DNA from: a virus
DNA: 64,000 bases
Strand: one strand, 5' to 3'
Virus record (IMG/VR): IMGVR_UViG_3300017763_000002
Location: 62,001 to 126,000 of that record
The translations under genes and the position numbers were made by a program. Positions 1 to 64,000 of this stretch are shown here, piece by piece; the first letter of the stretch is position 1; each line of letters starts with the position of its first letter. The notes below the pieces were generated by a model. That model made no database searches and had not been told where the DNA came from. It worked only from the letters and a program-made list of their open reading frames with translations.

Positions 1-397
1 CTATGTATTGGCTTTTAAAATACCCGCATTCAGTGTGCTCGTAATCTAAATTGATAGTTTCCATTCTTTCTAGTGGATATTCAAATAGCGACAAGTCTCT
101 AATTCTTGACAAAATTTTTAATTTATTTTCATCTATAATTAAACCTGTCTCTTCTAAAACTTCCCTGCATGCCGCTTTCTCGAGAGATTCTCCAGCTTCT
201 ACTGCTCCACAAAATGGAGACCAGTAACCTCCGAATGGAACTTTAAAATTATTATGTGGGCATACTTCAATTCTCTTAGCTAAAACCACTAACTGACCAA
301 GCCTTAGAATAACCCCTACATTAGTTGATGATCTAAAGTTCGAAGTCGTTATGTCTGCACTGGAATGATGGGCATCCGCTATATTGTCTTTTTTCAA
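1..397 (-). CDS. Nudix hydrolase, C-terminus cut by window edge
   Basis: The complete Nudix box GX5EX7REUXEEXGU is readable on the minus strand at about 130-200 (G-AVEAG-E, seven residues, then REVLEETGL). This family hydrolyses nucleoside diphosphates linked to another moiety, and phage members may clean nucleotide pools or attack capped RNA or ADP-ribose compounds. No stop codon occurs before base 1, so the C-terminus lies outside. No in-frame ATG precedes the box. The best start is a TTG at 397 with GAAAGGA about 7 nt upstream, which makes the gene overlap its upstream neighbour by about 65 bp. That start is uncertain; the domain call is firm. Substrate unknown. Confidence 0.8.
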   Translation of the reverse strand, partial: MKKDNIADAHHSSADITTSNFRSSTNVGVILRLGQLVVLAKRIEVCPHNNFKVPFGGYWSPFCGAVEAGESLEKAACREVLEETGLIIDENKLKILSRIRDLSLFEYPLERMETINLDYEHTECGYFKSQYI

Positions 398-1406
398 TTG
401 TAAATCCTTTCTCTAATTTTTGATCTAATGAATCTTTGTCTTCTGGGTATACACTTTTTTTGATGCTTCCCTCTTCATCCAAAAGCACATAGTACTCAAA
501 AGGTTTACGGAACTGACATATGTAGGCTTTGATTGGGCTTCCATCTTTATCTAAAACTTCCTTACCCTTAGACATCTTGTAGCCATCTTTACCGCAAGAC
601 AAAGGCCCTCCAAATGTGCCGTCTTTAGGGTAAGACTGATCTGAAGCAAAATTGGATTTTGCATTATTTTCTGAAAAATTTTCTAAATAATTCTGTACGC
701 CAGACAGCTCATACTCAAACCCCTCAAGAACATCATCTGATAATTCTTTCATTTTTATTACTCCTGGGCCAGATTCACCCAGCATATCTTTTTCTAGAAC
801 AAATTTTAAAAACAAAAACTCACTAATACTTTTATACTTTGGGTATAATTTTTTAATCGCTAGACAATACATTAAGTCTTGCATGTTGTCGCTGATTTCC
901 TTGCCTTTAAATTTTTGCTTGCTTGATTTGAAGTCTCTTATTATTGCGGATCCGTCTGCGTAAAGAAATAATTTATCGATAAACCCTCTTATGTTATATC
1001 TTTTTTCTCCTTCTTCAATCTGTAAATTAAACTCTTTTTCGGAGAAAGACTTGTCGAGTTTTCCTGGGTCTTTTCCGAAAAAATCGTAGTTTAAACCGTT
1101 GACTACCATTTTGTTTATGTCATCTAGGCTTTCTTGGTTAAAAACGCTTAAGCGCTTTGCATGTTTGTGTACCATTTTTTCGATAGAAGGAACGCACCAA
1201 ATAGTTTGCTCTTTGATTATTAAATCAAAATATTTTTTCCTTCTTACGTTTCCAAGCACTTCAAAAATAAGGTGACATATCCATCCTTTTGATGCGCCAT
1301 CATTGCTTTTGTCTGGAAGTTTTAATACGTACTTGGCCCAATATAACCAAGAACATTGTTGCGCAGTTTTAATTCTGCTGGCGGATAGGAAAATGGGTTT
1401 TTTCAT
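333..1406 (-). CDS. RecB/Cas4-like PD-(D/E)XK exonuclease
   Basis: 357 aa. The N-terminus (SASRIKTAQQCSWLYWAKY) is the classic opening of PD-(D/E)XK nucleases of the RecB/Cas4/AddB type. The core shows an upstream Asp in RGFIDKLF and the catalytic pair in IRDFKSSK near residue 155, followed by a helix with Q and Y (QDLMYCLA). C-terminal cysteines (YICQF, GCPSFQC) together with Cys18 could hold an iron-sulfur cluster as in Cas4/AddB, but this is inferred from spacing only. The ATG overlaps the primase stop as ATGA, so the two are translationally coupled. Likely processes DNA ends during replication and recombination with the nearby RecA. Confidence 0.8.
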   Translation of the reverse strand: MKKPIFLSASRIKTAQQCSWLYWAKYVLKLPDKSNDGASKGWICHLIFEVLGNVRRKKYFDLIIKEQTIWCVPSIEKMVHKHAKRLSVFNQESLDDINKMVVNGLNYDFFGKDPGKLDKSFSEKEFNLQIEEGEKRYNIRGFIDKLFLYADGSAIIRDFKSSKQKFKGKEISDNMQDLMYCLAIKKLYPKYKSISEFLFLKFVLEKDMLGESGPGVIKMKELSDDVLEGFEYELSGVQNYLENFSENNAKSNFASDQSYPKDGTFGGPLSCGKDGYKMSKGKEVLDKDGSPIKAYICQFRKPFEYYVLLDEEGSIKKSVYPEDKDSLDQKLEKGFTIEKRQYSGCPSFQCRHNDFEL

Positions 1407-2443
1407 AAAATTGATTTAATGTTTTTTGATAGATTAGCGCTAAGCTTTCCGCTTCGCGACATTTGTTTACAAGCAGATTTTATTTCAGACAAAGAATCGT
1501 ATTGAATACAAGATTGCAAGTTGTCTTTCCAGCTGATAAATTCATTAGAATTCATATCTCCAAAATCATTTTGTAATGGTTGGTGAATTTTAATTTTACT
1601 TGGCATAAATAAATGAGATATCATTTTTAAAAAATTCTTATAGGAGGCTTCTAGGCCTCGATTATCTTTAGATAAAGCGTCATTATTAAGCGATAATACT
1701 ATGTGGCTAGGGTTAATAAATGTTAGATAATTTAATAGTTTCTTAGAAAGATCTAGCCCGAAAGAAACTAAAACGTTATGTATTCCGTGCGTTTTTAAAT
1801 TTAATAAATCCCCAATACTTTCTACGATAATTACATGCCCGCAATCGCTGATTGATTGTTCTGTTAAAGGGTCTGCGAAAGCAGGATAAACCCAATTGCT
1901 TTTTCTACCTATGTGCTTCCATTTGGGTCTGCTGTCATTGTTATAAATATCTCTGCCAGAAAAACCATGTATTTGTTTATTTTCATTAAAAATTGGAAAC
2001 ACAAACCTGCCATTAAGTTTGCCCGATGTGGCTAAACCTCCTTTTAAGTTTTTTAAAACTTCTGTATCAATGCCTTTGTTGTTATAAAATTTATAATGGG
2101 GTAATAGTCTTGATAGCATATCTTCGGGGTATACTTCTTCCATTTCTATTTTAGATATACTTTCTGATATAATTTTGTCATACTTAAAACCTTTATCGTC
2201 GCTAATATATTTCTTAATTTCTTTAGGGTCATTTGTTCCTAGCGTGACTTGAACTAATTTTTGGAAACTATTAAAAGTAGTATCTTGAACATAATCTTTC
2301 CATACTCCAGAGTTTTTATAAATCTGTAATGCGGTAGGGTTATCTCCATTTCTGAATAGCGCGCTAGTCTGCCAATAGGAGCCTCTATCGCTTAATTTAT
2401 AACCCAGCCTTAATAGGCTGTCTTTAATTTCTTCGGGTTCCAT
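1403..2443 (-). CDS. DNA primase, Toprim (DnaG-like), without zinc-ribbon cysteines
   Basis: Synthesises RNA primers for replication. The N-terminus (LGYKLSDRGSYWQTSALFRNGDNPTALQIY) resembles the phage primase N-domain, but the zinc-binding cysteines are missing. A Toprim core follows: VIIVESIGDLL (catalytic Glu), VLSLNNDALSKDNRG (acidic pair, one Asp replaced by Asn) and NDFGDMNS. I chose the ATG at 2443 because it sits directly after the helicase stop (TAAAATG). An in-frame ATG at 2482 would add 13 residues and a 38-bp overlap and cannot be excluded. Lies in the helicase-primase-nuclease run downstream of the promoter at 3976-4004. Confidence 0.8.
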   Translation of the reverse strand: MEPEEIKDSLLRLGYKLSDRGSYWQTSALFRNGDNPTALQIYKNSGVWKDYVQDTTFNSFQKLVQVTLGTNDPKEIKKYISDDKGFKYDKIISESISKIEMEEVYPEDMLSRLLPHYKFYNNKGIDTEVLKNLKGGLATSGKLNGRFVFPIFNENKQIHGFSGRDIYNNDSRPKWKHIGRKSNWVYPAFADPLTEQSISDCGHVIIVESIGDLLNLKTHGIHNVLVSFGLDLSKKLLNYLTFINPSHIVLSLNNDALSKDNRGLEASYKNFLKMISHLFMPSKIKIHQPLQNDFGDMNSNEFISWKDNLQSCIQYDSLSEIKSACKQMSRSGKLSANLSKNIKSIL

Positions 2444-2444
2444 T

Positions 2445-3965
2445 TTATGAAAAGTTCGGCGCTTGGAAAAAGTTTTCTGCATTATTTAAATTTACGTCTT
2501 CTACATTCATACTATCGGACAAATCTTTCATGTCCCCTTTATCACTAATATTAAAATTAACTATATCCAGATTAATTGAATTCCTGACTTTTGTTCCATC
2601 TGGCATTTCAACTAAACTTAAAGCTCGCACAACGTCTTTTCCTAAATCTCTATGCTTGAGGCAGGTTAATCTATGCGAGCCAAACTCTTCGGGTTCGTTT
2701 TGCAATTCATCTGCAGTCTTTTTTCTTAAGCTAAACAAATGAGAAGAGAACTGCGTGATTCTATCAGAAAGCGAAACAATACTTTCGTCGTCTACTATGT
2801 TATTTGAATTCCTGTTGCCTACTATTCCTGTTCTATTGCTTTGTACGCTAGTCAACATAGCGATCATTGGTTCGTTCTCGAATACGATATCTTTCATAAC
2901 AAGCCTTTTGAACTTATCGACCATTTCTCCTACGACCTGCCATTCAGTCTTAGAACTAAAATTTTCAAAAGTAGTTTTGATATAGTCAAAGTTTAAAATC
3001 ATTCTATTGCCCCTACCAACCTTTGAGTAGTAAAATCTTCTAACTAAATTAATCATATTATCTACAGACATGCCGCCCACATTGTAATAATAGAACTGCA
3101 AGTTTTCTATTTTTTCTAAACCCTGCCTCATTTGATTAACGATTTCCTTGCCCGCGTTTCTCCATTTTCCTGTTTGAACTAAGTGAAGAGGTACTCCTGT
3201 CATAGCCGCGCACTGACGATTCATTATTTCTTCTTTACTCATTTCTCCATTGTCTAAATGGAGCACTGGCACGTTATTATATTTGGATGAAGTTTTTGTA
3301 CAAAAATCCATACAGAACTGAGTTTTTCCAACGCCAGAACGAGCGACAACTACAGTTATATTGCCAGGCTTCAATAGGGATCCATAAAGGTTATTAATTG
3401 ATTCGTGTGGCCCCATGAATCCAAATTCTTCTATTGGGTTTTCGCCCCGCTCCTCCATGATATCTTTCATTTCTGAGAAAATATTTTCTGGGTTATCAGA
3501 CTCCTCCTGGAATACATTGATGTTTTTATTATATATTGAATCAGCGGTATCAACAATCTCAGAATAGGAAGCTGTATTTGGTAGGGATTTAACTTGGTCA
3601 ATTATATCTGATGAAGCTTGGCACAAGATTCTTTTAACTGAAAGTTTTTTAAGTTCTCTTGCGGATGTTAAGACTGAATTCTCAGAGGTCTTTCTCATAG
3701 ATAAAGCCTTAATGTAATCTGCTATGTTTATGTTATCTTCAAAATCTATACCTAAAGATTTTACTCTTTCAGATAAGACTATTTCGTCTACGCTTTCTGT
3801 GTTTTCTAAACTTTGCCTTAGTACGCAAAATATAGTCTTATTAACCTGGCTAGCTTCACTGAAGAAATCATCGTCAGAAATATGATGTGCTATTTCTGGA
3901 TATATTTCAGGGAATTTTATTAAGCCTGATAGAAATTGCTGTTCGCAGTCGTAAGAATAAATCAT
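2445..3965 (-). CDS. dnaB: DnaB-like replicative helicase
   Basis: 506 aa, a normal DnaB length. Residues 1-100 match the DnaB N-terminal helical domain (CEQQFLSGLIKFPEIY). The RecA-like motor begins about residue 190 with Walker A ARSGVGKT at 208-215, the downstream HLDNGEMSKEEIMNRQ (motif 1a-like) and Walker B-like RMILNFDYIK at 321-330. Unwinds DNA at the fork and should work with the adjoining primase. Its ATG is 10 nt downstream of a near-perfect sigma70 -10 box, with no Shine-Dalgarno sequence, so this first gene of the unit is predicted to be on a very short or absent leader. Confidence 0.93.
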   Translation of the reverse strand: MIYSYDCEQQFLSGLIKFPEIYPEIAHHISDDDFFSEASQVNKTIFCVLRQSLENTESVDEIVLSERVKSLGIDFEDNINIADYIKALSMRKTSENSVLTSARELKKLSVKRILCQASSDIIDQVKSLPNTASYSEIVDTADSIYNKNINVFQEESDNPENIFSEMKDIMEERGENPIEEFGFMGPHESINNLYGSLLKPGNITVVVARSGVGKTQFCMDFCTKTSSKYNNVPVLHLDNGEMSKEEIMNRQCAAMTGVPLHLVQTGKWRNAGKEIVNQMRQGLEKIENLQFYYYNVGGMSVDNMINLVRRFYYSKVGRGNRMILNFDYIKTTFENFSSKTEWQVVGEMVDKFKRLVMKDIVFENEPMIAMLTSVQSNRTGIVGNRNSNNIVDDESIVSLSDRITQFSSHLFSLRKKTADELQNEPEEFGSHRLTCLKHRDLGKDVVRALSLVEMPDGTKVRNSINLDIVNFNISDKGDMKDLSDSMNVEDVNLNNAENFFQAPNFS

Positions 3966-3975
3966 GTTAAGAATG

Positions 3976-4004
3976 ATAATACCACAGGTTTAACTGTATG
4001 TCAA
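3976..4004 (-). promoter_or_regulatory. Sigma70-type promoter for dnaB-primase-nuclease unit
   Basis: On the minus strand, TTGACA (3999-4004), a 17-bp spacer and TATTAT (3976-3981). The -10 ends 10 nt before the dnaB ATG. The -35 overlaps the stop codon of the upstream 85-residue gene. Confidence 0.85.
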
Positions 4005-4258
4005 TCTTCTTCTGGGTTGATATTGGGTCTTGTGGCTTCTTCAACTTCACACAAGTAACTTTCCGCAGCTTTCCTGATCCCCATCTCAACTATAGCAGAA
4101 GAACTTTGAGACACAACTTCCGGGACTCCGTTTTGATCTACAAAGAACAAAAGAAAGCCTCCGCTTTCTTCTGATGATCCTGAGAATTCATATATTTTTT
4201 GCAGTACAGACTCGGGCATACTGAACTTTGGGATTTTATCTGGATTAAAATCTTCCAC
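4001..4258 (-). CDS. Hypothetical 85-aa protein
   Basis: Not recognised. An acidic, soluble small protein with a hydrophobic stretch (GGFLLFFVD) and an acidic C-terminus (NPEED). The start is GTG at 4258, placed immediately after the TAG stop of the upstream nuclease gene. An AAAGGTG lies 11 nt upstream and could act as a weak Shine-Dalgarno, or as a copy of the GTGTA element described elsewhere in this window. Its end overlaps the -35 box of the dnaB promoter, so it is the last gene of the RecA unit. Confidence 0.65.
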   Translation of the reverse strand: MEDFNPDKIPKFSMPESVLQKIYEFSGSSEESGGFLLFFVDQNGVPEVVSQSSSAIVEMGIRKAAESYLCEVEEATRPNINPEED

Positions 4259-4663
4259 CTATTTAAGTACACCTTTATTTATTAGCTCATCTATTTCTTT
4301 TTCTGAGAACACTTCAATTAGCTTAATGTCGTTCATGTCGCAAAACTCTCGCTTTTGATGGTCTCGCCTCATTTGTGATATGAAATTAATTTTATTTTTA
4401 CCATGAAAAAAGGGGACATACTTTACATGTTGTCTGCCCTGAACTTCTATAGCCACTCTTTTGTTGGCATTATAAAAATCAAAAGACATTTTTGTTCCAG
4501 CTAGAGGGAACTCTTCAAATACGATATGGTTGTTCCATATTTTATTTAATTTTGATTTTACTCTAAATTGAATTTTACTTCGACTAGGCCCTGACCAGTC
4601 AATTCTATACTTGTGGGGTTTAGTGATTTTTTTGACAGAACCTAATAAGGTTTTAAATTCCAT
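4259..4663 (-). CDS. Vsr/DUF559-like (EDxHD) endonuclease
   Basis: 134 aa. Nuclease core: Asp62 in MSFDFYNANK, then AIEVQGRQH with Glu73, Gly76 and His79, and a later Asp101/Lys104 (RRDHQKREF) before NDIKLIEVF. This is the arrangement of the Vsr-like EDxHD branch of the PD-(D/E)XK fold. Substrate is not evident: mismatch or branched-DNA cleavage are both possible. The gene overlaps the end of recA by 11 bp, and this position between recA and dnaB suggests a resolving or repair nuclease. A homing-endonuclease origin is also possible, but no intron or disrupted host gene is seen. Confidence 0.65.
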   Translation of the reverse strand: MEFKTLLGSVKKITKPHKYRIDWSGPSRSKIQFRVKSKLNKIWNNHIVFEEFPLAGTKMSFDFYNANKRVAIEVQGRQHVKYVPFFHGKNKINFISQMRRDHQKREFCDMNDIKLIEVFSEKEIDELINKGVLK

Positions 4664-5750
4664 CTACTAAATTTTTAAACTCAAGATAGAGAAAATCAAG
4701 CAATTCTTGGTTCTGTTCTAAATAATTTAAGAACTTTTGTTCGCCTTGGAATTTGCTTTCGCATTCAATATTTTTAGCTTTTAACTCTTCTTTGATTTCT
4801 TCTGATAAAGATATCCACGCTCCGCTTTTAGATGCCATTTGAAATGTAAACATTAAGTCAGATATTTCCCTAGACTTCCAGATGGAGTTGCCATCTTTTT
4901 GTCCGTATCTAACTGGGTACCTTACAAGGCTACCAGTCTTTTCATTAACACTTTTTCTGAACCTGATTCTACAATAGTGTCCAAGAGGATCTCCTTTATC
5001 GTCTATTCTCGTGGCCGATGGATTACTGTACATCACATCCCCGCTCCACCTTTCTTCAAATTCTAGGATGAAATTAGCATAGTGTTTTACAGCATTACCT
5101 CCTGCTTGTTTTACTTTTGGGCCACCTCTTGAAGCATAAGGGTTTGTTGCAACTTCAACTCTAACTTGAGAAGTTAAAATCATCATATGCCCCATTTTGC
5201 TGATTGGCAGAACCATTTTTTTTAAGAAAACAGATGTTATGAGCGCTCCGCCTGCAACTTGCTCAGGCTCGTCAAAACCTTTATCTATGTCATTAATTCT
5301 GCAAAGTGCATCAACACTATCCACAATGAACATGAATTTTCTACCTTCTTTATTATTGAATACAAGCTCTCTTATGAGTTCAAAAACTTTTTCAAAAATA
5401 TTACAGTCAAATACAAAAAATCTTTCAGGGGCAGGGTCTATCCCGCTTCTAGAAATTATTTCAGGACTTAGCCTACCTTCGCTTTTTATTACTATGATCA
5501 TGGCATCATCCCCAAAATGATCTTGAAAATGCTTGGCAAACCCAAGCGCACAGCTAGTCTTCCCCCCTTCATTTACCCCAGTAAACCTATGTGCTCCTGG
5601 CGTTAATCCACCCCCCAGGGCAATATCTAGATTAATACTTCCAGATGGAATTTTATAATTTAAGTCTTCAAAATTATTGAAATGATATTTTTTATTGTTT
5701 TTGTCAGATAAAAAAGAATTGATCTGATCTAAAGCTTCTGTCTTAGCCAT
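4653..5750 (-). CDS. recA: RecA/UvsX-like recombinase
   Basis: 365 aa. Strand-exchange ATPase. Walker A is GVNEGGKT at residues 58-65 and Walker B is FMFIVD at 139-144. Between them lies the RecA-type PSGSINLDIALGGGLTPGAH approach, and after them TSQVRVEVATNPYASRGGPK with the LTSQ sensor region. The C-terminus is shorter and more divergent than bacterial RecA, as in phage UvsX-type proteins. Its start lies 8 bp inside the preceding small gene and is preceded by a strong AAGGAGG, in contrast to first genes of units, which lack one. Expected partners are the SSB at 30035 and possibly the annealing-like protein at 42802. Confidence 0.9.
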   Translation of the reverse strand: MAKTEALDQINSFLSDKNNKKYHFNNFEDLNYKIPSGSINLDIALGGGLTPGAHRFTGVNEGGKTSCALGFAKHFQDHFGDDAMIIVIKSEGRLSPEIISRSGIDPAPERFFVFDCNIFEKVFELIRELVFNNKEGRKFMFIVDSVDALCRINDIDKGFDEPEQVAGGALITSVFLKKMVLPISKMGHMMILTSQVRVEVATNPYASRGGPKVKQAGGNAVKHYANFILEFEERWSGDVMYSNPSATRIDDKGDPLGHYCRIRFRKSVNEKTGSLVRYPVRYGQKDGNSIWKSREISDLMFTFQMASKSGAWISLSEEIKEELKAKNIECESKFQGEQKFLNYLEQNQELLDFLYLEFKNLVDGI

Positions 5751-6075
5751 TTAGGAACCTCCTTGTTGTTAGTTTATTTATTTTTTTATGTGGAACACTT
5801 CCGCCGGATTTTCTCCCAATCCTGTAGTTTTTATATTTACTTTCTGGGCTCTGGCAAAATTCTTTATATTGTCTTTGTATTATTCTTCTCCCTTGGTCTG
5901 TTTTAAAGAAGAATAGTGATTTAATTTTTTCTTTTAAAGAAAACTTTTCCCAAAATAATGGGTGTTCATATTTTTTAAGTAAACTATTTAAAATACTATA
6001 CTGCTTTACATAGTCTTGCTTGCAGGTTAAGCTTTCTTTTATTAATAGCTTTTCTAGAACTGTTTTCTTTTTCAC
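5743..6075 (-). CDS. Hypothetical basic protein upstream of recA
   Basis: 110 aa, not recognised. Highly basic (Lys/Arg-rich, ending KKINKLTTRRFLNG) and without membrane segments, so nucleic-acid binding is possible but unproven. There is no internal methionine. The start is GTG at 6075, only 6 nt after the -10 box of a consensus promoter and without a Shine-Dalgarno. Overlaps recA by 8 bp, so it is the leader gene of the recA unit and may be a recombination accessory factor. Confidence 0.65.
   Translation of the reverse strand: MKKKTVLEKLLIKESLTCKQDYVKQYSILNSLLKKYEHPLFWEKFSLKEKIKSLFFFKTDQGRRIIQRQYKEFCQSPESKYKNYRIGRKSGGSVPHKKINKLTTRRFLNG
5758..5764 (-). promoter_or_regulatory. Strong Shine-Dalgarno of recA
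   Basis: AAGGAGG on the minus strand, 7 nt before the recA ATG at 5750. It shows that the host ribosome uses canonical anti-SD pairing, and so makes the lack of SD sites at first genes of operons meaningful. Confidence 0.85.
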
Positions 6076-6081
6076 TCAGGA

Positions 6082-6110
6082 AGTATAACACATAAATTAA
6101 ACTATGTCAA
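6082..6110 (-). promoter_or_regulatory. Sigma70-type promoter for recA unit
   Basis: TTGACA (6105-6110), 17-bp spacer, TATACT (6082-6087) on the minus strand. The -10 ends 6 nt before the GTG start at 6075, so transcription would begin at or next to the start codon. The -35 overlaps the 3' end of the membrane-protein gene. Confidence 0.85.
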
Positions 6111-8012
6111 TACATTATATTTCGGGGGAGCGGACCTGATAAACTTTTGCATTTCATCTTTGTACTCGTGAGGCAAGTATTCTTCGTTTTCTATAGCCTC
6201 TAATTTTTTAACCACAGAATGGTAGTATTTGTGACTAAGGTCAAAGTGTTCAGTAGGTATTACAAATTGATGTACCCTACCTAGATTGTCTCCAATTGAA
6301 ACAATCTTTTCTGAATTATCTAAGATGCAAACTGTTTCAGATAAATTAAAATTTTTAAATAAAGATTTTAATTCTGAAGTGTTTCTTGTTTCTGCGTAAG
6401 TGTTTTTTAGGGAATCTATTAATTTTTCTTGAGCTGAAACCTCTTCTTTGAGTAATTCAATTTCTTTTTTAATTTCGTCTTTGTCTTTTTCTAGATCTAT
6501 TTTTTGTTTAGAAAGGGATTCAGACTCTTGTTTTAATTTTAATATTTTTTGACTGACTTCATCTTTCTTCTGATTTAAATTATTTTGTAAAGAGATTACA
6601 TTCTCTCTTTCGATTTTTAGAGAATCTTCTTTACCTTTGATTATTATATTTTGTTCTTGTACTTGAGCCTTTTTTGAATTAATTTTATTTTTGATTTGAA
6701 CCAGCTTAGCGTTATGGTTTAATGATTCTTTTTTTAGTTCGTCTAACTGTTCATGTTTAGATCTTAATTCTCTTTCCATCATTTCTAGCTCTGTCTTTTT
6801 CGAGTCTACATCTTCTTCTGTTTTATTATAAAGAACTTCATAATTTTCTATTTTGTTTTTAAGATCATTTAATTCTAAGGTTTTTTCTTCAACACCTTTC
6901 TTTGCCGCTTCGTATTGTTCTCTTATTTTATTGTTAGCTTTTTTAGATACAGGGAAATGTTTTTCAATACTAATATTTGCGGCGATAACTAAAAGTATAG
7001 CCAAGGGGTCAAAAACTAATACGAGAATGATAATAACAATCCTAACTGCTTGAGAGATATCAAACTCTTTACCCGTAAAGTCAGCAATAGCTTCCGCAAC
7101 ATATTTAACTGGACCGACTTCAGCTTCTAGCTGTCTTGCGCTATCAGCAAAACCTATTTTACCAGTTTCTAGTTCGTCTATTCTTCCGTAAGCTTCGGAT
7201 ATCTTGAGATTAAATTGTTCTATTTGGGGTTGAACTGAGGTGTCTTTATTAGAGCTAGATTCTCTAAAGTTTGTTATTTTTTGTTCTATGGTATTAATTT
7301 TTTCGTTTGCAGACTGCCTAAAGGAATTTATGTTATTGTTATAATTTTTAATTTCATTTGATGTCGCTTCTCTTTCAGGAGATTGGCTGGATTTTAGTTC
7401 TTCAATTTTTTTCTTTTTGCTTGAAAATAAACCGCCAGAAGAACTTTCTAAATCAGATAAAACTTTATCCATTTTTATAATTTTATTATTAGATTCATCA
7501 ATTCTATTTTGTTCAAAAGCAATATCCTTATTAAGCTGTGATGTTATGTCTTTTATTTTTTGATTTTCAGAATCAATATCAAGTCTACTTGTAGATTGCT
7601 TGTTAGACATACTAGACTTTAATCTATTTATATTTTCTTGCTGTCTTGTTATATATTCATTTTCTCTAGATATTTTGTTATCTATAACTTCTATTTTGGC
7701 AACAGTTTTTTCTGTTGTTGTTTGGTGTTCTATATGTGCTTTAGATAAAAAGCCAAAAATTCCCATGCTGGTTATTGCCATAAGAGTTAAGGTTGCAAAG
7801 CTTAGGTAGCTTTTTATTAGTAGCGGAGAACTTTTCCAATTTCTATGGAGCCATATAGCGGTAACTATTTTTCCTACTTCGAGCACTCCACCCATTATAA
7901 TAACAGATTTTATAGAACCTGGAAAAATTGTGGCAAGACCAATAACACTAAAGTAAGCAGCTATAGAAGAAATGCTTAGTGCAGATAGAATATATAATAA
8001 ACAAAAAAACAT
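6102..8012 (-). CDS. Membrane protein with two long coiled coils
   Basis: 636 aa. Three hydrophobic segments near the N-terminus (about 4-27, 33-55 and 65-92) and a fourth at about 320-350 (IVIIILVLVFDPLAILLVIA). Two long Lys/Glu/Gln-rich coiled coils fill 95-290 and 355-545. The C-terminal about 90 residues form a small globular region (ETVCILDNSEKIVSIGD). I know similar DPLAILLVIAAN-type proteins only as uncharacterised phage membrane proteins. An inner-membrane scaffold or sensor, superinfection exclusion, or a lysis-timing role are guesses. It sits between the recA and NrdB genes and ends over the recA-unit promoter. Confidence 0.7.
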   Translation of the reverse strand: MFFCLLYILSALSISSIAAYFSVIGLATIFPGSIKSVIIMGGVLEVGKIVTAIWLHRNWKSSPLLIKSYLSFATLTLMAITSMGIFGFLSKAHIEHQTTTEKTVAKIEVIDNKISRENEYITRQQENINRLKSSMSNKQSTSRLDIDSENQKIKDITSQLNKDIAFEQNRIDESNNKIIKMDKVLSDLESSSGGLFSSKKKKIEELKSSQSPEREATSNEIKNYNNNINSFRQSANEKINTIEQKITNFRESSSNKDTSVQPQIEQFNLKISEAYGRIDELETGKIGFADSARQLEAEVGPVKYVAEAIADFTGKEFDISQAVRIVIIILVLVFDPLAILLVIAANISIEKHFPVSKKANNKIREQYEAAKKGVEEKTLELNDLKNKIENYEVLYNKTEEDVDSKKTELEMMERELRSKHEQLDELKKESLNHNAKLVQIKNKINSKKAQVQEQNIIIKGKEDSLKIERENVISLQNNLNQKKDEVSQKILKLKQESESLSKQKIDLEKDKDEIKKEIELLKEEVSAQEKLIDSLKNTYAETRNTSELKSLFKNFNLSETVCILDNSEKIVSIGDNLGRVHQFVIPTEHFDLSHKYYHSVVKKLEAIENEEYLPHEYKDEMQKFIRSAPPKYNVLT

Positions 8013-8023
8013 AATTTTATATA

Positions 8024-8248
8024 TTAATATGGGCCGCCTAGATTGGAATTTGGATATCTATCTGACCTTGGATTTTTGCTGTTAGTATTATTACCACTAT
8101 TTGAATTAGGGTAATAGTTCGAGTCATTATCGTTGCCGTAATAGCCTCGATCTTGTTTTCTTTTGGATGAATTAAACACTCCTTGGTTGGAGTAGTTTGG
8201 CTTAGTTAAACTTGTAGGGGTTTGGTTGTTTGGGTAATTGATACTCAT
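8024..8248 (-). CDS. Low-complexity Asn/Ser/Tyr/Gly-rich small protein
   Basis: 74 aa with no recognisable domain. About two thirds is Asn, Ser, Gly, Tyr, Pro and Asp (for example GNDNDSNYYPNSNSG), as in disordered linkers or small virion proteins. Preceded by a GTGTAATAC element ending 7 nt before the ATG, the arrangement seen at virion genes in this window. It may be expressed late despite lying next to nrdB. Could be spurious, but the spacing and start context support it. Confidence 0.55.
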   Translation of the reverse strand: MSINYPNNQTPTSLTKPNYSNQGVFNSSKRKQDRGYYGNDNDSNYYPNSNSGNNTNSKNPRSDRYPNSNLGGPY

Positions 8249-8254
8249 ACAAGA

Positions 8255-8263
8255 GTATTACAC
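8255..8263 (-). promoter_or_regulatory. GTGTA-type start-proximal element (8248 gene)
   Basis: GTGTAATAC on the minus strand; GTGTA is 10 nt before the ATG. No TTGACA-like -35 at 17 bp. Member of the proposed second promoter class. Confidence 0.45.
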
Positions 8264-8269
8264 GTATTT

Positions 8270-9283
8270 TTAAAAATCGTCTTCTAAAGAGCCGCTTTGT
8301 TGATATTCTCTGACCCTTCTTTCGAAGAAATTACCCATGGCCTGCACGTCAACAACTTCTCCAAGCCAAGGAAATGGGTTTTTATCACTAGGGAATCTGT
8401 AATCTAAACCGATCGCTTCAAGCCTTCTGTTTCCAATATAATACATATAATCGACAAACATTTCTGCATTTAAACCTAATATTCCTGTTGGTAGAACGTC
8501 GTGTGCATAAGCAATTTCTAGTTCAACAGCCTTTTTAATATGCTCTACAAATTCATCTTGAATTTTTTTAGTCCATATTGTAGGGTTCTGCTCTATTAAG
8601 GTATTAATTAAATATGTACCAAAGGCTATGTGGGAGCTTTCGTCCCTAAGGGTGTACTTGATTTGATCTGAAATGCCTTGTAGTTTGTTTTGCCTGCCTA
8701 ATGCAAGCAACATTGCGAAGCCGCTAAAAAAGAAAGTTCCTTCGCAAACAATCCAGTAGGTAAGAAAGTTTCTTAGTATTTCTTGCTTTCCTTCTTTAGA
8801 GTGTGGGTTAAAATCTTGTCTTCCTATGTCGTTGGTTATAGCCATAAGAAAGTCGTCTTTAGCTTTAATACTTGGAATATTCTCGTAGGCGGTAAACACT
8901 TCATCAATATCTAAATCTAAACTATCACAAACGTATACTACCGTAAGGTTGTGAAGGCTTTCTTCAAATGCTTGACGAAGGATATACTGGCGGCACTCAG
9001 CGTCAGTAATGTATTTAAAGGCACTAAGCAAAAGATTATTACCAACCAAAGACTCGCTTCCAGCAAAAAATCCAAGACAGCGCTTAACAAGTAATTTTTC
9101 ATCTTCTGTAATATCTCCATTTTTCCATTGTTGAATGTCGTTTTGCATGGATATTTCTGTGGGCATCCAATTGTTCGCACAGCTTTTCAGGAAAAGGTCC
9201 CATGCATATTTGTGTTTATGTGGCAGTATTCTATTTACACCTGCAATATTTTCTGTTAAAAGTTCTCCTGTTTTATCGTTCAT
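8270..9283 (-). CDS. nrdB: Ribonucleotide reductase small subunit, class Ic-like
   Basis: 337 aa R2 protein that generates the oxidant for ribonucleotide reduction. Metal ligands are readable: Glu77 (GSESL), Glu108 and His111 (EESLH), Glu181 (CEGTFFF), Glu215 and His218 (RDESSH). The usual radical tyrosine four residues after the first His is Val115, and the first ligand is Glu rather than Asp. Both changes are the known signature of class Ic (Mn/Fe, tyrosine-free) R2 proteins. The C-terminus (SGSLEDDF) is the tail that should dock to NrdA. Encoded 27 kb from nrdA on the opposite strand, with its own promoter. Confidence 0.93.
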   Translation of the reverse strand: MNDKTGELLTENIAGVNRILPHKHKYAWDLFLKSCANNWMPTEISMQNDIQQWKNGDITEDEKLLVKRCLGFFAGSESLVGNNLLLSAFKYITDAECRQYILRQAFEESLHNLTVVYVCDSLDLDIDEVFTAYENIPSIKAKDDFLMAITNDIGRQDFNPHSKEGKQEILRNFLTYWIVCEGTFFFSGFAMLLALGRQNKLQGISDQIKYTLRDESSHIAFGTYLINTLIEQNPTIWTKKIQDEFVEHIKKAVELEIAYAHDVLPTGILGLNAEMFVDYMYYIGNRRLEAIGLDYRFPSDKNPFPWLGEVVDVQAMGNFFERRVREYQQSGSLEDDF

Positions 9284-9290
9284 GTTTTTT

Positions 9291-9319
9291 ATATTACAGC
9301 ATATAACGAATTAAGTCAA
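9291..9319 (-). promoter_or_regulatory. Sigma70-type promoter of nrdB
   Basis: TTGACT (9314-9319), 17-bp spacer, TAATAT (9291-9296) on the minus strand. The -10 ends 7 nt before the ATG, leaving no room for a leader with a Shine-Dalgarno. Confidence 0.8.
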
Positions 9320-9327
9320 GAAAAAGT

Positions 9328-9966
9328 TCAATCTTTTTGTTCTGGGCACATCAATTTTATTAAATCATTCTGCTGTGTTTTTGAGGCCTTGTTCCATTGA
9401 AGGGCTATATCTTTTCTTTTTTCTTGTATAGTTTTTTCTTTTTCGCATAATTCTTTTTCTATTTTTTCTAAAAAATCAATAGATATTTCTGAAAGATCAA
9501 TGTCTAGATCAAAAGATATTTCTATTAAATCTTCTATCTTGTTAGTCTCTTTAGCCTCTGTAGCGCTTATGAACATCTCTGTAAGCTCTTCGTCTTTTAA
9601 GTCTGGGTGGGTTACTTTCGCGATCTCTCTATATAAAGACTTGACTTCATCAGCTTCTGAGTCTGTCACTTCTTTTGCTTCTGGTTTATCATGAGCTTTA
9701 TCTGCAACAAGCGGGTTTTTGCAATTAGGGTTATTAGCGCAATATTCTATGATTGATGCAAACATTTTTTGTTTAGCTTCGGAAAGCTCTTCTTCTAGGA
9801 TTTCCATTTCTATACTTAAGTATTTGCTTTTATGCTTTAGTCTTAATAAAAATTTATTTTTTTCTGAATTGTTGGTTTTTTTACGTTTGCGTTTTTTATT
9901 GGAAGATGGTCTGTATTTACCAAGCTCCTCTTTTTCCCATTTTTTAAAAGATTCAAAAAAGTCCAT
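9328..9966 (-). CDS. J-domain-like protein
   Basis: 212 aa. A short J-domain-like helix-HPD-helix is visible at about 105-150 (LYREIAKVTHPDL, HPD at 120-122), which in DnaJ proteins stimulates Hsp70 ATPase. The N-terminus is strongly basic (KKRKRKKTNN) and the flanks are predicted coiled coil. It may recruit host DnaK, for example for replication complexes or virion folding. J-like proteins of this kind occur in marine phages without known function. The gene starts directly after the terminator of the upstream fibre gene and has a GTGTA element 9 nt before its ATG. Confidence 0.65.
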   Translation of the reverse strand: MDFFESFKKWEKEELGKYRPSSNKKRKRKKTNNSEKNKFLLRLKHKSKYLSIEMEILEEELSEAKQKMFASIIEYCANNPNCKNPLVADKAHDKPEAKEVTDSEADEVKSLYREIAKVTHPDLKDEELTEMFISATEAKETNKIEDLIEISFDLDIDLSEISIDFLEKIEKELCEKEKTIQEKRKDIALQWNKASKTQQNDLIKLMCPEQKD

Positions 9967-9975
9967 AAGGTTTTT

Positions 9976-9980
9976 TACAC
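9976..9980 (-). promoter_or_regulatory. GTGTA-type start-proximal element (J-domain gene)
   Basis: GTGTA followed by AAAA, 9 nt before the ATG at 9966, abutting the T-tract of the upstream terminator. No -35 box seen. Because the terminator isolates this gene, a promoter is needed close to here. Confidence 0.4.
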
Positions 9981-10003
9981 AAAAAAACCCCCCTTGCGGG
10001 GGG
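9981..10003 (-). terminator. Rho-independent terminator of the fibre gene
   Basis: On the minus strand, six C, loop GCAA, six G (9988-10003), then seven T (9981-9987). A textbook GNRA-type tetraloop hairpin with T-tract, 30 bp after the stop of the fibre gene at 10034. The only clear intrinsic terminator I could find in the window. Confidence 0.93.
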
Positions 10004-10033
10004 CGTAGTAACTAAACTATCTTTAATTTTAAA

Positions 10034-11431
10034 TCAGGAATCATGCCCCTGAGGCTCTACAGATAGAATAATATCCATACTGTATCCAGTACCTGCAATG
10101 TTATCCGAAAAATCGAATATTGCTTGGGTATTGCTAACGCTCCTCAACTGGCAGATCACGATTGGATCTCCAGAAACACTGTTCTTGATTTGCCCCATAA
10201 CCTTTGGAGACTGAGTAGCTGTGAAGCCAAACCCAGTATAATCGCAGGTAATGGACTGCGCTCCGCTAGAGATAGCAAAGTTCGATACGCGAATATTGTT
10301 ATCAATTCTTTGTATCGTTCCTTGGATCGATACTTCGGAGGCACTAATTCTTGTTGTAAGGGAGCCAGTCTTGCTGTCCATTTCAACTTCTTCAGCACTC
10401 AAGCGAGTTGTAAGGGAACCAGCTTTGCTGTCCATTTCAACTTCTTCAGCACTCAAGCGAGTTGTAAGGGAACCAGTCTTGCTGTCCATTTCAACTTCTT
10501 CAGCACTTACGCGAGTTGTAAGGGAAGTTTCAGCGGCACTTACACGAGTTGTAAGAGAGCCAGCTTTGCTGTCCATTTCAACTTCTTCAGCACTCAAGCG
10601 AGTTGTAAGGGAACCAGCTTTGCTGTCCATCTCAACTTCTTCAGCACTCAAGCGAGTTGTAAGAGAACCAGCTTTGCTGTCCATTTCAACTTCTTCAGCA
10701 CTCAAGCGGGTCTCAATAGAATCAACTTGACTACCTTCTGATCCTGTAGCAACTTCGTTAGCACTTAAACGAGTTGTAAGGGAAGCTGTCTTGCTGTCCA
10801 TTTCAACTTCTTCAGCACTTACGCGAGTTGTAAGGGAAGTTTCAGCGGCACTTACACGAGTTGTAAGAGAACCAGCTTTGCTGTCCATTTCAACTTCTTC
10901 AGCACTCAAACGAGTTGTAAGGGAACCAGTCTTGCTGTCCATTTCAACTTCTTCAGCACTTACGCGAGTTGTAAGGGAATCAGCTTTGCTGTCCATTTCA
11001 ACTTCTTCAGCACTTACGCGAGTTGTAAGGGAACCAGCTTTGCTGTCCATTTCAACTTCTTCAGCACTTACGCGAGTTGTAAGGGAATCAGCTTTGCTGT
11101 CCATTTCAACTTCTTCAGCACTTACGCGAGTTGTAAGGGAATCAGCTTTGCTGTCCATTTCAACTTCTTCAGCACTTAATCGGGTCTCAATAGAGTCGAC
11201 GCCGTTATTTTGAATGTCAGAAGCAGTACTTTCTTGAACACTTACTCTGGTTTCCAGAGAAGATGTTAAGGATGTCTGTGCGACTTCTGTAACGCTTTGT
11301 CGAGATTCAAGAGAACCTGTGACGCTTACATCAGCTTGAACTACATTATCAAATACTAGTTTACCACCAGCATTTTTTTCGATTGTTACACTGTCCAGCT
11401 TTATCTTTTCAGCAGCAATAATTTTTGCCAT
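10034..11431 (-). CDS. Repeat-built fibre or whisker protein (18-residue coiled-coil repeats)
   Basis: 465 aa. Residues about 75-370 are a ladder of an 18-residue unit whose core is SAEEVEMDSK followed by (A/T)(D/G/A)SLTTR(V/L). The core occurs 13 times, with two short SAAETSLTTRV insertions and one divergent unit (ANEVATGSE). The pattern is a trimeric coiled-coil shaft. The N-terminal about 50 residues (AAEKIKLDSVTIEKN) look like a virion attachment domain, and the C-terminal about 90 residues (VSNFAISSGAQSITCDYTG) a beta-rich tip. Monocistronic: own GTGTA-like promoter and own terminator, which suggests high expression. Which virion part it belongs to is unknown. Confidence 0.75.
   Translation of the reverse strand: MAKIIAAEKIKLDSVTIEKNAGGKLVFDNVVQADVSVTGSLESRQSVTEVAQTSLTSSLETRVSVQESTASDIQNNGVDSIETRLSAEEVEMDSKADSLTTRVSAEEVEMDSKADSLTTRVSAEEVEMDSKAGSLTTRVSAEEVEMDSKADSLTTRVSAEEVEMDSKTGSLTTRLSAEEVEMDSKAGSLTTRVSAAETSLTTRVSAEEVEMDSKTASLTTRLSANEVATGSEGSQVDSIETRLSAEEVEMDSKAGSLTTRLSAEEVEMDSKAGSLTTRLSAEEVEMDSKAGSLTTRVSAAETSLTTRVSAEEVEMDSKTGSLTTRLSAEEVEMDSKAGSLTTRLSAEEVEMDSKTGSLTTRISASEVSIQGTIQRIDNNIRVSNFAISSGAQSITCDYTGFGFTATQSPKVMGQIKNSVSGDPIVICQLRSVSNTQAIFDFSDNIAGTGYSMDIILSVEPQGHDS
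10335..11180. repeat. 54-bp in-frame tandem repeats in the fibre gene
   Basis: Near-identical 54-bp units encoding the 18-residue repeat, 13 core copies broken by shorter units near 10500-10560 and 10720-10860. Identity at DNA level (only a few variable bases) points to recent expansion or gene conversion. Confidence 0.9.
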
Positions 11432-11441
11432 TGAATGTATG

Positions 11442-11446
11442 TACCC
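11442..11446 (-). promoter_or_regulatory. GTGTA-like element (GGGTA) of the fibre gene
   Basis: TTTAGGGTACATA on the minus strand; GGGTA is 10 nt before the ATG at 11431. Matches the TAGGTGTACA sites at 12681 and 28584 in sequence and distance. Confidence 0.45.
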
Positions 11447-11467
11447 TAAAAGCGATAGAATGGGAAT

Positions 11468-12601
11468 TTAAATATTCTCAAACAGTTGTGAAGTTTTTTT
11501 AATATTGTCTGGATTGTTCGGGCTGTATTTCCAGCACAACTCTTTTCCTTGTTCTAGTTTTATATCCAAATTATCGTTGTGTTCTTCTGTGGCAAGCTTT
11601 AATTGTTCTGCAGCTTCAATCATATTAAAATCTTCGTAGTAATATCCAAAATCTTTTATAAATTCAGAGTTATGAACTAAAGGGTATCCAAAATGGGCAG
11701 CTTCTAAATACGTATAATTTAATGCATTTAAATGTTGGTGGCTGAGAAAAATGGGGTTATCTTTACTCATAATTTTTGGCATAGCTTCTCGTGGATCGAA
11801 TATCATTCTTTTTATATGGTTTCTGAAAACCCTATCATTTAATATTCTAGATCTTAGTTGATCTTTTTCATCATTGATTAATTTTAATGTGCCAAAGAAT
11901 ATAGCTTTTTCAAAAATATCTGGATAATGTACTAATAAATGTTTAACTGTAAATAATGGAGGTATAAAAGTTTTACTAAAGTTAATATTGGGTTCAACTA
12001 TAGCAATATTATTTTTTTCTTTTATATTGTATTTTAAATCTTTTTCTTGTATATTAAGAACTTGTGCTGAACCATATATAAATTTAGGATCCCATATATA
12101 TGGTAGCTCAAAAGTATTTGGCGAAGTATTTATTTTTAAATAATCTTCACAGAAGTCGTAATGGGGAGAATATAGAACTGCGTCATGAATTAAAGAACTT
12201 GGCTCGGAAGCCCAGCCTCCATGGTTTTCTTCACTGCAAATATAATTACAAATATCTGTAACTAAAACATTTCCATAATTAATGGCAGCAATTTTACATT
12301 CTGAATTCACTGATTTGTATTTTTCTGCATGCTCTGGATTGCATGCTATGCCTGGGGTACAAACGACATCTAAATGGTGCTTTATTGGTGACAATTCATC
12401 GTAAGATATAATGTTTTTATTATTTAAAAAACTTTGTTCAATGTCTGTTTTAATTATAGACTCTTCTTGGTTTCCGCAAAAATCTATAAAAAATACATCG
12501 TGCCCAGCGGATTCAAGTATTTCATAAAGTAGTATTATGTTCTGGTACAACCCGTTAGAAAAAAATCCGTAATTAAATCTAGTAGTTATTCCTATATGCA
12601 T
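11468..12601 (-). CDS. DUF2827-like glycosyltransferase
   Basis: 377 aa. Overall GT-B appearance. The C-terminal block (LNYTYLEAAHFGYPLVHNS then FGYYYEDFNMIEAAEQL) is the signature region of DUF2827 proteins, which are treated as glycosyltransferase-like. The N-terminus (IGITTRFNYGFFSNGLYQN) fits the first Rossmann strand and glycine loop. It probably transfers a sugar to a phage or host surface glycan; donor and acceptor unknown. It stands between the fibre gene and the divergent portal gene, and so may act on the fibres. A GTGTA element lies 9 nt before the ATG. Confidence 0.75.
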   Translation of the reverse strand: MHIGITTRFNYGFFSNGLYQNIILLYEILESAGHDVFFIDFCGNQEESIIKTDIEQSFLNNKNIISYDELSPIKHHLDVVCTPGIACNPEHAEKYKSVNSECKIAAINYGNVLVTDICNYICSEENHGGWASEPSSLIHDAVLYSPHYDFCEDYLKINTSPNTFELPYIWDPKFIYGSAQVLNIQEKDLKYNIKEKNNIAIVEPNINFSKTFIPPLFTVKHLLVHYPDIFEKAIFFGTLKLINDEKDQLRSRILNDRVFRNHIKRMIFDPREAMPKIMSKDNPIFLSHQHLNALNYTYLEAAHFGYPLVHNSEFIKDFGYYYEDFNMIEAAEQLKLATEEHNDNLDIKLEQGKELCWKYSPNNPDNIKKTSQLFENI

Positions 12602-12610
12602 GAATATTGT

Positions 12611-12615
12611 TACAC
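12611..12615 (-). promoter_or_regulatory. GTGTA-type element of the DUF2827 gene
   Basis: ATGTGTAACAAT on the minus strand; GTGTA is 9 nt before the ATG at 12601. No matching -35. Confidence 0.45.
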
Positions 12616-12670
12616 ATAATGTTTTTTAATAAAAGTTAAAAGTTAACTTTAGACTTTACTTAGACTTTTA

Positions 12671-12685
12671 TATAATATAGGTGTA
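12671..12685 (+). promoter_or_regulatory. Portal-unit promoter region: TATAAT plus GTGTA element
   Basis: TATAAT at 12671-12676 (weak -35 TTTAGA 17 bp upstream) followed by TAGGTGTACA, with GTGTA at 12681-12685, 10 nt before the GTG start at 12696. Either box could be the -10. The GTGTA box is at the same distance from the start as in the other virion genes. Confidence 0.5.
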
Positions 12686-12695
12686 CAGATATAGC

Positions 12696-14741
12696 GTGAG
12701 CAAAAGAAAATATAATAAAAAGTCTGACTATTGGAAAAAATTCGACAAGCCTAATTCACCAGCAATCCCTATAGTCTCTGAGGATCAAGTGCCTCCTGCT
12801 TTTGCTGGAGAGTCTTATTATTCTGAAACCACAAATGCGTCGGTAATATTGCAGCAATCTAATGCGAACAGAAATGAACCAGGGCAAAGTAGGACAAATA
12901 GAAGGTCTAATACTAAAGCTAAAGCTCAAAAGAAAGATAAGTATGAAAATATAAGAAGCGGGGTATTGCCTTATGATTTTTCTTCTAGCGGAATTTCTAT
13001 AAGAGATTCTGTTGAACTCTGCCAGAAGGCCTACGCTAATATATCAATTTTTAGAAACGCAATAGATATTATGTCTGAGTTCGCCAACTCAAATATACAG
13101 CTTCAAGGCGGCAATCAGAAGTCAAGAGAATTTGTATATAAGTGGTTTGATAAAGTTAATTTATGGAAAATTAGAGACCAATACTTTCGAGAGTATTACA
13201 GGTCTGGGAATATCTTCATGTATAGAGTGGACGGAAAATTCACGCGAGAAGACTTTGCTAAAATGTCTAAGGTTTATGGCGGTTTGGAGCCTGGTAGAAT
13301 ACCAATAAGATACATATTTCTTAACCCTTATGATATTATGGCTCATCGGGCGACAACTTTTAGTGAGGGCCAGTATTTTAAAGTCTTATCTGAATACGAT
13401 TTAGAAAGACTGAAGAGCCCCAAGACAGAATATGATCAGCAGGTATTTGATAGTATGCCTAAGGAAGTAAAAGAAATATTAGATACTAATTCTTTTCCAA
13501 GAGATGGGGTTAAAGTTCCTCTTCCTGATGATAAAATTATTCACTCTTTTTATAAAAAGCAGGATTACGAACCGTTTGCAATACCTTTCGGCTTCCCCGT
13601 GTTAGATGATATAAATTACAAAATAGAACTTAAAAAAATAGATCAGGCTATATGTAGAACTATAGAAAATGTTATATTGCTTATTACTATGGGCGCTGAA
13701 CCTGAAAAAGGGGGGATAAATCCTAGAAATTTAGAAGCCATGCAGAAGCTTTTTCAAAACGAAAGCGTTGGGAGGGTTTTGGTTAGTGACTATACTACTA
13801 AGGCAGATTTTGTTATACCAGATATAAGGAAGGTTGTTGGCCCAGATAAATATCAGATAGTTAATCAAGATATTAGGGAGGGATTACAAAACATTATTGT
13901 TGGAGACGAAAGATATAGTAATACTCAAGTAAAAGCAGAAATCTTTTTAGAAAGATTAAAAGAAGCAAGGAACGCTTTTCTTAATGATTTCTTGCAAGAT
14001 CAAATTAAAATGGTTTGCGAAAATATGGGCTTTAGGCAATACCCTGTAGCTCATTTTGAAGAGATTGATATTAAAGACGAAGTCCAATTACAAAGAGTCG
14101 CCACAAGACTGATTGAATTAGGCATACTTACTCCTGAACAAGGAATTAATGCAATTAAATCTGGAATATATCCTGCGGGGGAAGATTTAGATCTCGCTCA
14201 AGAAGAATTTTTGTCTCAAAGAAAAGAGGGTAAATTTAATCCATTAGTCGGAGGAGTTCCTTCTGTTGAGAATCCAGGGGCAGAAAAAGATAGGGCTCTT
14301 CAGAAAGAAACTATGCAAAAAGCTGCACCTCCTGTCCAACAAAGTGCACCTACAAAAGAAAGCGGTAGGCCTACTGGCACTAATGGAATTCCGCAAGAAA
14401 ATAAATCAACAGAAAAAATTACACCTTCAGATATAAAAGATGTTATATTTAAAATAGAAAATTTAAACAAAGCTGTTAAGTCTCAAGTATTAAAAAAGCA
14501 TTCTGTAAAAAAACTTAATAAAGCACAAAATAAAATGGTAGACGAATTATGCGAATCTATTATATGCTCTTCTAGTCAAAATGAATGGGAAAAAGTTGCG
14601 CAATGCTGTATGGATGATAATAATCAAATCGCTAAGTTACAAGTAATTCCTGAGATACTAGATATAAGTCAAGAGAAGGAGCTGGGTTTGTATCCGTCGG
14701 CTATATTTTATCATAGTATGGGGGAATTTACTGATGATTAA
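12696..14741 (+). CDS. Portal protein
   Basis: 681 aa from the GTG at 12696. Portal-type features: an N-terminal Lys/Asn-rich disordered arm, then SVELCQKAYANISIFRNAIDIMSEFA, YREYYRSGNIFMYRV, a central loop of helices (FLERLKEARNAFLNDFLQDQIKMV) and a C-terminal Pro/Gln-rich tail. Portals form the dodecameric DNA channel at the head vertex. An upstream in-frame GTG at 12681 would add five residues, but it lies within the conserved GTGTA promoter element and is unlikely. First gene of the plus-strand structural block. Terminase and capsid genes are not adjacent, which is unusual. Confidence 0.8.
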   Translation: MSKRKYNKKSDYWKKFDKPNSPAIPIVSEDQVPPAFAGESYYSETTNASVILQQSNANRNEPGQSRTNRRSNTKAKAQKKDKYENIRSGVLPYDFSSSGISIRDSVELCQKAYANISIFRNAIDIMSEFANSNIQLQGGNQKSREFVYKWFDKVNLWKIRDQYFREYYRSGNIFMYRVDGKFTREDFAKMSKVYGGLEPGRIPIRYIFLNPYDIMAHRATTFSEGQYFKVLSEYDLERLKSPKTEYDQQVFDSMPKEVKEILDTNSFPRDGVKVPLPDDKIIHSFYKKQDYEPFAIPFGFPVLDDINYKIELKKIDQAICRTIENVILLITMGAEPEKGGINPRNLEAMQKLFQNESVGRVLVSDYTTKADFVIPDIRKVVGPDKYQIVNQDIREGLQNIIVGDERYSNTQVKAEIFLERLKEARNAFLNDFLQDQIKMVCENMGFRQYPVAHFEEIDIKDEVQLQRVATRLIELGILTPEQGINAIKSGIYPAGEDLDLAQEEFLSQRKEGKFNPLVGGVPSVENPGAEKDRALQKETMQKAAPPVQQSAPTKESGRPTGTNGIPQENKSTEKITPSDIKDVIFKIENLNKAVKSQVLKKHSVKKLNKAQNKMVDELCESIICSSSQNEWEKVAQCCMDDNNQIAKLQVIPEILDISQEKELGLYPSAIFYHSMGEFTDD

Positions 14742-15045
14742 TAATATTGTAAGTCAAGCAGGTTATTTAGAATTAGTAAAAGCTAGCTCCACAACGATCG
14801 CTAATTTAGGTATTTTTTTATGTAATATAGATACAAAAAACGCTGATGTTATTGATCTTTTTATTGTGCCATCTGGAGGAACCCCCGGAAACGAAAACAA
14901 AATATTATCAGAACTTTATATTCCCCCAAGTCAAACTTTTAGTTTTGGGGAAGAAAAATTTATATTGGAGCCTGGAGACTCAATAGGCTTCTCATCTCAG
15001 GTTGGAGGCAGAATTACTGCAACCGTAACTTTTACTGAATTATAA
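14734..15045 (+). CDS. Small beta-rich virion protein
   Basis: 103 aa, overlapping the portal end by 8 bp, with GGGGG 9 nt upstream of the ATG as ribosome site. The sequence reads as a beta-sandwich (LELVKASSTTIANLGIFLCN, LFIVPSGG, FILEPGDSIGFSS, ITATVTFTEL), a pattern I associate with small connector or tail proteins of marine phages. No precise family recognised. Its stop overlaps the next start as TAATG. Confidence 0.6.
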   Translation: MINNIVSQAGYLELVKASSTTIANLGIFLCNIDTKNADVIDLFIVPSGGTPGNENKILSELYIPPSQTFSFGEEKFILEPGDSIGFSSQVGGRITATVTFTEL

Positions 15046-16943
15046 TGGCCGGCTTTGTTCCAAAAGAAGATGCTATATCCGGAGCCTACCTTAGGCTTAA
15101 CGGAGACGACGAAGTATTTGGGCATAAGGATTTTATTAACGATGTAACTATTCGTGGTGATCTTCAAGTTTCTGGAGATATGCGTGTTTCTCAAATAGTA
15201 GATTTTACTAGTGAGTCTGGAGATATTAGCGGGCATATATTTAGGGGTAGTACAGCATATTTTGATGAAGTGGTCGTAGGCCAATTATCTGCGCTAGAAA
15301 CTTCTGGGGGTTCTTCTGGTGAAACTTCTGGAGGATTAGATACTGGGCCGGTTTTTGTAAGATCAGTGAGTGCTGTTAATGGAGTAAGGGAAATATTGGA
15401 GTCGGAATACAATGGGGAGATTATAAGAAAAGTTAAAACTGCAAGCGATCAAGTGGATGTGGGACTTATGTTAGAGCGCGGAGATGCTCAATCATATAAA
15501 CCTTCAATTTTCTATTCTGTAAGCGGGGTAGATAATTCCGATCAAGCGATTGACCCCTCCTCGTTATCAACGCATTCTAATGGGTATTCTTTTAATTCAA
15601 CAGTTAGGCTTGATGCTTCGACTCCTAAAACTTATTTATTTAAAAACGGATCAAGGCAAACTTATTTAATAATAGAAAAAGATACTCCCCCGCAAATTAT
15701 ATCTGCAGAATTTGTTAACAAGTTAGGGACTGGCAGTTTTTATGGAACTGCTTCTTTTAATTCCGAATCTGGAGCGGTGACAGTACAGCAGACTGAAGCT
15801 AGAAATGGCGATGTTGCTAGGGTTAAGGTAGTTGCAAATAAAGCTATAGGGCAAATACATATATCGGGGGCAGCAGTGTCAAGTAAAACTGTAAACTCTC
15901 CTTCTTATATAGATAATCTAGATGGAACTTATACGCATGAATTTGATGTAAATGTTTCCGCTTCAAACTCTGTATCTGATAGAAGTTTTACTATAAGAGT
16001 GAATGATTTAGTTGGTAATCCTTCTGAAAATTACAATTCAGATAATACAATTAAAACAAATAATCAATCTCCGTCTGGCAGTATATCTATATCTTATCCT
16101 AATAATACGGGATTAATGAATAATACTACTGACATAGTTTCTTTTAATGTAAGTGCTAATAATTTTGATCATTATAATTTTAGTAATAGTGGTATTTTTT
16201 CTATTAAAGAGGAGCCTACTACTTTAACTGGTGGACCTTTTAAATTTTCTGCAGAAAACGCAAACTCTAGAACTAGTGGTAGTTTTTCTGTGCAAGTATT
16301 TAAAGCTTCGAATGGGCGAACGGCTAGTTTTTCCAGCTCATCCGTGCAAGTCCAGTCTTTTGGAACTACGCCTTCTTTAAATTTTTCTCCAAACCTTTTT
16401 AGTTCTTCAAATTCAGGGGCTGTTTTGAATAATGTAAATATAACCTTAAGCGAAGAAGTAGATGTATTGACCGTAGATTCGGTTTCTGATACAAGTATAT
16501 CAATACAAAACTTAACAAAGAATAATAATAAATCTTTTTCTTTTCAAATATCTGTAGATGATTCTTCTCCAAGAGGAACTTTTACAATTAATTTTGCAGG
16601 CACAAAAATAATAGGAGATAGTTTTAGTAAAAGTGATACTGGATCTATTAGAGGGTTTAATCAAAGAACAGTGACCGCTCTTGCGACTGCATATGAGCCA
16701 GTAGATATTGGGGTAAATGTATTTAATACTTCACGATTAGTGGTTTCTGTCCAGCCTGACGGAGGTAATTCTTTTTCGGTGAACTATGACTCAAATATTA
16801 CTGGACCAAAACAAGATGGAACAAGTAATCTTGAGGCTGCATTTGGGATAATAGATGATAATAAAATAGTAATAGATAATCAAGTTATTACTAACGCTGG
16901 GAATGTAAGTGATGTTTTTATAACCGTGGAGGAGTTGCAGTGA
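15045..16943 (+). CDS. Large virion surface protein with Ig-like domains
   Basis: 632 aa. The N-terminus (VTIRGDLQVSGDMRVSQIVDF ... GSTAYFDEVVVGQL) is the repetitive beta pattern typical of phage fibre shafts. A Gly/Ser/Thr linker at about 85-100 (ETSGGSSGETSGG) leads to several Ser/Asn/Thr-rich beta-sandwich repeats (for example FTIRVNDLVGNPSENYNSDN), consistent with Ig-like or bacterial-surface-type domains. Probably displayed on head or tail for host attachment. Exact virion location unknown. Next gene starts 2 nt after its stop. Confidence 0.6.
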   Translation: MAGFVPKEDAISGAYLRLNGDDEVFGHKDFINDVTIRGDLQVSGDMRVSQIVDFTSESGDISGHIFRGSTAYFDEVVVGQLSALETSGGSSGETSGGLDTGPVFVRSVSAVNGVREILESEYNGEIIRKVKTASDQVDVGLMLERGDAQSYKPSIFYSVSGVDNSDQAIDPSSLSTHSNGYSFNSTVRLDASTPKTYLFKNGSRQTYLIIEKDTPPQIISAEFVNKLGTGSFYGTASFNSESGAVTVQQTEARNGDVARVKVVANKAIGQIHISGAAVSSKTVNSPSYIDNLDGTYTHEFDVNVSASNSVSDRSFTIRVNDLVGNPSENYNSDNTIKTNNQSPSGSISISYPNNTGLMNNTTDIVSFNVSANNFDHYNFSNSGIFSIKEEPTTLTGGPFKFSAENANSRTSGSFSVQVFKASNGRTASFSSSSVQVQSFGTTPSLNFSPNLFSSSNSGAVLNNVNITLSEEVDVLTVDSVSDTSISIQNLTKNNNKSFSFQISVDDSSPRGTFTINFAGTKIIGDSFSKSDTGSIRGFNQRTVTALATAYEPVDIGVNVFNTSRLVVSVQPDGGNSFSVNYDSNITGPKQDGTSNLEAAFGIIDDNKIVIDNQVITNAGNVSDVFITVEELQ

Positions 16944-16944
16944 T

Positions 16945-19068
16945 ATGAGTTTATCTAATGTACAAGCTCAATTGGGTAATATTTTAGCGGCAATGCCGTT
17001 GAAATTGCAAAAGGTAGACGCTGCATTTTTAGATGATTCTACCCCTCCTTTTGAGGGCGCTGTTGTGTCCGATGAGCAAGGTCAGTTTTATATTGGAGAT
17101 TTTAATAGTAACGGAGATTTATTTTGGAAACCAATTAGAGATACAATTTCAATGTCAGAAAGCTCTACTTCGGAAGCTTTTGTAACTTATAATCTTCCTG
17201 TAGGTTTTGAATCTTCTACAATATCTTTTGGAAAAACTCTTACTGGGGACTTGGTTTCTGTTTTTGTACAAATAGAAACTCCTGTTGCAGCTAATATTTT
17301 ATTTTACGCGACAACAATAGCTAACATACAAAAAGATAAGTTTGATTTATTTATCAGTGACACGATAAGAACCACTGGTTTTAAATTACATGTATTTGCT
17401 AGAGCTTATGCTAATCCAGATTCTGATGGAGATGGAGTGCTTGATAATGAAGACGCTTTCCCTTATGATGCAAGCGAAACAATAGATACTGACTCAGATG
17501 GTATTGGAGATAATGCAGATGCGTTTCCTGATGACCCAACAGAAAGTCTTGATACTGATGGAGATGGAGTTGGAGATAATACGGATCCAGATGTAGATGG
17601 AGATGGAATACCTAACGAAAGCGATGCTGATTATTCAGTAACTCTATCTTCTACTTTTAGTGGAGTTTCTTTTGTTACTGAAGCTGTTGGGTCGGGCACA
17701 AATCTATTACAAGTAAATGACGTTTCTGGATTATCTCTTGGAGACACAATTATAATAGATGAAGGCACTGCTCAAGAAGAAGAAGCTGTTATCGCTGGAT
17801 TTGGATCTTTGGTATTATCTTCTCCATTAAACCAACCGCATAATATTGGCGCTACTATTAGGAAGAAAGATACTTTATCTTTAATATCTTTGCCAAGCGG
17901 TGTGATTTATAATTCAGATGGATCTAATATTATAAGTATATCTGTAGATGGAATAATATTTAATGCTGCCGACGGAGTCTATAGTAATTCTACTTATGCA
18001 CCTCATGACTTTAATGGAAATAGTGTGCCTTCGTCTTCTTTGATTCAAGGCTTTGATACTTCGTATCGAACTCCTGGGGGTTCGGTTTTAAATTTAACAT
18101 TCACAAGAATTAATGGTTATCTAGAAGTCCAATCTATGTCAGTAGGATGGTCTGATGTTGATGGTGATGGATATGGAGAGCATGCGGACGCTTTTCCTAA
18201 TGACGCAACAGAAAATGTTGATACTGACGGAGATGGAGTAGGTGATAATTCTGACGCTTTTCCGAATAATCCGTCTGAAAGTTCTGATTCTGATAGCGAC
18301 GGCGTCGGGGATAATGCCGATGATGCGCCTAATGATCCAGGGATACAAACTGACTCAGACGGAGATGGAATAGATGATTCTGTTGATCCTAGTTTTGTTG
18401 ATAGTGACGCTGATGGAGTTGTTGATGAACTGGATGACGCTCCTAATGATCCAGGGATACAAACTGACTCAGACGGAGATGGAATAGATGATTCTGTGGA
18501 TCCTAGTTTTGTGGACAGTGATGGTGATGGTGTTGTTGATGAATTAGATGCATTCCCTAATGACCCAGACGAAGACACAGACACAGACTCAGATGGCGTT
18601 GGCGATAATGCAGATGCGTTTCCTAATGACCCAGACGAAGATACAGACACAGACTCCGATGGCGTTGGAGATAATGCAGATGCGTTTCCTAATGACCCAG
18701 ACGAAGACACAGACACAGACTCAGATGGTGTTGGAGATAATGCTGATGACTTCCCTCAAGATGCATTAAGATCTTGGTCTGAAGTTGAATTCTCAGCGTT
18801 AGGTTCAGAAATATTATTATCTGCAAACGATTTATCTGCTTCTGTGGGTAGTGTTGGCGCAGAACTTTTATTATCTTCTTCTGTAGATGAATTAATGTTA
18901 TTTGGTTTTGATACTCAAGTTGGAGTTGAAAATGTAGGTCCTGATCCAGATGAATTTAATATTAGTTCAATAATTTCTCAAATTGATATTGGGGATATTT
19001 CTAGCGCAAGTAGTGACAGCACTACAATATCAAGCTTAAGTATCCAGATTGTTTTGGAGGAAGTGTAA
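16945..19068 (+). CDS. Surface protein with thrombospondin type 3 repeats
   Basis: 707 aa. A globular N-terminus (1-150) is followed by two blocks of Asp-rich DxDxDGxxDxxDxxP repeats, about 155-228 and 402-608. These are thrombospondin type 3-like calcium-binding repeats. Between them is a beta domain with VNDVSGLSLGDTIIIDEG. The last three units of the second block are nearly identical 22-residue copies (PNDPDEDTDTDSDGVGDNADAF). The short C-terminal region is Ser-rich. The repeats should be rigid only with calcium, as in sea water. Strong GGAGGAG upstream of the ATG. Confidence 0.75.
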   Translation: MSLSNVQAQLGNILAAMPLKLQKVDAAFLDDSTPPFEGAVVSDEQGQFYIGDFNSNGDLFWKPIRDTISMSESSTSEAFVTYNLPVGFESSTISFGKTLTGDLVSVFVQIETPVAANILFYATTIANIQKDKFDLFISDTIRTTGFKLHVFARAYANPDSDGDGVLDNEDAFPYDASETIDTDSDGIGDNADAFPDDPTESLDTDGDGVGDNTDPDVDGDGIPNESDADYSVTLSSTFSGVSFVTEAVGSGTNLLQVNDVSGLSLGDTIIIDEGTAQEEEAVIAGFGSLVLSSPLNQPHNIGATIRKKDTLSLISLPSGVIYNSDGSNIISISVDGIIFNAADGVYSNSTYAPHDFNGNSVPSSSLIQGFDTSYRTPGGSVLNLTFTRINGYLEVQSMSVGWSDVDGDGYGEHADAFPNDATENVDTDGDGVGDNSDAFPNNPSESSDSDSDGVGDNADDAPNDPGIQTDSDGDGIDDSVDPSFVDSDADGVVDELDDAPNDPGIQTDSDGDGIDDSVDPSFVDSDGDGVVDELDAFPNDPDEDTDTDSDGVGDNADAFPNDPDEDTDTDSDGVGDNADAFPNDPDEDTDTDSDGVGDNADDFPQDALRSWSEVEFSALGSEILLSANDLSASVGSVGAELLLSSSVDELMLFGFDTQVGVENVGPDPDEFNISSIISQIDIGDISSASSDSTTISSLSIQIVLEEV
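18310..18750. repeat. In-frame TSP3-coding DNA repeats
   Basis: Two copies of a 114-bp unit (DDAPNDPGIQTDSDGDG...) followed by three near-identical 66-bp units encoding PNDPDEDTDTDSDGVGDNADAF. Coding repeats, likely to vary in copy number. Confidence 0.85.
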
Positions 19069-19074
19069 AAAAAG

Positions 19075-19079
19075 GTGTA
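19075..19079 (+). promoter_or_regulatory. GTGTA-type element before the lectin-like gene
   Basis: AAAGGTGTAATAAAA in the 20-bp gap; GTGTA is 9 nt before the ATG at 19089. The AGGTG could alternatively serve as a distant Shine-Dalgarno. Confidence 0.4.
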
Positions 19080-19088
19080 ATAAAAAAT

Positions 19089-20378
19089 ATGGCAAGAAAA
19101 TTAAGAATTGGTTTTGATGGAGGTTTAGATGTTTACCCTAATCCTTATACTGATAGTTCCTTTTATGCCTGTGATGGTAGAAATGATCATTTTGACGCGA
19201 ATGGTGTTAGATATAATAATTACCACATCATGGGAAGATATCCTGTGAATACTTACACTAGACCAGGATGGTATTCTGGATCTAGGCATGCCTGGTATTA
19301 TGTTAACACATCAACCAATGGTGGCACTGTAAATTATGCAGGAGCAGGTAAGTGCGCTACTTGGTATAATGGTCAGAATTGTATACCCCGCTGGAATGTC
19401 AATGCTTTTGATCAAGGGTTTTTTGCTAGATACGATCAACGCACTGTAGGAGTTTATACTGATGAAAACGACGTTTCACCAAGCGGTGGGCTTGTTCTGT
19501 TTGTCGCTGGCGACGCAAGCGGAAATGTGGTTATCGCCTATATTGCAGCAGATTTAGAAGGAGGAGGCGACGTATTAAAAACTACTCCTGGATTTCAAAA
19601 TAAGAAAATTTTTATTGCGACTAGAAAAAGTGGAGAATTTAATCCCGATAGTACATCTGATAACATCTTGGAATCAGAGATCGTTGCCTCAAGCCCTAAT
19701 TTAAATATTCTTAAGAACGAATGGGCGGATGTAAAATTATCTATAAATAATTCTGGAGAAATTTATATTTCTTATCACGGCGTAGAAGTAGAATATGATT
19801 TGAAGCAGGAAGATTGGGTTACTGATGGATCTTTTAGTTCTTGGGATTGGTTGATGGCCCTAGGATCAAGTAGGCAGAATGATTATATTGATAATTTATC
19901 TATAAATGACGGATCTGGATCGAGTGATAATGGAATTCCAAACCGATCAAAAATGTATATTCTTAGCGATTCAATGTCTTACGAAGCAGGTCAGTCTTCT
20001 TTGGTTAGCGATAATGGTTTTGGTGCAATAGGAACAATTTTATCCGACGGACAAGACGACACTTATGTTACTGTCTCAAAGGGCGGTAGTATTGTGATGA
20101 AATTAAATAACTTGAATTTTTTACCAGCTGAAGGGCATGGGTTTTCTAATGCAAAAATAACAGGAATTGCTACTAAATTCTCTGGATTAAGAGCTGTAAA
20201 CTCGGGGCAAAAAATAAATTTAAAAATAAATAATATTTATTCTGGGACGGAAACTTCAGAAGTTAAATACCTTTCCCTTACTCAGGGGTACGAAATAATG
20301 CAGGATTATGTTTTTCCGCAAAATATAACAGACACATCTTCAGCTGTATTTGAATTAAAACTGGAGTACGAGTCTTAA
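19089..20378 (+). CDS. Lectin-like (ConA/LamG-type) virion surface protein
   Basis: 429 aa. The N-terminal half is rich in Tyr, Trp, Asn and Gly (YYVNTSTNGGTVNYAGAGK). Residues about 115-280 read as a jelly-roll: FFARYDQRTVGVYT, GLVLFVAGDASGNVVIAYI, WADVKLSINNSGEIYISYHG, ending with DWLMALGSSRQNDYIDNLSINDGSGSSDNG. This terminal motif matches laminin-G/ConA-like folds in phage and marine bacterial surface proteins. Paralogous to the first domain of the next gene (SVNDGSGSEDNG). Predicted role: carbohydrate binding. C-terminal about 130 residues form a separate beta domain. Confidence 0.6.
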   Translation: MARKLRIGFDGGLDVYPNPYTDSSFYACDGRNDHFDANGVRYNNYHIMGRYPVNTYTRPGWYSGSRHAWYYVNTSTNGGTVNYAGAGKCATWYNGQNCIPRWNVNAFDQGFFARYDQRTVGVYTDENDVSPSGGLVLFVAGDASGNVVIAYIAADLEGGGDVLKTTPGFQNKKIFIATRKSGEFNPDSTSDNILESEIVASSPNLNILKNEWADVKLSINNSGEIYISYHGVEVEYDLKQEDWVTDGSFSSWDWLMALGSSRQNDYIDNLSINDGSGSSDNGIPNRSKMYILSDSMSYEAGQSSLVSDNGFGAIGTILSDGQDDTYVTVSKGGSIVMKLNNLNFLPAEGHGFSNAKITGIATKFSGLRAVNSGQKINLKINNIYSGTETSEVKYLSLTQGYEIMQDYVFPQNITDTSSAVFELKLEYES

Positions 20379-20379
20379 A

Positions 20380-23300
20380 ATGGCTAAGAAGTGCAGGTTT
20401 GGTTTTTTTATAAATCCAGAAAATGGCTACCCTCGTATGACTGACAATACGTTAATCACTAGTTATCAATTAAATAATTATTCTGGGGGTATATTAAATG
20501 GAAAATACACATCTTCTGAAATTACCGCAGTCACAACACTAGATACGCACGGAGCCTCAAATTATTTTTGGAAAGAAAATCAAGAAAGTAATTGGGTTGA
20601 GGAGGGTGACGAAAATACGAATTATTTAATTGGTGGAAATGGTGATAGTGCTGGCTATAATTGGAATCCATCAAGAATTAATCTTTTGGCGCACGCATCA
20701 GATGACGGGTTGCCTGTTGGCGCTGTTAATCCGCAGCCTCAAGTTTATCAATCTACAGGATCTTCATTTTACGGAGCTGAAGGTTCCGGCAAAAGAACAA
20801 TAATTGGAGTTGATTTAAATAAAATTTCCGATGGTTTTTATGCTAATTTTTGGATGAGTTTCGCTAGAAATACTGTAGTTGATAGAAATACATATTCAAT
20901 TAAAGACGTAGTTAAATTTAAGCTTAATGATAAGTATTATTCTGTTCACATAGACATAACTGATAATGAATTAAGGATATTAAATCATACAGATAAATTA
21001 ATTCTATCATCTTCACCTTTTCAGCCTACCGATAATACTTATAATTGGCATAATTTTGATTTGAGAATTAGTTCAACATGTAAAATTGAATGTTCTTATA
21101 AAAATGCATATGTTAGTTGTCAATTATCAAATTTATCTTTTGAGCAAATGCAGGAGTTATATACTTTTCCTGGTGCGGTTCATGCGGCTTCTCATTTAAT
21201 GAGTACAAACTGGTCTGTTAATGATGGATCTGGTAGTGAAGATAATGGGCCAGCGAAACCTTTTATTGCTGTGCCTTATCATTATCATAAAAAAATTGAC
21301 AACATGAGTAATTTTGAATTAGCAAGTTACCCTGGAGCTAAAGCGTGGGCTACGTGGGGTGGCGCTTATGAATATAGAGCTAGAAATGTCGGGGCGGAGG
21401 GTAACAAATATAGATGCCAAGTAAAGGTTAATACTGCTAATACTGAAGATTTTGAATGGTTGATTATCGATCAGGATGGTCAGGTTTTTATAACATTACA
21501 TTGCAAAAATCATCCAAATACTTATACTCGAGCAGAGATAAGAGAATTTTATAATAATACCCCTGGTAACCCTTATACCATGATACCTTATGATGATGAT
21601 AATTGGGCCTATCCAGCTGAAGCAGCTGGTATATCTACTTGGGGGTGGGGTTCATTATCGGGAGGTATAGACGCTGGAATCGATCCTGCGTTATCAATGA
21701 AAACTATTAAGTCTAAAATAGAATCCGAAACAGGAGAAATCAACTTATCTTTATCAAGTTTAGATAAAATGTATTGGGGGCATGCCGACACTTCTATAGT
21801 GATGAGTGATTTTAATAATGTTGAAGCTTTTAATGTAATTGTTAATGGTTTAAAAACTGAAGTGCTAACTTCTGCTAAAATTAATGCGGTTCTTTTTGAT
21901 GATGATTCTAATTCATCAGTATCAGAAGATTTTACTTTTGTAGGATTAAGTGATGTTAGTAATTTATTTTCTATTTATAAGCCGCAAGTAACAAAAAGCA
22001 AATTTAATTCTGGGTTGGCAAAACTTAGATTAAATCTTCATCGAGGCGATCCCTTACTTATATATGATGCTGATGGAGACGGAATAGAAGATTCTCAAGA
22101 TCCAAGCTTTATGGATGCCGATGGAGATGGTGTTGTTGATGAATTGGATGCACTTCCTAATGACCCCAATGAGTCTGTAGATTCTGACGGAGATGGAGTA
22201 GGGGATAATTCAGATTCTCAGCCAAATAACCCAGGAGTTTCTACTCCTCCTGCGCATTTTGTTTATGGAGATGATGGATCTAATGGGATTGGATATTATT
22301 ATCCTGTATATTTAACAACAAATGGTCTTGGGCCTTACCATTCTCATGTAATTAACGGACAAACCGTTTACATGGAAGACGCTAACGCAAATCACGCGCA
22401 AGCAAGTTTATCTGGAAGTTATACAATTTTACCAGGCACAACAGTTCCTGATGCAGACGGAGATGGTGTTCCTGATGATTTAGACGCGTTTCCTAACGAC
22501 GCTTCTTTAAGTGCTAAACAAAATTACTCTTTAACTTGGAACCAATCGTCTGGATCATTGAACACTTCTGCAGGAACTCATGCTTTGGTTGCAACTAACG
22601 AATCAAATAGTGAACCTATCGTTTGGAATATAACCAGTGGAAGCGGTGCCTACGTAGGCGTAGATGGTAATGGTAATCCAGCTTTAATACTAACAGGTAA
22701 TGGTAGCGTATCAGTTTCTCCAAGTATAGCGGGTACTTCAGAATACAATGAGCTAGCCGCAGGTGTTGTAGTTAAAGATTTTCACATATTAGATAATACT
22801 ACGGACACTGATGGAGATGGAGTTGCTGATTTTTATGATTCGTATCCAAATGCGTCTTCTGTTTTAGATAGTGACGGTGATGGATTAACTGATGAAGAAG
22901 AGGCCTCTATAGGCAGTGATCCTAATAATACTGATTCCGACGGAGACGGACTAGATGATTACGAAGAAGAAATGGGTTGGGGAATAGATCCTAATAACCC
23001 AGATACAGACGGTGATGGAATTGGCGATTATGAAGAAGCTACTGGAAATACAGACCCTGGAGACGCTGATACTGATGGAGACGGCGTGCAGGACGGGGTT
23101 GACGCTTTTCCGCTCGACGATAGTGAAGACACTGATACTGACGGAGATGGTACTGGAGACAATGCTGATGGCGCCCCAAATGATCCATCTAGCACTACTG
23201 CTGCAGTATTTGACGAATCATCTATAACTAGCCCAGATTTTGCCGCACTAACTGGGTCCAGAGCGGGCTGGGATTACGAAATTGTAGACCAAGCAGGCGC

Positions 23301-24435
23301 TACCCTTACATGGGACGCTGTTCCTGGCGCAACCGAATACAGTGTCACCTTAAACAGGTACAGTTACAGTGACCAAGCTGGAAATTCTACTATGATAGAT
23401 TCAGTTGTATACGATAAGGATAATGGTTATGTTTCCTACGGAGACTCTAATAACTCTACATATAGTTTTACATTACCTACGGAAACAGAAAGCACTGGCT
23501 ACATCATTAGGGTTAACCCTATAGGAAGTTCTTTTGCGCAAGTTAGGCTAGATGTTGTTTTTGTATTGTCTGCGCCTGTATCTGCAACACCCGCGCAATA
23601 TCAACAAGCAGAATCTTTGCTTCAGGGTAATCAAACAGAACCTTTAATTGTGGCTTTAGAGATAGTTCAATCTGAAAACTTTTTCGGCTCTCCAACAAAT
23701 GGTGTTCAAGCTAAGTTGCTTGATACTAGAAATTTTACTGACGTTTCTTTTAAAATCAATTTCGGAGATACAGGAGGAAGTAACGCCGCGATAACTGGCT
23801 GGGTAAGTGCTGAAGGAGAGGCGTCAGCAGACGGGGATGTGAACCCTTTAAGTGGGAATACAGTAAATCAATTTACTAAGGAGGGCTCATTGTATACATT
23901 TACTCTTCCGTTGAGCGGCAATCATTCTGGGGTTAAAGGGTTCTCGGCGCGTGCTTTTGAAAATGGGGTTACAGTTGGTGATGAGACGAGTAGGAGTGAT
24001 TTTGCTCCTGAATTAAATATAGATTCAATAGGAAATTCTTGGGAAATCTCAGAATACCACCCGAATGAAGTAAGAATAACTAGTTATTATAGTCCGTATT
24101 CTTGGAATTTTGCAAGCAACACTCAAAATGCTAGTGTGTTGTATGGAACTCTTAATGGCTCTAGTGGATATGGTCACTATTATGGTAATCATTTTAATAT
24201 AGCGTTGAGTGTAGAAACCGAATTTAAATTTGTAAACCAAACAAGTACTAATTTTTATGTTTATAGACCTAATGGAAACCATTTGTTTAGCGTAGAAGCT
24301 GGAGGAGAAACACTGATAACTTTAAATCAAGTAAGAGATTATAACGGTAGCGAGAGTGATGGATACGCTTGGTCTAGAGATAGTAATATAATGAGCGGTA
24401 GTACTGGTACCGAAGGCTTTATATACGTAGGTTAA
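20380..24435 (+). CDS. Giant lectin-like and TSP3-repeat adhesin
   Basis: 1351 aa. Residues 1-300 repeat the ConA-like domain of the preceding protein (HASHLMSTNWSVNDGSGSEDNG). A second, related domain fills 300-560. TSP3-type calcium repeats occur at about 564-620, 690-705 and 807-937 (DTDGDGVADFYDS, DSDGDGLTDEEEAS), separated by Ig-like segments (SVSPSIAGTSEYNELAAGVVV). The C-terminal 400 residues comprise two or three beta domains of unknown type. Probably a long extended adhesin stiffened by calcium. It ends head-to-head with the minus-strand gene at 24436 with no intergenic base. Confidence 0.65.
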   Translation: MAKKCRFGFFINPENGYPRMTDNTLITSYQLNNYSGGILNGKYTSSEITAVTTLDTHGASNYFWKENQESNWVEEGDENTNYLIGGNGDSAGYNWNPSRINLLAHASDDGLPVGAVNPQPQVYQSTGSSFYGAEGSGKRTIIGVDLNKISDGFYANFWMSFARNTVVDRNTYSIKDVVKFKLNDKYYSVHIDITDNELRILNHTDKLILSSSPFQPTDNTYNWHNFDLRISSTCKIECSYKNAYVSCQLSNLSFEQMQELYTFPGAVHAASHLMSTNWSVNDGSGSEDNGPAKPFIAVPYHYHKKIDNMSNFELASYPGAKAWATWGGAYEYRARNVGAEGNKYRCQVKVNTANTEDFEWLIIDQDGQVFITLHCKNHPNTYTRAEIREFYNNTPGNPYTMIPYDDDNWAYPAEAAGISTWGWGSLSGGIDAGIDPALSMKTIKSKIESETGEINLSLSSLDKMYWGHADTSIVMSDFNNVEAFNVIVNGLKTEVLTSAKINAVLFDDDSNSSVSEDFTFVGLSDVSNLFSIYKPQVTKSKFNSGLAKLRLNLHRGDPLLIYDADGDGIEDSQDPSFMDADGDGVVDELDALPNDPNESVDSDGDGVGDNSDSQPNNPGVSTPPAHFVYGDDGSNGIGYYYPVYLTTNGLGPYHSHVINGQTVYMEDANANHAQASLSGSYTILPGTTVPDADGDGVPDDLDAFPNDASLSAKQNYSLTWNQSSGSLNTSAGTHALVATNESNSEPIVWNITSGSGAYVGVDGNGNPALILTGNGSVSVSPSIAGTSEYNELAAGVVVKDFHILDNTTDTDGDGVADFYDSYPNASSVLDSDGDGLTDEEEASIGSDPNNTDSDGDGLDDYEEEMGWGIDPNNPDTDGDGIGDYEEATGNTDPGDADTDGDGVQDGVDAFPLDDSEDTDTDGDGTGDNADGAPNDPSSTTAAVFDESSITSPDFAALTGSRAGWDYEIVDQAGATLTWDAVPGATEYSVTLNRYSYSDQAGNSTMIDSVVYDKDNGYVSYGDSNNSTYSFTLPTETESTGYIIRVNPIGSSFAQVRLDVVFVLSAPVSATPAQYQQAESLLQGNQTEPLIVALEIVQSENFFGSPTNGVQAKLLDTRNFTDVSFKINFGDTGGSNAAITGWVSAEGEASADGDVNPLSGNTVNQFTKEGSLYTFTLPLSGNHSGVKGFSARAFENGVTVGDETSRSDFAPELNIDSIGNSWEISEYHPNEVRITSYYSPYSWNFASNTQNASVLYGTLNGSSGYGHYYGNHFNIALSVETEFKFVNQTSTNFYVYRPNGNHLFSVEAGGETLITLNQVRDYNGSESDGYAWSRDSNIMSGSTGTEGFIYVG

Positions 24436-24443
24436 TTAACCTA
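24428..24443. repeat. 16-bp perfect palindrome at convergent stops
   Basis: TAGGTTAATTAACCTA, centred on the boundary between two convergent TAA stops (24433-24435 plus, 24436-24438 minus). Both genes end in Gly-stop (GGT TAA), which largely generates the symmetry. Confidence 0.85.
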
Positions 24444-25956
24444 ATATTATTGCCCATTTTTTTGCTAACTGCGCAGCTTGAGTGTAAGTTACGCTTCCTG
24501 TGCCTATTGAATTGTCTATTTTTTGGTCCAATATTCCACTGGCGTTTTGCAAGTTAGTATTTGTACTTATAATTTGTTGTTCGAAATCTGTTCTATTAGA
24601 TTGAACATTCGCACTAACGTCATCTATCTGCTGCTCAAGGTCAGACCTAAGAATTGCATCAGCGTTTTCTAAGTCTGTTCGAAGTATACCGCTGGCAGAC
24701 TGCATGTCTGTGTTAACGTTGTCTATCTGTTGCTCAAGGTCAGACCTAAGAATTGCATCAGCGTTTTCTAAGTCTGTTCTAAGTATACCGCTAGCAGACT
24801 GCATGTCTGTGTTAACGTTATCTATCTGTTGCTCAAGGTCAGACCTAAGAATTGCATCAGCGTTTTCTAAGTCTGTTCTAAGTATACCGCTGGCAGACTG
24901 TATGTCTGTGTTAACGTTGTCTATCTGTTGCTCAAGGTCAGACCTAAGAATTGCATCAGCGTTTTCTAAGTCTGTTCGAAGTATACCGCTAGCAGACTGC
25001 ATGTATGTGTTAACGTTATCTATCTGTTGCTCAAGGTCAGACCTAAGAATTGCATCAGCGTTTTCTAAGTCTGTTCGAAGTATACCGCTAGCAGACTGCA
25101 TGTCTGTGTTAACGTTATCTATCTGTTGCTCAAGGTCAGACCTAAGAATTGCATCAGCGTTTTCTAAGTCTGTTCTTAGAGCGATCCTTGCAGATGTAGA
25201 ATCGTATTCTAAATCATCAATTTGTTCTTCTAAATCAAATCTTAAAATTCCACTAGTATTTTTTAAAGAACTTTGTAAAGTAGATATTTCATTATTTAAA
25301 TCGCTTCTTAATATCCCACTTGCAATAATTAATGAATCACTTAAGGAGTCAATTTCATCTGATAATATTCCGCTAGCATTAGTGAGTAATGAATTTAAAT
25401 AATTATCTGCGTCAATTCTTTCTTGTATTTCTATATCTATTTCGCCTTGTAAATAATTAACATCTGATATTCTATTTTGAGTTTCAGTGTCTAAATCTGT
25501 TCTTAATATACCGCTAGCTTTAAAAAGTTCAAAATGTAAATCATTAACATCATTGATTCTTTCTCGTTCTTCATTTTTTATGGCATTATCAAGATTAATT
25601 AATTCAGCATCTATTCTGTTGATTTCTGGATCTAAATCTCCAGATAACATAATTGGTATATTCTCTGCGGAAGGTCTAGTTTTAAAATAACCACTAGCAA
25701 TGACTGCACTATCAAAATCTAATGAGGACCCATGTATGTCTAATAAATGACCGCTTTCTATTATTGCCTGCTTGTAGTTTAAGTGGCTGCCAGATATATT
25801 ATCTAAATCTTTATTTAATACTACAGGCTCGCCTCCTACATTGGCTCTACCTAATAAGTCATCCAGCATTAAAGTCGGCGCAAAAGGATTATTACCTATC
25901 TGGATTACGCCGGGAGATATTTCCCTTATTAACTCTTTGTGTTTTTTAATTATCAT
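24436..25956 (-). CDS. Coiled-coil fibre protein with 33-residue repeats
   Basis: 506 aa, nearly all coiled coil. The middle and C-terminal part holds six near-identical 33-residue units with core ENADAILRSDLEQQID followed by NVNTDMQSASGILRTDL. Thirty-three is three hendecads, a period typical of long trimeric coiled coils. The N-terminal 120 residues (ISPGVIQIGNNPFAPTLML) may anchor to the virion. The start overlaps the preceding stop as ATGA. With the next two genes it forms a unit sharing SGI-type motifs, probably parts of one fibre or tail structure. Confidence 0.7.
   Translation of the reverse strand: MIIKKHKELIREISPGVIQIGNNPFAPTLMLDDLLGRANVGGEPVVLNKDLDNISGSHLNYKQAIIESGHLLDIHGSSLDFDSAVIASGYFKTRPSAENIPIMLSGDLDPEINRIDAELINLDNAIKNEERERINDVNDLHFELFKASGILRTDLDTETQNRISDVNYLQGEIDIEIQERIDADNYLNSLLTNASGILSDEIDSLSDSLIIASGILRSDLNNEISTLQSSLKNTSGILRFDLEEQIDDLEYDSTSARIALRTDLENADAILRSDLEQQIDNVNTDMQSASGILRTDLENADAILRSDLEQQIDNVNTYMQSASGILRTDLENADAILRSDLEQQIDNVNTDIQSASGILRTDLENADAILRSDLEQQIDNVNTDMQSASGILRTDLENADAILRSDLEQQIDNVNTDMQSASGILRTDLENADAILRSDLEQQIDDVSANVQSNRTDFEQQIISTNTNLQNASGILDQKIDNSIGTGSVTYTQAAQLAKKWAIILG
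24600..25200. repeat. 99-bp in-frame tandem repeats
   Basis: Six copies of a 99-bp unit with only scattered single-base differences, all in frame and encoding the 33-residue coiled-coil repeat. Confidence 0.9.
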
Positions 25957-26681
25957 TCGGAGTTCATCTTTCCTTCAACAACATACTTGACGGTGTATCC
26001 AGAAATTGTATGATCTCTTTTGAATGATAAGATATTATCTCTTTCAATATCTGAAAAACCCATTGAAAATCCATCTTCAATAAAAACGTAATCAGGTTGA
26101 TCATCCATTCTGAATTTTAATTTATATAATGTATCGTTGATAATAAAAACGTCTGAACTTGGGTTTTCATCATGACCGTAAGCATCAAAGTAACCAAAAC
26201 TATCTCCAGAGTACTGATCTAACCTTATTGCAAATTTTTGATCTGTGTCAAAATTAAATATTCTTTCGCTGCAATGTAGTTCGTCTATATCTTCTTGTAG
26301 TATAAAGAATTGTTCTTTTTCTTTTAGAGCTGTTGTTGGATTAAATACTGTTTCACATTCATCTGGTAAAGAAAATAGTTCGTCGGTTGTTTCTAATATT
26401 AATATATCTTCGTCAATTTTTTGATTAAAGATTTTTGTTCTTTCTGATCTTGCTTGAAGACCGCTAATATTAAACTTTATTTTTTCTAAATCTTGATTGA
26501 TTTCATTAAAATTATTATTATCATTTTGTATTAAAATACTATTTTCTTCAGAGATTTTATCTAGTAAGGTTGAATTTAAATTTTCGTTTTGAGTATACAA
26601 ACTACCAAGAGAACTCATTACAGAATTTTGGTAATCTATTTGCTCTCGACTTTGACTGCTTCTGAAATTAGATATATTCAT
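25953..26681 (-). CDS. Virion-associated coiled-coil protein
   Basis: 242 aa from the ATG at 26681, which overlaps the upstream stop as ATGA and has AGGGG 10 nt before it. An in-frame ATG 33 nt earlier would need a longer overlap. The N-terminal about 100 residues are coiled coil. The C-terminal beta part (RLDQYSGDSFGYFDAYG, DYVFIEDGFSMGFSDIERDN, YTVKYVVEGKMNSE) parallels the C-terminal middle of the upstream protein (RFEDYKGNTDGYQS, GFEVRYSIERM), so the two look like paralogues of one structural domain. Function in the virion unknown. Confidence 0.6.
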   Translation of the reverse strand: MNISNFRSSQSREQIDYQNSVMSSLGSLYTQNENLNSTLLDKISEENSILIQNDNNNFNEINQDLEKIKFNISGLQARSERTKIFNQKIDEDILILETTDELFSLPDECETVFNPTTALKEKEQFFILQEDIDELHCSERIFNFDTDQKFAIRLDQYSGDSFGYFDAYGHDENPSSDVFIINDTLYKLKFRMDDQPDYVFIEDGFSMGFSDIERDNILSFKRDHTISGYTVKYVVEGKMNSE

Positions 26682-28573
26682 TTTATAAATTCCCCTAAAG
26701 CGTATCTTCTCCATTCGTCTCTGCCTTTATCGCCACCTACCTTAACAGATCCACCTGCGTGTTTTAAATATATAAAATACTTATCTGCCCAAAAATTATT
26801 ATGACCCTGCATTGGTATTTGAGCTGTATACGCCCACTCTACCAAAGGTATTCTGCGGTCTATTTCCTGCCTGACATAAAGCCATTGATTGTCTACGTAA
26901 GTGTCATAATAGTCCAGTGGGAAAGCTCTTTCTCCTCTTCTTAAGCAATGCTCCCAAGCGGCAATAGCCATTCTTTTCCATCCTGTTCCATAAGCGACAT
27001 AAACATAAGTGTTATCGGCTATTATAGACCCAAGTCCAAGTCTTGAATGAGTTTGCTCTGGGCTCATGATGTGAGCATCTTTTTCGTCAAATAGATTTTC
27101 TTCAGGAGTGTACATTCTTTCTATACTATAACGAACTTCAAAGCCAGATATGGTATATTGTCTTCTTAGAAAAGTTTGATACGCTTCATCTTTAGTTAGC
27201 TCCATTTTTTGACCTTCATGTAAACTGAAATCTGAACCTCCGCCTCTAAAATAAACTTCCAGTGGGAATGGGCTATCATTATATATTGTAACTTTATCGT
27301 CACTACCCATTCTTTTGGGAAATGGAAATAGGGATTGGTATCCATCTGTATTTCCCTTGTAATCTTCAAACCTAATTGAATGTGGCATTACTTCGTCAAA
27401 AACAAACAGCCTATCTTTGTTCATTTCTCCTTGGAAGTCTTCAGCTAATAACATTTCCTGTGATAATTCAGGCGTTGCTGTAGAATCGTAACGACCGTTG
27501 TATGTTACTTTGTTGAATAATTTATCATACAAAGATGCATCTTCTGGCTTATCATAATCGATTGTCGTCTCTTGAATCATACCTTCTTCTTCAAATTTTT
27601 TTACATAAAAAGTTAAGTCTCTGAAATTACCCTTTAGCTCTTCTAGGGTTAGGTTTGATTGTTCTGTATTAACGCTAACATTTCTTAGGTTTCTTTCGTT
27701 TTCTATATAATGCAACTCGTTGTGTCCAGATATACCAGATAGTAATCTATGCGTTTCTGGATCTGCCCCCAGTTCTACATTAAGTTTTTCTAAAGTTCCA
27801 GAGATGCCAGATAACCATTCGTTCGAATCTTCTATTAGGTCTTCTATTTCTTCAGAAGAATCTAATATTCCAGAGCCAACTTCTAGATTATCTTGATGTA
27901 TTAAGTTTGCATCTTCTAGCTCTTCTAGAATTAAATTTTTAACATCTATTTGCTCTTGCTGTTTTTGAAGTTGGACTTCTTGGTTTTCTCTTATTTTTCT
28001 AGAATCTTCTTGGTTAGATTCTTTCAACTCATCTATAGAGAACTCTATGTCTTGAAGATGTGTGTGGGTCTGATTGATCATTACATGAGTATGACCAAAT
28101 CCTGTTGCTACTGTGTTTTGTAAATCGTCTAAGTTCTCGTTTATTTCATCTGCGCTAGATTCTATAACACCAGAAATACCTGATAATATTCTGTGGGTTT
28201 CTATATCTTGAGTGTCTAAACTCTCTTGAAGTAATCCAGATATTGCGGATAATAAATTGTGTGTTTTTATATCTTCTGGATTTAAGTTTTCCAGTATACC
28301 TGATATTCCAGAAAGTAAACTATGCGTTTGCTCATCAGAGGAACTGCCATCTAGATTAGATAGCTCTCCTGATATTCCAGATAAAATTCTATGTGTATTT
28401 ACATCATTAGGCTCTAGATTTAACTCAAGATTATCGATGTTAATCGCAGCGCCGGTGTTAGGGACCCATTGCCCCATCTTTTCGTCCCATTGAAATGTAA
28501 AAGCTACATTATGGGAGGGGTCCAGCTTTTGTATCTGGCTGTTAAAAAGAGGGTTATTTTGGAAATCCGGCAT
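26678..28573 (-). CDS. Virion protein with SGISG repeats
   Basis: 631 aa, first gene of the three-gene fibre unit. Residues about 55-300 contain six copies of TH(R/S/N)(I/L)LSGISG-type motifs (THRILSGISGEL, THSLLSGISGIL, THNLLSAISGLL, THRILSGISGVI, WLSGISGTL, THRLLSGISG), set in helical sequence. A long polar coiled coil (about 165-250) and then beta-rich globular regions follow. The C-terminus has HNNFWADKYFIYLKHAGGSVKVGG. No database family recognised. Preceded by TAGGTGTACATATAAT with GTGTA 10 nt before the ATG. Confidence 0.65.
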   Translation of the reverse strand: MPDFQNNPLFNSQIQKLDPSHNVAFTFQWDEKMGQWVPNTGAAINIDNLELNLEPNDVNTHRILSGISGELSNLDGSSSDEQTHSLLSGISGILENLNPEDIKTHNLLSAISGLLQESLDTQDIETHRILSGISGVIESSADEINENLDDLQNTVATGFGHTHVMINQTHTHLQDIEFSIDELKESNQEDSRKIRENQEVQLQKQQEQIDVKNLILEELEDANLIHQDNLEVGSGILDSSEEIEDLIEDSNEWLSGISGTLEKLNVELGADPETHRLLSGISGHNELHYIENERNLRNVSVNTEQSNLTLEELKGNFRDLTFYVKKFEEEGMIQETTIDYDKPEDASLYDKLFNKVTYNGRYDSTATPELSQEMLLAEDFQGEMNKDRLFVFDEVMPHSIRFEDYKGNTDGYQSLFPFPKRMGSDDKVTIYNDSPFPLEVYFRGGGSDFSLHEGQKMELTKDEAYQTFLRRQYTISGFEVRYSIERMYTPEENLFDEKDAHIMSPEQTHSRLGLGSIIADNTYVYVAYGTGWKRMAIAAWEHCLRRGERAFPLDYYDTYVDNQWLYVRQEIDRRIPLVEWAYTAQIPMQGHNNFWADKYFIYLKHAGGSVKVGGDKGRDEWRRYALGEFIK

Positions 28574-28583
28574 ACATTATATG

Positions 28584-28588
28584 TACAC
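28584..28588 (-). promoter_or_regulatory. GTGTA-type element of the fibre unit
   Basis: TTAGGTGTACATA on the minus strand; GTGTA is 10 nt before the ATG at 28573. Same TAGGTGTACA string as at the portal gene 16 kb away. Confidence 0.5.
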
Positions 28589-28605
28589 CTAACTGAACTT
28601 ATGTG

Positions 28606-28950
28606 TTAATCTTTGTCCAAGTGGTGTTTTATTCCGTTTCTTTTAGCGGAATATTCTTTGAAGTACTTTTTCCTTAATGGATCATACCCGTATTTATCTT
28701 TTCTTTGCTGACTTAGTTCCGAACTTTTATCTACCATTTCTCCGTAAGTGCCTTTAGTATTACCTGTTTTATTAATAAAAGCAACGTTATCCATTGGGTC
28801 GATATCACTATCAATACTGCAATTAGGATTTAAGAAGACCCTTTTCCATTCAATATCATCTTGGTCTTTAAATGATTTTTCATCATTCATATGAAAGAAA
28901 ATTTCTTGATATTCTTCTTTCTCAGGATGTTTGAATATATATATTGGCAT
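28606..28950 (-). CDS. FmdB-like small protein lacking zinc cysteines
   Basis: 114 aa. The opening (MPIYIFKHPEKEEYQEIFFHM ... WKRVFLNPN) has the layout of FmdB-type zinc-ribbon proteins (MPxYxFxC..), but the CxxC pairs are replaced, for example by HPEK. Such degenerate versions are frequent in marine phages next to structural genes. The C-terminus is basic (YFKEYSAKRNGIKHHLDKD). Function unknown. Its start is coupled to the preceding stop as TAATG, so it is the last gene of the sigma/SSB/glycosyltransferase operon. Confidence 0.6.
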   Translation of the reverse strand: MPIYIFKHPEKEEYQEIFFHMNDEKSFKDQDDIEWKRVFLNPNCSIDSDIDPMDNVAFINKTGNTKGTYGEMVDKSSELSQQRKDKYGYDPLRKKYFKEYSAKRNGIKHHLDKD

Positions 28951-30038
28951 TATAATGAATTAATTATGGAATCAACTGTATTAGAATATGTGAATTTATT
29001 TTTTAATTTGGTTCCATTTATATTATATTTGTTTTTACTTATAATATCTAGTGCTTTATCTAGTGCAGAATTAAATTGATCTTTATTGAATGTATACATG
29101 TATCCCTGATTAAACTCTAAGTCTTTGTAAAAAAACTTTTGGTCATATATTTCTATTCTTTCTTTTGGTTCGACTAATACAGAATTATCTTCTGTGGCCC
29201 AGTCTTTATGTGAGGAGCAGTTTAGTACTATGGGTAATTTACCTAAGCAGGTAGAATTGAAGACAGGTAGATTCCAGCCTTCTCCACCACTGAGACCTCC
29301 AAGGTCTATGTCTATAGAGTTGAGATAGTCATTTACTTGAGCATTGGTTTTTAACCAAGGCAGGAAGTTTATATTGTGGTACTGTCTGTTGTTTAATGTA
29401 GATTTTTTGAGCTTTGCAATTTCTTCGTTCTTTAAAAATTTATTTCCTACGCAACAAGTAAGCTGGTACTTTGGGTCATCTCCAAATCTTTCGCTCCACA
29501 TTCTTATTATCTTTTCTGTGTTTTTTCTTTTTTCCCATTTACCCATTAATCCGAAATGTATTTTATCGGACATATATTCTTTCTTGGTTTCAAAAAAGTC
29601 TTCATCAAATCCAAGTGGACTATGATTTGAATTTTCTACACCGGCATCACTAAAGTAATCCTTACTAAAATTACTACTAAAGACGCATCTATCGTAGGTA
29701 TTTAATATGTTAACTTCTTGAGGTGTTGCTTGTCCAGTTTCGTGGAATGTATATAGTATATTGTAGTCAGACATTTTATCTTCTGCTCCATTAATATGCC
29801 ATATATTTAAGAAGGGAGTGTTTTTATTAATTTTATTATATCTATTTTTTATTGCTTCGTTGATATAGGATGATAAATCATTATCTATATTAGAAAAGCT
29901 AGATAAGTCTACTGTGTTTTTTGTAGGAAATAAAGCTAAATTAATATTTTTTCTATATAATTCTCTTATTATATTGTACGATACGTTACCTAGTGATAGG
30001 TTGTTGATCGGAGCTTTTAATATTAAATTATTAATCAA
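28950..30038 (-). CDS. GT4-like glycosyltransferase
   Basis: 362 aa GT-B glycosyltransferase. Visible: an N-terminal loop (LSLGNVSYNIIRELYRK), CVFSSNFSKDYFSDAGV, the second-domain strand IHFGLMGKWEKRKNTEKIIR, and the C-terminal donor-binding stretch LGGLSGGEGWNLPVFNSTCLGKLPIV with an E of the EX7E type. The start is TTG at 30038, overlapping the SSB stop (TTTTGA) with GAGGTG 6 nt upstream; no better start is near. Its presence in an operon with SSB and sigma factor is odd for a sugar gene and suggests timing of glycosylation with DNA metabolism. Sugar unknown. Confidence 0.75.
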   Translation of the reverse strand: MINNLILKAPINNLSLGNVSYNIIRELYRKNINLALFPTKNTVDLSSFSNIDNDLSSYINEAIKNRYNKINKNTPFLNIWHINGAEDKMSDYNILYTFHETGQATPQEVNILNTYDRCVFSSNFSKDYFSDAGVENSNHSPLGFDEDFFETKKEYMSDKIHFGLMGKWEKRKNTEKIIRMWSERFGDDPKYQLTCCVGNKFLKNEEIAKLKKSTLNNRQYHNINFLPWLKTNAQVNDYLNSIDIDLGGLSGGEGWNLPVFNSTCLGKLPIVLNCSSHKDWATEDNSVLVEPKERIEIYDQKFFYKDLEFNQGYMYTFNKDQFNSALDKALDIISKNKYNINGTKLKNKFTYSNTVDSIINSL

Positions 30039-30424
30039 AATGGCACCTCATCTTCGTCTTCTTCAAAAGCTTCTTCTTCAACCTTAGCTTTAGGTTTTTG
30101 ATCATTTGTTGGTTGGCTAGAGTCTATTCTTAAAAATTGAACAGTGTCTGCAACACAAAATATTTTAGATCTACTTTCTCCAGACTGAGATTTCCATTGA
30201 TTAAGCTCTAGTCTTCCATCCACGCAAACCGCAGATCCTTTTTTTAAAAATTTATGACAATTAACCGCAGTTTTATTCCAACATTCAATATCAATATAAA
30301 GTACTGATTTTTTAATTGGATTATTTACAGCTATACTAAACCTACATACAGACATTTGATCTGAAATGTTTTTTATTTCTGGGTCTTTTGTTAAGTTTCC
30401 AATGATTGATAGTCTATTTAACAT
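30035..30424 (-). CDS. ssb: Single-stranded DNA-binding protein (bacterial type)
   Basis: 129 aa with an OB-fold core (MLNRLSIIGNLTKDPEIK ... FSIAVN ... YIDIECWNKTAVNCHKFLKKGSAVCVDGRLE) and a disordered linker ending in the acidic tip EDEDEVPF. This tip is the known docking peptide for replication and repair partners. The KDPEI and W-N-K motifs are classic SSB. A good AAGGA site lies 8 nt before the ATG, which is inside the end of the sigma-factor gene. Confidence 0.93.
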   Translation of the reverse strand: MLNRLSIIGNLTKDPEIKNISDQMSVCRFSIAVNNPIKKSVLYIDIECWNKTAVNCHKFLKKGSAVCVDGRLELNQWKSQSGESRSKIFCVADTVQFLRIDSSQPTNDQKPKAKVEEEAFEEDEDEVPF

Positions 30425-31010
30425 TTTTAATTCCTTCTTGTTTGAGTTTTTCTTTAATAAATTTTATGCCAACAGAGTGTAAATTTATACACCCTTGGGA
30501 GCTTAAGCCCATAACCGTACCAACTTCATGCCAAGGCATTACTTTATTAGAATTGCTTTTTCCTATATGGTATCTTAGTTTAAAAATTTTTATAACTCTC
30601 ACATCATGAATATGATTTAACATATCCATTGAGATGTTATATATAGATTCTGAAGTTTGATCTTTTTGGTCTTCTTGATTTATACTTATAAAATCATTAA
30701 GCTTGATGTGGTTTTGGTTTTTAATTAACTTGTTCATCTTATTAAAGAAAGCCCATTTCATTTCGTTAGCTAGAAAGGTAGAAAACTTAGTGGATCTAAG
30801 TGGATCGTATTTTTTAGCAGAAAGATATATAGTATGATGCATTTCGTCCTTAAGCTCATCCAATAATATGTAGGTGTTAAACCTTTTTGATAGTTTATAA
30901 ATTATCGACATGCATAGTTTTTGATGGCGTTCAAAAAGTTTTACAACTGAGTCGTTACAATTAGACTGTTTAACTTCCGCCACCAAATCTATGTCTTTTG
31001 TTTTGTTCAT
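30414..31010 (-). CDS. Phage RNA polymerase sigma factor (sigma70 family)
   Basis: 198 aa from ATG 31010 (ATGA overlap; GGGGGAG about 10 nt upstream). Region 2 is visible as KKYDPLRSTKFSTFLANEMKWAFFNKMNKL, which carries the -10 recognition helix. Region 4 is MPWHEVGTVMGLSSQGCINLHSVGIKFIKEKLK, a helix-turn-helix. Short sigma factors of this kind (compare T4 gp55) redirect host RNA polymerase to late genes. Its target may be the GTGTA elements found here before virion genes. An alternative start at 31019 adds three residues. Confidence 0.75.
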   Translation of the reverse strand: MNKTKDIDLVAEVKQSNCNDSVVKLFERHQKLCMSIIYKLSKRFNTYILLDELKDEMHHTIYLSAKKYDPLRSTKFSTFLANEMKWAFFNKMNKLIKNQNHIKLNDFISINQEDQKDQTSESIYNISMDMLNHIHDVRVIKIFKLRYHIGKSNSNKVMPWHEVGTVMGLSSQGCINLHSVGIKFIKEKLKQEGIKNVK

Positions 31011-31552
31011 TTGAAGCATAGCTCCCCCTTTTTTTGTATAATATTTTTCACTTGCGACATATAGTCATCTTTGAAAGTTGGAACGTCCACTTTTATGTCT
31101 GACATGGATTTTAATATTGGATCTTGTTCACTTTCATCTTTATTAGCAGGAAGTATGCCTTGCCTACTTAAATGCACTAAGATACCTTTTTTATTTTTTA
31201 TCCACTTAGCTTCGTTTTCAAATCTAACATCTGTGATAATAAAAGATTCAGATTCTTCTGAAGCGTTAATTTTTTCGTTTAGCTTTTTTATCCAGCAATT
31301 CTTATCAAGCTTCCTTCTAATATGCGTTCCATATGTAACTAAAAAAGGACGGATAATACTTTTCTCTTCGTCTCTTTCTGTGAATGCAGATATATTTATA
31401 TTCTTTCTTAAAAAATCATCACACTCATTTTTAAGTTCATCAGCAAAGGCTGCCCTCCTGACTCTAATACTAGAATTTATATCGCTAATACATTTAAATA
31501 ATGTATCCTTTCCTACTCGAGCAACCCCAGTTATACCTATTATTTTATACAT
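31007..31552 (-). CDS. Deoxynucleoside monophosphate kinase
   Basis: 181 aa P-loop kinase. Walker A is GVARVGKDT (from residue 9). FIITDVRFENEAKWI is the Walker B/DVRF motif and LVHLSRQG the late Arg segment, all as in T4 gene 1-type dNMP kinases. Converts dNMPs to dNDPs for phage DNA synthesis, complementing NrdA/NrdB. It overlaps the gene upstream by 8 bp and the sigma gene downstream by ATGA, so the operon is tightly coupled. Confidence 0.85.
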   Translation of the reverse strand: MYKIIGITGVARVGKDTLFKCISDINSSIRVRRAAFADELKNECDDFLRKNINISAFTERDEEKSIIRPFLVTYGTHIRRKLDKNCWIKKLNEKINASEESESFIITDVRFENEAKWIKNKKGILVHLSRQGILPANKDESEQDPILKSMSDIKVDVPTFKDDYMSQVKNIIQKKGELCFK

Positions 31553-31841
31553 CCTTAAAAAGCGTTTTAATTGCCTCTCCCAACCTTTTGTCTCCGATGT
31601 AGTCTGCCACTTCTACTACAGACGTAAATTTTAACGAGTTCTCTAGAGATAGTTCTTTGATAGTTTGTTCTATATTCATTATTATTATTATTTTTGATAA
31701 TTTGTATCGTTCTGGCTCCTCCGTGATTTCCTCAAAAGCTTGCTTTACTGCGCTTTGCTTACTTTCTGCGTTAACAATCTTTTGCCAATTACCGGAGCTA
31801 ATAAGGAAAAAGTCATTTTTGTCGTCATCTATTTTGATCAT
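31545..31841 (-). CDS. Hypothetical 98-aa protein, first gene of the sigma/SSB operon
   Basis: Not recognised. From ATG 31841 (MIKIDDDKNDFFLISSGNW) it has a short acidic N-terminus, then AESKQSAVKQAFEEI and a C-terminal helical part (IEQTIKELSLENSLKF...RLGEAIKTLFKDV). I chose 31841 and not the ATG at 31877 because the -10 box of a strong promoter (31849-31854) lies between them, so the longer form could not be made from that promoter. The start codon is 7 nt after the -10, suggesting a leaderless message. Confidence 0.6.
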   Translation of the reverse strand: MIKIDDDKNDFFLISSGNWQKIVNAESKQSAVKQAFEEITEEPERYKLSKIIIIMNIEQTIKELSLENSLKFTSVVEVADYIGDKRLGEAIKTLFKDV

Positions 31842-31848
31842 TGGTTGA

Positions 31849-31877
31849 ATACTACCATATCTACAAGTAATAGTCAA
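31849..31877 (-). promoter_or_regulatory. Sigma70-type promoter of the dNMP kinase-sigma-SSB operon
   Basis: TTGACT (31872-31877), 17-bp spacer, TAGTAT (31849-31854) on the minus strand; -10 ends 7 nt before ATG 31841. Confidence 0.75.
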
Positions 31878-31972
31878 GTCATAACATATCTAATATCAAT
31901 TGATATATATTATATAAATATTATATAGTAATAGACGATTCAAAAATCAACCGACCCTAGTTTAAAAAAAAC
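31878..31972. promoter_or_regulatory. AT-rich intergenic region between divergent promoters
   Basis: Contains a 14-bp perfect palindrome ATATCAATTGATAT (31893-31906) followed by two direct copies of an ATATTATATA-type sequence (to about 31926). It separates divergent promoters for the sigma/SSB operon and a winged-helix gene. Candidate operator, or origin-like element. Nothing else recognised in it. Confidence 0.5.
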
Positions 31973-31999
31973 TTGACTTTATTGGAATCCTGTTATATC
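31973..31999 (+). promoter_or_regulatory. Promoter of the winged-helix gene
   Basis: TTGACT (31973-31978), 15-bp spacer, extended -10 TGTTATATC (TG at 31991, TATATC at 31994-31999); -10 ends 8 nt before ATG 32008. Spacer shorter than in the other promoters, so less certain. Confidence 0.55.
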
Positions 32000-32007
32000 A
32001 TCATCTC

Positions 32008-32337
32008 ATGAAACAAAAATTCATAACAATACCAGTTTCAATTATGGATGATGTTATTTCTGGAAAGTTAATATCAACAGATGTAATGATCTATATGTTC
32101 TTAAGTAGTAAGTGTAGTCATGGGAAGAGGGTTTTCATGAGTCGTAAAAAAATGAGAGACGGACTTGGCGGGGTATCTGTTAGCAGGCTTTCTGCTAGTT
32201 TAGGTAGGCTTTCTTCCGCTGGCCATCTAGAGAGAGAAAAATTAAACGGGATAACCTCCACAAGACTATTGACGTTCGTTAAAGATAGGTACAATATATA
32301 TACAAAAGGAAAGAATATTTATGAGAATATCAGTTAA
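32008..32337 (+). CDS. Winged-helix DNA-binding protein
   Basis: 109 aa. Residues about 22-95 read as a winged helix: STDVMIYMFLSSKCSHG, SRKKMRDGLGGVSVSRLSASLGRLSSAGHLERE (helix-turn-helix with recognition helix) and SRLLTF as wing. Similar domains occur in replication initiators and small phage repressors. It opens the plus-strand operon and faces the AT-rich palindrome region, which suggests it may bind there and control the two divergent units. Start codon 8 nt after the -10, with no Shine-Dalgarno. Confidence 0.6.
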   Translation: MKQKFITIPVSIMDDVISGKLISTDVMIYMFLSSKCSHGKRVFMSRKKMRDGLGGVSVSRLSASLGRLSSAGHLEREKLNGITSTRLLTFVKDRYNIYTKGKNIYENIS

Positions 32338-33247
32338 ATTTGAGGGCGGGCTAGGAGATCATGTTTTAGCCAATAGATTTATTCCCGCTATATTGGAAAC
32401 ATATCCAGGAGCAGAAATCCATTTATTCTCAGATACAAATGGATCATCTTTTCAGAGCGATGTTATAACTTCTTTGTATAATTTTTATAAAGAAGTACAT
32501 TTAGTAAAAAGAAAATCTGAAAAATATGAAATATTAAGTCAATTCGGAAAAGAAAACTACCCACCGCATCCGCCTAATCTAGATGACGAACAAAGAGAAT
32601 ACATGGAATCTTTTGATAAATTTTATAATTTACATATCGACTGGCTACAGTGGATGGATTATGAATTTCCTTGGCAGAAATATTTTAGCTTTTTCCCGAC
32701 GCCGCATTCTGATATTAAAAATTTTAATCATGATAAAGATTATATCATTTTACATATCGCCTCAGACAATAGAGGCAACAATCATAGAATGAGTAAAGAG
32801 TACATTCACAGCATAATTAAAAAATGCACAAAAGAATATGATGTTTTCCTTTTATCAACTGACTCTACAGACGATTTTGTAAGAAAAGTGTGTCCAGATA
32901 TAGATGGCGTTTTTGTATTGAAAGAAAACATTAACACTGTTATTTCTGCATGCAAAAGTGCCTCTGGTATTTTTGCTATAGATTCCGCAATCAAATACTT
33001 TGGATATACTTTTAACGTACCCACTTTGTGTTGGGCTAAAGAATCTACTGCAGCACACTCGTGCCCGACTTCATTCAAGATGCGCTGGTTAACTTTCCCA
33101 CTATTAACATTTCCCTTAGAGCATGACTCAAATTACATGTGGGGCGCAATGAATAACTTAATAAACAATAACAACAATATTTTTTGCCCACACCTTCAAG
33201 AGCCAGAATTATCGAACACTTTAATCAGAAGGAGGATATGGACTTAA
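32321..33247 (+). CDS. GT9-like (heptosyltransferase-type) glycosyltransferase
   Basis: 308 aa. The N-terminus VKFEGGLGDHVLANRFIPAIL is the GT9 glycine loop (as in ADP-heptose:LPS heptosyltransferases). The C-terminal domain has YIILHIASDNRGNNHRMS, then CKSASGIFAIDSAIKYFGYTFNVPTLCWA, matching the GT9 region that normally reads as a D-S-x-xxHxA motif. Here the His is replaced (DSAIKYFGY). Good AAAGGAAAG site before the ATG, inside the upstream gene. Part of a sugar gene cluster; donor unknown. Confidence 0.7.
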   Translation: MRISVKFEGGLGDHVLANRFIPAILETYPGAEIHLFSDTNGSSFQSDVITSLYNFYKEVHLVKRKSEKYEILSQFGKENYPPHPPNLDDEQREYMESFDKFYNLHIDWLQWMDYEFPWQKYFSFFPTPHSDIKNFNHDKDYIILHIASDNRGNNHRMSKEYIHSIIKKCTKEYDVFLLSTDSTDDFVRKVCPDIDGVFVLKENINTVISACKSASGIFAIDSAIKYFGYTFNVPTLCWAKESTAAHSCPTSFKMRWLTFPLLTFPLEHDSNYMWGAMNNLINNNNNIFCPHLQEPELSNTLIRRRIWT

Positions 33248-33981
33248 ATCCAAAAATAGCCCTTTTATTTAGTGGCAAACTTGGAGCGTGGGAAGAATGC
33301 TCAATGTCAATAGTAGAAAATATCATATGGCCACTAAGACCAGATGTTTTCGTAACAACTTGGGACGATCAACCATCTTACGATTTCTGTAAATATTACA
33401 ACCCAGTAAAAAGAGAAATACTAAATTTTAAAAACACAATGGACTATCTAGGCCCTACAGATACATTATCCTGTCAACCTAACCCCGGCTTGATACCCAT
33501 GCTTGCTGGCTTCAAGGTTGCAAACACAATGCTTCAGAATCACCGCAAGAAGTATGATTTAGTTATAAGACTACGCCCCGACGTTCAGGTTTTAGATTCT
33601 ATAAAAATTCATGAAAAAAAAGACTGCCTAAAAAACAAACATATAAGACTACCTCTCTTCGAAAGTACAAATATATATAATCATGAAGAAGAGTTAAAAA
33701 AAGAATTTAACTTTAGTTTTGTTTATGAAAAAGCTTCACTACCAGATCAAGTTAATGACCAAATAGCTATAGGACATCCAGATCAAATGAATAAATACCT
33801 AAATTCTCTTTTTAGTGTTGCTACAGTTATAAATGAAATGTGGGATCAGGGTTATCCAGAATACATGATGAAAGTTCCAGAATCTGTACTCACAATGTGC
33901 TTAAAAAAACAACAATGTAAATACAAAAGATTAACTGGATCCTCACAGCAGGGAAATATAAAAACCAAACTAATAAAATGA
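33238..33981 (+). CDS. Putative glycosyltransferase
   Basis: 247 aa from ATG 33238, right after GAAGGAGG; an upstream TTG extension is less likely. KIALLFSGKLGAWEECSMSI, PDVFVTTWDD, KYDLVIRLRPDVQVLDSI and the late NDQIAIGHPDQMNKYLN resemble a family of phage and bacterial polysaccharide-biosynthesis transferases with an RPD motif in place of DXD. The nucleotide-sugar donor is unknown. It overlaps both neighbours by a few bases, so it is co-translated with them. Confidence 0.55.
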   Translation: MDLNPKIALLFSGKLGAWEECSMSIVENIIWPLRPDVFVTTWDDQPSYDFCKYYNPVKREILNFKNTMDYLGPTDTLSCQPNPGLIPMLAGFKVANTMLQNHRKKYDLVIRLRPDVQVLDSIKIHEKKDCLKNKHIRLPLFESTNIYNHEEELKKEFNFSFVYEKASLPDQVNDQIAIGHPDQMNKYLNSLFSVATVINEMWDQGYPEYMMKVPESVLTMCLKKQQCKYKRLTGSSQQGNIKTKLIK

Positions 33982-35363
33982 TTAATCTTGTAATATTCGA
34001 TTTGGATGGAGTGCTTATAGACTCTAGGGAACTCCACTTTAAATCCTTCAACGAAGCACTTCTTAATATTTGCCCTGATTACGCTATAGCTAAAGACGAA
34101 CACCTTTCTACTTATGATGGTCTACCCACCAAAAGAAAGCTAGCGTTATTAACAGAAAACAAAGGGTTGCCAAGTTCTAAATACAATGATATCTGGCAAG
34201 AAAAACAGAAAATTACATTAAAATTAATGAACGAGTATACTAAAGATGATAAATTGTACGAAATACTTTCCGAACTTAAAGAAATGAATCTTAAAATAGG
34301 TTTAGCCTCTAATTCCATAAGGCAAACTATACTATCAGCCATGCACAATAAAGGCGTTTTGCATTTCTTTGATTATATTTACAGTAATGAAGATGTTATA
34401 AGACCAAAACCAAACCCAGAAATGTATTATAAAATAATGATTCAAAGCGGCATACCTTCTAGTGAAACTTTAATATTAGAGGATTCCAATACAGGTAGGC
34501 GAGCTGTTTATAATTCTGGAGCACATCTAGGCGCAATTAAAGATCCCGACGATTTAACAAAAGACAAAGTTATGAGCTATATACAAACAATAAAACAAAA
34601 AACCAACGCAAAAACAAAATGGGAAGGGGGAGATATGAACGTATTAATCCCTATGGCTGGAGCAGGAAGCAGGTTCGAACAAGCGGGGTATTCTTTTCCT
34701 AAGCCGCTGATTGACGTCAAAGGTCACCCAATGATTAAGATCGTAGTGGACAGTTTAAATATTAACGCTAATTATATATTCATTGTGCAAAAATCACATT
34801 ATGAAAAATATGCATTAAAACATACATTAAACTTGATAGCTCCTAATTGCAAAATCATTCAAGTAGACGGTCTCACAGAAGGAGCAGCATGCACAACTCT
34901 ACTCGCAAAAGAATTAATAAATAATAATAAACCATTATTAATTGCAAACTCAGATCAATATCTAGACTGGGACAGCAATCAATTTATGTATTCAGTTACT
35001 GCAGATAATGTAGATGGAGGCATACTCACCTTTCCCTCCACCCACCCAAAGTGGAGTTATGCAAAATTAGCACCTGATGGATTTGTCAAAGAAGTTGCAG
35101 AGAAAAAACCCATTAGCGAACATGCTACCGTAGGAGTTTATTTTTTCAGAAAAGGCGAGGATTATGTTTCAGGAGCAGAACAAATGATAAGTAAAAATAT
35201 TAGAACTAACAACGAGTTCTATGTTTGCCCTGTATATAATCAGTGTATTAATAATAATAAGAAATATAAAATCTTCAATATAACAGAAGATAGCATGTGG
35301 GGTTTAGGTACTCCTGAAGATTTAGAATTCTTTATTAAAAACAATGAAACTTATAGCTCATAG
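33978..35363 (+). CDS. HAD phosphatase fused to sugar nucleotidyltransferase
   Basis: 461 aa, bifunctional. Residues 1-210 are a HAD hydrolase: motif I DLDGVLIDS, motif II LASNS, motif III/IV K-P-NPEMY and LILEDSNTGRRA. Residues 220-455 are an NTP_transferase: MNVLIPMAGAGSRFEQAGYSFPKPLIDVKGHPMI (signature GxGxRF and PKPL), with LLIANSDQYLDW (donor Asp) and TVGVYFFRKGEDY. Expected to make a nucleotide-activated sugar from a sugar phosphate, with the HAD module handling a phosphate step. The second domain starts at an internal ATG (34635) that follows GGGGGAG, so a separate short product is possible. Confidence 0.8.
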   Translation: MINLVIFDLDGVLIDSRELHFKSFNEALLNICPDYAIAKDEHLSTYDGLPTKRKLALLTENKGLPSSKYNDIWQEKQKITLKLMNEYTKDDKLYEILSELKEMNLKIGLASNSIRQTILSAMHNKGVLHFFDYIYSNEDVIRPKPNPEMYYKIMIQSGIPSSETLILEDSNTGRRAVYNSGAHLGAIKDPDDLTKDKVMSYIQTIKQKTNAKTKWEGGDMNVLIPMAGAGSRFEQAGYSFPKPLIDVKGHPMIKIVVDSLNINANYIFIVQKSHYEKYALKHTLNLIAPNCKIIQVDGLTEGAACTTLLAKELINNNKPLLIANSDQYLDWDSNQFMYSVTADNVDGGILTFPSTHPKWSYAKLAPDGFVKEVAEKKPISEHATVGVYFFRKGEDYVSGAEQMISKNIRTNNEFYVCPVYNQCINNNKKYKIFNITEDSMWGLGTPEDLEFFIKNNETYSS

Positions 35364-35766
35364 AGGAAACACTAATGGAAGAAACAGAAGAGAAGAAAAC
35401 AAGCCCGACTACATCAAGAAAGCCTTAGCCCAAGGCTTTGACGTTGAAGTTGACGTTTGGTTAATGGACGGCATTTATTTCGGGCATGATGAGCCTCAGT
35501 ATGAATGTGATATGGATTTTTTATTAAATAATCATGAAAAGCTTTGGATACATTGTAAAAACTTATCAGCATTAAATAGCCTCTCAGACTTCTTTAATCT
35601 AAATGTATTCTGGCACGAAGAAGACAAGTTTACCTTAACATCTCAAGGTTTCATATGGACTTACCCTCACAACACAATATGTTCAAAATCTGTCATTGTT
35701 TGCAGTGACTCAAAATATTCAAAATACCAAGACTGTTACGGAGTGTGTTCCGATTTTCTAAGATGA
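35344..35766 (+). CDS. Short glycerophosphodiester phosphodiesterase-like protein
   Basis: 140 aa, about half a normal GDPD. Catalytic positions readable: IAHRGN (His/Arg), REENKPDYIKKAL, FDVEVDVW (Glu, Asp) and YFGHDEP (His/Asp). The C-terminal half of the TIM barrel is absent, so activity is uncertain. It may act on phosphodiester-linked glycans or have a structural role. Start lies within the end of the nucleotidyltransferase gene. Confidence 0.6.
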   Translation: MKLIAHRGNTNGRNRREENKPDYIKKALAQGFDVEVDVWLMDGIYFGHDEPQYECDMDFLLNNHEKLWIHCKNLSALNSLSDFFNLNVFWHEEDKFTLTSQGFIWTYPHNTICSKSVIVCSDSKYSKYQDCYGVCSDFLR

Positions 35767-36626
35767 ACTACAAAATTTGGTATAAAAGATTCTTAGAGAA
35801 TATGTTAGAGAGATATCAAGCTCTCGAAAAAAGCGTTTCAATTCTAATACAAGGCCCGCTTCACGAAAGAATGAGGGAATCTATACCACTCTATTTAGAT
35901 ATAGTCAAAAACCATCAACACTTTCAGCCAAAACTCAAAAACAATCCCTACTCAAAAGATTCCTTCTTAGGTAATTTAGTAATATCTTACTGGGATAATG
36001 ATGACGAAAGTATAATCAATGATTATAAATCTAATCAAGATATTTTTTTATTAAAAAACAGTCAAAAAGAAGTCAACGAACACTTGTACAAAAAAACAGG
36101 TAGGGGTAGCGCTCCATGGGTTTATCAAAATCATTCCAGCTATTACGGAACAAAATCTTGCACAGGACATCTTTGTATAAAAGTAAGAAGTGATGAGTTT
36201 TATCCTAGCTTAGAAAGCTTTTATGTAGATATAAAAAATGAAAACGAAAAACCCGGAGAAGTCGGAAAGTATACAACTTGTGATATTTTTTTTAGAAAAG
36301 ATTCTGTTGAAAAATTTCACCCGTCTGACCATATTATTGGAGGGCCAACTTATTTACTTAAATCAGGTTTCCAGACTTCTCTTTATAGGTGTAAACAAAA
36401 GATACCCGAATACATTAAGTTTCCAGAACAATTAATATGCAGAAGTTTTTTAGAGTCAAGAAATGTAGATGTAAAGGATTATAGATCAGCAGAAATAATG
36501 AAGAAATATTTTAAAATATACCCAATAAAAAATATGCCAAATAGTATCTGGACTTGTAGTTACAGAAATTATGCACCGCTAAAAGGCACAGAGCCTGGAT
36601 GGCTGCACGATATTAATCAAATATAG
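35763..36626 (+). CDS. WavE-like glycosyltransferase
   Basis: 287 aa from ATG 35763 (ATGA overlap with previous stop). SVSILIQGPLHERMRESIPLY is the opening of WavE-type LPS core transferases. LCIKVRSDEFYPSLESF (RSDE, DXD-like) and IIGGPTYLLKSGF follow. Probably adds a sugar to a polysaccharide. Last gene of the first half of the sugar cluster, with 61 bp before nrdA. Confidence 0.6.
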   Translation: MNYKIWYKRFLENMLERYQALEKSVSILIQGPLHERMRESIPLYLDIVKNHQHFQPKLKNNPYSKDSFLGNLVISYWDNDDESIINDYKSNQDIFLLKNSQKEVNEHLYKKTGRGSAPWVYQNHSSYYGTKSCTGHLCIKVRSDEFYPSLESFYVDIKNENEKPGEVGKYTTCDIFFRKDSVEKFHPSDHIIGGPTYLLKSGFQTSLYRCKQKIPEYIKFPEQLICRSFLESRNVDVKDYRSAEIMKKYFKIYPIKNMPNSIWTCSYRNYAPLKGTEPGWLHDINQI

Positions 36627-36650
36627 TTATTAACATTGCGAATTATTATC

Positions 36651-36679
36651 TTGATCTAATGCCTAAAATTTAGTAAAAT
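36651..36679 (+). promoter_or_regulatory. Sigma70-type promoter of nrdA
   Basis: TTGATC (36651-36656), 17-bp spacer, TAAAAT (36674-36679); -10 ends 8 nt before the ATG at 36688. Confidence 0.75.
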
Positions 36680-36687
36680 TAAAGAAC

Positions 36688-39123
36688 ATGCAAGTAAAAA
36701 AAAGAAACGGACGATTAGAAGATTTTAATGTAGAAAAGATAAACCTGTGCGCAGAAAGAGCCTGCGAAGGAATCGAAGATGTATCGGCAAGTGAAATACT
36801 GCTCGATGCACAATTACAAATATTTAACAAAATTACTACAGCAGAAATAGACCAGGCTTTAATTTTTTCAGCAAGAGATAAAATTTACAAAGAGCCAAAT
36901 TATTCTTACGCAGCAGCAAAACTACTACTCAATTGCTTGTATAAAGAAGTTTTCAAAGAGGGTGCAGACTCAGATATCTTAGGCCTTCAATACAAAAAAA
37001 GCTTCGTACAAAATATTAAATTTTTAGTAAAAAGCCAAAGGCTTAGCAAAGAAATGCTAGACTTTGATTTGAAAATGCTTTCTGAAGCTTTGGTTATATC
37101 TAGAGATAATAATTTTAAATATCTAGGCATTAAAACTTTACATGATAGGTATTTTATTAGAGATGAAAACAAAATAATGGAATCCCCCCAAGGCTTTTGG
37201 ATGAGAGTTGCTATGGGAATTTCTATAAACGAAAAAAATAAAAATGAAAAAGCTATAGAATTTTATAACTTAATGTCACAATTTCTATACACTCCATCAA
37301 CACCCACGCTATTTAATAGTGGCTCAGTAAGATCTCAATTAAGTTCTTGTTACCTTAACACTTTTGACGATAGCATAGATGGTATATTTGATGGGGCTTG
37401 GCAAGAAGCTAGAAAATCAAAGTATGCTGGAGGTCTTGGGTTAGATGTTACTCCATTCAGATCTACTGGATCACACATCAAAGGAACAAATGGAATCTCT
37501 AGCGGTCTAGTCCCTTGGTTAAAAATTTATAATGATTTATTAGTTGCAGTAAACCAAGGAGGAAAAAGACCTGGAGCAGGGTGTGCGTATTTAGAACCTT
37601 GGCACTTAGACTTTGAAGATTTCTTGAATCTAAGAAGAAATACTGGAGACGAAAGACTACGCTGTCACGATATGAATACTGCATCTTGGATACCCGATGA
37701 ATTCATGAGGAGAGTTAAAAACGATGACGTTTGGTATTTCTTCGACCCTAAAGAGTCTGGCCTGCATGATTGTTTTGGTGAAGAGTTTGATAATAAATAT
37801 AATGATCTTTGTGATAAAGCAGAAGATGGTTTAGTTAAAAATTATAGAACAACTACCGCAAAAGAATTGTGGAAAAAAATGCTAAAAGTTTTGTTCGAAA
37901 CCTCCCATCCATGGAATACATTTAAAGACCCTTGTAATATTAGATATACAAATCAACACCAAGGGGTCGTCCATAGCTCAAACTTATGCACAGAAATAAC
38001 GCTTCACACCAAAGCTTCAACTTACGATAAAGGAGAAAAACAAGATACAGGAGAAACTGCAGTCTGCAACCTCGGGTCTATTAATCTAGTAAACCACATC
38101 AGAGAAATGATAAACTCAGAAGGATCTCCCACATTCAGCATTAACTGGACCCAATTTGCCGAGACAACAAAAACAGCAATTAGAATGTTAGATAATGTAA
38201 TAGATTTGAATTTCTATCCCACAAAAGAATCTGAAAAATCCAACATACAACACCGACCAATAGGCTTAGGCATGATGGGTCTTCATGATATACTTCACAT
38301 ACTCAATATACGCATAGACTCTAAAGAGGCCGTAGATTTCAGTGATAAATTATTTGAGTCTTATAGCAGACATGCAATTTCTGCCAGCTGTGACTTAGCT
38401 TCAGAACGCGGAGCGTACAATACTTACTCTGGATCACTCTGGGATCAAAACGTCTTTCCTATTGATAGCTATAACCAATTAATGCAGTATAGAAAAAAAG
38501 ATCAAGTAGAAGAAAATGAAAATGCCTGGGAAGAAGTAAGGAATAATGTTAAAAAATATGGAATGAGAAACTCAAACGTTATGGCAATAGCTCCTACAGC
38601 AACTATTGGCTATATTAACGGAGTAGAGCAAAGCATTGAACCTAACTTCTCAACTCTATTTGTATACGAAAACAAATCTGGAAACTTTTATATAATCAAT
38701 CAATACTTTGTTTCAGATATGAAAAAATTAAATCTGTGGAACCAAGACATGGCTGACTTAGTAAAAAGCGTAGACGGAGACCTTTCAATGTTAAACGGAG
38801 AAATACCTCAAGATATCAAAGATAAATATAAAACAGTTTTTGACAGGGATATGTTCTCCTTAATAGAATCTAATGCAGCAAGACAGAAGTGGATGGATCA
38901 ATCAATTAGCTTTAATTTATACAACAAAGAAACTTCTTTAAAATACCTTAATGATATATATATGGAATGCTGGGAAAAAGGACTTAAGACAACTTATTAC
39001 TTAAGAAATAGAGCAGCCACAAAAGTAGAAAAATCTACAGAAGAATCCAAGAAAGAAGAAAAGATTGAATCTTGCAGCATAGAAGCTATGAAAAATGGTG
39101 AAGCTTGCGAAAGCTGTCAATAA
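36688..39123 (+). CDS. nrdA: Ribonucleotide reductase large subunit
   Basis: 811 aa R1 protein. An N-terminal ATP-cone-like segment (KRNGRLEDFNVEKINLCAERA) covers about 1-85. The barrel shows the active-site Cys in LSSCYLN, SNLCTEITL (Asn, Cys, Glu triad), the partner Cys in VCNLGS and the YY radical-transfer pair in KTTYYLRNRAA. The C-terminal CESCQ is the swinging dithiol that thioredoxin reduces. With NrdB (8270) it makes dNDPs for phage DNA. It has its own promoter and is followed by a further promoter. Confidence 0.95.
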   Translation: MQVKKRNGRLEDFNVEKINLCAERACEGIEDVSASEILLDAQLQIFNKITTAEIDQALIFSARDKIYKEPNYSYAAAKLLLNCLYKEVFKEGADSDILGLQYKKSFVQNIKFLVKSQRLSKEMLDFDLKMLSEALVISRDNNFKYLGIKTLHDRYFIRDENKIMESPQGFWMRVAMGISINEKNKNEKAIEFYNLMSQFLYTPSTPTLFNSGSVRSQLSSCYLNTFDDSIDGIFDGAWQEARKSKYAGGLGLDVTPFRSTGSHIKGTNGISSGLVPWLKIYNDLLVAVNQGGKRPGAGCAYLEPWHLDFEDFLNLRRNTGDERLRCHDMNTASWIPDEFMRRVKNDDVWYFFDPKESGLHDCFGEEFDNKYNDLCDKAEDGLVKNYRTTTAKELWKKMLKVLFETSHPWNTFKDPCNIRYTNQHQGVVHSSNLCTEITLHTKASTYDKGEKQDTGETAVCNLGSINLVNHIREMINSEGSPTFSINWTQFAETTKTAIRMLDNVIDLNFYPTKESEKSNIQHRPIGLGMMGLHDILHILNIRIDSKEAVDFSDKLFESYSRHAISASCDLASERGAYNTYSGSLWDQNVFPIDSYNQLMQYRKKDQVEENENAWEEVRNNVKKYGMRNSNVMAIAPTATIGYINGVEQSIEPNFSTLFVYENKSGNFYIINQYFVSDMKKLNLWNQDMADLVKSVDGDLSMLNGEIPQDIKDKYKTVFDRDMFSLIESNAARQKWMDQSISFNLYNKETSLKYLNDIYMECWEKGLKTTYYLRNRAATKVEKSTEESKKEEKIESCSIEAMKNGEACESCQ

Positions 39124-39127
39124 ATGC

Positions 39128-39156
39128 TTGACATTAATTTTATTATAGTATATAAT
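39128..39156 (+). promoter_or_regulatory. Consensus sigma70 promoter of the 39173 operon
   Basis: TTGACA (39128-39133), 17-bp spacer, TATAAT (39151-39156): an exact consensus match. The ATG is 17 nt downstream, so the leader is about 10 nt. Confidence 0.9.
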
Positions 39157-39172
39157 TTATAGCTAATAAACT

Positions 39173-39709
39173 ATGAATCTAAGTCTATATAAACCAAACA
39201 GTAAGAATACTGGGTGCGCTTTTAATTTTAGTATTGGTCAAGGATCTAAAAACCTTCCTGCACTTTATGTCAGCGCTATTCAGCAGCATAGCTGGGACTC
39301 TAAAACCAAAAAAGGTAGTTTCTCAGAGAGTAAAGAAGATCCTAATAAAAACATCAATGTTAAGTTCAATGAGTGGGAGGTAGGATCAATGATTTCTGCC
39401 TTTAACAATCGTCACGAATACTCAGCGTATCATACTTTTGATGAAAATTCTACAACAATCAAACTAACCCCTTGGGATAAAGTAACCAAGTCTGGGGATA
39501 AAAGCATTACTCTTCCAGCTTTTGGAGTAGTATTTACCAGAAACGGCAATCAACAATTTAGACTACCATTAGAGCCCGGAGAAGTAGAAGCTCTTAAAAT
39601 ATTTTTTAAAAAATATCTCGAAGAATACATATTAGCAACTCGACAGAATTATAAACAAAACAATACAAAAACAAAAAGCGTTACAGACTCAGATGAAGCG
39701 CCTTTTTGA
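39173..39709 (+). CDS. Putative ssDNA-binding protein with SSB-like acidic tip
   Basis: 178 aa. The body is a beta-rich domain (GCAFNFSIGQG, LYVSAIQQHSWDSKTKKGSF, IKLTPWDK, PAFGVVFTRNGNQQFRLPLEPGEVEALKIFF) resembling uncharacterised proteins in marine phage genomes. The end is a disordered Lys/Asn linker and the acidic tip SDEAPF, like the DDDIPF/EVPF tip of SSB. That suggests an ssDNA-associated partner of the replisome or of a DNA-repair protein; it is an inference. Under the strongest promoter in the window. A Whirly or PC4-like fold is possible. Confidence 0.55.
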   Translation: MNLSLYKPNSKNTGCAFNFSIGQGSKNLPALYVSAIQQHSWDSKTKKGSFSESKEDPNKNINVKFNEWEVGSMISAFNNRHEYSAYHTFDENSTTIKLTPWDKVTKSGDKSITLPAFGVVFTRNGNQQFRLPLEPGEVEALKIFFKKYLEEYILATRQNYKQNNTKTKSVTDSDEAPF

Positions 39710-41655
39710 TGAATAAAAAAAAGATACTATTTCATAGTAATTCATCTAAAGCTTTAACTGGTTTTGGAAAAAACGCTAGAAACATATTATCTTATCTATA
39801 CTTAACAGAAAAATATGATATTGTAGAAATATCCAACGGCATACAAGAGAACGATCCAAAGTTAAATCTTATGCCGTGGAAGTGTTTAGGTGGGATTCCC
39901 TCTGACCCAGATTCAATAAATAGAATCAAGACTGATAGTAGTTTTAAATCTAAAGCGCTTTATGGTGGATTAAGAATAAAAGAAATAATAGAAGAAGAAA
40001 AACCTGATGTTTACATTGGTTCGGAAGATATATGGGCTTTTTCAGACTGGTGGAATAGTAGGTGGTGGAAAAAAATAAACACTATTCTCTGGACTACCAT
40101 TGACTCTGTGCCAATTCTACCTGCAGCTATAGATGGTTACGAAAATTCAACTCATTTTTTTACTTGGTCTAAGTTTGCAGCAAAAGAAATGGTTAATTCT
40201 GGATGCGCAGAAGTATCACACCTTCACGGGCCAGTAGACTGTAAAAATTTTTATAAATTAAATAAAGACAAAAAAAATAAAATAAGAGAATCTTTCAATA
40301 TAAGTAGCGATACTTTTATTATCGGGTTTGTTTTTAGAAACCAATTACGCAAAACTGTACCAAACTTACTAGACGGCTTTAAAAAGTTTAAAGAAAAATC
40401 TCAATCAAACGCTAAACTCTTATTACATACTAATTGGCAAGAAGGTTGGGATATACCAAAACTACTAAAAGAAAAAGGTATAGCTAACAACGAAATATTA
40501 ACAACTTATTATTGCAAAAAATGCAAAAAATATGAAATAAAACCTTTTGCGTCAGATGAAAAATCTAAAGGTGAAAACTTAACCTGCCCCTTTTGCTTTT
40601 CAAAAAAATCTCAAAACACAATAAGTATTGATGCTGGTCTATCAGAGTCTCAGTTAAATGAGATATATAATGTAATGGATGTATATTGCCACCCTTTTAC
40701 CAGTGGTGGGCAAGAAATACCTATACAAGAAGCTAAGCTTTGCGGCTTGATTACCTTAGTTACAAATTACAGTTGTGGAGAAGACTGTGCGCACAAAGAT
40801 TCTGGAGGCATACCTTTAAAATGGAATGAATATCGGGAGCCAGGAACCCAGTTCATCAAGGCTAGCACCTGCCCAAATAGTATCTGCAGTAGCTTACTCA
40901 AGGTATATGTAATGAGTGAAGAAGAAAAAAATAAAATGTCAGAACAAGCAATTAATTTTGTATTAAAAAACTATTCCATCGAAAATACTTGCAATAAACT
41001 AATGAGCTTTATAGATGAATATAAAAAAGTCGATTGGGATTTTAAAATATCTAAACTTAAACCTGATATATCCTACGCAATGCCCACTAAATGTAGCGAC
41101 AAAGACTTTATATTAAATATATACAGCAACATGCTCAAGATGGAAATTAGTGAAAAAAATAAAATATATAAATTTTTACTAGAAAAATTAAAATCTGGTA
41201 CAAAACGAGAGCAACTCTTCCAAGCTCTCAAAAAAACCGCAACACAAGAATTAGAACAGCTTTCAAAAACAAACAAAAGCCTTGAAGAAGTATTGTTAGA
41301 AGATAAAGAAAGTAAAAAAATAGCTATCGTCTTACCGAAAAGTATTGGAGATGTTTTCCTATCTACATCTTTATTTCCAGAGATAAGAAAAAATTATCCA
41401 GACTACAAAATATATTATGTAACCAACCCAGAATTTTTTAGCATACTAGAAGGCAACCCATATATACATAAAGTATTACCCTATACCTATCAATTTTTAG
41501 ATTCTCTGTATCTCGAAGGATTCTCTAATCGTACAGACAGAAAGGATCATGATGGCTTCTTTGACATATCAATCCTACTCAATACACACACACAAAGAAT
41601 ACCTAATTATACCAGAAACGGAATTGATAAAATAGGGATAGAATTATGCACTTAA
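39709..41655 (+). CDS. GT4 glycosyltransferase with zinc-ribbon insertion, fused to N-half of a GT9
   Basis: 648 aa from ATG 39709 (TGATG overlap). Residues 1-430 form a GT4: ILFHSNSSKALTGFGKNAR, IGFVFRNQLRKTVPNLLDGF and the acceptor E in TSGGQEIPIQEAKLCG. Between the sugar-nucleotide strand and the E-motif lies a Cys4 element (YYCKKCKK, then CPFCF), a zinc ribbon inserted in the GT fold. Residues 525-648 read as the N-terminal half of a GT9 (IAIVLPKSIGDVFLSTSLFPEIRKNYP) and stop at the split. The following ORF supplies the other half. Confidence 0.7.
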   Translation: MNKKKILFHSNSSKALTGFGKNARNILSYLYLTEKYDIVEISNGIQENDPKLNLMPWKCLGGIPSDPDSINRIKTDSSFKSKALYGGLRIKEIIEEEKPDVYIGSEDIWAFSDWWNSRWWKKINTILWTTIDSVPILPAAIDGYENSTHFFTWSKFAAKEMVNSGCAEVSHLHGPVDCKNFYKLNKDKKNKIRESFNISSDTFIIGFVFRNQLRKTVPNLLDGFKKFKEKSQSNAKLLLHTNWQEGWDIPKLLKEKGIANNEILTTYYCKKCKKYEIKPFASDEKSKGENLTCPFCFSKKSQNTISIDAGLSESQLNEIYNVMDVYCHPFTSGGQEIPIQEAKLCGLITLVTNYSCGEDCAHKDSGGIPLKWNEYREPGTQFIKASTCPNSICSSLLKVYVMSEEEKNKMSEQAINFVLKNYSIENTCNKLMSFIDEYKKVDWDFKISKLKPDISYAMPTKCSDKDFILNIYSNMLKMEISEKNKIYKFLLEKLKSGTKREQLFQALKKTATQELEQLSKTNKSLEEVLLEDKESKKIAIVLPKSIGDVFLSTSLFPEIRKNYPDYKIYYVTNPEFFSILEGNPYIHKVLPYTYQFLDSLYLEGFSNRTDRKDHDGFFDISILLNTHTQRIPNYTRNGIDKIGIELCT

Positions 41656-42809
41656 TAGAAAATTACGCGTTAAATGCAGGGGTAAAAATAGATCGACCTT
41701 TTATCGATCCTTCTTTCTTTCCAGTGCCCTCAGATAATTATATTACTATACATTGCTCTTCAGGAATGCAGTCTAAAAACTTTGATTATTATGAAGACGT
41801 AGTAAGATTAATAAAACCATATTTAGACGACAAAGGTATAGATATTTTTCAAATAGGTTTAGAAGGGGAGCCTATCATTAACAATGCAAACACTTTATTA
41901 GGACAAACAAACATCAGGCAAGCGGCATATGTAATCAAGAACTCAAAGCTTCATTTAGGAAACGATTCTTTTGCATGTCATTTTGCTAGCCACTTTGATA
42001 TACCCATTGTAGCACTATATGGTCCAGCAGTCAAAGAGACCTGTAAACCTTATTGGGGAGACAAGTCTAAGCACATACTACTTGAGCCAGAACTAAAAGG
42101 GTTTAAGCCGTCTTATAGCGCACAAGAAAGAACGAAAAGAGTAAACACTATATGCACTTTCAAAATCGCTTCCGCAGTATTAGACTTACTTCACATTAAA
42201 CACAATATAAACAATAAACAAATTTTCATTGGAGATAGTTATCATTTACCAACAATTGATGTAGTACCAAACTTCGATCGTTCTAATAAAAAAGAGCTAG
42301 ACGAAATTAACGGCATTAATATAAGGCTCGATTATGAAGAAGACAATTCATATATAGAACAATGGTTATCATCCAATCCTGTAAATATTTATATTAATTC
42401 TCATAAACAATTAGATTATATTAAAAAATACATTGATAATATAAAACAAATCCATGTTACGCTAGACTTAAATTCAATTGACTCCCTAGCAGCAGAGGTC
42501 TACTCCCTCAACAAACCATGCTTCTTTTATAGCAAAAATAATAAAGACCTCTCAAAGGTTAGAATTAAATTTTTTGATGTAGATGTTATGGCTCTAGACT
42601 CTAAACAAGAAAATTACCTTGACATTTCTAAAGAAATATGCGATAATTACTTTCAATCATCACTTAAACTATATTCAAATAATAAAATATATCCATGCAA
42701 AGCATATCTAAATATCGACAAAAGCCCCAGCGACAAACAAAAATGCTTAAGTACAGATGACTTTTATACAGAACTAGTATTCTTTAAAATTTATAAAACA
42801 AATGACTAA
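41646..42809 (+). CDS. GT9 C-terminal half plus unknown domain
   Basis: 387 aa. Residues 1-190 are the missing C-terminal half of a GT9 transferase: YITIHCSSGMQSKNFDYY, IDIFQIGLEGEP, then LHLGNDSFACHFASHFDIPIVALYGP (the D-S-xxxHxA signature). Residues 190-387 are unrecognised and may be a second nucleotide-sugar domain. The ATG overlaps the preceding stop (ATGCACTTAA), offset by -1, so either reinitiation or frameshifting could join the halves. A chain reading across the junction is natural GT9 sequence. Confidence 0.65.
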   Translation: MHLIENYALNAGVKIDRPFIDPSFFPVPSDNYITIHCSSGMQSKNFDYYEDVVRLIKPYLDDKGIDIFQIGLEGEPIINNANTLLGQTNIRQAAYVIKNSKLHLGNDSFACHFASHFDIPIVALYGPAVKETCKPYWGDKSKHILLEPELKGFKPSYSAQERTKRVNTICTFKIASAVLDLLHIKHNINNKQIFIGDSYHLPTIDVVPNFDRSNKKELDEINGINIRLDYEEDNSYIEQWLSSNPVNIYINSHKQLDYIKKYIDNIKQIHVTLDLNSIDSLAAEVYSLNKPCFFYSKNNKDLSKVRIKFFDVDVMALDSKQENYLDISKEICDNYFQSSLKLYSNNKIYPCKAYLNIDKSPSDKQKCLSTDDFYTELVFFKIYKTND

Positions 42810-43563
42810 AACAAAAACAGCAAAATTAGGCCCAGACATGTTTTCCAGAGATGAAAACGGTTTACTAAGTAATTCAGATTACCATTTTAATGAAGATGGA
42901 TCTGTAAATTGGAGGTCTATGATACAAAACGAACATTTATTTCCAAACAGAGATTGGTTTAAAACTAGAAGCCAAACCATGCCCAGGACAGTAGAAGGAC
43001 TAAAGGATCATCAACTCTTAATTAAACTTAGCGGTATCAAAGAGCTCGCAAGACTAAGAGGATTTAAATCAATTAATTATAAAGTAGTAAAGTGTGAACA
43101 AGATCACGTCGCAGTAATTTGTGAAATCGCTTTTCTTCCAAACTATGAAACCGGAGGTGAAGAGGTGGTTTTTCAAGACATGGCCAATGCTACCATTCAC
43201 AACACTAGTGATTTTGGCCAAATCTTTTTAGAAACGATTGCATGCAATCGTGCGTTTGTTCGCTGCGTAAGAAACTTTTTAAATATTCACATTGTGGGGG
43301 ATGATGAAATCAATAAAAACAATGGTAAGACCAACCCAAATTTAACCAAAGATTCTAGCCCAAGCTCAATATCTCCATCAGAAATATTAAAAACTAGTGC
43401 TTCTAATAAAATGAATTGCTCTGATTTTGAAGACTTCAAGCAAGTTCTTAGAGACTGGTGGAGAGAAGAAAAGTATAGACACGAACAAGCTTCAGCATGG
43501 GAAGATTGGAGTGATATACCTGCCTCAGAACTAAGAGTTTTACTTAAGCTTATCAACGGCTAA
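42802..43563 (+). CDS. Putative single-strand annealing (Rad52-like) protein
   Basis: 253 aa. The middle (LSGIKELARLRGFKSINYKVV, VICEIAFLPNYETGG, then FLETIACNRAFVRCVRNFLNI) resembles the beta-beta-alpha core of Rad52-type annealing proteins, ending with the conserved basic helix NRAFVRxVRN. The C-terminal tail (WREEKYRHEQASAWEDW) is acidic/aromatic and could bind partners. Such proteins pair complementary strands in phage recombination. Confidence is limited because the family is divergent. Its last 24 bp overlap the end of the convergent giant fibre gene. Confidence 0.4.
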   Translation: MTKTKTAKLGPDMFSRDENGLLSNSDYHFNEDGSVNWRSMIQNEHLFPNRDWFKTRSQTMPRTVEGLKDHQLLIKLSGIKELARLRGFKSINYKVVKCEQDHVAVICEIAFLPNYETGGEEVVFQDMANATIHNTSDFGQIFLETIACNRAFVRCVRNFLNIHIVGDDEINKNNGKTNPNLTKDSSPSSISPSEILKTSASNKMNCSDFEDFKQVLRDWWREEKYRHEQASAWEDWSDIPASELRVLLKLING

Positions 43564-46500
43564 AGATAATTCTTTTATTTTTTCTTCTAAATATTCTATT
43601 TTAGAATTTTGTTCCTTCATAGCTTCGATTAACAAAGGAGTAATTTTTTCATATTTTACTTTTAAACCCAGCCTTCCTTCTTCAACAACTTCAGGTAATA
43701 CTTCTTTTATTTCTTGCGCAATAACCCCAACGTCATTGCCTGAATAGATACTTTGGTTATCTTTCCATTTAAAAGATACTCCAGATATTTTCATTAGTTT
43801 ATCTATTGAATTACTTATTGGTAGAATATTAGTTTTGTATTTTTTATCTGACAAAGCAAATGATATAACGTCTCCAGTAAAAAACGCTCCACCGTCAGCA
43901 GCAACAAATACTCTAGTTAATTTTGATATCTCTACAGTGTCATCAACCATAGGATTACCAATATAAAAACTGTTTTGAACCATTTCTGTTTCAGTTAAAT
44001 TAAAGTTAGTTCCAAAAATACCCAAGTTGGACACTTCCACTTGATCAGAAATTCTAATTTTATTATCTGTACCTAATATAGTTACCTCTGAAGCGACTTG
44101 AGCTATAGATGCAGCAGCAGTATTACCATCAGCTTGCTTGATTAGCAGTTCATTATTCGAACCCAATATAGAAAGTTTAGATGCATTTCTAACTAAGTTA
44201 GCTCCCCCAAATATAACGTTTGACATTTGTCCGTAATCAGTAGGTGTCCCAGACGCACCATTAACGGCTTGCCAGCTAGACGTATATCCAGAAGAAGCTG
44301 CAGTAGAGCTTTCTCCTAAAGAAGACAACACTGCTTGATTATCTCTACCAAATACTATAAACCCTTGAGCTAAAGACTCGCTTGAAGTTTTTTGCTCTCC
44401 AATAATAAGGTTATCTACCCCACTTATTAAGCCTCGTTCAATGAATTTTATTTTATTATTACGCCCTCCAACAACCGTAGATCTTCTTGATGAAATTACT
44501 TGATTGTAATCTCCCCCGAATATACTATTAAAAGAAAAATGTCCTATAGAAGACGAAGAAGGGTCAGGTACAGCTACAGATATTTGTTTTTCTGTTGGCG
44601 TGTCCAAAGTACTACTGGCTGTAAAATTGGCAACGGGGGTGTCAGCGGCATCAATCGTCGCTGCGTTTCTGTGTGTTGCCGTTTCAAAACTACTTTGAAC
44701 ATCACTTTTATTTGATAATTTAATTTGCTTAGTCGTTTGGTCTATTTGTATTTTATAAGTATTATCAAGTCCTTGAATTTTTATATAAGGCCATAAACTA
44801 GTGTGGGTTTTTACGACGCAGTATTTAAATGTATTACCATCAATAAACCCAAGCTTAAAAGTTCTTGTGGATTGCTGAGTGCTATCTCCCACTCTTATGC
44901 ATACAGGTTTGTTATTTTCAGTTAAATATCCTGTATCAAAAGTTCTTTCTGGAGAAGAAGCCGCCTGTTGCTGTGACTCATTAAAACAAAGCTCCCCAAA
45001 TATATTAAACGCATCATTAGCATAATTAGAAGCTTTATCAAAACCCAAGTAAAGTTTGTATGAACTAATTGATTTATATAAATTAAAATCAGCATCAGTT
45101 CTCCATCCTGCTACATAGGACGGATGAGTTTCACCAACTTTAGCGTTAATCTTTCCAGGGTCTGAAAATTTTTCTTGTAAAATAATTTTATATCTCTGAT
45201 TATTTGTAACAGCGGCATTATTTAAAACATCTGTATTTACTCCATCAACTGAAGCGAATCCTTTTACATATATTTCGGTAATAACATCATTTGTATCATA
45301 AGTTATATTTGAAGGAGATATAGAACTTTGTGTTGTTCCTCCTCCAATATAATTATTAAATCCATTTATAATAGATCCATATATAGAATGCTCAATAGTA
45401 TTTGCAAAACCAGAACCAACAAATGAATAACTAGAATTTTCTATTGAATTATTTGAACCAGACAATACAGCGTTTATTCCTGAAGTATTAACTCCTGAAT
45501 TAGATTCTGTCCTATCTACTCCAATGCTATTATAATAACCCCCTCCTATAGTTGAAAAAGAATCGCCTATAGCGTTACCAAACCCGCCGCAAATAGATGA
45601 AAATCTGGCGGGATATGAAACCCCATAAGAAGAGATTACATTATTACCTCCACCCACAATAGATGATGCCAAAGTTCCATAATAAGCAGCTGCCATATTT
45701 CCGCTTGAGTCAAGATTACTAAGGTCAACTTCATTTAATATTTTATTATTAAAACCGCCACCAATAAATGTTTGATTGCCTACTTGAGGGTTAGTTGGTT
45801 TTAAAGTTAATGCTGTAGACGAAGAACTCATAACTCCAAATAAATCGTCTTTCACTGAAGCCTCTATGATGCCTCCTCGGATAATTAAATTCTTACCATC
45901 CCATCTTAAATAATTACCAAAAGGACTATACATTTCTAGTTGCGAAGTTAAGTAAGTTTCATACGCATTACCTGAGCTTTTTAAATATTGTGCAGTAGTA
46001 GACCCTAAGAAAAATCCTGGAAGAAAGTCTCGAGGTGTTTTGTAAGTTTTTCCTGAGGCGACAGCTTTACTTAAATCGCTAAGCCCCATGAAATCTCCAC
46101 CGTCAAAAACTTGAGCTTCAACTCTCGTTGCGCTAGTCACAGTATTACCGCTATTGTCTGTTATATCACCAGTATCTATAATGTTTCCTCTTGGATTATC
46201 AGGAATAAATCTTGGTTCTAATTGACTAGCAATAAATCCAGATTGCCCAGAGCCTGCGGACTCTATTGCGGTATCAATACCAACAACTATACCTTTCTTT
46301 ACAAGTATATCATCTGCAAGCAACAAGCTTGTTGCGGTAGGCTGAAGAACATTATCTATTTCTTGCCAGTATTGTTCTTGTTGTGTTGATTGAGTTCCAT
46401 CTAAAGCTGCCGGTGTTATTCCGCTTATATAATTAGTGGTCTGTTGAGTTGAGCTATCATACCCCTTACTAACTCCCCCTTGAGAAGTAGAACCTCTAAT

Positions 46501-49500
46501 AATATAATAAAACCTAGTTACATTATTACCGCTAACAGTAACTTCCCATGACACCATATCTTGACTAGTATCGTCTCCAAAATATTTTGACTCAGGAGTA
46601 TACCCTCCTCTAAATTGAAAGCTAGGACCAGCTTTACCTTGTTGACTAATTCCTAAATTCATTCTCGGCACAAGAGATTGTACTTGAGACAATTTATTAA
46701 TGTATACTTTAATTGGGAATCCAAAAGACATAGAAGTGTGCTCGTTTCCGCTAGTATCTTTAATCGCATTCTTTTCATTCATGCCAGTTAAATCAACACA
46801 GGCTTCGATTGAATTGTTTCTTGTATACAAAGTTACTAAAGGTTTATTAGCTGCTGGTGTTAGTGGCGTAGCGGGTTCCGTAGCGCCGACATCTTTATCA
46901 AAATTTAAATTAGAAACACTACAATCTATATTATTAGCAGCAGAATCAACAGCGGAAAATGGCTGTATAAAATCATCTTCTGAAAGAGAAACGTCATATC
47001 CATCTTGATGCCAGTTTAAAGTAAAATGCCCTACAGGTTGACTCGAATTATTTAATAATACCATTTTCTTTTTACGAGCGTCATCGCTAGGTAAAAAAGT
47101 GGTTGTATTTTCCACAATCAAGCTGGTAGCATTCACATCGCTCAAGGATATAGACTCATAATTGTTAATTGCAGAACTTGATATAGTAATATCATTACCT
47201 TCTGGATCTTTTAGCGAAAAAGAATCAGGAGCAGTAGATGCATTCATAATCCCATCGTATTTTATGTAATTAACAGTAGTATCCAGAGTAAATACATAAT
47301 TCGTCCCGCTCTTAGACAGAGTAATTTTATTAGGAGCTAGGAAAACTTTTTTATTACCTCTAAAGATTTCTACTTCAGATAATCCAGCCCCTCTTGTAGC
47401 GTTTACAATGTTCTTTGATTCATCAGCATTACCAGTAACCGAAGAATTTGTTAGCGCAGATAGTAATGGGTTTTCTCCGTCTTTAGCTAGCTCTATAATG
47501 TTAAGTTGTTGTACGTCTTTATGTGTTATTTTATTAGCTGTAATGCCTTGGTCGTTTATATTTAATGTAGCTTTTAAACTAATTTTTCCTGCTTTTTTAG
47601 CAGCCTCATCTCCTACTGCAGATTTTGGAATAAAATAATAATAATCATCACTCTCGCTTACAATAATAGTTGTTGAAATTCCAGCTTCATTTTTTTCTTT
47701 AAAACACCATTCGTTCGAACTTGTAGACCCAATGTATTTTTGAAAGAGTTGGTATTCTTGAGTTTTGTCTTCAGCCAAAGACGCAGGAAGAGTTCCGAAA
47801 GTATTTTGAATATCTGTTTCAATATTAGGGTAGTCTCCCACCGTTGTACCAAAATCCATTGTTGCTCCATCGTAATTATATCCATACAACAATCCTTTCA
47901 AAGCTTTTCCATTAACAATATACCCAAAACTAGGAACAACAACAAGAACATCATCACTATTAATTGGCGCTGTATCCTGTCCATATAAAACTTGAAATGG
48001 CACAATATTTTCTAACCTTAATATATTATTTTTTACAGACCCTTGCTCTCTAGAGAAAAATATAAATTGTCTAGGCAGCACAACATTAAGGTTCTTAGGC
48101 ACATCTATTTCGTTTACTATAGATATTTCTTCTTTAGCAGATGCCCCGCTGTCTCTAGATTTAATTAATAAAGATATTCTTCTTACATCATTTGTATTAT
48201 CAACATCAACAATAGCTTCGTAACCTGTATCGTTAGAAGTATCTGTGCTTACAGTGATATTGCTCTTAGTTAAAGTTGCCCCGCTAGCAGCCTCTAGCTC
48301 TATAGTGCCTTGTAATGTCTGAATTAGATCATTATTACCAGCACTATAGTTTGCTTCCCAATATATTGTCTTTTTGTCATTAGGTCCAAATGCTGAGATT
48401 TGTCTATTTGTCCCAGAAACTCCAATCGAACGCTCAATTACATTTAATAAATCATCATTATCTCTATCTGTAGTACTATGAAAAGTTAATACTCCTGAGT
48501 TTACTCCAGATGGAACCATATCCACAGTTTCTGCGGCGATTTCATTTGATCCGTAAAACGCTGAAAATTTTATTTGCAGTCCGGCGATTTGATTATAACC
48601 AAAACTCTCTCGATATAATTTATTAGCAGTATCTAGAGTCGTTGCTCCTTCTTGTGAAAGTCTAAAGTTTATATATTCTATTTTATTTTTTGCAGCATTA
48701 GCTTTGCCTATTAAAATTTTACTAACAGGATTCCATTTTGTTGACGCTGTAATTGTTACTTCAAAATCACTTACAGCTGGAGGCGCGCTGCCAGTATTAT
48801 TCTGCACACACATGTACTTATTACTATTATGAACTACAACATCTCCAGCAACATACGCTTTCGCAGGGTCATAGCTTGTAGGAGTAACGCCCAGTATCAT
48901 TTCCCTGTATATTTCAATTTCGTCTATTCCATTTAAAGCCCATACATCTAATACTGTTTGATCTAATTTAATTCTAGCTTCAGTGCCATAATTAGCAAAC
49001 ATATTTACTTCCGACAAAACTCCAGATCCGTTTCGACTATTTTGCATTACTTGCGAACTAGGCGAGCCTTTTAACTCATAAGCTATAGCACTAGCTGGCT
49101 CGATAAATGATTCTATAATTTTTCTTTGTGATGCGACCAATCTGTCTTCTCCAGCGCCCTCATTCTCCCAATAGGTTGAGCCAACAACCCCGTCAAGTGC
49201 AATGTTTTGGTTCGAAGAGTCCTTGCTAGGAACATTTCTTTTTGCCGTATACTTATTACCGCTATCCAACACAACATCTCCCGCATGATACTCACGACCT
49301 GGAACGTGATCAATTAAACCACTATCATAATATAATTCAACATCAACAGTAAAATATTCAGGTATTCTAATTACCCCATTTTCTTTTATTAAAAATTTAT
49401 GATTGTATATTCCATCTGCTTGTTCTTTGGGAGTAGGATCAACATTAGCTTCGTCTGTAAAATTTAAACTAAATTGAGTAGTTCCGTTGTTTATATCATC

Positions 49501-52500
49501 GGTATCATTATAAGATATACTATTTCCATCAGGCTCTACAGAATTTATATAACAAGTGCCAGTTGTACTTGATTTAAAATTTGCTAGAGTTACAGCTGAT
49601 GCGTCTGTTTTATCTTCTGGATATACTTTTACTCTAAAGTTTGCGTTAGTTAGAGGTGTGCCGTCACTAAAAACGGCGTTATCAATGTCCACGAATATAT
49701 TTACTATCTCTGAAGACGGAGATTCTATCAAAGAGCTTTCTGGATGCCCTTCAACTTGTATTTCATTGAATACTACAGTATCTATGTCAGATCTAATATC
49801 AACGCTCGCTACAGCCTTTCCAGACGGCTGCACTAACCTACCCCGAAGAACCAGTTCGTCGTTTTGAAAACTTAAAGAACTACCAGATGTAGTAGAAAAA
49901 GAAAATGTTCCGTCTCCGTTTATCCAAAAACCAGGATATCCTCCATATATACCACCATAGTTTTCACTTTTAATTATTCCGTATTTACTAAATTTATTTT
50001 CGTTAGCACCTGGAGAATTTCCTGTGATTGTATTAGAATGCTGAACTGCGGTTTCTGCTTTTTGTCCTAAAATAATTTCATGACCTTGTATTGTTCCACC
50101 TGTAATTGTGTCTGCTGTAAGGTCGTTGACATGAGCGCTTTTTATAGAAGCTTCGTCTATCATTGCAGAGCCAATTACCGCATTAGCGAATGCGTGCCAT
50201 GCAGATGATACAGAATACGAACTACCTATCTTATTAACTCTAGCAATTACTATAGATCCAGACTGAGTATTTCCCGAAGAGTCTTTAGAATTTGCGCCAA
50301 CAAGAGAAGTTCTTTCTCCATGAGAATTCATTTCTCCATCGGCTTCCAAAGGCATGTGCATGCCATAATGTTTTCTTATTCCAACGTTTACAGGGTCAGT
50401 AGTTACAGCTGTTCCTGCTCCGTATTTTTTATGACTTTTCCAAGTATTATCGTTAAAAACTTCTAGATCTAAATCTTTTTTTACAGGATTGGCTCCAAAA
50501 TAATCTTCATGAGTCAATCCAGATCCATTATACAAAGAATTATTCCCAAGATCACTTATATTATATGCAGCGCTTGAAGGATTAAACATTGAAAAAGAAT
50601 AATATCCCTGAGTTTGAAATGTAATATTCTGATCAACGTCATTTAGCTTCTTCCATGCAGCTTCATCAGTTGCGTCTACAGCTTTTTTAAATTCTTGATT
50701 AGCAGAATCATAACCACCATCTTTATTCCAATAGATATATTTTATAAATCTATTAGCATTTGCGCTAGCCCACTCATCATGGCCGCTTACCACCGAAGAA
50801 GGAATATCAGTTCCCACAAATAATTCTTTTGTTAAGCTAATAGAGCCTGCCGGAATATAATGTGATTCTCCGTCTTTATATATAAAATGATTACTCCAAG
50901 ATAAATCAGATCCAGATACAGAAAAAGGATCACTTGGCACAAGAGCTACAGCCCCTGGCAGTTTTCCAGTGATATCTTGTTCAAAACTTGCTATATCTGT
51001 AACTTTAGTTTGCCCTAAAGTATATCCAGCATCTAATTCTAAAAACCCACTACGATTTCCAGCTTTATCTATAGCTTCAATAAAGAAATATCCCGTTTGA
51101 TTTGTCTCTCCTTCGATTTGGAGAGAGGTAGTAGAACACATAAATTGCTCTACTGTAACATAATTAGTAGGGCTTAAGGGAGATACTGGTAAAGAAGAAT
51201 TGAATCCATCTAAAGTTAACACTCCTGAAGTATTAGTTATATTTGTGATCCTTCTATCCAAATAAATAGAATCTGTTGTATTTTCCACCACCGATATTTC
51301 AGCCCTACTTCCATCGGCTTTAAAAATAGTAGCCATGTGAAGATCGTTTACTGCTGTTCCAGTAACATCTCGACTCCATTTTACATAATCTTTATTGGTA
51401 GTAGCTTTAGTAAAAGAAATGTTAGAACCAGAGTCAATATCCTGCGCAGTTCTATGATCTCTAACCATAGTAACTTTATACTCTATTGACTTTTCTCCGT
51501 CAGCTGGGGTGTCCCATTCTAAAAACCAGTTTTTAAATGATGTTTTTACTCCTCCGCTTGCTGGAGCAGAAGGAGCACTAGTGTCTAGAGCGCCAACAAA
51601 ACCCCTGTCGTTTCTACTGAACAACTTATAACTCGCAACCTTTACTTGATTTACAATAAAATTATCGCCAGGACCAAAATCATCGTAAGGCACCAATATA
51701 TAATCATATTCTGTAAAGTTCTCTAATATTTTTTTACCAGAAGAATCCGAGGTTCTAAGTAAAGGTACATTTTCATCAAACAAGGTTGACTGATTATCGT
51801 CATTAATAGATAAAGAGTTCGCTCCTTCAGTCGTTTGTGTCTTTACTAAATATTTAGCTTTTTTAAAATTAAATCCAGCGCCAGTAGATCTGTTTTTTAC
51901 TCCGGCGTCTTCACCAAAATCTATTGTAGCTGGATCAGCATTATATTGAGCTGCTTTTACCGTATCTTCTGTTAAAGAATAATCTCCTTCTCCAGTTCCA
52001 CTAGGAGATTTTTGTCCATAAGTTTTTGTTGATGTTGGCTTTAGTTGTGGCCTTCTATAAATTTCTATATGGCTAATTTCTTCATTAAATTCTAAATTGA
52101 ACTTAACAGACCCAATAGTATCAAACACATCAAAACTAAATTCCTGTCCGCCAGTGCCAGTACCGTCTCTTTTAATTACTGGCTTAGCATTAGTCCCAGA
52201 AGCCGTGTCTTCATCAATAACTTGTCCAGCAGCGTCAAGAATTGCTAATCTAAAATTTAAAGTTCTATTAGCTTCAGTAGCGTTACCTCCATTTAGTTCA
52301 GTTTGTATTACAGCATTTTCTTCAAAAGTTATATTATCTATAATAGTTTTAAATGTTTCTTGTTTTAGATCTATTAACCTTAAGTCGCTTTTATTTATTT
52401 TTGACTTAAACCTACTATCGTCGGTTATTTTAAATGCATCGACCACATGAGTTCCAGACGCATCATAAAAGTACCCAACAATACCTTTGATAACTGCTAT

Positions 52501-53796
52501 CTGATCCAGCTCGTCTTCCTTAAATACTATAGAATTACCGTTTAAATCTGTAAGAGCCCACGAAACATTAAATTTATTTTGAACAGGAGTTACTGCAATA
52601 TTATCTATCTTTACAGTAGACTCAAAAATTTTACCTGTAGTATCAGTCACACTATAATTTTCATCTATTTCTACTAATCCAGTAGATTTAGGGCAATAAA
52701 CTGCAGATAACCCAAACGCATCATGTACTTCAATTACATATTGATATTGATTTCTATATTCTGAATTAGAGCGCCCATTAGACCACTTCTGTGGCACTAC
52801 TATAGATGCTGATTTCTTCTCTGCAGAAGATAAATTAGCTACTTCTTTTTTAGATGCAAGACTCCAACTAGAACTCAATCCATTCTTAATATATTGCTTT
52901 AATAATACTCTCTTAAAATCTATATCATCAGCTTCAAAAGAAAAATGAAAGTCATTCTTAATAGTATTAATAAATTGAGAAAGTAATTTAGTTTTTTCGT
53001 TTTCTAAAATTAAATTTAATGTACATGTTTTTTCTACGGAGTCTGCAGCAAAAGTTAAAGTTCTAGCTGTAAGTTCTAATTTTAATTTCCTATTATTAAA
53101 TGTACCAGAAAGAGCCCGAAATATAGTTTCTGAAAAATCTATCTCAAACAGAAAACCTATCCACCATTTGCCATTGTCATAATCCCAGTTTGGAAACGCG
53201 TCTTGTATTATTTTTTGTTCTGCAACAGAATCTACTTTTGTAAAAACGCCTGCAGAAGTCTCTCGATATATACATAGGTCAAAACCCCTTAATAACCTAT
53301 CAAAAGAAGTATTAGAGCTAATTGATTCGCCTTCAGAAGGGTGCCCTGGAGGAGCGTACAAAGACCAACTGATAGTAGGAGCGTTTCCTGCGAAATTTAA
53401 ACTAAGATCTACAGTATTTCCTGGGGTAAACATTGTTCCAGATATAGACCTTGAAGTTATTTCCGAATCTTCACAAAAAACTTCTGCAAAAGAAAAAGTA
53501 TTATCCCCCAAATCATTACCCATTATTTGAGTTACCTTTTCATCATACGCAGATCTAATTCCTAATTCATTTTCAGCGTACAGTCTTACATTAAAATTAC
53601 CAAAAGTACCACCCAGGTCTATAGAAGCATAAACTTCTATGCCAGCGCTTAAATTATTACTAGACCTACCAGCTAAAAGATCCCTACCCGTCCCTAGGTT
53701 TTTATTAAATGAACCTCGAGAAGAAGAGCCTACGGCAAAATAAGAATCAGTTAAACTGAAAATCTTAAACTTAATAAATATTCCTGAAGATGCCAT
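43540..53796 (-). CDS. Giant tail fibre (3418 aa) with C-terminal S74 intramolecular chaperone
   Basis: An exceptionally long tail protein downstream of the I/J gene. The first about 1200 residues read as beta-sandwich (FN3-like) domains. A fibre-entry segment GYPGFWINGDGTFSFSTTSGSS sits at about 1290-1320 and a second one (YLRWDGKNLIIRGGIIEASV) near 2620. Residues about 2670-2820 and 3090-3135 carry beta-solenoid YadA-head-like loops (GGGFNN, GGGNN, GGGYYNSIG). The end is a peptidase S74 domain, with LSDKKYKTN around Ser3316, expected to fold the trimer and cleave itself off. Probably the host-recognition central fibre. The start follows the previous stop directly. Confidence 0.8.
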   Translation of the reverse strand: MASSGIFIKFKIFSLTDSYFAVGSSSRGSFNKNLGTGRDLLAGRSSNNLSAGIEVYASIDLGGTFGNFNVRLYAENELGIRSAYDEKVTQIMGNDLGDNTFSFAEVFCEDSEITSRSISGTMFTPGNTVDLSLNFAGNAPTISWSLYAPPGHPSEGESISSNTSFDRLLRGFDLCIYRETSAGVFTKVDSVAEQKIIQDAFPNWDYDNGKWWIGFLFEIDFSETIFRALSGTFNNRKLKLELTARTLTFAADSVEKTCTLNLILENEKTKLLSQFINTIKNDFHFSFEADDIDFKRVLLKQYIKNGLSSSWSLASKKEVANLSSAEKKSASIVVPQKWSNGRSNSEYRNQYQYVIEVHDAFGLSAVYCPKSTGLVEIDENYSVTDTTGKIFESTVKIDNIAVTPVQNKFNVSWALTDLNGNSIVFKEDELDQIAVIKGIVGYFYDASGTHVVDAFKITDDSRFKSKINKSDLRLIDLKQETFKTIIDNITFEENAVIQTELNGGNATEANRTLNFRLAILDAAGQVIDEDTASGTNAKPVIKRDGTGTGGQEFSFDVFDTIGSVKFNLEFNEEISHIEIYRRPQLKPTSTKTYGQKSPSGTGEGDYSLTEDTVKAAQYNADPATIDFGEDAGVKNRSTGAGFNFKKAKYLVKTQTTEGANSLSINDDNQSTLFDENVPLLRTSDSSGKKILENFTEYDYILVPYDDFGPGDNFIVNQVKVASYKLFSRNDRGFVGALDTSAPSAPASGGVKTSFKNWFLEWDTPADGEKSIEYKVTMVRDHRTAQDIDSGSNISFTKATTNKDYVKWSRDVTGTAVNDLHMATIFKADGSRAEISVVENTTDSIYLDRRITNITNTSGVLTLDGFNSSLPVSPLSPTNYVTVEQFMCSTTSLQIEGETNQTGYFFIEAIDKAGNRSGFLELDAGYTLGQTKVTDIASFEQDITGKLPGAVALVPSDPFSVSGSDLSWSNHFIYKDGESHYIPAGSISLTKELFVGTDIPSSVVSGHDEWASANANRFIKYIYWNKDGGYDSANQEFKKAVDATDEAAWKKLNDVDQNITFQTQGYYSFSMFNPSSAAYNISDLGNNSLYNGSGLTHEDYFGANPVKKDLDLEVFNDNTWKSHKKYGAGTAVTTDPVNVGIRKHYGMHMPLEADGEMNSHGERTSLVGANSKDSSGNTQSGSIVIARVNKIGSSYSVSSAWHAFANAVIGSAMIDEASIKSAHVNDLTADTITGGTIQGHEIILGQKAETAVQHSNTITGNSPGANENKFSKYGIIKSENYGGIYGGYPGFWINGDGTFSFSTTSGSSLSFQNDELVLRGRLVQPSGKAVASVDIRSDIDTVVFNEIQVEGHPESSLIESPSSEIVNIFVDIDNAVFSDGTPLTNANFRVKVYPEDKTDASAVTLANFKSSTTGTCYINSVEPDGNSISYNDTDDINNGTTQFSLNFTDEANVDPTPKEQADGIYNHKFLIKENGVIRIPEYFTVDVELYYDSGLIDHVPGREYHAGDVVLDSGNKYTAKRNVPSKDSSNQNIALDGVVGSTYWENEGAGEDRLVASQRKIIESFIEPASAIAYELKGSPSSQVMQNSRNGSGVLSEVNMFANYGTEARIKLDQTVLDVWALNGIDEIEIYREMILGVTPTSYDPAKAYVAGDVVVHNSNKYMCVQNNTGSAPPAVSDFEVTITASTKWNPVSKILIGKANAAKNKIEYINFRLSQEGATTLDTANKLYRESFGYNQIAGLQIKFSAFYGSNEIAAETVDMVPSGVNSGVLTFHSTTDRDNDDLLNVIERSIGVSGTNRQISAFGPNDKKTIYWEANYSAGNNDLIQTLQGTIELEAASGATLTKSNITVSTDTSNDTGYEAIVDVDNTNDVRRISLLIKSRDSGASAKEEISIVNEIDVPKNLNVVLPRQFIFFSREQGSVKNNILRLENIVPFQVLYGQDTAPINSDDVLVVVPSFGYIVNGKALKGLLYGYNYDGATMDFGTTVGDYPNIETDIQNTFGTLPASLAEDKTQEYQLFQKYIGSTSSNEWCFKEKNEAGISTTIIVSESDDYYYFIPKSAVGDEAAKKAGKISLKATLNINDQGITANKITHKDVQQLNIIELAKDGENPLLSALTNSSVTGNADESKNIVNATRGAGLSEVEIFRGNKKVFLAPNKITLSKSGTNYVFTLDTTVNYIKYDGIMNASTAPDSFSLKDPEGNDITISSSAINNYESISLSDVNATSLIVENTTTFLPSDDARKKKMVLLNNSSQPVGHFTLNWHQDGYDVSLSEDDFIQPFSAVDSAANNIDCSVSNLNFDKDVGATEPATPLTPAANKPLVTLYTRNNSIEACVDLTGMNEKNAIKDTSGNEHTSMSFGFPIKVYINKLSQVQSLVPRMNLGISQQGKAGPSFQFRGGYTPESKYFGDDTSQDMVSWEVTVSGNNVTRFYYIIRGSTSQGGVSKGYDSSTQQTTNYISGITPAALDGTQSTQQEQYWQEIDNVLQPTATSLLLADDILVKKGIVVGIDTAIESAGSGQSGFIASQLEPRFIPDNPRGNIIDTGDITDNSGNTVTSATRVEAQVFDGGDFMGLSDLSKAVASGKTYKTPRDFLPGFFLGSTTAQYLKSSGNAYETYLTSQLEMYSPFGNYLRWDGKNLIIRGGIIEASVKDDLFGVMSSSSTALTLKPTNPQVGNQTFIGGGFNNKILNEVDLSNLDSSGNMAAAYYGTLASSIVGGGNNVISSYGVSYPARFSSICGGFGNAIGDSFSTIGGGYYNSIGVDRTESNSGVNTSGINAVLSGSNNSIENSSYSFVGSGFANTIEHSIYGSIINGFNNYIGGGTTQSSISPSNITYDTNDVITEIYVKGFASVDGVNTDVLNNAAVTNNQRYKIILQEKFSDPGKINAKVGETHPSYVAGWRTDADFNLYKSISSYKLYLGFDKASNYANDAFNIFGELCFNESQQQAASSPERTFDTGYLTENNKPVCIRVGDSTQQSTRTFKLGFIDGNTFKYCVVKTHTSLWPYIKIQGLDNTYKIQIDQTTKQIKLSNKSDVQSSFETATHRNAATIDAADTPVANFTASSTLDTPTEKQISVAVPDPSSSSIGHFSFNSIFGGDYNQVISSRRSTVVGGRNNKIKFIERGLISGVDNLIIGEQKTSSESLAQGFIVFGRDNQAVLSSLGESSTAASSGYTSSWQAVNGASGTPTDYGQMSNVIFGGANLVRNASKLSILGSNNELLIKQADGNTAAASIAQVASEVTILGTDNKIRISDQVEVSNLGIFGTNFNLTETEMVQNSFYIGNPMVDDTVEISKLTRVFVAADGGAFFTGDVISFALSDKKYKTNILPISNSIDKLMKISGVSFKWKDNQSIYSGNDVGVIAQEIKEVLPEVVEEGRLGLKVKYEKITPLLIEAMKEQNSKIEYLEEKIKELSLAVDKLK

Positions 53797-53797
53797 A

Positions 53798-56700
53798 TTA
53801 GGTACTCTGTGTTAAATCTACTATCTCCACTATTTCTGGAGCCACTGGAGCCTCCATAGAAACTTGTGGGGGTATAGGGAATACTGGCTTTTGTATAGCA
53901 AGATCTTTTTCTATTAAGTCAAATTTGTCCCTATTATATTCTGAAGCTTTAATTTTATATTTTCCGGGATCCACTTCATCAATAGACACAATTCTATATT
54001 GCATTCTGCCCACATTTTTAAAGCTGTTTATATTTGCAACCATGTCGTTCTCAAAATTCTGGATTGAACTTTGTGAGCTATATGTATCAGGAGAAAAACC
54101 AGACAAATCACTTTCTAAAACTTCTCTATTTGAAATTCTAATATACTTTCCAGAACCAATTGCAGATACATCGAAAGAAGATTGACCAAGAACGATTGTT
54201 CCTGGCAACGTCGATCCTGTAGCTGAAGAGATATGGTATATGTCAGAATCTAATTCAACTCTCTCTAAAAAATATTTAGGCTCTAGAGTTACATTACCAG
54301 ATCCTATGGGCTCATGAACTAAGAATACATTTTGAGATATTTGCTTAATCCAACCTCCGTTTTCTCGATCCCCTCCAAGCCTAAAACTTTTTAACCAGCT
54401 GGCGTTCGGCGTGTTATATTTATATTGAAATTTGCTTTGATCAAAAGAGCCACCAACATCTATAATAACCTGTATATCTCCCAACCCTAAACCCTTCGAA
54501 GACTTCTGCCTAAGAGTTACCTTCTTTTGTGTTGAAGAGCTATCAAAATTTGATATATCAAAAATTTTATACCTCCCTAGCCAAGGAGACTTTTTATATA
54601 CTGAATCAGGTATATCCTCTCCGCCTAACTGCTGGTGAATAAAGTCTGTTTCTGCTGTGTCGTATTCTTGTATTGATTGTAAAGCATTTCTTTTGTATCC
54701 TCTTATCGACCAGACTGCGCCAATAGGTATTTCTGATAAATTTTGCAAAGTTTTTTGATTGTTTCCATATACATAATAATAATGCTCTCCACCTGGAATT
54801 TCTGGATATTCATTACCAGTCTCAACTTGAAAACCTCCGTCTTGAATTTGAACTAAAGTGCCACCATCAGAAATTTCAAAAGTATTTTTTTGTTGTGCTG
54901 CATCACTAATTAAAACTGTATAGTCTTTATTAGATTCTATTCCTGTAGGAAGCCTTCCGAAAGTTGTAAACCTTATAACGTCTCCATTAATAAGCCCATG
55001 GCTATTACTTAGAATGGTTGAGCCTCCAACGATCACATTAAATTTAAACTTAGATTTTAAATCTATTATAGAGTTAGAAACGTGATCAACAAATCCATCA
55101 AAATAAAGTAGTTGCGGACGAGATATTCCAGATATCATAGACATTTGCTCTTGAACATCAAAAGAATCTAAATTTTTTGCAAGACCAAACATTTTTTTAT
55201 ATAAACCAGTTTTATCTTTAGCCCCTTCTGAATTCTCTCCAACACTCTCATATCCCCTACCACACATAATTGTCAGCTCTACAGGATTTCTAGCGTCATT
55301 AGGCATGCTAGGGTTGTAAAAAGACAAATCATCCATAACTTTATCTACCAATACAGATCTTGAAGAAGTTTGTATTTTCTTAATTCTTCCATTTGCATTC
55401 TCTCCGTAGCGTCGAGAATCAGACACTTCAATTATCGCCCCTGGAGCAAGTAAAGAAGCTTCCATTCCAGTCTCAAAAGTAACATATTCATTTTCTAAGT
55501 TTGGAGCAAGAACCGTAAACTTAGCCAGCCTTCTGGCTTGTCCCCTAGAGGTGCATCCTACAGCCAGGATCTCTTCTAATTTATAACCAAACTTATCAAT
55601 TCCACCAGAATCTTCGTAGTACTCTACCTTACTCCTAAAATCATCAAACTTATCTGCGTACCTAACCTTACAAGCTGTAACTCTAGATGTCCTAGGGCTG
55701 CCAGCGTAACTAAAACCTTCTTCCGTTACATTTGAATCGGCGAATATCATGGATGGGTCCTTTTTAAACTCAGAAGCAAAAGATACTTTTCCTGCGCTGT
55801 AGGCAACAACCGTTCTAAATACAGTACATATTTCTTTTACAGCTCTCAACGCTTCTTCTTTTTCTTTGAATAACATATTAGCAGAAAACCTAGGCTCAAC
55901 GATTGGGTAACTAACAGACATCACGCAGCTGCCAGTAGAAATTCCAGTTGATTTGTCAGTAGACACGCTATCCCAAAAGTTAGGTCCAATTAAATTTATT
56001 TGTTGAGTTTCAGCATTCACGCTAACAACAGTTCTCTCCTCAATTGATCCGTCGCTCATAAAAAAAGCTATTTTTCTTCCTGCAGCGTACTTAGAATTAC
56101 TATTACCAAGATTAAATTCACTAATAAATGATAGTCGTTTTTCGCTTTGAGAGTTCGTATAGTCGTAATTTATTGTAACTGAAAATGTATTCTCACTTGG
56201 CTTTGTAGACAAAAAGATATTTCTACTTTGTTGAGACGCGGTGCTTGTAAATTTTCTTTTTGGATTTTCTAAAGGAAATCCTGTTTCAACTAGTTCGTCA
56301 CAAAATTTAGCTGCTGCGTAAAGCTTCCATATATCAATGTCTGCTATAGTAAACCCAAAAGAACCAACACCATAACGTCTATTGAGTAATATATCGGCCA
56401 ATATCCAAGCTGGATTATCAGTCCACTCTAAATATTCTTCTGTGATTGCTCCGTATGATAAGTCTTGTTTGCTCTGACCTTTAAAAAGCCCGTCCCAGGC
56501 GCCATGATATTTTCTAGACAAAGGGTTATAATTAGAAGGTACGGCGATTTTCTTTAGTTTCGCTATATAATTTCTTTCTGGAAGTTGCGGGAAGTTTACA
56601 GCGTCAAAAGGAACTTTAACACAAGCCACTCCTGGGTGAGAATATTTTATCGTCTTACCCATTAATCCGTCCATCGAAGTTATAGCAGACAAACTCATGT

Positions 56701-58696
56701 TTGTAGATTTCTCTCTAAGATCTTTTGGGTCGCTAAGTTCTCTTGTTAAGCGACAAAGAGTAAGAACCAAGCTTTCGTTTGGACCAAAATAAGGTAGAGC
56801 AAAATGCATATCCAATCCAGCGGGGCTTGTACATATTCCGTTGATAATTATTTCGGAGTGCTGAGTCTTACCACACAAGTAAATCATTCCATCAGCACCC
56901 AAAACACGGAATCCCCCTCTATTACTTGTTCCGTATTTTTTGTAAGTTTCTTTCTTTATCAAAGGCATAATCTTGTCATAATAATTATACGAGACTTCAG
57001 TCGCAGATTTACCAGTCCTCAAAGACGAAACTATATCTACTAATATTTCCCCTGTACTAGTTCTTTCATTTCTATATTGATCGTCTGCATAAATATCATC
57101 TATCGCCTCAATTAAATTCTTACCTCCTAAGTTTGCAAAATTATTAGAACCGCTAAGAATTTCAGTAGATGATATTGCTAATCTAAATTTCTCCACGAAA
57201 TTAAATATGCTATTACAAAGCGAAAATACCGAGTTATCCCCAAAAAATATTGCTCTTGAAAATTGAATAATTAAAAAAGAAGAGCTTGATGACCATGTAA
57301 CTGGATCTTGTGCTTGATTTTCAGAACTTAAAAAACTAAGCACTCTTCTTTGTGAATTGCTGGTAGAAGACCAGGTTGTTCCTCCGTCTCCTCCGCCCCA
57401 GCCCTTTTCCCTGGGATATACCAATGGTATTGTTGCTGGCCCATCTCGAAGACAAGCTACCACCTTAATCTCCATACCGCTAGTTCCCGATACAGACTTA
57501 GACCTTGCGCCAATACCAAAAAACCCTCTCCTCACCCTTTGATCTGTCCAATTATGAAACATTTGTTTGGGCGAAAAGGTGACTTTAAGCATTTGAGTGT
57601 GAGTTCTAGTGATTGGGTAAGAAAATACCTTAGCTCCATTTGCTTGGGCATCCTGAAATACCGTAGGCAGTCCAGTCAGTACGGCTGGAGGTTTATTAGA
57701 TCCTTTGTCTGGCCCAGGCAGACCAGAAGAAGAAGAGCTCTCGGATTCTCCCGCAACAAAAAAACCATAAGCTGGCTCAAATCTTCCATCCATATAACCA
57801 AGAGTTCCCGTAGGCTGCACATCGTTTTCATTAAGTAAAAAATTTAAAGTTTGAGTTGGATGGTTCATTATAGCCATGTCCGATAAAAATATTGACTTTA
57901 ATGCTAAGTTGTCATTAAAAGTTCTATATGAATTCATATCTCCGTCGTTTTTAACTCCGCAGATATTACCAGCACCATCACATAGCCCTGCTATTGGTCC
58001 TTCAGATATTACATCATATACATTATATGTAGTAAAAGTTTCTATCAGTGCTCCTTTGGCCGCCCCAGACTTATCTTTATTAGTTCTATTGTATGATATT
58101 GTATTAGACCCTATTTTAAGAGTTCCGTACCCCACAGGAATAGGGGCTCCTTGAGCGGTAGTGTTCGGCCGATCGTCAAACAGATATGATTTTGTTCTTC
58201 GCGTTTGATCGCTAACCTTAGGAGATGGAAACAATGCGTTAGCAATGCCTGATATAGCTATTGGGGCTAATATACTAAAAGCCATACTACTTAAACTCAT
58301 GCCTCCTATAGCGGTCGCAGCAGCACCTATGCCTGCAGCCGCAGCACCAATCAAAGGAGCAACAATAAACTTACCATCAACTATAGGTATAAAATGTATT
58401 TCATCATCACTAGAACTGCAGCTTAAATTTTTATCAGTACAAAATATATCTTTTAATAAATCTTCATCAAACTTATCTTTTTTTAAAAAATTAGATATTT
58501 TCTTTCTTTTCTTCTCTCCTATAGAAGCTATTGCAAAATCACCGCCTTCTTGAGCTAGATTTATTAACACTTGTCTAAACCTTCCATCAGTGTTTACATC
58601 TATGGCTTCTACAGCTTCTGAAGGAGACGCAACATTAAGCTCCCACTCTTCATCAAAGTGATCCTTAAAAACGCCGTGCAAGAAAATCTTTTTCAT
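53798..58696 (-). CDS. Tail tip attachment protein: gpI-like domain fused to gpJ
   Basis: 1632 aa. Residues 1-40 (IFLHGVFKDHFDEEWELNVASPSEAVEAIDVNTDGRFRQ) match the N-terminus of lambda tail assembly protein I, followed by a hydrophobic Ala/Gly/Ile segment (about 110-155). Around 165-205 the J signature begins (F-DD-RPNTTAQGAPIPVGYGTLKIGS). J-type tip domains, with PNPSMPNDARNPVELTIM-like regions, extend to the end. gpJ is the baseplate hub and receptor-binding base of lambda-like siphoviruses. I and J are separate genes in lambda, so this is a fusion. Confidence 0.8.
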   Translation of the reverse strand: MKKIFLHGVFKDHFDEEWELNVASPSEAVEAIDVNTDGRFRQVLINLAQEGGDFAIASIGEKKRKKISNFLKKDKFDEDLLKDIFCTDKNLSCSSSDDEIHFIPIVDGKFIVAPLIGAAAAGIGAAATAIGGMSLSSMAFSILAPIAISGIANALFPSPKVSDQTRRTKSYLFDDRPNTTAQGAPIPVGYGTLKIGSNTISYNRTNKDKSGAAKGALIETFTTYNVYDVISEGPIAGLCDGAGNICGVKNDGDMNSYRTFNDNLALKSIFLSDMAIMNHPTQTLNFLLNENDVQPTGTLGYMDGRFEPAYGFFVAGESESSSSSGLPGPDKGSNKPPAVLTGLPTVFQDAQANGAKVFSYPITRTHTQMLKVTFSPKQMFHNWTDQRVRRGFFGIGARSKSVSGTSGMEIKVVACLRDGPATIPLVYPREKGWGGGDGGTTWSSTSNSQRRVLSFLSSENQAQDPVTWSSSSSFLIIQFSRAIFFGDNSVFSLCNSIFNFVEKFRLAISSTEILSGSNNFANLGGKNLIEAIDDIYADDQYRNERTSTGEILVDIVSSLRTGKSATEVSYNYYDKIMPLIKKETYKKYGTSNRGGFRVLGADGMIYLCGKTQHSEIIINGICTSPAGLDMHFALPYFGPNESLVLTLCRLTRELSDPKDLREKSTNMSLSAITSMDGLMGKTIKYSHPGVACVKVPFDAVNFPQLPERNYIAKLKKIAVPSNYNPLSRKYHGAWDGLFKGQSKQDLSYGAITEEYLEWTDNPAWILADILLNRRYGVGSFGFTIADIDIWKLYAAAKFCDELVETGFPLENPKRKFTSTASQQSRNIFLSTKPSENTFSVTINYDYTNSQSEKRLSFISEFNLGNSNSKYAAGRKIAFFMSDGSIEERTVVSVNAETQQINLIGPNFWDSVSTDKSTGISTGSCVMSVSYPIVEPRFSANMLFKEKEEALRAVKEICTVFRTVVAYSAGKVSFASEFKKDPSMIFADSNVTEEGFSYAGSPRTSRVTACKVRYADKFDDFRSKVEYYEDSGGIDKFGYKLEEILAVGCTSRGQARRLAKFTVLAPNLENEYVTFETGMEASLLAPGAIIEVSDSRRYGENANGRIKKIQTSSRSVLVDKVMDDLSFYNPSMPNDARNPVELTIMCGRGYESVGENSEGAKDKTGLYKKMFGLAKNLDSFDVQEQMSMISGISRPQLLYFDGFVDHVSNSIIDLKSKFKFNVIVGGSTILSNSHGLINGDVIRFTTFGRLPTGIESNKDYTVLISDAAQQKNTFEISDGGTLVQIQDGGFQVETGNEYPEIPGGEHYYYVYGNNQKTLQNLSEIPIGAVWSIRGYKRNALQSIQEYDTAETDFIHQQLGGEDIPDSVYKKSPWLGRYKIFDISNFDSSSTQKKVTLRQKSSKGLGLGDIQVIIDVGGSFDQSKFQYKYNTPNASWLKSFRLGGDRENGGWIKQISQNVFLVHEPIGSGNVTLEPKYFLERVELDSDIYHISSATGSTLPGTIVLGQSSFDVSAIGSGKYIRISNREVLESDLSGFSPDTYSSQSSIQNFENDMVANINSFKNVGRMQYRIVSIDEVDPGKYKIKASEYNRDKFDLIEKDLAIQKPVFPIPPQVSMEAPVAPEIVEIVDLTQST

Positions 58697-58699
58697 ACC

Positions 58700-59044
58700 T
58701 TATACCTTTATAGGTTTACACCCTTCCTCATTAAAAAATACAAAATTATCATAAATACAACTATATATTAAAAGAGGAATGGCATGATTACGAAAGATAT
58801 CCTTATCTTTCTCAGAAGGGTGTGCGTCAGATTGAGGGTGGGAATGAAAAATTGAGTGGATTTTATCTTTAAGTAAAATAACCTTTGGGTCTATCTTGAA
58901 ATTGCTACTTTTATCTTCAGCAAGATTCTCCATTTTCATAAACACTAGTTCATCAAACTGGAATATGACTCCAGCGATTTCGTTAGAACTTAACCTGGAC
59001 TCGGCTTTAATTCCTTCAAGTAATAGAGTAGAATATTCACACAT
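58700..59044 (-). CDS. Tail assembly protein K-like, JAMM/MPN domain only
   Basis: 114 aa from ATG 59044 (directly after the L stop, TGAGATG). The JAMM metalloprotease motif is complete: Glu in SNEIAGVIF, HSHPQSDAHPSEKD (H-x-H-P then S-x-x-D). In lambda, gpK has this Mov34/MPN domain plus an NlpC/P60 domain, which is missing here. It may process another tail protein or peptidoglycan cross-links. A GTG start at 59086 would overlap the L gene by 41 bp and is less likely. Confidence 0.75.
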   Translation of the reverse strand: MCEYSTLLLEGIKAESRLSSNEIAGVIFQFDELVFMKMENLAEDKSSNFKIDPKVILLKDKIHSIFHSHPQSDAHPSEKDKDIFRNHAIPLLIYSCIYDNFVFFNEEGCKPIKV

Positions 59045-59045
59045 C

Positions 59046-60077
59046 TCACCTGTGCTTAAAGCTAGCGGTTTCTGGAAAACCACCAAAAGGTACAGCTTCT
59101 CCGTTAGATAAGTTGGCTCCCCACCTTTTCAAGCAAGAAGATAAAGTTCTCTCGCAACTATCTAGTATCCAAAAGTCTTTAGATATATATGGATTAGGAG
59201 ATGGATCTTCGTGCGCTTGAATACACACAAATATAGAAGGCACGTATGGTTCTTTGTGTCCTGGCCAATTAACAACGTTACCTTTCTCGTAACCTCTATC
59301 AACGTCCCACTTAATACTGTCTAGAAAATGTTGCTTATTGCCACCCCAACTATTACTTTGTATAACCTCATTAGTTCTTGGGTCGGTAAATTTAGTTATA
59401 CCGTATTTTGCAAATGTAGATCCCGTTTCAGTGCCACAAGGTCCACCAGAATAACCACAACCAAGACCTCTATACCTAAACGAACAGTGGTCTGCTAGCA
59501 TTTCTCTCGCAGGAAATATAATACCCTCCATCTCCAACATGGAAGTTAGTTCAAATTCTATACTCTCTTTAGTTTCAGCGGTTTTCCTGTTTATATAAAA
59601 TATATCATCAGGCAAATGCGCGTTAGGGTCAGACATTTTACTTGGATTAACTGGCGCCCCGCTTCGAGATCTAAAATTAGCATCATCTAAAAATTTTACG
59701 AACGTTCTTTTTCTAGTTACCTTACATCCATGAAAATCATAATTCATCAAAACAATTGTAGATAGCAGTCCAGAAGGGTTAGCGATAGATAGCTTTGGCC
59801 TTGGTAGCCTTCCATCAGAAGGCAACTCAAAATCAGTTGTAAATATCGGTAGGGGTTGATAAGATTTACCCTGCCAAATAATAGGGTTGGTATTATTAAC
59901 AGAAGCACAAAATCTATATACAGGCTCGGGCCCCAAATCGGTCTTGTGTTTTTTACTTAAAAAAGAAAAATCATTTTGCAAATGAGAGAAATCTATTTCA
60001 AACATTTCTACAATCGCATCTGATTCTAGTTTAAATATTTCTTTTGTTATATTTTTTTCTGAACTTCCAGGTTCCAT
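59046..60077 (-). CDS. Minor tail protein L-like (Fe-S tail tip protein)
   Basis: 343 aa. The C-terminal half has the lambda gpL cysteine pattern: ADHCSFRYRGLGCGYSG, then DSCERTLSSCLKRWG, and PFGGFP at the end. Lambda gpL is known to bind a 4Fe-4S cluster through such cysteines. The N-terminal half contains GKSYQPLPIFTTDFELPSDG, a typical L/DUF1833-like beta region. Located in lambda order between M- and K-like genes. Start overlaps the previous stop (TAATG); the AAGGAGG present is 15 nt away. Confidence 0.85.
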   Translation of the reverse strand: MEPGSSEKNITKEIFKLESDAIVEMFEIDFSHLQNDFSFLSKKHKTDLGPEPVYRFCASVNNTNPIIWQGKSYQPLPIFTTDFELPSDGRLPRPKLSIANPSGLLSTIVLMNYDFHGCKVTRKRTFVKFLDDANFRSRSGAPVNPSKMSDPNAHLPDDIFYINRKTAETKESIEFELTSMLEMEGIIFPAREMLADHCSFRYRGLGCGYSGGPCGTETGSTFAKYGITKFTDPRTNEVIQSNSWGGNKQHFLDSIKWDVDRGYEKGNVVNWPGHKEPYVPSIFVCIQAHEDPSPNPYISKDFWILDSCERTLSSCLKRWGANLSNGEAVPFGGFPETASFKHR

Positions 60078-63000
60078 TACTTAATTTTCGAGCCTCCTTT
60101 TAAATTTGTAGAAGATTGGTTATTTATTGTTAAATTACCACTATAATATATTAGTGCAAACCCAGCTTTTCCACCACTCACAGCAAACATTTTTGATTGA
60201 TCATTATCACTTCCGTCTTCTCCTGGACCTCCTCCATTAGCCCCAGGCTGCATTTCATATAGAAGAGAATGTGTTTTTGCTGCGCCTCCTGTTCCTCCAG
60301 AATCTATACTGCCAGATACACCCATGATATTACCAGACTCCCCCATTCCAGCTCCACCACCGCCACCGCCACTAAAGTCTATAAAGGATGAAACAGATAT
60401 GGGCCAGTCAAAATATTGATCTTGATCTACATTGCCTCCTGCACCGCCACCACCGCCTCCAAAAACACCTCCGGATGCAGGTAGGTTTATAACAAAGTTA
60501 ACAAGAACATTTGTTTCAGAAATCTCTAAAGCATTTCCACCCTTATCCCCAGATTGCGGCGGCGTTAAATACGGAATGGAAGTTTTACTTCCGTCGTTTT
60601 CATCCATCTTTCCCTCAGAAAACATACCATCACCACCTCGACCTCCCTTTCCGATTACAAAAGCATTTTCTTTAATATTGATATTTACATTTTGATGAGC
60701 AAGAAACCCAGAACCTGATGTTATCGCTGGTTGATCAGTAGATTCTGATAATATCACCCCATATATATTAAAGTTTATTATTTTTATATCCGATAGAGCA
60801 AATCCTTGAGCGTTTGCCTCCTCAATTAATATAGATTTAAGATTTATATTTGCAAGAGAACTCACACCAAGATTTTCTATCACGATAGCATCTACTGTAG
60901 CAGAGTCTTCATTAGATATTGCCACAAAAGAATCCATCTCTCTAGCATTATCCCCAGTCTTTACAGCTAAAATATCTCCATCAGAACCAGATATCCCAGC
61001 AAAAGTAAAGGCAGATAAATCAGAAACATACCTCCATGACCCAGAATGAAAAACAACTCCCAGAGCCAGCAAACCCTCTACCCCATTATTTAAAAGTATA
61101 GAGTTTAATTCTTCTTGATTTTGAGGCTCTGCAAGTTTTCCAGACTCTCGCATTGCGCTTGCTTTAAAATTATCAATTTGATTTACTGGGTCTACAGCAT
61201 GAACTTCTGAGAATAAATCTGCTGAGTATTTCTTAATATATATATCTCCAGCCAATTCTGTTCCATTTATTTCTATATCTATCGTTTCTTCTTTAGATCT
61301 TTCGTAAGCTATGTGTGCGTTAACTTCGGCTGAATTAGTTTGAGTATCTGTAGATCCTTCGGTATTATATTGCAGGTTAAGTTTAGCCGCATAAGCTTCG
61401 TTTTGTTCAGAATCAGATGCGTTAGCAAAAATTTCTACATATATTTTTTCTCCAGGATCTAAATGTGTTTTATTTTGCAGCAAATATGCGCTTTGGTGAG
61501 TCGTGGGAGCCGACCTGCTTGTTAAAGTTCCATTTGCAGAATCAATTTGAGATATTCTCCCTAAATTATCTTGAGCGAACACATTTGATCCAGTAAGATA
61601 AATAAATACCCCGCTTTCAGAATTATTATAGTTTTCTACGGAAGTTAATAATTGTAAACCTCCAGCAGATGTAGAGTACTCGCCGATTATGCTTTTGGAA
61701 AATCTATTAGATGGATTATCAGTAATGGTTGCCGTTATATTTTCAGCTTTTTTCTCCCCAATGTTTTCTATTTCCACTATATTTCTAAGTTTAAAAGTTT
61801 GCCCAGAGGGAGGAGTTTGTGATGATCTTAAGTCAATATCTGTATTAAATACTAGCCTAGCCTCGTCTTTTTCTGCGGCCACGCTCAAGCCATCAATTTC
61901 GTCATCATCTAATGGGGTATTCTGACCGATGGTAAATTGTTCAAATTTAGCAGACACAGTATGACTATCCTTGAATGCGTAGGTATGAGTCCATTCTGTA
62001 CATACAAATCTACGCTTCCTATTGTATGGAGCAGGAGGAGTATACAAAAAAGATTTGTAACCTAAATGCGACTCTAAGAAATGTATTATTGCGTAAGCTT
62101 CTTCAGCGCTTCTATTTTCAAATTTCAAAGTGAACTTCAATACATTAATATTAACTTTATTTCCGGGCAAGTATTGAGTATACGCAGAGTTATTACCAGA
62201 TATTTCTATAATGTCAGGGTTATGCTGAACAGTAAATGTTGTAGATGGAAACCAGTGAAATTCTCTAGTCCATATATTTTGATTTATTGATGTAATTTTT
62301 CCTGTAATAAAATGCGTGCTAATAGGCGGATCTCCTCTTGAAGTAGATTCTCCTACATGATAATAGTATCCATCATTCTCTTCTACATATACAACATCAT
62401 TCTTTCTATATACTTTATCCTCGTCATATATATCAGGACGATTAACATACATATAATCATTTCTATTTAAAATGCTTGTGCTATTATTAAAAATACTTAA
62501 ATTTATATTATGAACATCTTCTGTTTCTATTGTATGATCAAATTGAAAGCAATAAAATTTTCTTACTAAGTTTTCTGTATTAAGATATGGAAAAAATAAT
62601 GTAGCACCATCAAGATAAAAACCTTCTATACCTTGATCATAGTCTAAAGTATATTGCCTACTTCCAGATTCTTCGTGTTGTCCTAATTTATTTTCTATAA
62701 AATGAAGTATGGCATTAGCCTCTCTCGAGCTTCTGTTTGTAAAGTTTAAATCAAATGTTGCCTTTAAACTGTTTGGGCCTTTTGGTCGATGAGCTTTGTA
62801 TCCGTCGCCGTATGCATTTTCTGTATTTTCTGAAGAGAATGTTACAGATGATCCGTAGTCTGGATCGAATATAAAATAATCTTTAGTCCAGTTTGCCTCG
62901 AACGTATTATCTAAAAATGGATCTACATCTGGGTCTTCAACAACCTTAACTAATATTCTTAAACTTTCTGGAGTACTTATAACAGGCATTAGATCTTCCT

Positions 63001-63967
63001 TGGTTATTTGGTGATAGTACTCTCCGCTTGTAGAATAATGAGCAAGGACCATCACAGAATTAGTAAGCCTAGCAATAGAAAAAGTGCCCAAGATTACCTG
63101 ATTTGATCTCTGTATTTGTACGGTCTGTCCTACAGCGAAAGCGTTAACCAAAGGAGTTCCATCATTAGCATGAGTAAAGCCTGTTACGCTACGGTATATC
63201 AATGTTCCCACGTGATTTTCAACTAACGGAACATCTGGAGGATAACATTCACAATTAAAAGTCCTGTCTGTTTCGTCATTAAAATTACGAATATCTTTTT
63301 TGGCATAATAAAAACTATTACTTTCTCTGTGCCTAACTATATCAAATTTTTTATAATCATTAGCTTTACTCCAATATCCTTTATAGTTCTGAACAGAGGA
63401 TATATAATAGTTATCCGCCTCAAGTTCTCCTCCTTCTGGCGAGTCACTGATATTATCAAAATTTATTTGCTCTGTTGTTTCTGTGTTGTATAAGCCTACG
63501 CTGGTAGTTGCCCTGGTTGTGGCAGTAAATCTTTGGTTGTCAACTGAAGCTTGATCTATATTAGATTGCGAGGGGGTTAAACTTTTCTTTACCCAAAAAG
63601 CATTTTGAATTTCTAGGTTAGAACCATTAGGTCCAGTCCAATGAGTAGAGTGATACCATTGATAAGTAGTCCAATCCCCCGTCTCTGACATAAGCTGCGC
63701 AGTAATTTCAACAAGCTTGTGGCCTTCTGTTGGGTTCCAAGAGCTTGAGTCTATAACTTCTGGGGTCATGCCCCCGCTCAACACTGGCATTTGAAAGTTT
63801 TTCAGAGGGCAGCCGCTGTACCCCAAATTGTTTTTAACAGACGACACGTTTTTTGTGCATTCATAAAAACAAGTCAAATTATATCCTGCGTCATCATAAT
63901 ACGTGACGATGTCTCCAACATGATAGTTGCGCTGTGGGTTCCAAAAGCCTGTGTATTTATTACTCAT
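60077..63967 (-). CDS. Tail tip protein with duplicated gpM-like domains and glycine-rich tip
   Basis: 1296 aa. Three CBM5/12-like short modules with Y-W-x-GD-V (WNPQRNYHVGDIVTYY; KANDYKKFDIVRHR; YDEDKVYRKNDVVYV) are spread over 5-35, 200-230 and 505-540. Two copies of a lambda gpM-like minor tail domain occur at about 360-490 and 570-680 (EANAILHFIENKLGQ; EAYAIIHFLESHLGY). A middle stretch of repeated beta domains follows. The C-terminus (about 1160-1290) is Gly-rich (GGVFGGGGGGAGG, SGGGGGGAGMGESG), like glycine-rich adhesin tips. Probably a combined M and adhesin protein. Confidence 0.7.
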   Translation of the reverse strand: MSNKYTGFWNPQRNYHVGDIVTYYDDAGYNLTCFYECTKNVSSVKNNLGYSGCPLKNFQMPVLSGGMTPEVIDSSSWNPTEGHKLVEITAQLMSETGDWTTYQWYHSTHWTGPNGSNLEIQNAFWVKKSLTPSQSNIDQASVDNQRFTATTRATTSVGLYNTETTEQINFDNISDSPEGGELEADNYYISSVQNYKGYWSKANDYKKFDIVRHRESNSFYYAKKDIRNFNDETDRTFNCECYPPDVPLVENHVGTLIYRSVTGFTHANDGTPLVNAFAVGQTVQIQRSNQVILGTFSIARLTNSVMVLAHYSTSGEYYHQITKEDLMPVISTPESLRILVKVVEDPDVDPFLDNTFEANWTKDYFIFDPDYGSSVTFSSENTENAYGDGYKAHRPKGPNSLKATFDLNFTNRSSREANAILHFIENKLGQHEESGSRQYTLDYDQGIEGFYLDGATLFFPYLNTENLVRKFYCFQFDHTIETEDVHNINLSIFNNSTSILNRNDYMYVNRPDIYDEDKVYRKNDVVYVEENDGYYYHVGESTSRGDPPISTHFITGKITSINQNIWTREFHWFPSTTFTVQHNPDIIEISGNNSAYTQYLPGNKVNINVLKFTLKFENRSAEEAYAIIHFLESHLGYKSFLYTPPAPYNRKRRFVCTEWTHTYAFKDSHTVSAKFEQFTIGQNTPLDDDEIDGLSVAAEKDEARLVFNTDIDLRSSQTPPSGQTFKLRNIVEIENIGEKKAENITATITDNPSNRFSKSIIGEYSTSAGGLQLLTSVENYNNSESGVFIYLTGSNVFAQDNLGRISQIDSANGTLTSRSAPTTHQSAYLLQNKTHLDPGEKIYVEIFANASDSEQNEAYAAKLNLQYNTEGSTDTQTNSAEVNAHIAYERSKEETIDIEINGTELAGDIYIKKYSADLFSEVHAVDPVNQIDNFKASAMRESGKLAEPQNQEELNSILLNNGVEGLLALGVVFHSGSWRYVSDLSAFTFAGISGSDGDILAVKTGDNAREMDSFVAISNEDSATVDAIVIENLGVSSLANINLKSILIEEANAQGFALSDIKIINFNIYGVILSESTDQPAITSGSGFLAHQNVNINIKENAFVIGKGGRGGDGMFSEGKMDENDGSKTSIPYLTPPQSGDKGGNALEISETNVLVNFVINLPASGGVFGGGGGGAGGNVDQDQYFDWPISVSSFIDFSGGGGGGAGMGESGNIMGVSGSIDSGGTGGAAKTHSLLYEMQPGANGGGPGEDGSDNDQSKMFAVSGGKAGFALIYYSGNLTINNQSSTNLKGGSKIK

Positions 63968-64000
63968 CTTACAATTTGTGATACTGAAAACTCCCCGCTC

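Follow-up and report, generated by a model that had tools for sequence, protein, structure and literature searches.

A GTGTA element just before start codons as a probable late promoter class in a giant-phage family

The late promoters of phage T4 have a -10-only element, TATAAATA, which is recognized by gp55 with gp33 and the sliding clamp, and they drive mainly virion genes. In the Thermus phage P23-45, transcripts are leaderless and the promoter adjoins the start codon. P23-45 relies on the host holoenzyme with phage regulators (PMC5312081), and T4-like jumbo phages encode a sigma factor and gp33 (PMC7824862). The middle and late promoters of phiEco32, which depend on gp36, have the consensus tAATGTAtA and no -35 element, and transcription begins 6-8 bp beyond this sequence on the downstream side (PMC8948821, PMC4331800). 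The gp47 late promoters of phage 7-11 (GTAAtg-16-aCTA) are read by a phage sigma on the host core (PMC8948821).

We analyzed a window of 64,000 nt (positions 62,001-126,000 of the 204,906 bp record IMGVR_UViG_3300017763_000002), along with the full record and a family set of 222 related viral loci. The original prediction was that GTGTA (once GGGTA), 9-10 nt before eight genes of the window, is the -10 element of a promoter class for late genes. All eight sites are present at these distances (Table 1), and the pattern is both genuine and far more extensive than first noted. We found no earlier description of a GTGTA phage promoter in the literature that we searched. A terminase scan (at least 598 stretches) included no cultured member of the phage family among the matches listed. 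The terminase was found in four contigs of metagenome-assembled genomes (MAGs), which are from unrelated groups, so we make no host call. An Rfam scan of the window gave no match, and the capsid and protease/scaffold candidates had no match in PDB or Pfam.

Table 1. Elements and genes discussed in the text (window coordinates unless stated; gap, nucleotides between element and start codon)
Feature	Coordinates	Strand	Remarks
TTGACA-17-TATTAT host-type promoter	3976..4004	-	DnaB-like helicase gene (contrast class)
GTGTA	4268..4272	-	gap 9 before 4258 (85-aa gene, unknown)
TTGACA-17-TATACT host-type promoter	6082..6110	-	hexamer ends 6 nt before 6075 start; predicted leaderless
GTGTA	8259..8263	-	gap 10 before 8248 (74-aa gene)
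GTGTA	9976..9980	-	gap 9 before 9966; starts at end of terminator T-run
Intrinsic terminator (GCCCCCCGCAAGGGGGGT + T-run)	9987..10004	-	directly upstream of GTGTA 9976..9980
GGGTA variant	11442..11446	-	gap 10 before 11431; doubtful
GTGTA	12611..12615	-	gap 9 before 12601 (DUF2827 protein); half of divergent pair
GTGTA	12681..12685	+	gap 10 before GTG 12696 (large unknown protein); other half of divergent pair
GTGTA	19075..19079	+	gap 9 before 19089; second GTGTA at 19063-19067
GTGTA (TAGGTGTACA)	28584..28588	-	gap 10 before 28573 (631 aa)
Sigma-A, sigma-70-family protein (sigma2 + sigma4)	30414..31019	-	fast-evolving; reader proposed originally
GTGTA	58717..58721	-	20 nt before 58696 (J-like tail protein); SD-like stretch between (leadered version)
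Sigma-B, second sigma-70-family gene	genome 41100-41909		outside window

GTGTA at a fixed distance before gene starts

Within the window, GTGTA lies at gap 9-10 before 7 of 43 gene starts, while dinucleotide shuffles of the upstream regions gave a mean of 0.07 and a maximum of 2 in 3,000 rounds. An unbiased scan of the whole genome (all 5-mers at all gaps, 221 ORFs) ranked TTGAC at gap 29-31 first and GTGTA at gap 9-10 second (13 sites versus 1.1 expected, p = 1.6e-10). Anagrams of GTGTA never exceeded 3 at gap 9-10 in the whole genome. About 25 further GTGTA-headed genes come from the whole genome, and in a group of these the element lies 15-30 nt upstream. Among the 2,543 distinct upstream regions of the 222 related loci, no motif is stronger than GTGTA at gap 9-10 (223 versus 19 expected), and each of nine long genomes, one of them at 43% GC, has 5-19 sites. 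Few GTGTA are found at gap 9-10 in sigma-B groups 2-4 of the relatives. Thus the comparison with shuffled upstream regions that had been suggested as a check shows enrichment in the window, and the motif is enriched in the genome and in its relatives as well.

Chance or a shared coding context might be thought to produce this signal, as the genome is AT-rich, the sequences are kin, and an unpositioned scan of the window for the 10-mer TAGGTGTACA gave 42 matches versus 46 by chance. But the shuffles, the anagrams, the single-base variants, and the nine genomes, among them the one at 43% GC, refute this explanation, and we give it almost no weight. The signal comes from the position of GTGTA alone, not from its bare occurrence.

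In the family alignment, the element reads AGTGTAWWAWA after an A-rich stretch. The base 3' of GTGTA is A (57%), T (37%), or C (6%) and never G (0%), and the preceding base is seldom G. Single-base variants in the relatives show that the core is exact and its leading G essential. In the proposed -10 consensus TGTAMWAW, the M should read W, and the leading G belongs to the element. GGGTA had been counted as a site of the class; as it is not enriched in relatives (4 versus 2.5 expected), it is unsupported as an equal variant and the site before 11431 is doubtful. The logo (A-GTGTA-WWAWA) does not match the gp36-type consensus tAATGTAtA of phiEco32, and ATGTA is not enriched at gap 9-10 (5 versus 6.8 expected); nor does the logo match the gp55 element of T4.

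The alignment of GTGTA sites has no conserved -35, in agreement with the original prediction, and no TATAAT beside the element. For gene 12696, only a weak TTTAGA had been noted; TTTAGA is indeed there, but a TATAAT 17 nt on completes a sigma-70-like pair close upstream. This pair is weak, and only 12696 has one nearby. Gene 12696 is in the GTGTA class in all 7 of the relatives that have the gene, and gene 4258 retains this class in most relatives.

Promoter-like anatomy and gene classes

GTGTA behaves as a promoter, not as a ribosome site. It precedes just 2 of 903 genes that lie less than 5 nt behind a same-strand gene, as compared to 12% of divergent genes, 8% of genes at 25 nt or more, and 20% of genes at 5-24 nt (p = 9e-25 versus operon-internal genes; family p-values overstate the significance since related genomes are not independent). 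Shine-Dalgarno (SD) motifs have the opposite distribution by operon position. SD motifs are found in 1% of genes with GTGTA at gap 8-12 and in 51% of genes with GTGTA at gap 19-31, which indicates that the element is further upstream where an SD leader is used. In divergent gaps, GTGTA elements stand back-to-back on both strands. The terminator that directly precedes one of the sites has the most G+C-rich stem found within 3500-23400.

A translation signal (a ribosome-binding or start-selection element) would account for the constant 9-10 nt to the start codon, which is like SD spacing, and the GGTG present at some sites might base-pair with the anti-SD. However, the base before GTGTA is seldom G; the element is nearly missing before operon-internal genes, where SD is not; it moves to 19-31 nt upstream where an SD exists; it occurs divergently and straight after a terminator; and the -10 box of the TTGACA class is at an equivalent distance from the start. 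Operon position and SD co-occurrence rule out the SD reading, as had been argued for several sites, and any translational role is highly improbable.

GTGTA is also avoided within coding sequence: relative to synonymous-codon shuffles, the ratio is 0.43 pooled and 0.28 in this genome, and GTGTA is among the most avoided of the 1,024 5-mers inside genes. GTGTAW and GTGTAG did not differ in their avoidance in coding sequence; all GTGTA are avoided.

The genes with GTGTA at gap 9-10 have a -10-like element near the start codon, as a rule no SD, and an ATG or GTG start (no TTG among the 223 genes with GTGTA at gap 9-10). Given the transcription start that we infer, this placement implies leaderless mRNA, and many GTGTA-headed messages probably begin at the start codon itself. 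The TTGACA class would likewise be leaderless: in 57 cases exactly 6 nt separate its -10 from the start codon, and the spacer is mostly 17.

As originally proposed, the -10-like class without a -35 is distinct from the TTGACA class. The two are separate top positional motifs, and the class is conserved by gene: tape measure, tail, and fibre genes have GTGTA and helicase has TTGACA. In this genome, five PHROG-named head/tail genes are GTGTA-class, while helicase, NrdA, and NrdB are TTGACA-class. NrdA is GTGTA-class in some relatives, so the GTGTA class is not purely virion. The sites of the tape measure and J-like tail protein genes would be leadered. The proposed link to virion proteins is drawn from tape measure, J-like tail protein, and fibre genes of the whole genome and of its relatives, where GTGTA sites are at operon heads of virion genes. 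In the window, few of the GTGTA genes can be shown to have a virion identity: one encodes a DUF2827 protein, and most have no family. We infer that GTGTA genes are expressed late. GTGTA probably marks promoters of late, mostly virion genes, with a phage-made sigma as the reader.

The two phage sigma factors

The phage was predicted to encode its own sigma factor, and in fact it has two sigma-70-family genes, sigma-A and sigma-B. Single-protein scans found no relatives of sigma-A, which were later found within long records; by tblastn against 50,697 phage records, neither sigma had a match at E <= 0.01, although more distant homology is possible, and no sigma homologous to that of phiEco32 was found in this search. 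Each of the 9 records that reach 160 kb or more has both genes, and presence and absence therefore cannot choose between them.

Sigma-A was the original candidate for reading GTGTA. It is a clear sigma2 + sigma4 protein (AlphaFold pLDDT 85, matches to SigA/RpoD), it is found in 16 of 19 records, and its gene sits among replication genes. If sigma-A were the reader, sigma-B would serve another class or be a co-factor. But across eight genomes the sigma-2 region has a mean identity of 35% in sigma-A, while GTGTA is invariant, versus 68% in sigma-B. Sigma-B also has a conserved host-type operon promoter (TTGATA-N17-TATAAT). Nor was a third promoter class found for the other sigma to read: apart from the two classes, the motif scan turned up SD (AAGGA) and coding context in common, nothing else. 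AlphaFold models sigma-B with low confidence, and its best matches are to ECF sigma H, at an E value of only 4e-3. Its sigma-4-like HTH is conserved, yet no matching -35 is seen at GTGTA sites. A conserved gene for a zinc-ribbon protein precedes sigma-B. Based on the better conservation of its sigma-2 region next to an unchanged DNA motif, and on the conserved host-type promoter, we consider sigma-B the likely reader. The original assignment to sigma-A is unsupported and seems rather unlikely, and it is less likely still that both sigmas or another protein read GTGTA.

Proposed mechanism and comparison with known systems

Overall, the best explanation is that GTGTA is a phage-sigma promoter class of late genes, mostly leaderless (probability about 0.78). 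It builds on the motif, its exact placement, the promoter-like anatomy, the conservation, and the two sigma-70-family genes, all computed directly. In the proposed mechanism, the host sigma-70 holoenzyme would act first, on leaderless TTGACA-N17-TATAAT promoters of early/replication genes and of the zinc-ribbon/sigma-B operon. Sigma-B (likelier than sigma-A) would then switch on the GTGTA genes, mainly virion. The family would have a second promoter class, specific to the phage, whose one essential element is GTGTA without a -35; host RNA polymerase with the phage-encoded sigma would read it as a -10-like element. RNA would start about 9-10 nt downstream of GTGTA, which in most genes is the start codon, hence a leaderless mRNA; other genes (tape measure, J-like tail protein) would have a leader of about 10-20 nt with an SD in between.

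Alternatively, GTGTA might be bound by a phage activator, or by a host sigma-70 holoenzyme that has been modified (sigma appropriation), rather than being a -10 that a phage sigma recognizes itself. Such strategies operate at T4 middle and N4 late promoters (PMC5312081), and the zinc-ribbon protein could be a co-factor. But GTGTA occupies the place of a -10 element (about -14 to -10 relative to the start codon) rather than one upstream, it has no TATAAT or -35 beside it, and two phage sigma genes are at hand, which makes this quite improbable. A promoter for a phage-encoded RNA polymerase is even harder to credit: other giant phages do use their own polymerases with short promoter motifs (PMC7824862), but an Rpb2-type (multisubunit) polymerase was not found in six genomes, with a positive control. 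A search for a T7-type single-subunit polymerase gave no match, and its control was likewise silent.

If the phage-sigma explanation is correct, then a large giant-phage family has a readable transcription code, with early TTGACA and late GTGTA, so that early and late genes could be assigned from sequence alone, and a candidate sigma for GTGTA, sigma-B, is now named. The natural fusion of promoter and start codon would be useful for asking what supports leaderless translation. We lean slightly towards a broader view in which invariant GTGTA runs the late programme of a widespread uncultured family by means of an undescribed ECF-like sigma-B with a four-cysteine insertion and a zinc-ribbon partner, and in which host-type and phage-type promoters at start codons leave much of the proteome leaderless.

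The GTGTA class shares with phage-sigma late promoters a motif at a fixed distance, no host -35/-10 pair, an encoded phage sigma, and a location at virion operon heads. Like the T4 late promoters, it is -10-only, would use a phage sigma, and serves mostly virion genes, but the sequence is different and sigma-B keeps a sigma-4-like HTH. In phage 7-11, too, late genes are served by a phage sigma (gp47) together with the host core, but the promoter is bipartite, whereas the GTGTA class has one element. As in P23-45, the promoter adjoins the start codon, though P23-45 does so without a phage sigma. The phiEco32 gp36 promoters also have a single element with a TGTA core and no -35, and phiEco32 combines host core polymerase with a phage sigma; the GTGTA class differs in its core (GTGTA, not AATGTA), in a placement suited to leaderless mRNA, and in belonging to a far larger family.

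The GTGTA motif in this genome and its relatives

The original prediction was that GTGTA, at a fixed distance before start codons, is a late promoter read by a sigma factor encoded in the window (sigma-A). All eight of the proposed sites are present at the distances reported. At 7 of 43 gene starts in the window, a gap of 9 or 10 nt separates GTGTA from the start codon, while 3000 shuffles of the upstream regions gave a mean of 0.07 and never more than 2. The window corresponds to positions 62001-126000 of a 204,906-bp virus record, the remainder of which we fetched before calling ORFs. Among all 5-mers at all gaps before the 221 ORFs of the genome, the top-ranked motifs were TTGAC with a gap of 29-31 nt (from the host-type promoter class) and GTGTA with a gap of 9-10 nt; anagrams of GTGTA were not enriched in this positional test.

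The relatives comprise at least 222 loci from scans of IMG/VR with terminase, DNA polymerase, and sigma-B (the genome's second sigma-70-family protein). Across their 2543 distinct upstream regions, GTGTA with a gap of 9-10 nt is the strongest positional motif (223 observed versus 19 expected). The aligned sites show an A/T-rich run, an invariant GTGTA, and then WWAWA, with no -35 element. Single-base variants are at background, except for GTATA (2.5-fold). The p-values are inflated because the sequences compared are related; despite this, the motif holds up in nine of nine long genomes (one with 43% GC) and before many unrelated genes. The motif is confirmed and extends to the phage family.

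Another feature of the relatives is that in coding sequences from G002, G003, G004, G005, and G008, several CCGG-containing 5-mers (among the most avoided ones listed) have observed/expected ratios of 0.00, a pattern suggestive of evading host restriction. In G009, GGCGT/GCGTA are the ones avoided.

Promoter or ribosome binding site

Could GTGTA be a ribosome binding site? Operon position argues against this: GTGTA precedes 2/903 genes that begin under 5 nt behind a same-strand gene, versus 12% when genes are divergent and 20% when the gap is 5-24 nt, a contrast to which avoidance of GTGTA in coding DNA contributes. Shine-Dalgarno (SD) motifs show the opposite trend. When GTGTA lies at a gap of 8-12 nt, and itself fills part of the SD region, 1% of genes have an SD motif; when it lies 19-31 nt upstream, 51% do. 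In the TTGAC class, whose SD region is free of the motif, they are likewise rare (3%). Also, several divergent gaps carry GTGTA on both strands. At gene 9966, the T-run of a strong terminator runs straight into the GTGTA promoter, with only GTGTA and nine bases between the terminator and the start codon; this appears to be a terminate-and-restart junction. Finally, GTGTA is depleted within genes relative to synonymous-codon shuffles (0.43 of expectation pooled, 0.28 in this genome). Judging from these sequence patterns, a promoter function for GTGTA is strongly supported.

Family-wide, the commonest arrangement of the TTGAC class has exactly 6 nt between the -10 hexamer and the start codon (57 cases); spacers of 17 nt occur in 122 cases. 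With this geometry, transcription would begin at the start codon, so we predict from -10 placement that this class is leaderless too. GTGTA at 9-10 nt matches the position of that -10 within a base or two, and 0/223 GTGTA genes start with TTG. We infer that genes with GTGTA at this distance are transcribed from the start codon.

Genes behind each promoter class

Promoter class is kept between orthologs. PHROG names include virion proteins (tape measure, J-like tail protein, tail fibers, internal virion protein) as well as helicase, primase, UvsX, NrdA/B, SSB, terminase, and PhoH. In this genome, the GTGTA class includes five PHROG-named head or tail genes that have a promoter to themselves; helicase, NrdA, and NrdB belong to the TTGACA class. 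Some relatives have NrdA in the GTGTA class, which makes the division between virion and replication genes a tendency. The GTGTA genes are probably expressed late.

Features of the genome (genome coordinates refer to the whole record)
Feature	Position	Promoter or remark
Tape measure protein gene		GTGTA, leadered; all eight relatives
Large gene	window 12681	GTGTA; 7/7 relatives possessing it
Divergent pair	genome 136879/137220	GTGTA; persists in orthologs
85-aa gene	window 4001-4258	GTGTA, nearly all relatives; no known family
115-aa gene	genome 169102-169449	GTGTA, nearly all relatives; no known family
DnaB-like helicase		TTGACA; kept in orthologs
Promoters in predicted leaderless arrangement	window 3976-4004, 6082-6110, 9291-9319, others	TTGACA
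Intrinsic terminator	window 9987-10004	abuts GTGTA promoter of gene 9966
5895-aa single open frame	genome 18704-36391	behind internal-virion-protein-like gene, which has GTGTA 21 nt before its start
Sigma-A	window 30414-31019	phrog_351
Sigma-B	genome 41100-41909	phrog_1740
Zinc-ribbon gene	~genome 40781	directly upstream of sigma-B, same operon; conserved throughout family

The sigma factor and known systems

Sigma-A, the proposed reader, has a profile match to SigA/RpoD sigma-2 and a predicted sigma2 + sigma4 fold (pLDDT 85). Sigma-B scores just under the cut-offs for Pfam Sigma70_r2 and r4_2 (one relative exceeds the r2 cut-off), has four conserved cysteines inserted between these regions, and leans weakly towards ECF sigma H in Foldseek. 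Across the same eight genomes, identity in the sigma-2 region is 68% for sigma-B versus 35% for sigma-A, so sigma-A is probably the wrong one of the two. Every record of 160 kb or longer contains both, so it is from conservation that we infer sigma-B to be the reader. In most relatives, the zinc-ribbon/sigma-B pair has a TTGATA-N17-TATAAT-type promoter. Given this host-type promoter and the conservation of sigma-B, we propose a cascade in which host sigma-70 would express sigma-B, which would then activate the GTGTA genes. No Rpb2-type RNA polymerase subunit was found in six genomes (controls positive, 14/14); a search for T7-type polymerases gave no match, and its positive control was likewise silent.

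We found no earlier account of a GTGTA phage promoter in the literature searched. Promoters read by phiEco32 gp36 have a single element with a TGTA core, and transcription starts 6-8 bp downstream (PMC8948821). The single-element design and the TGTA core are shared with the GTGTA class, but the element's sequence differs and no homologous sigma factor is detectable. T4 gp55 promoters resemble the GTGTA class in having only a -10 element.
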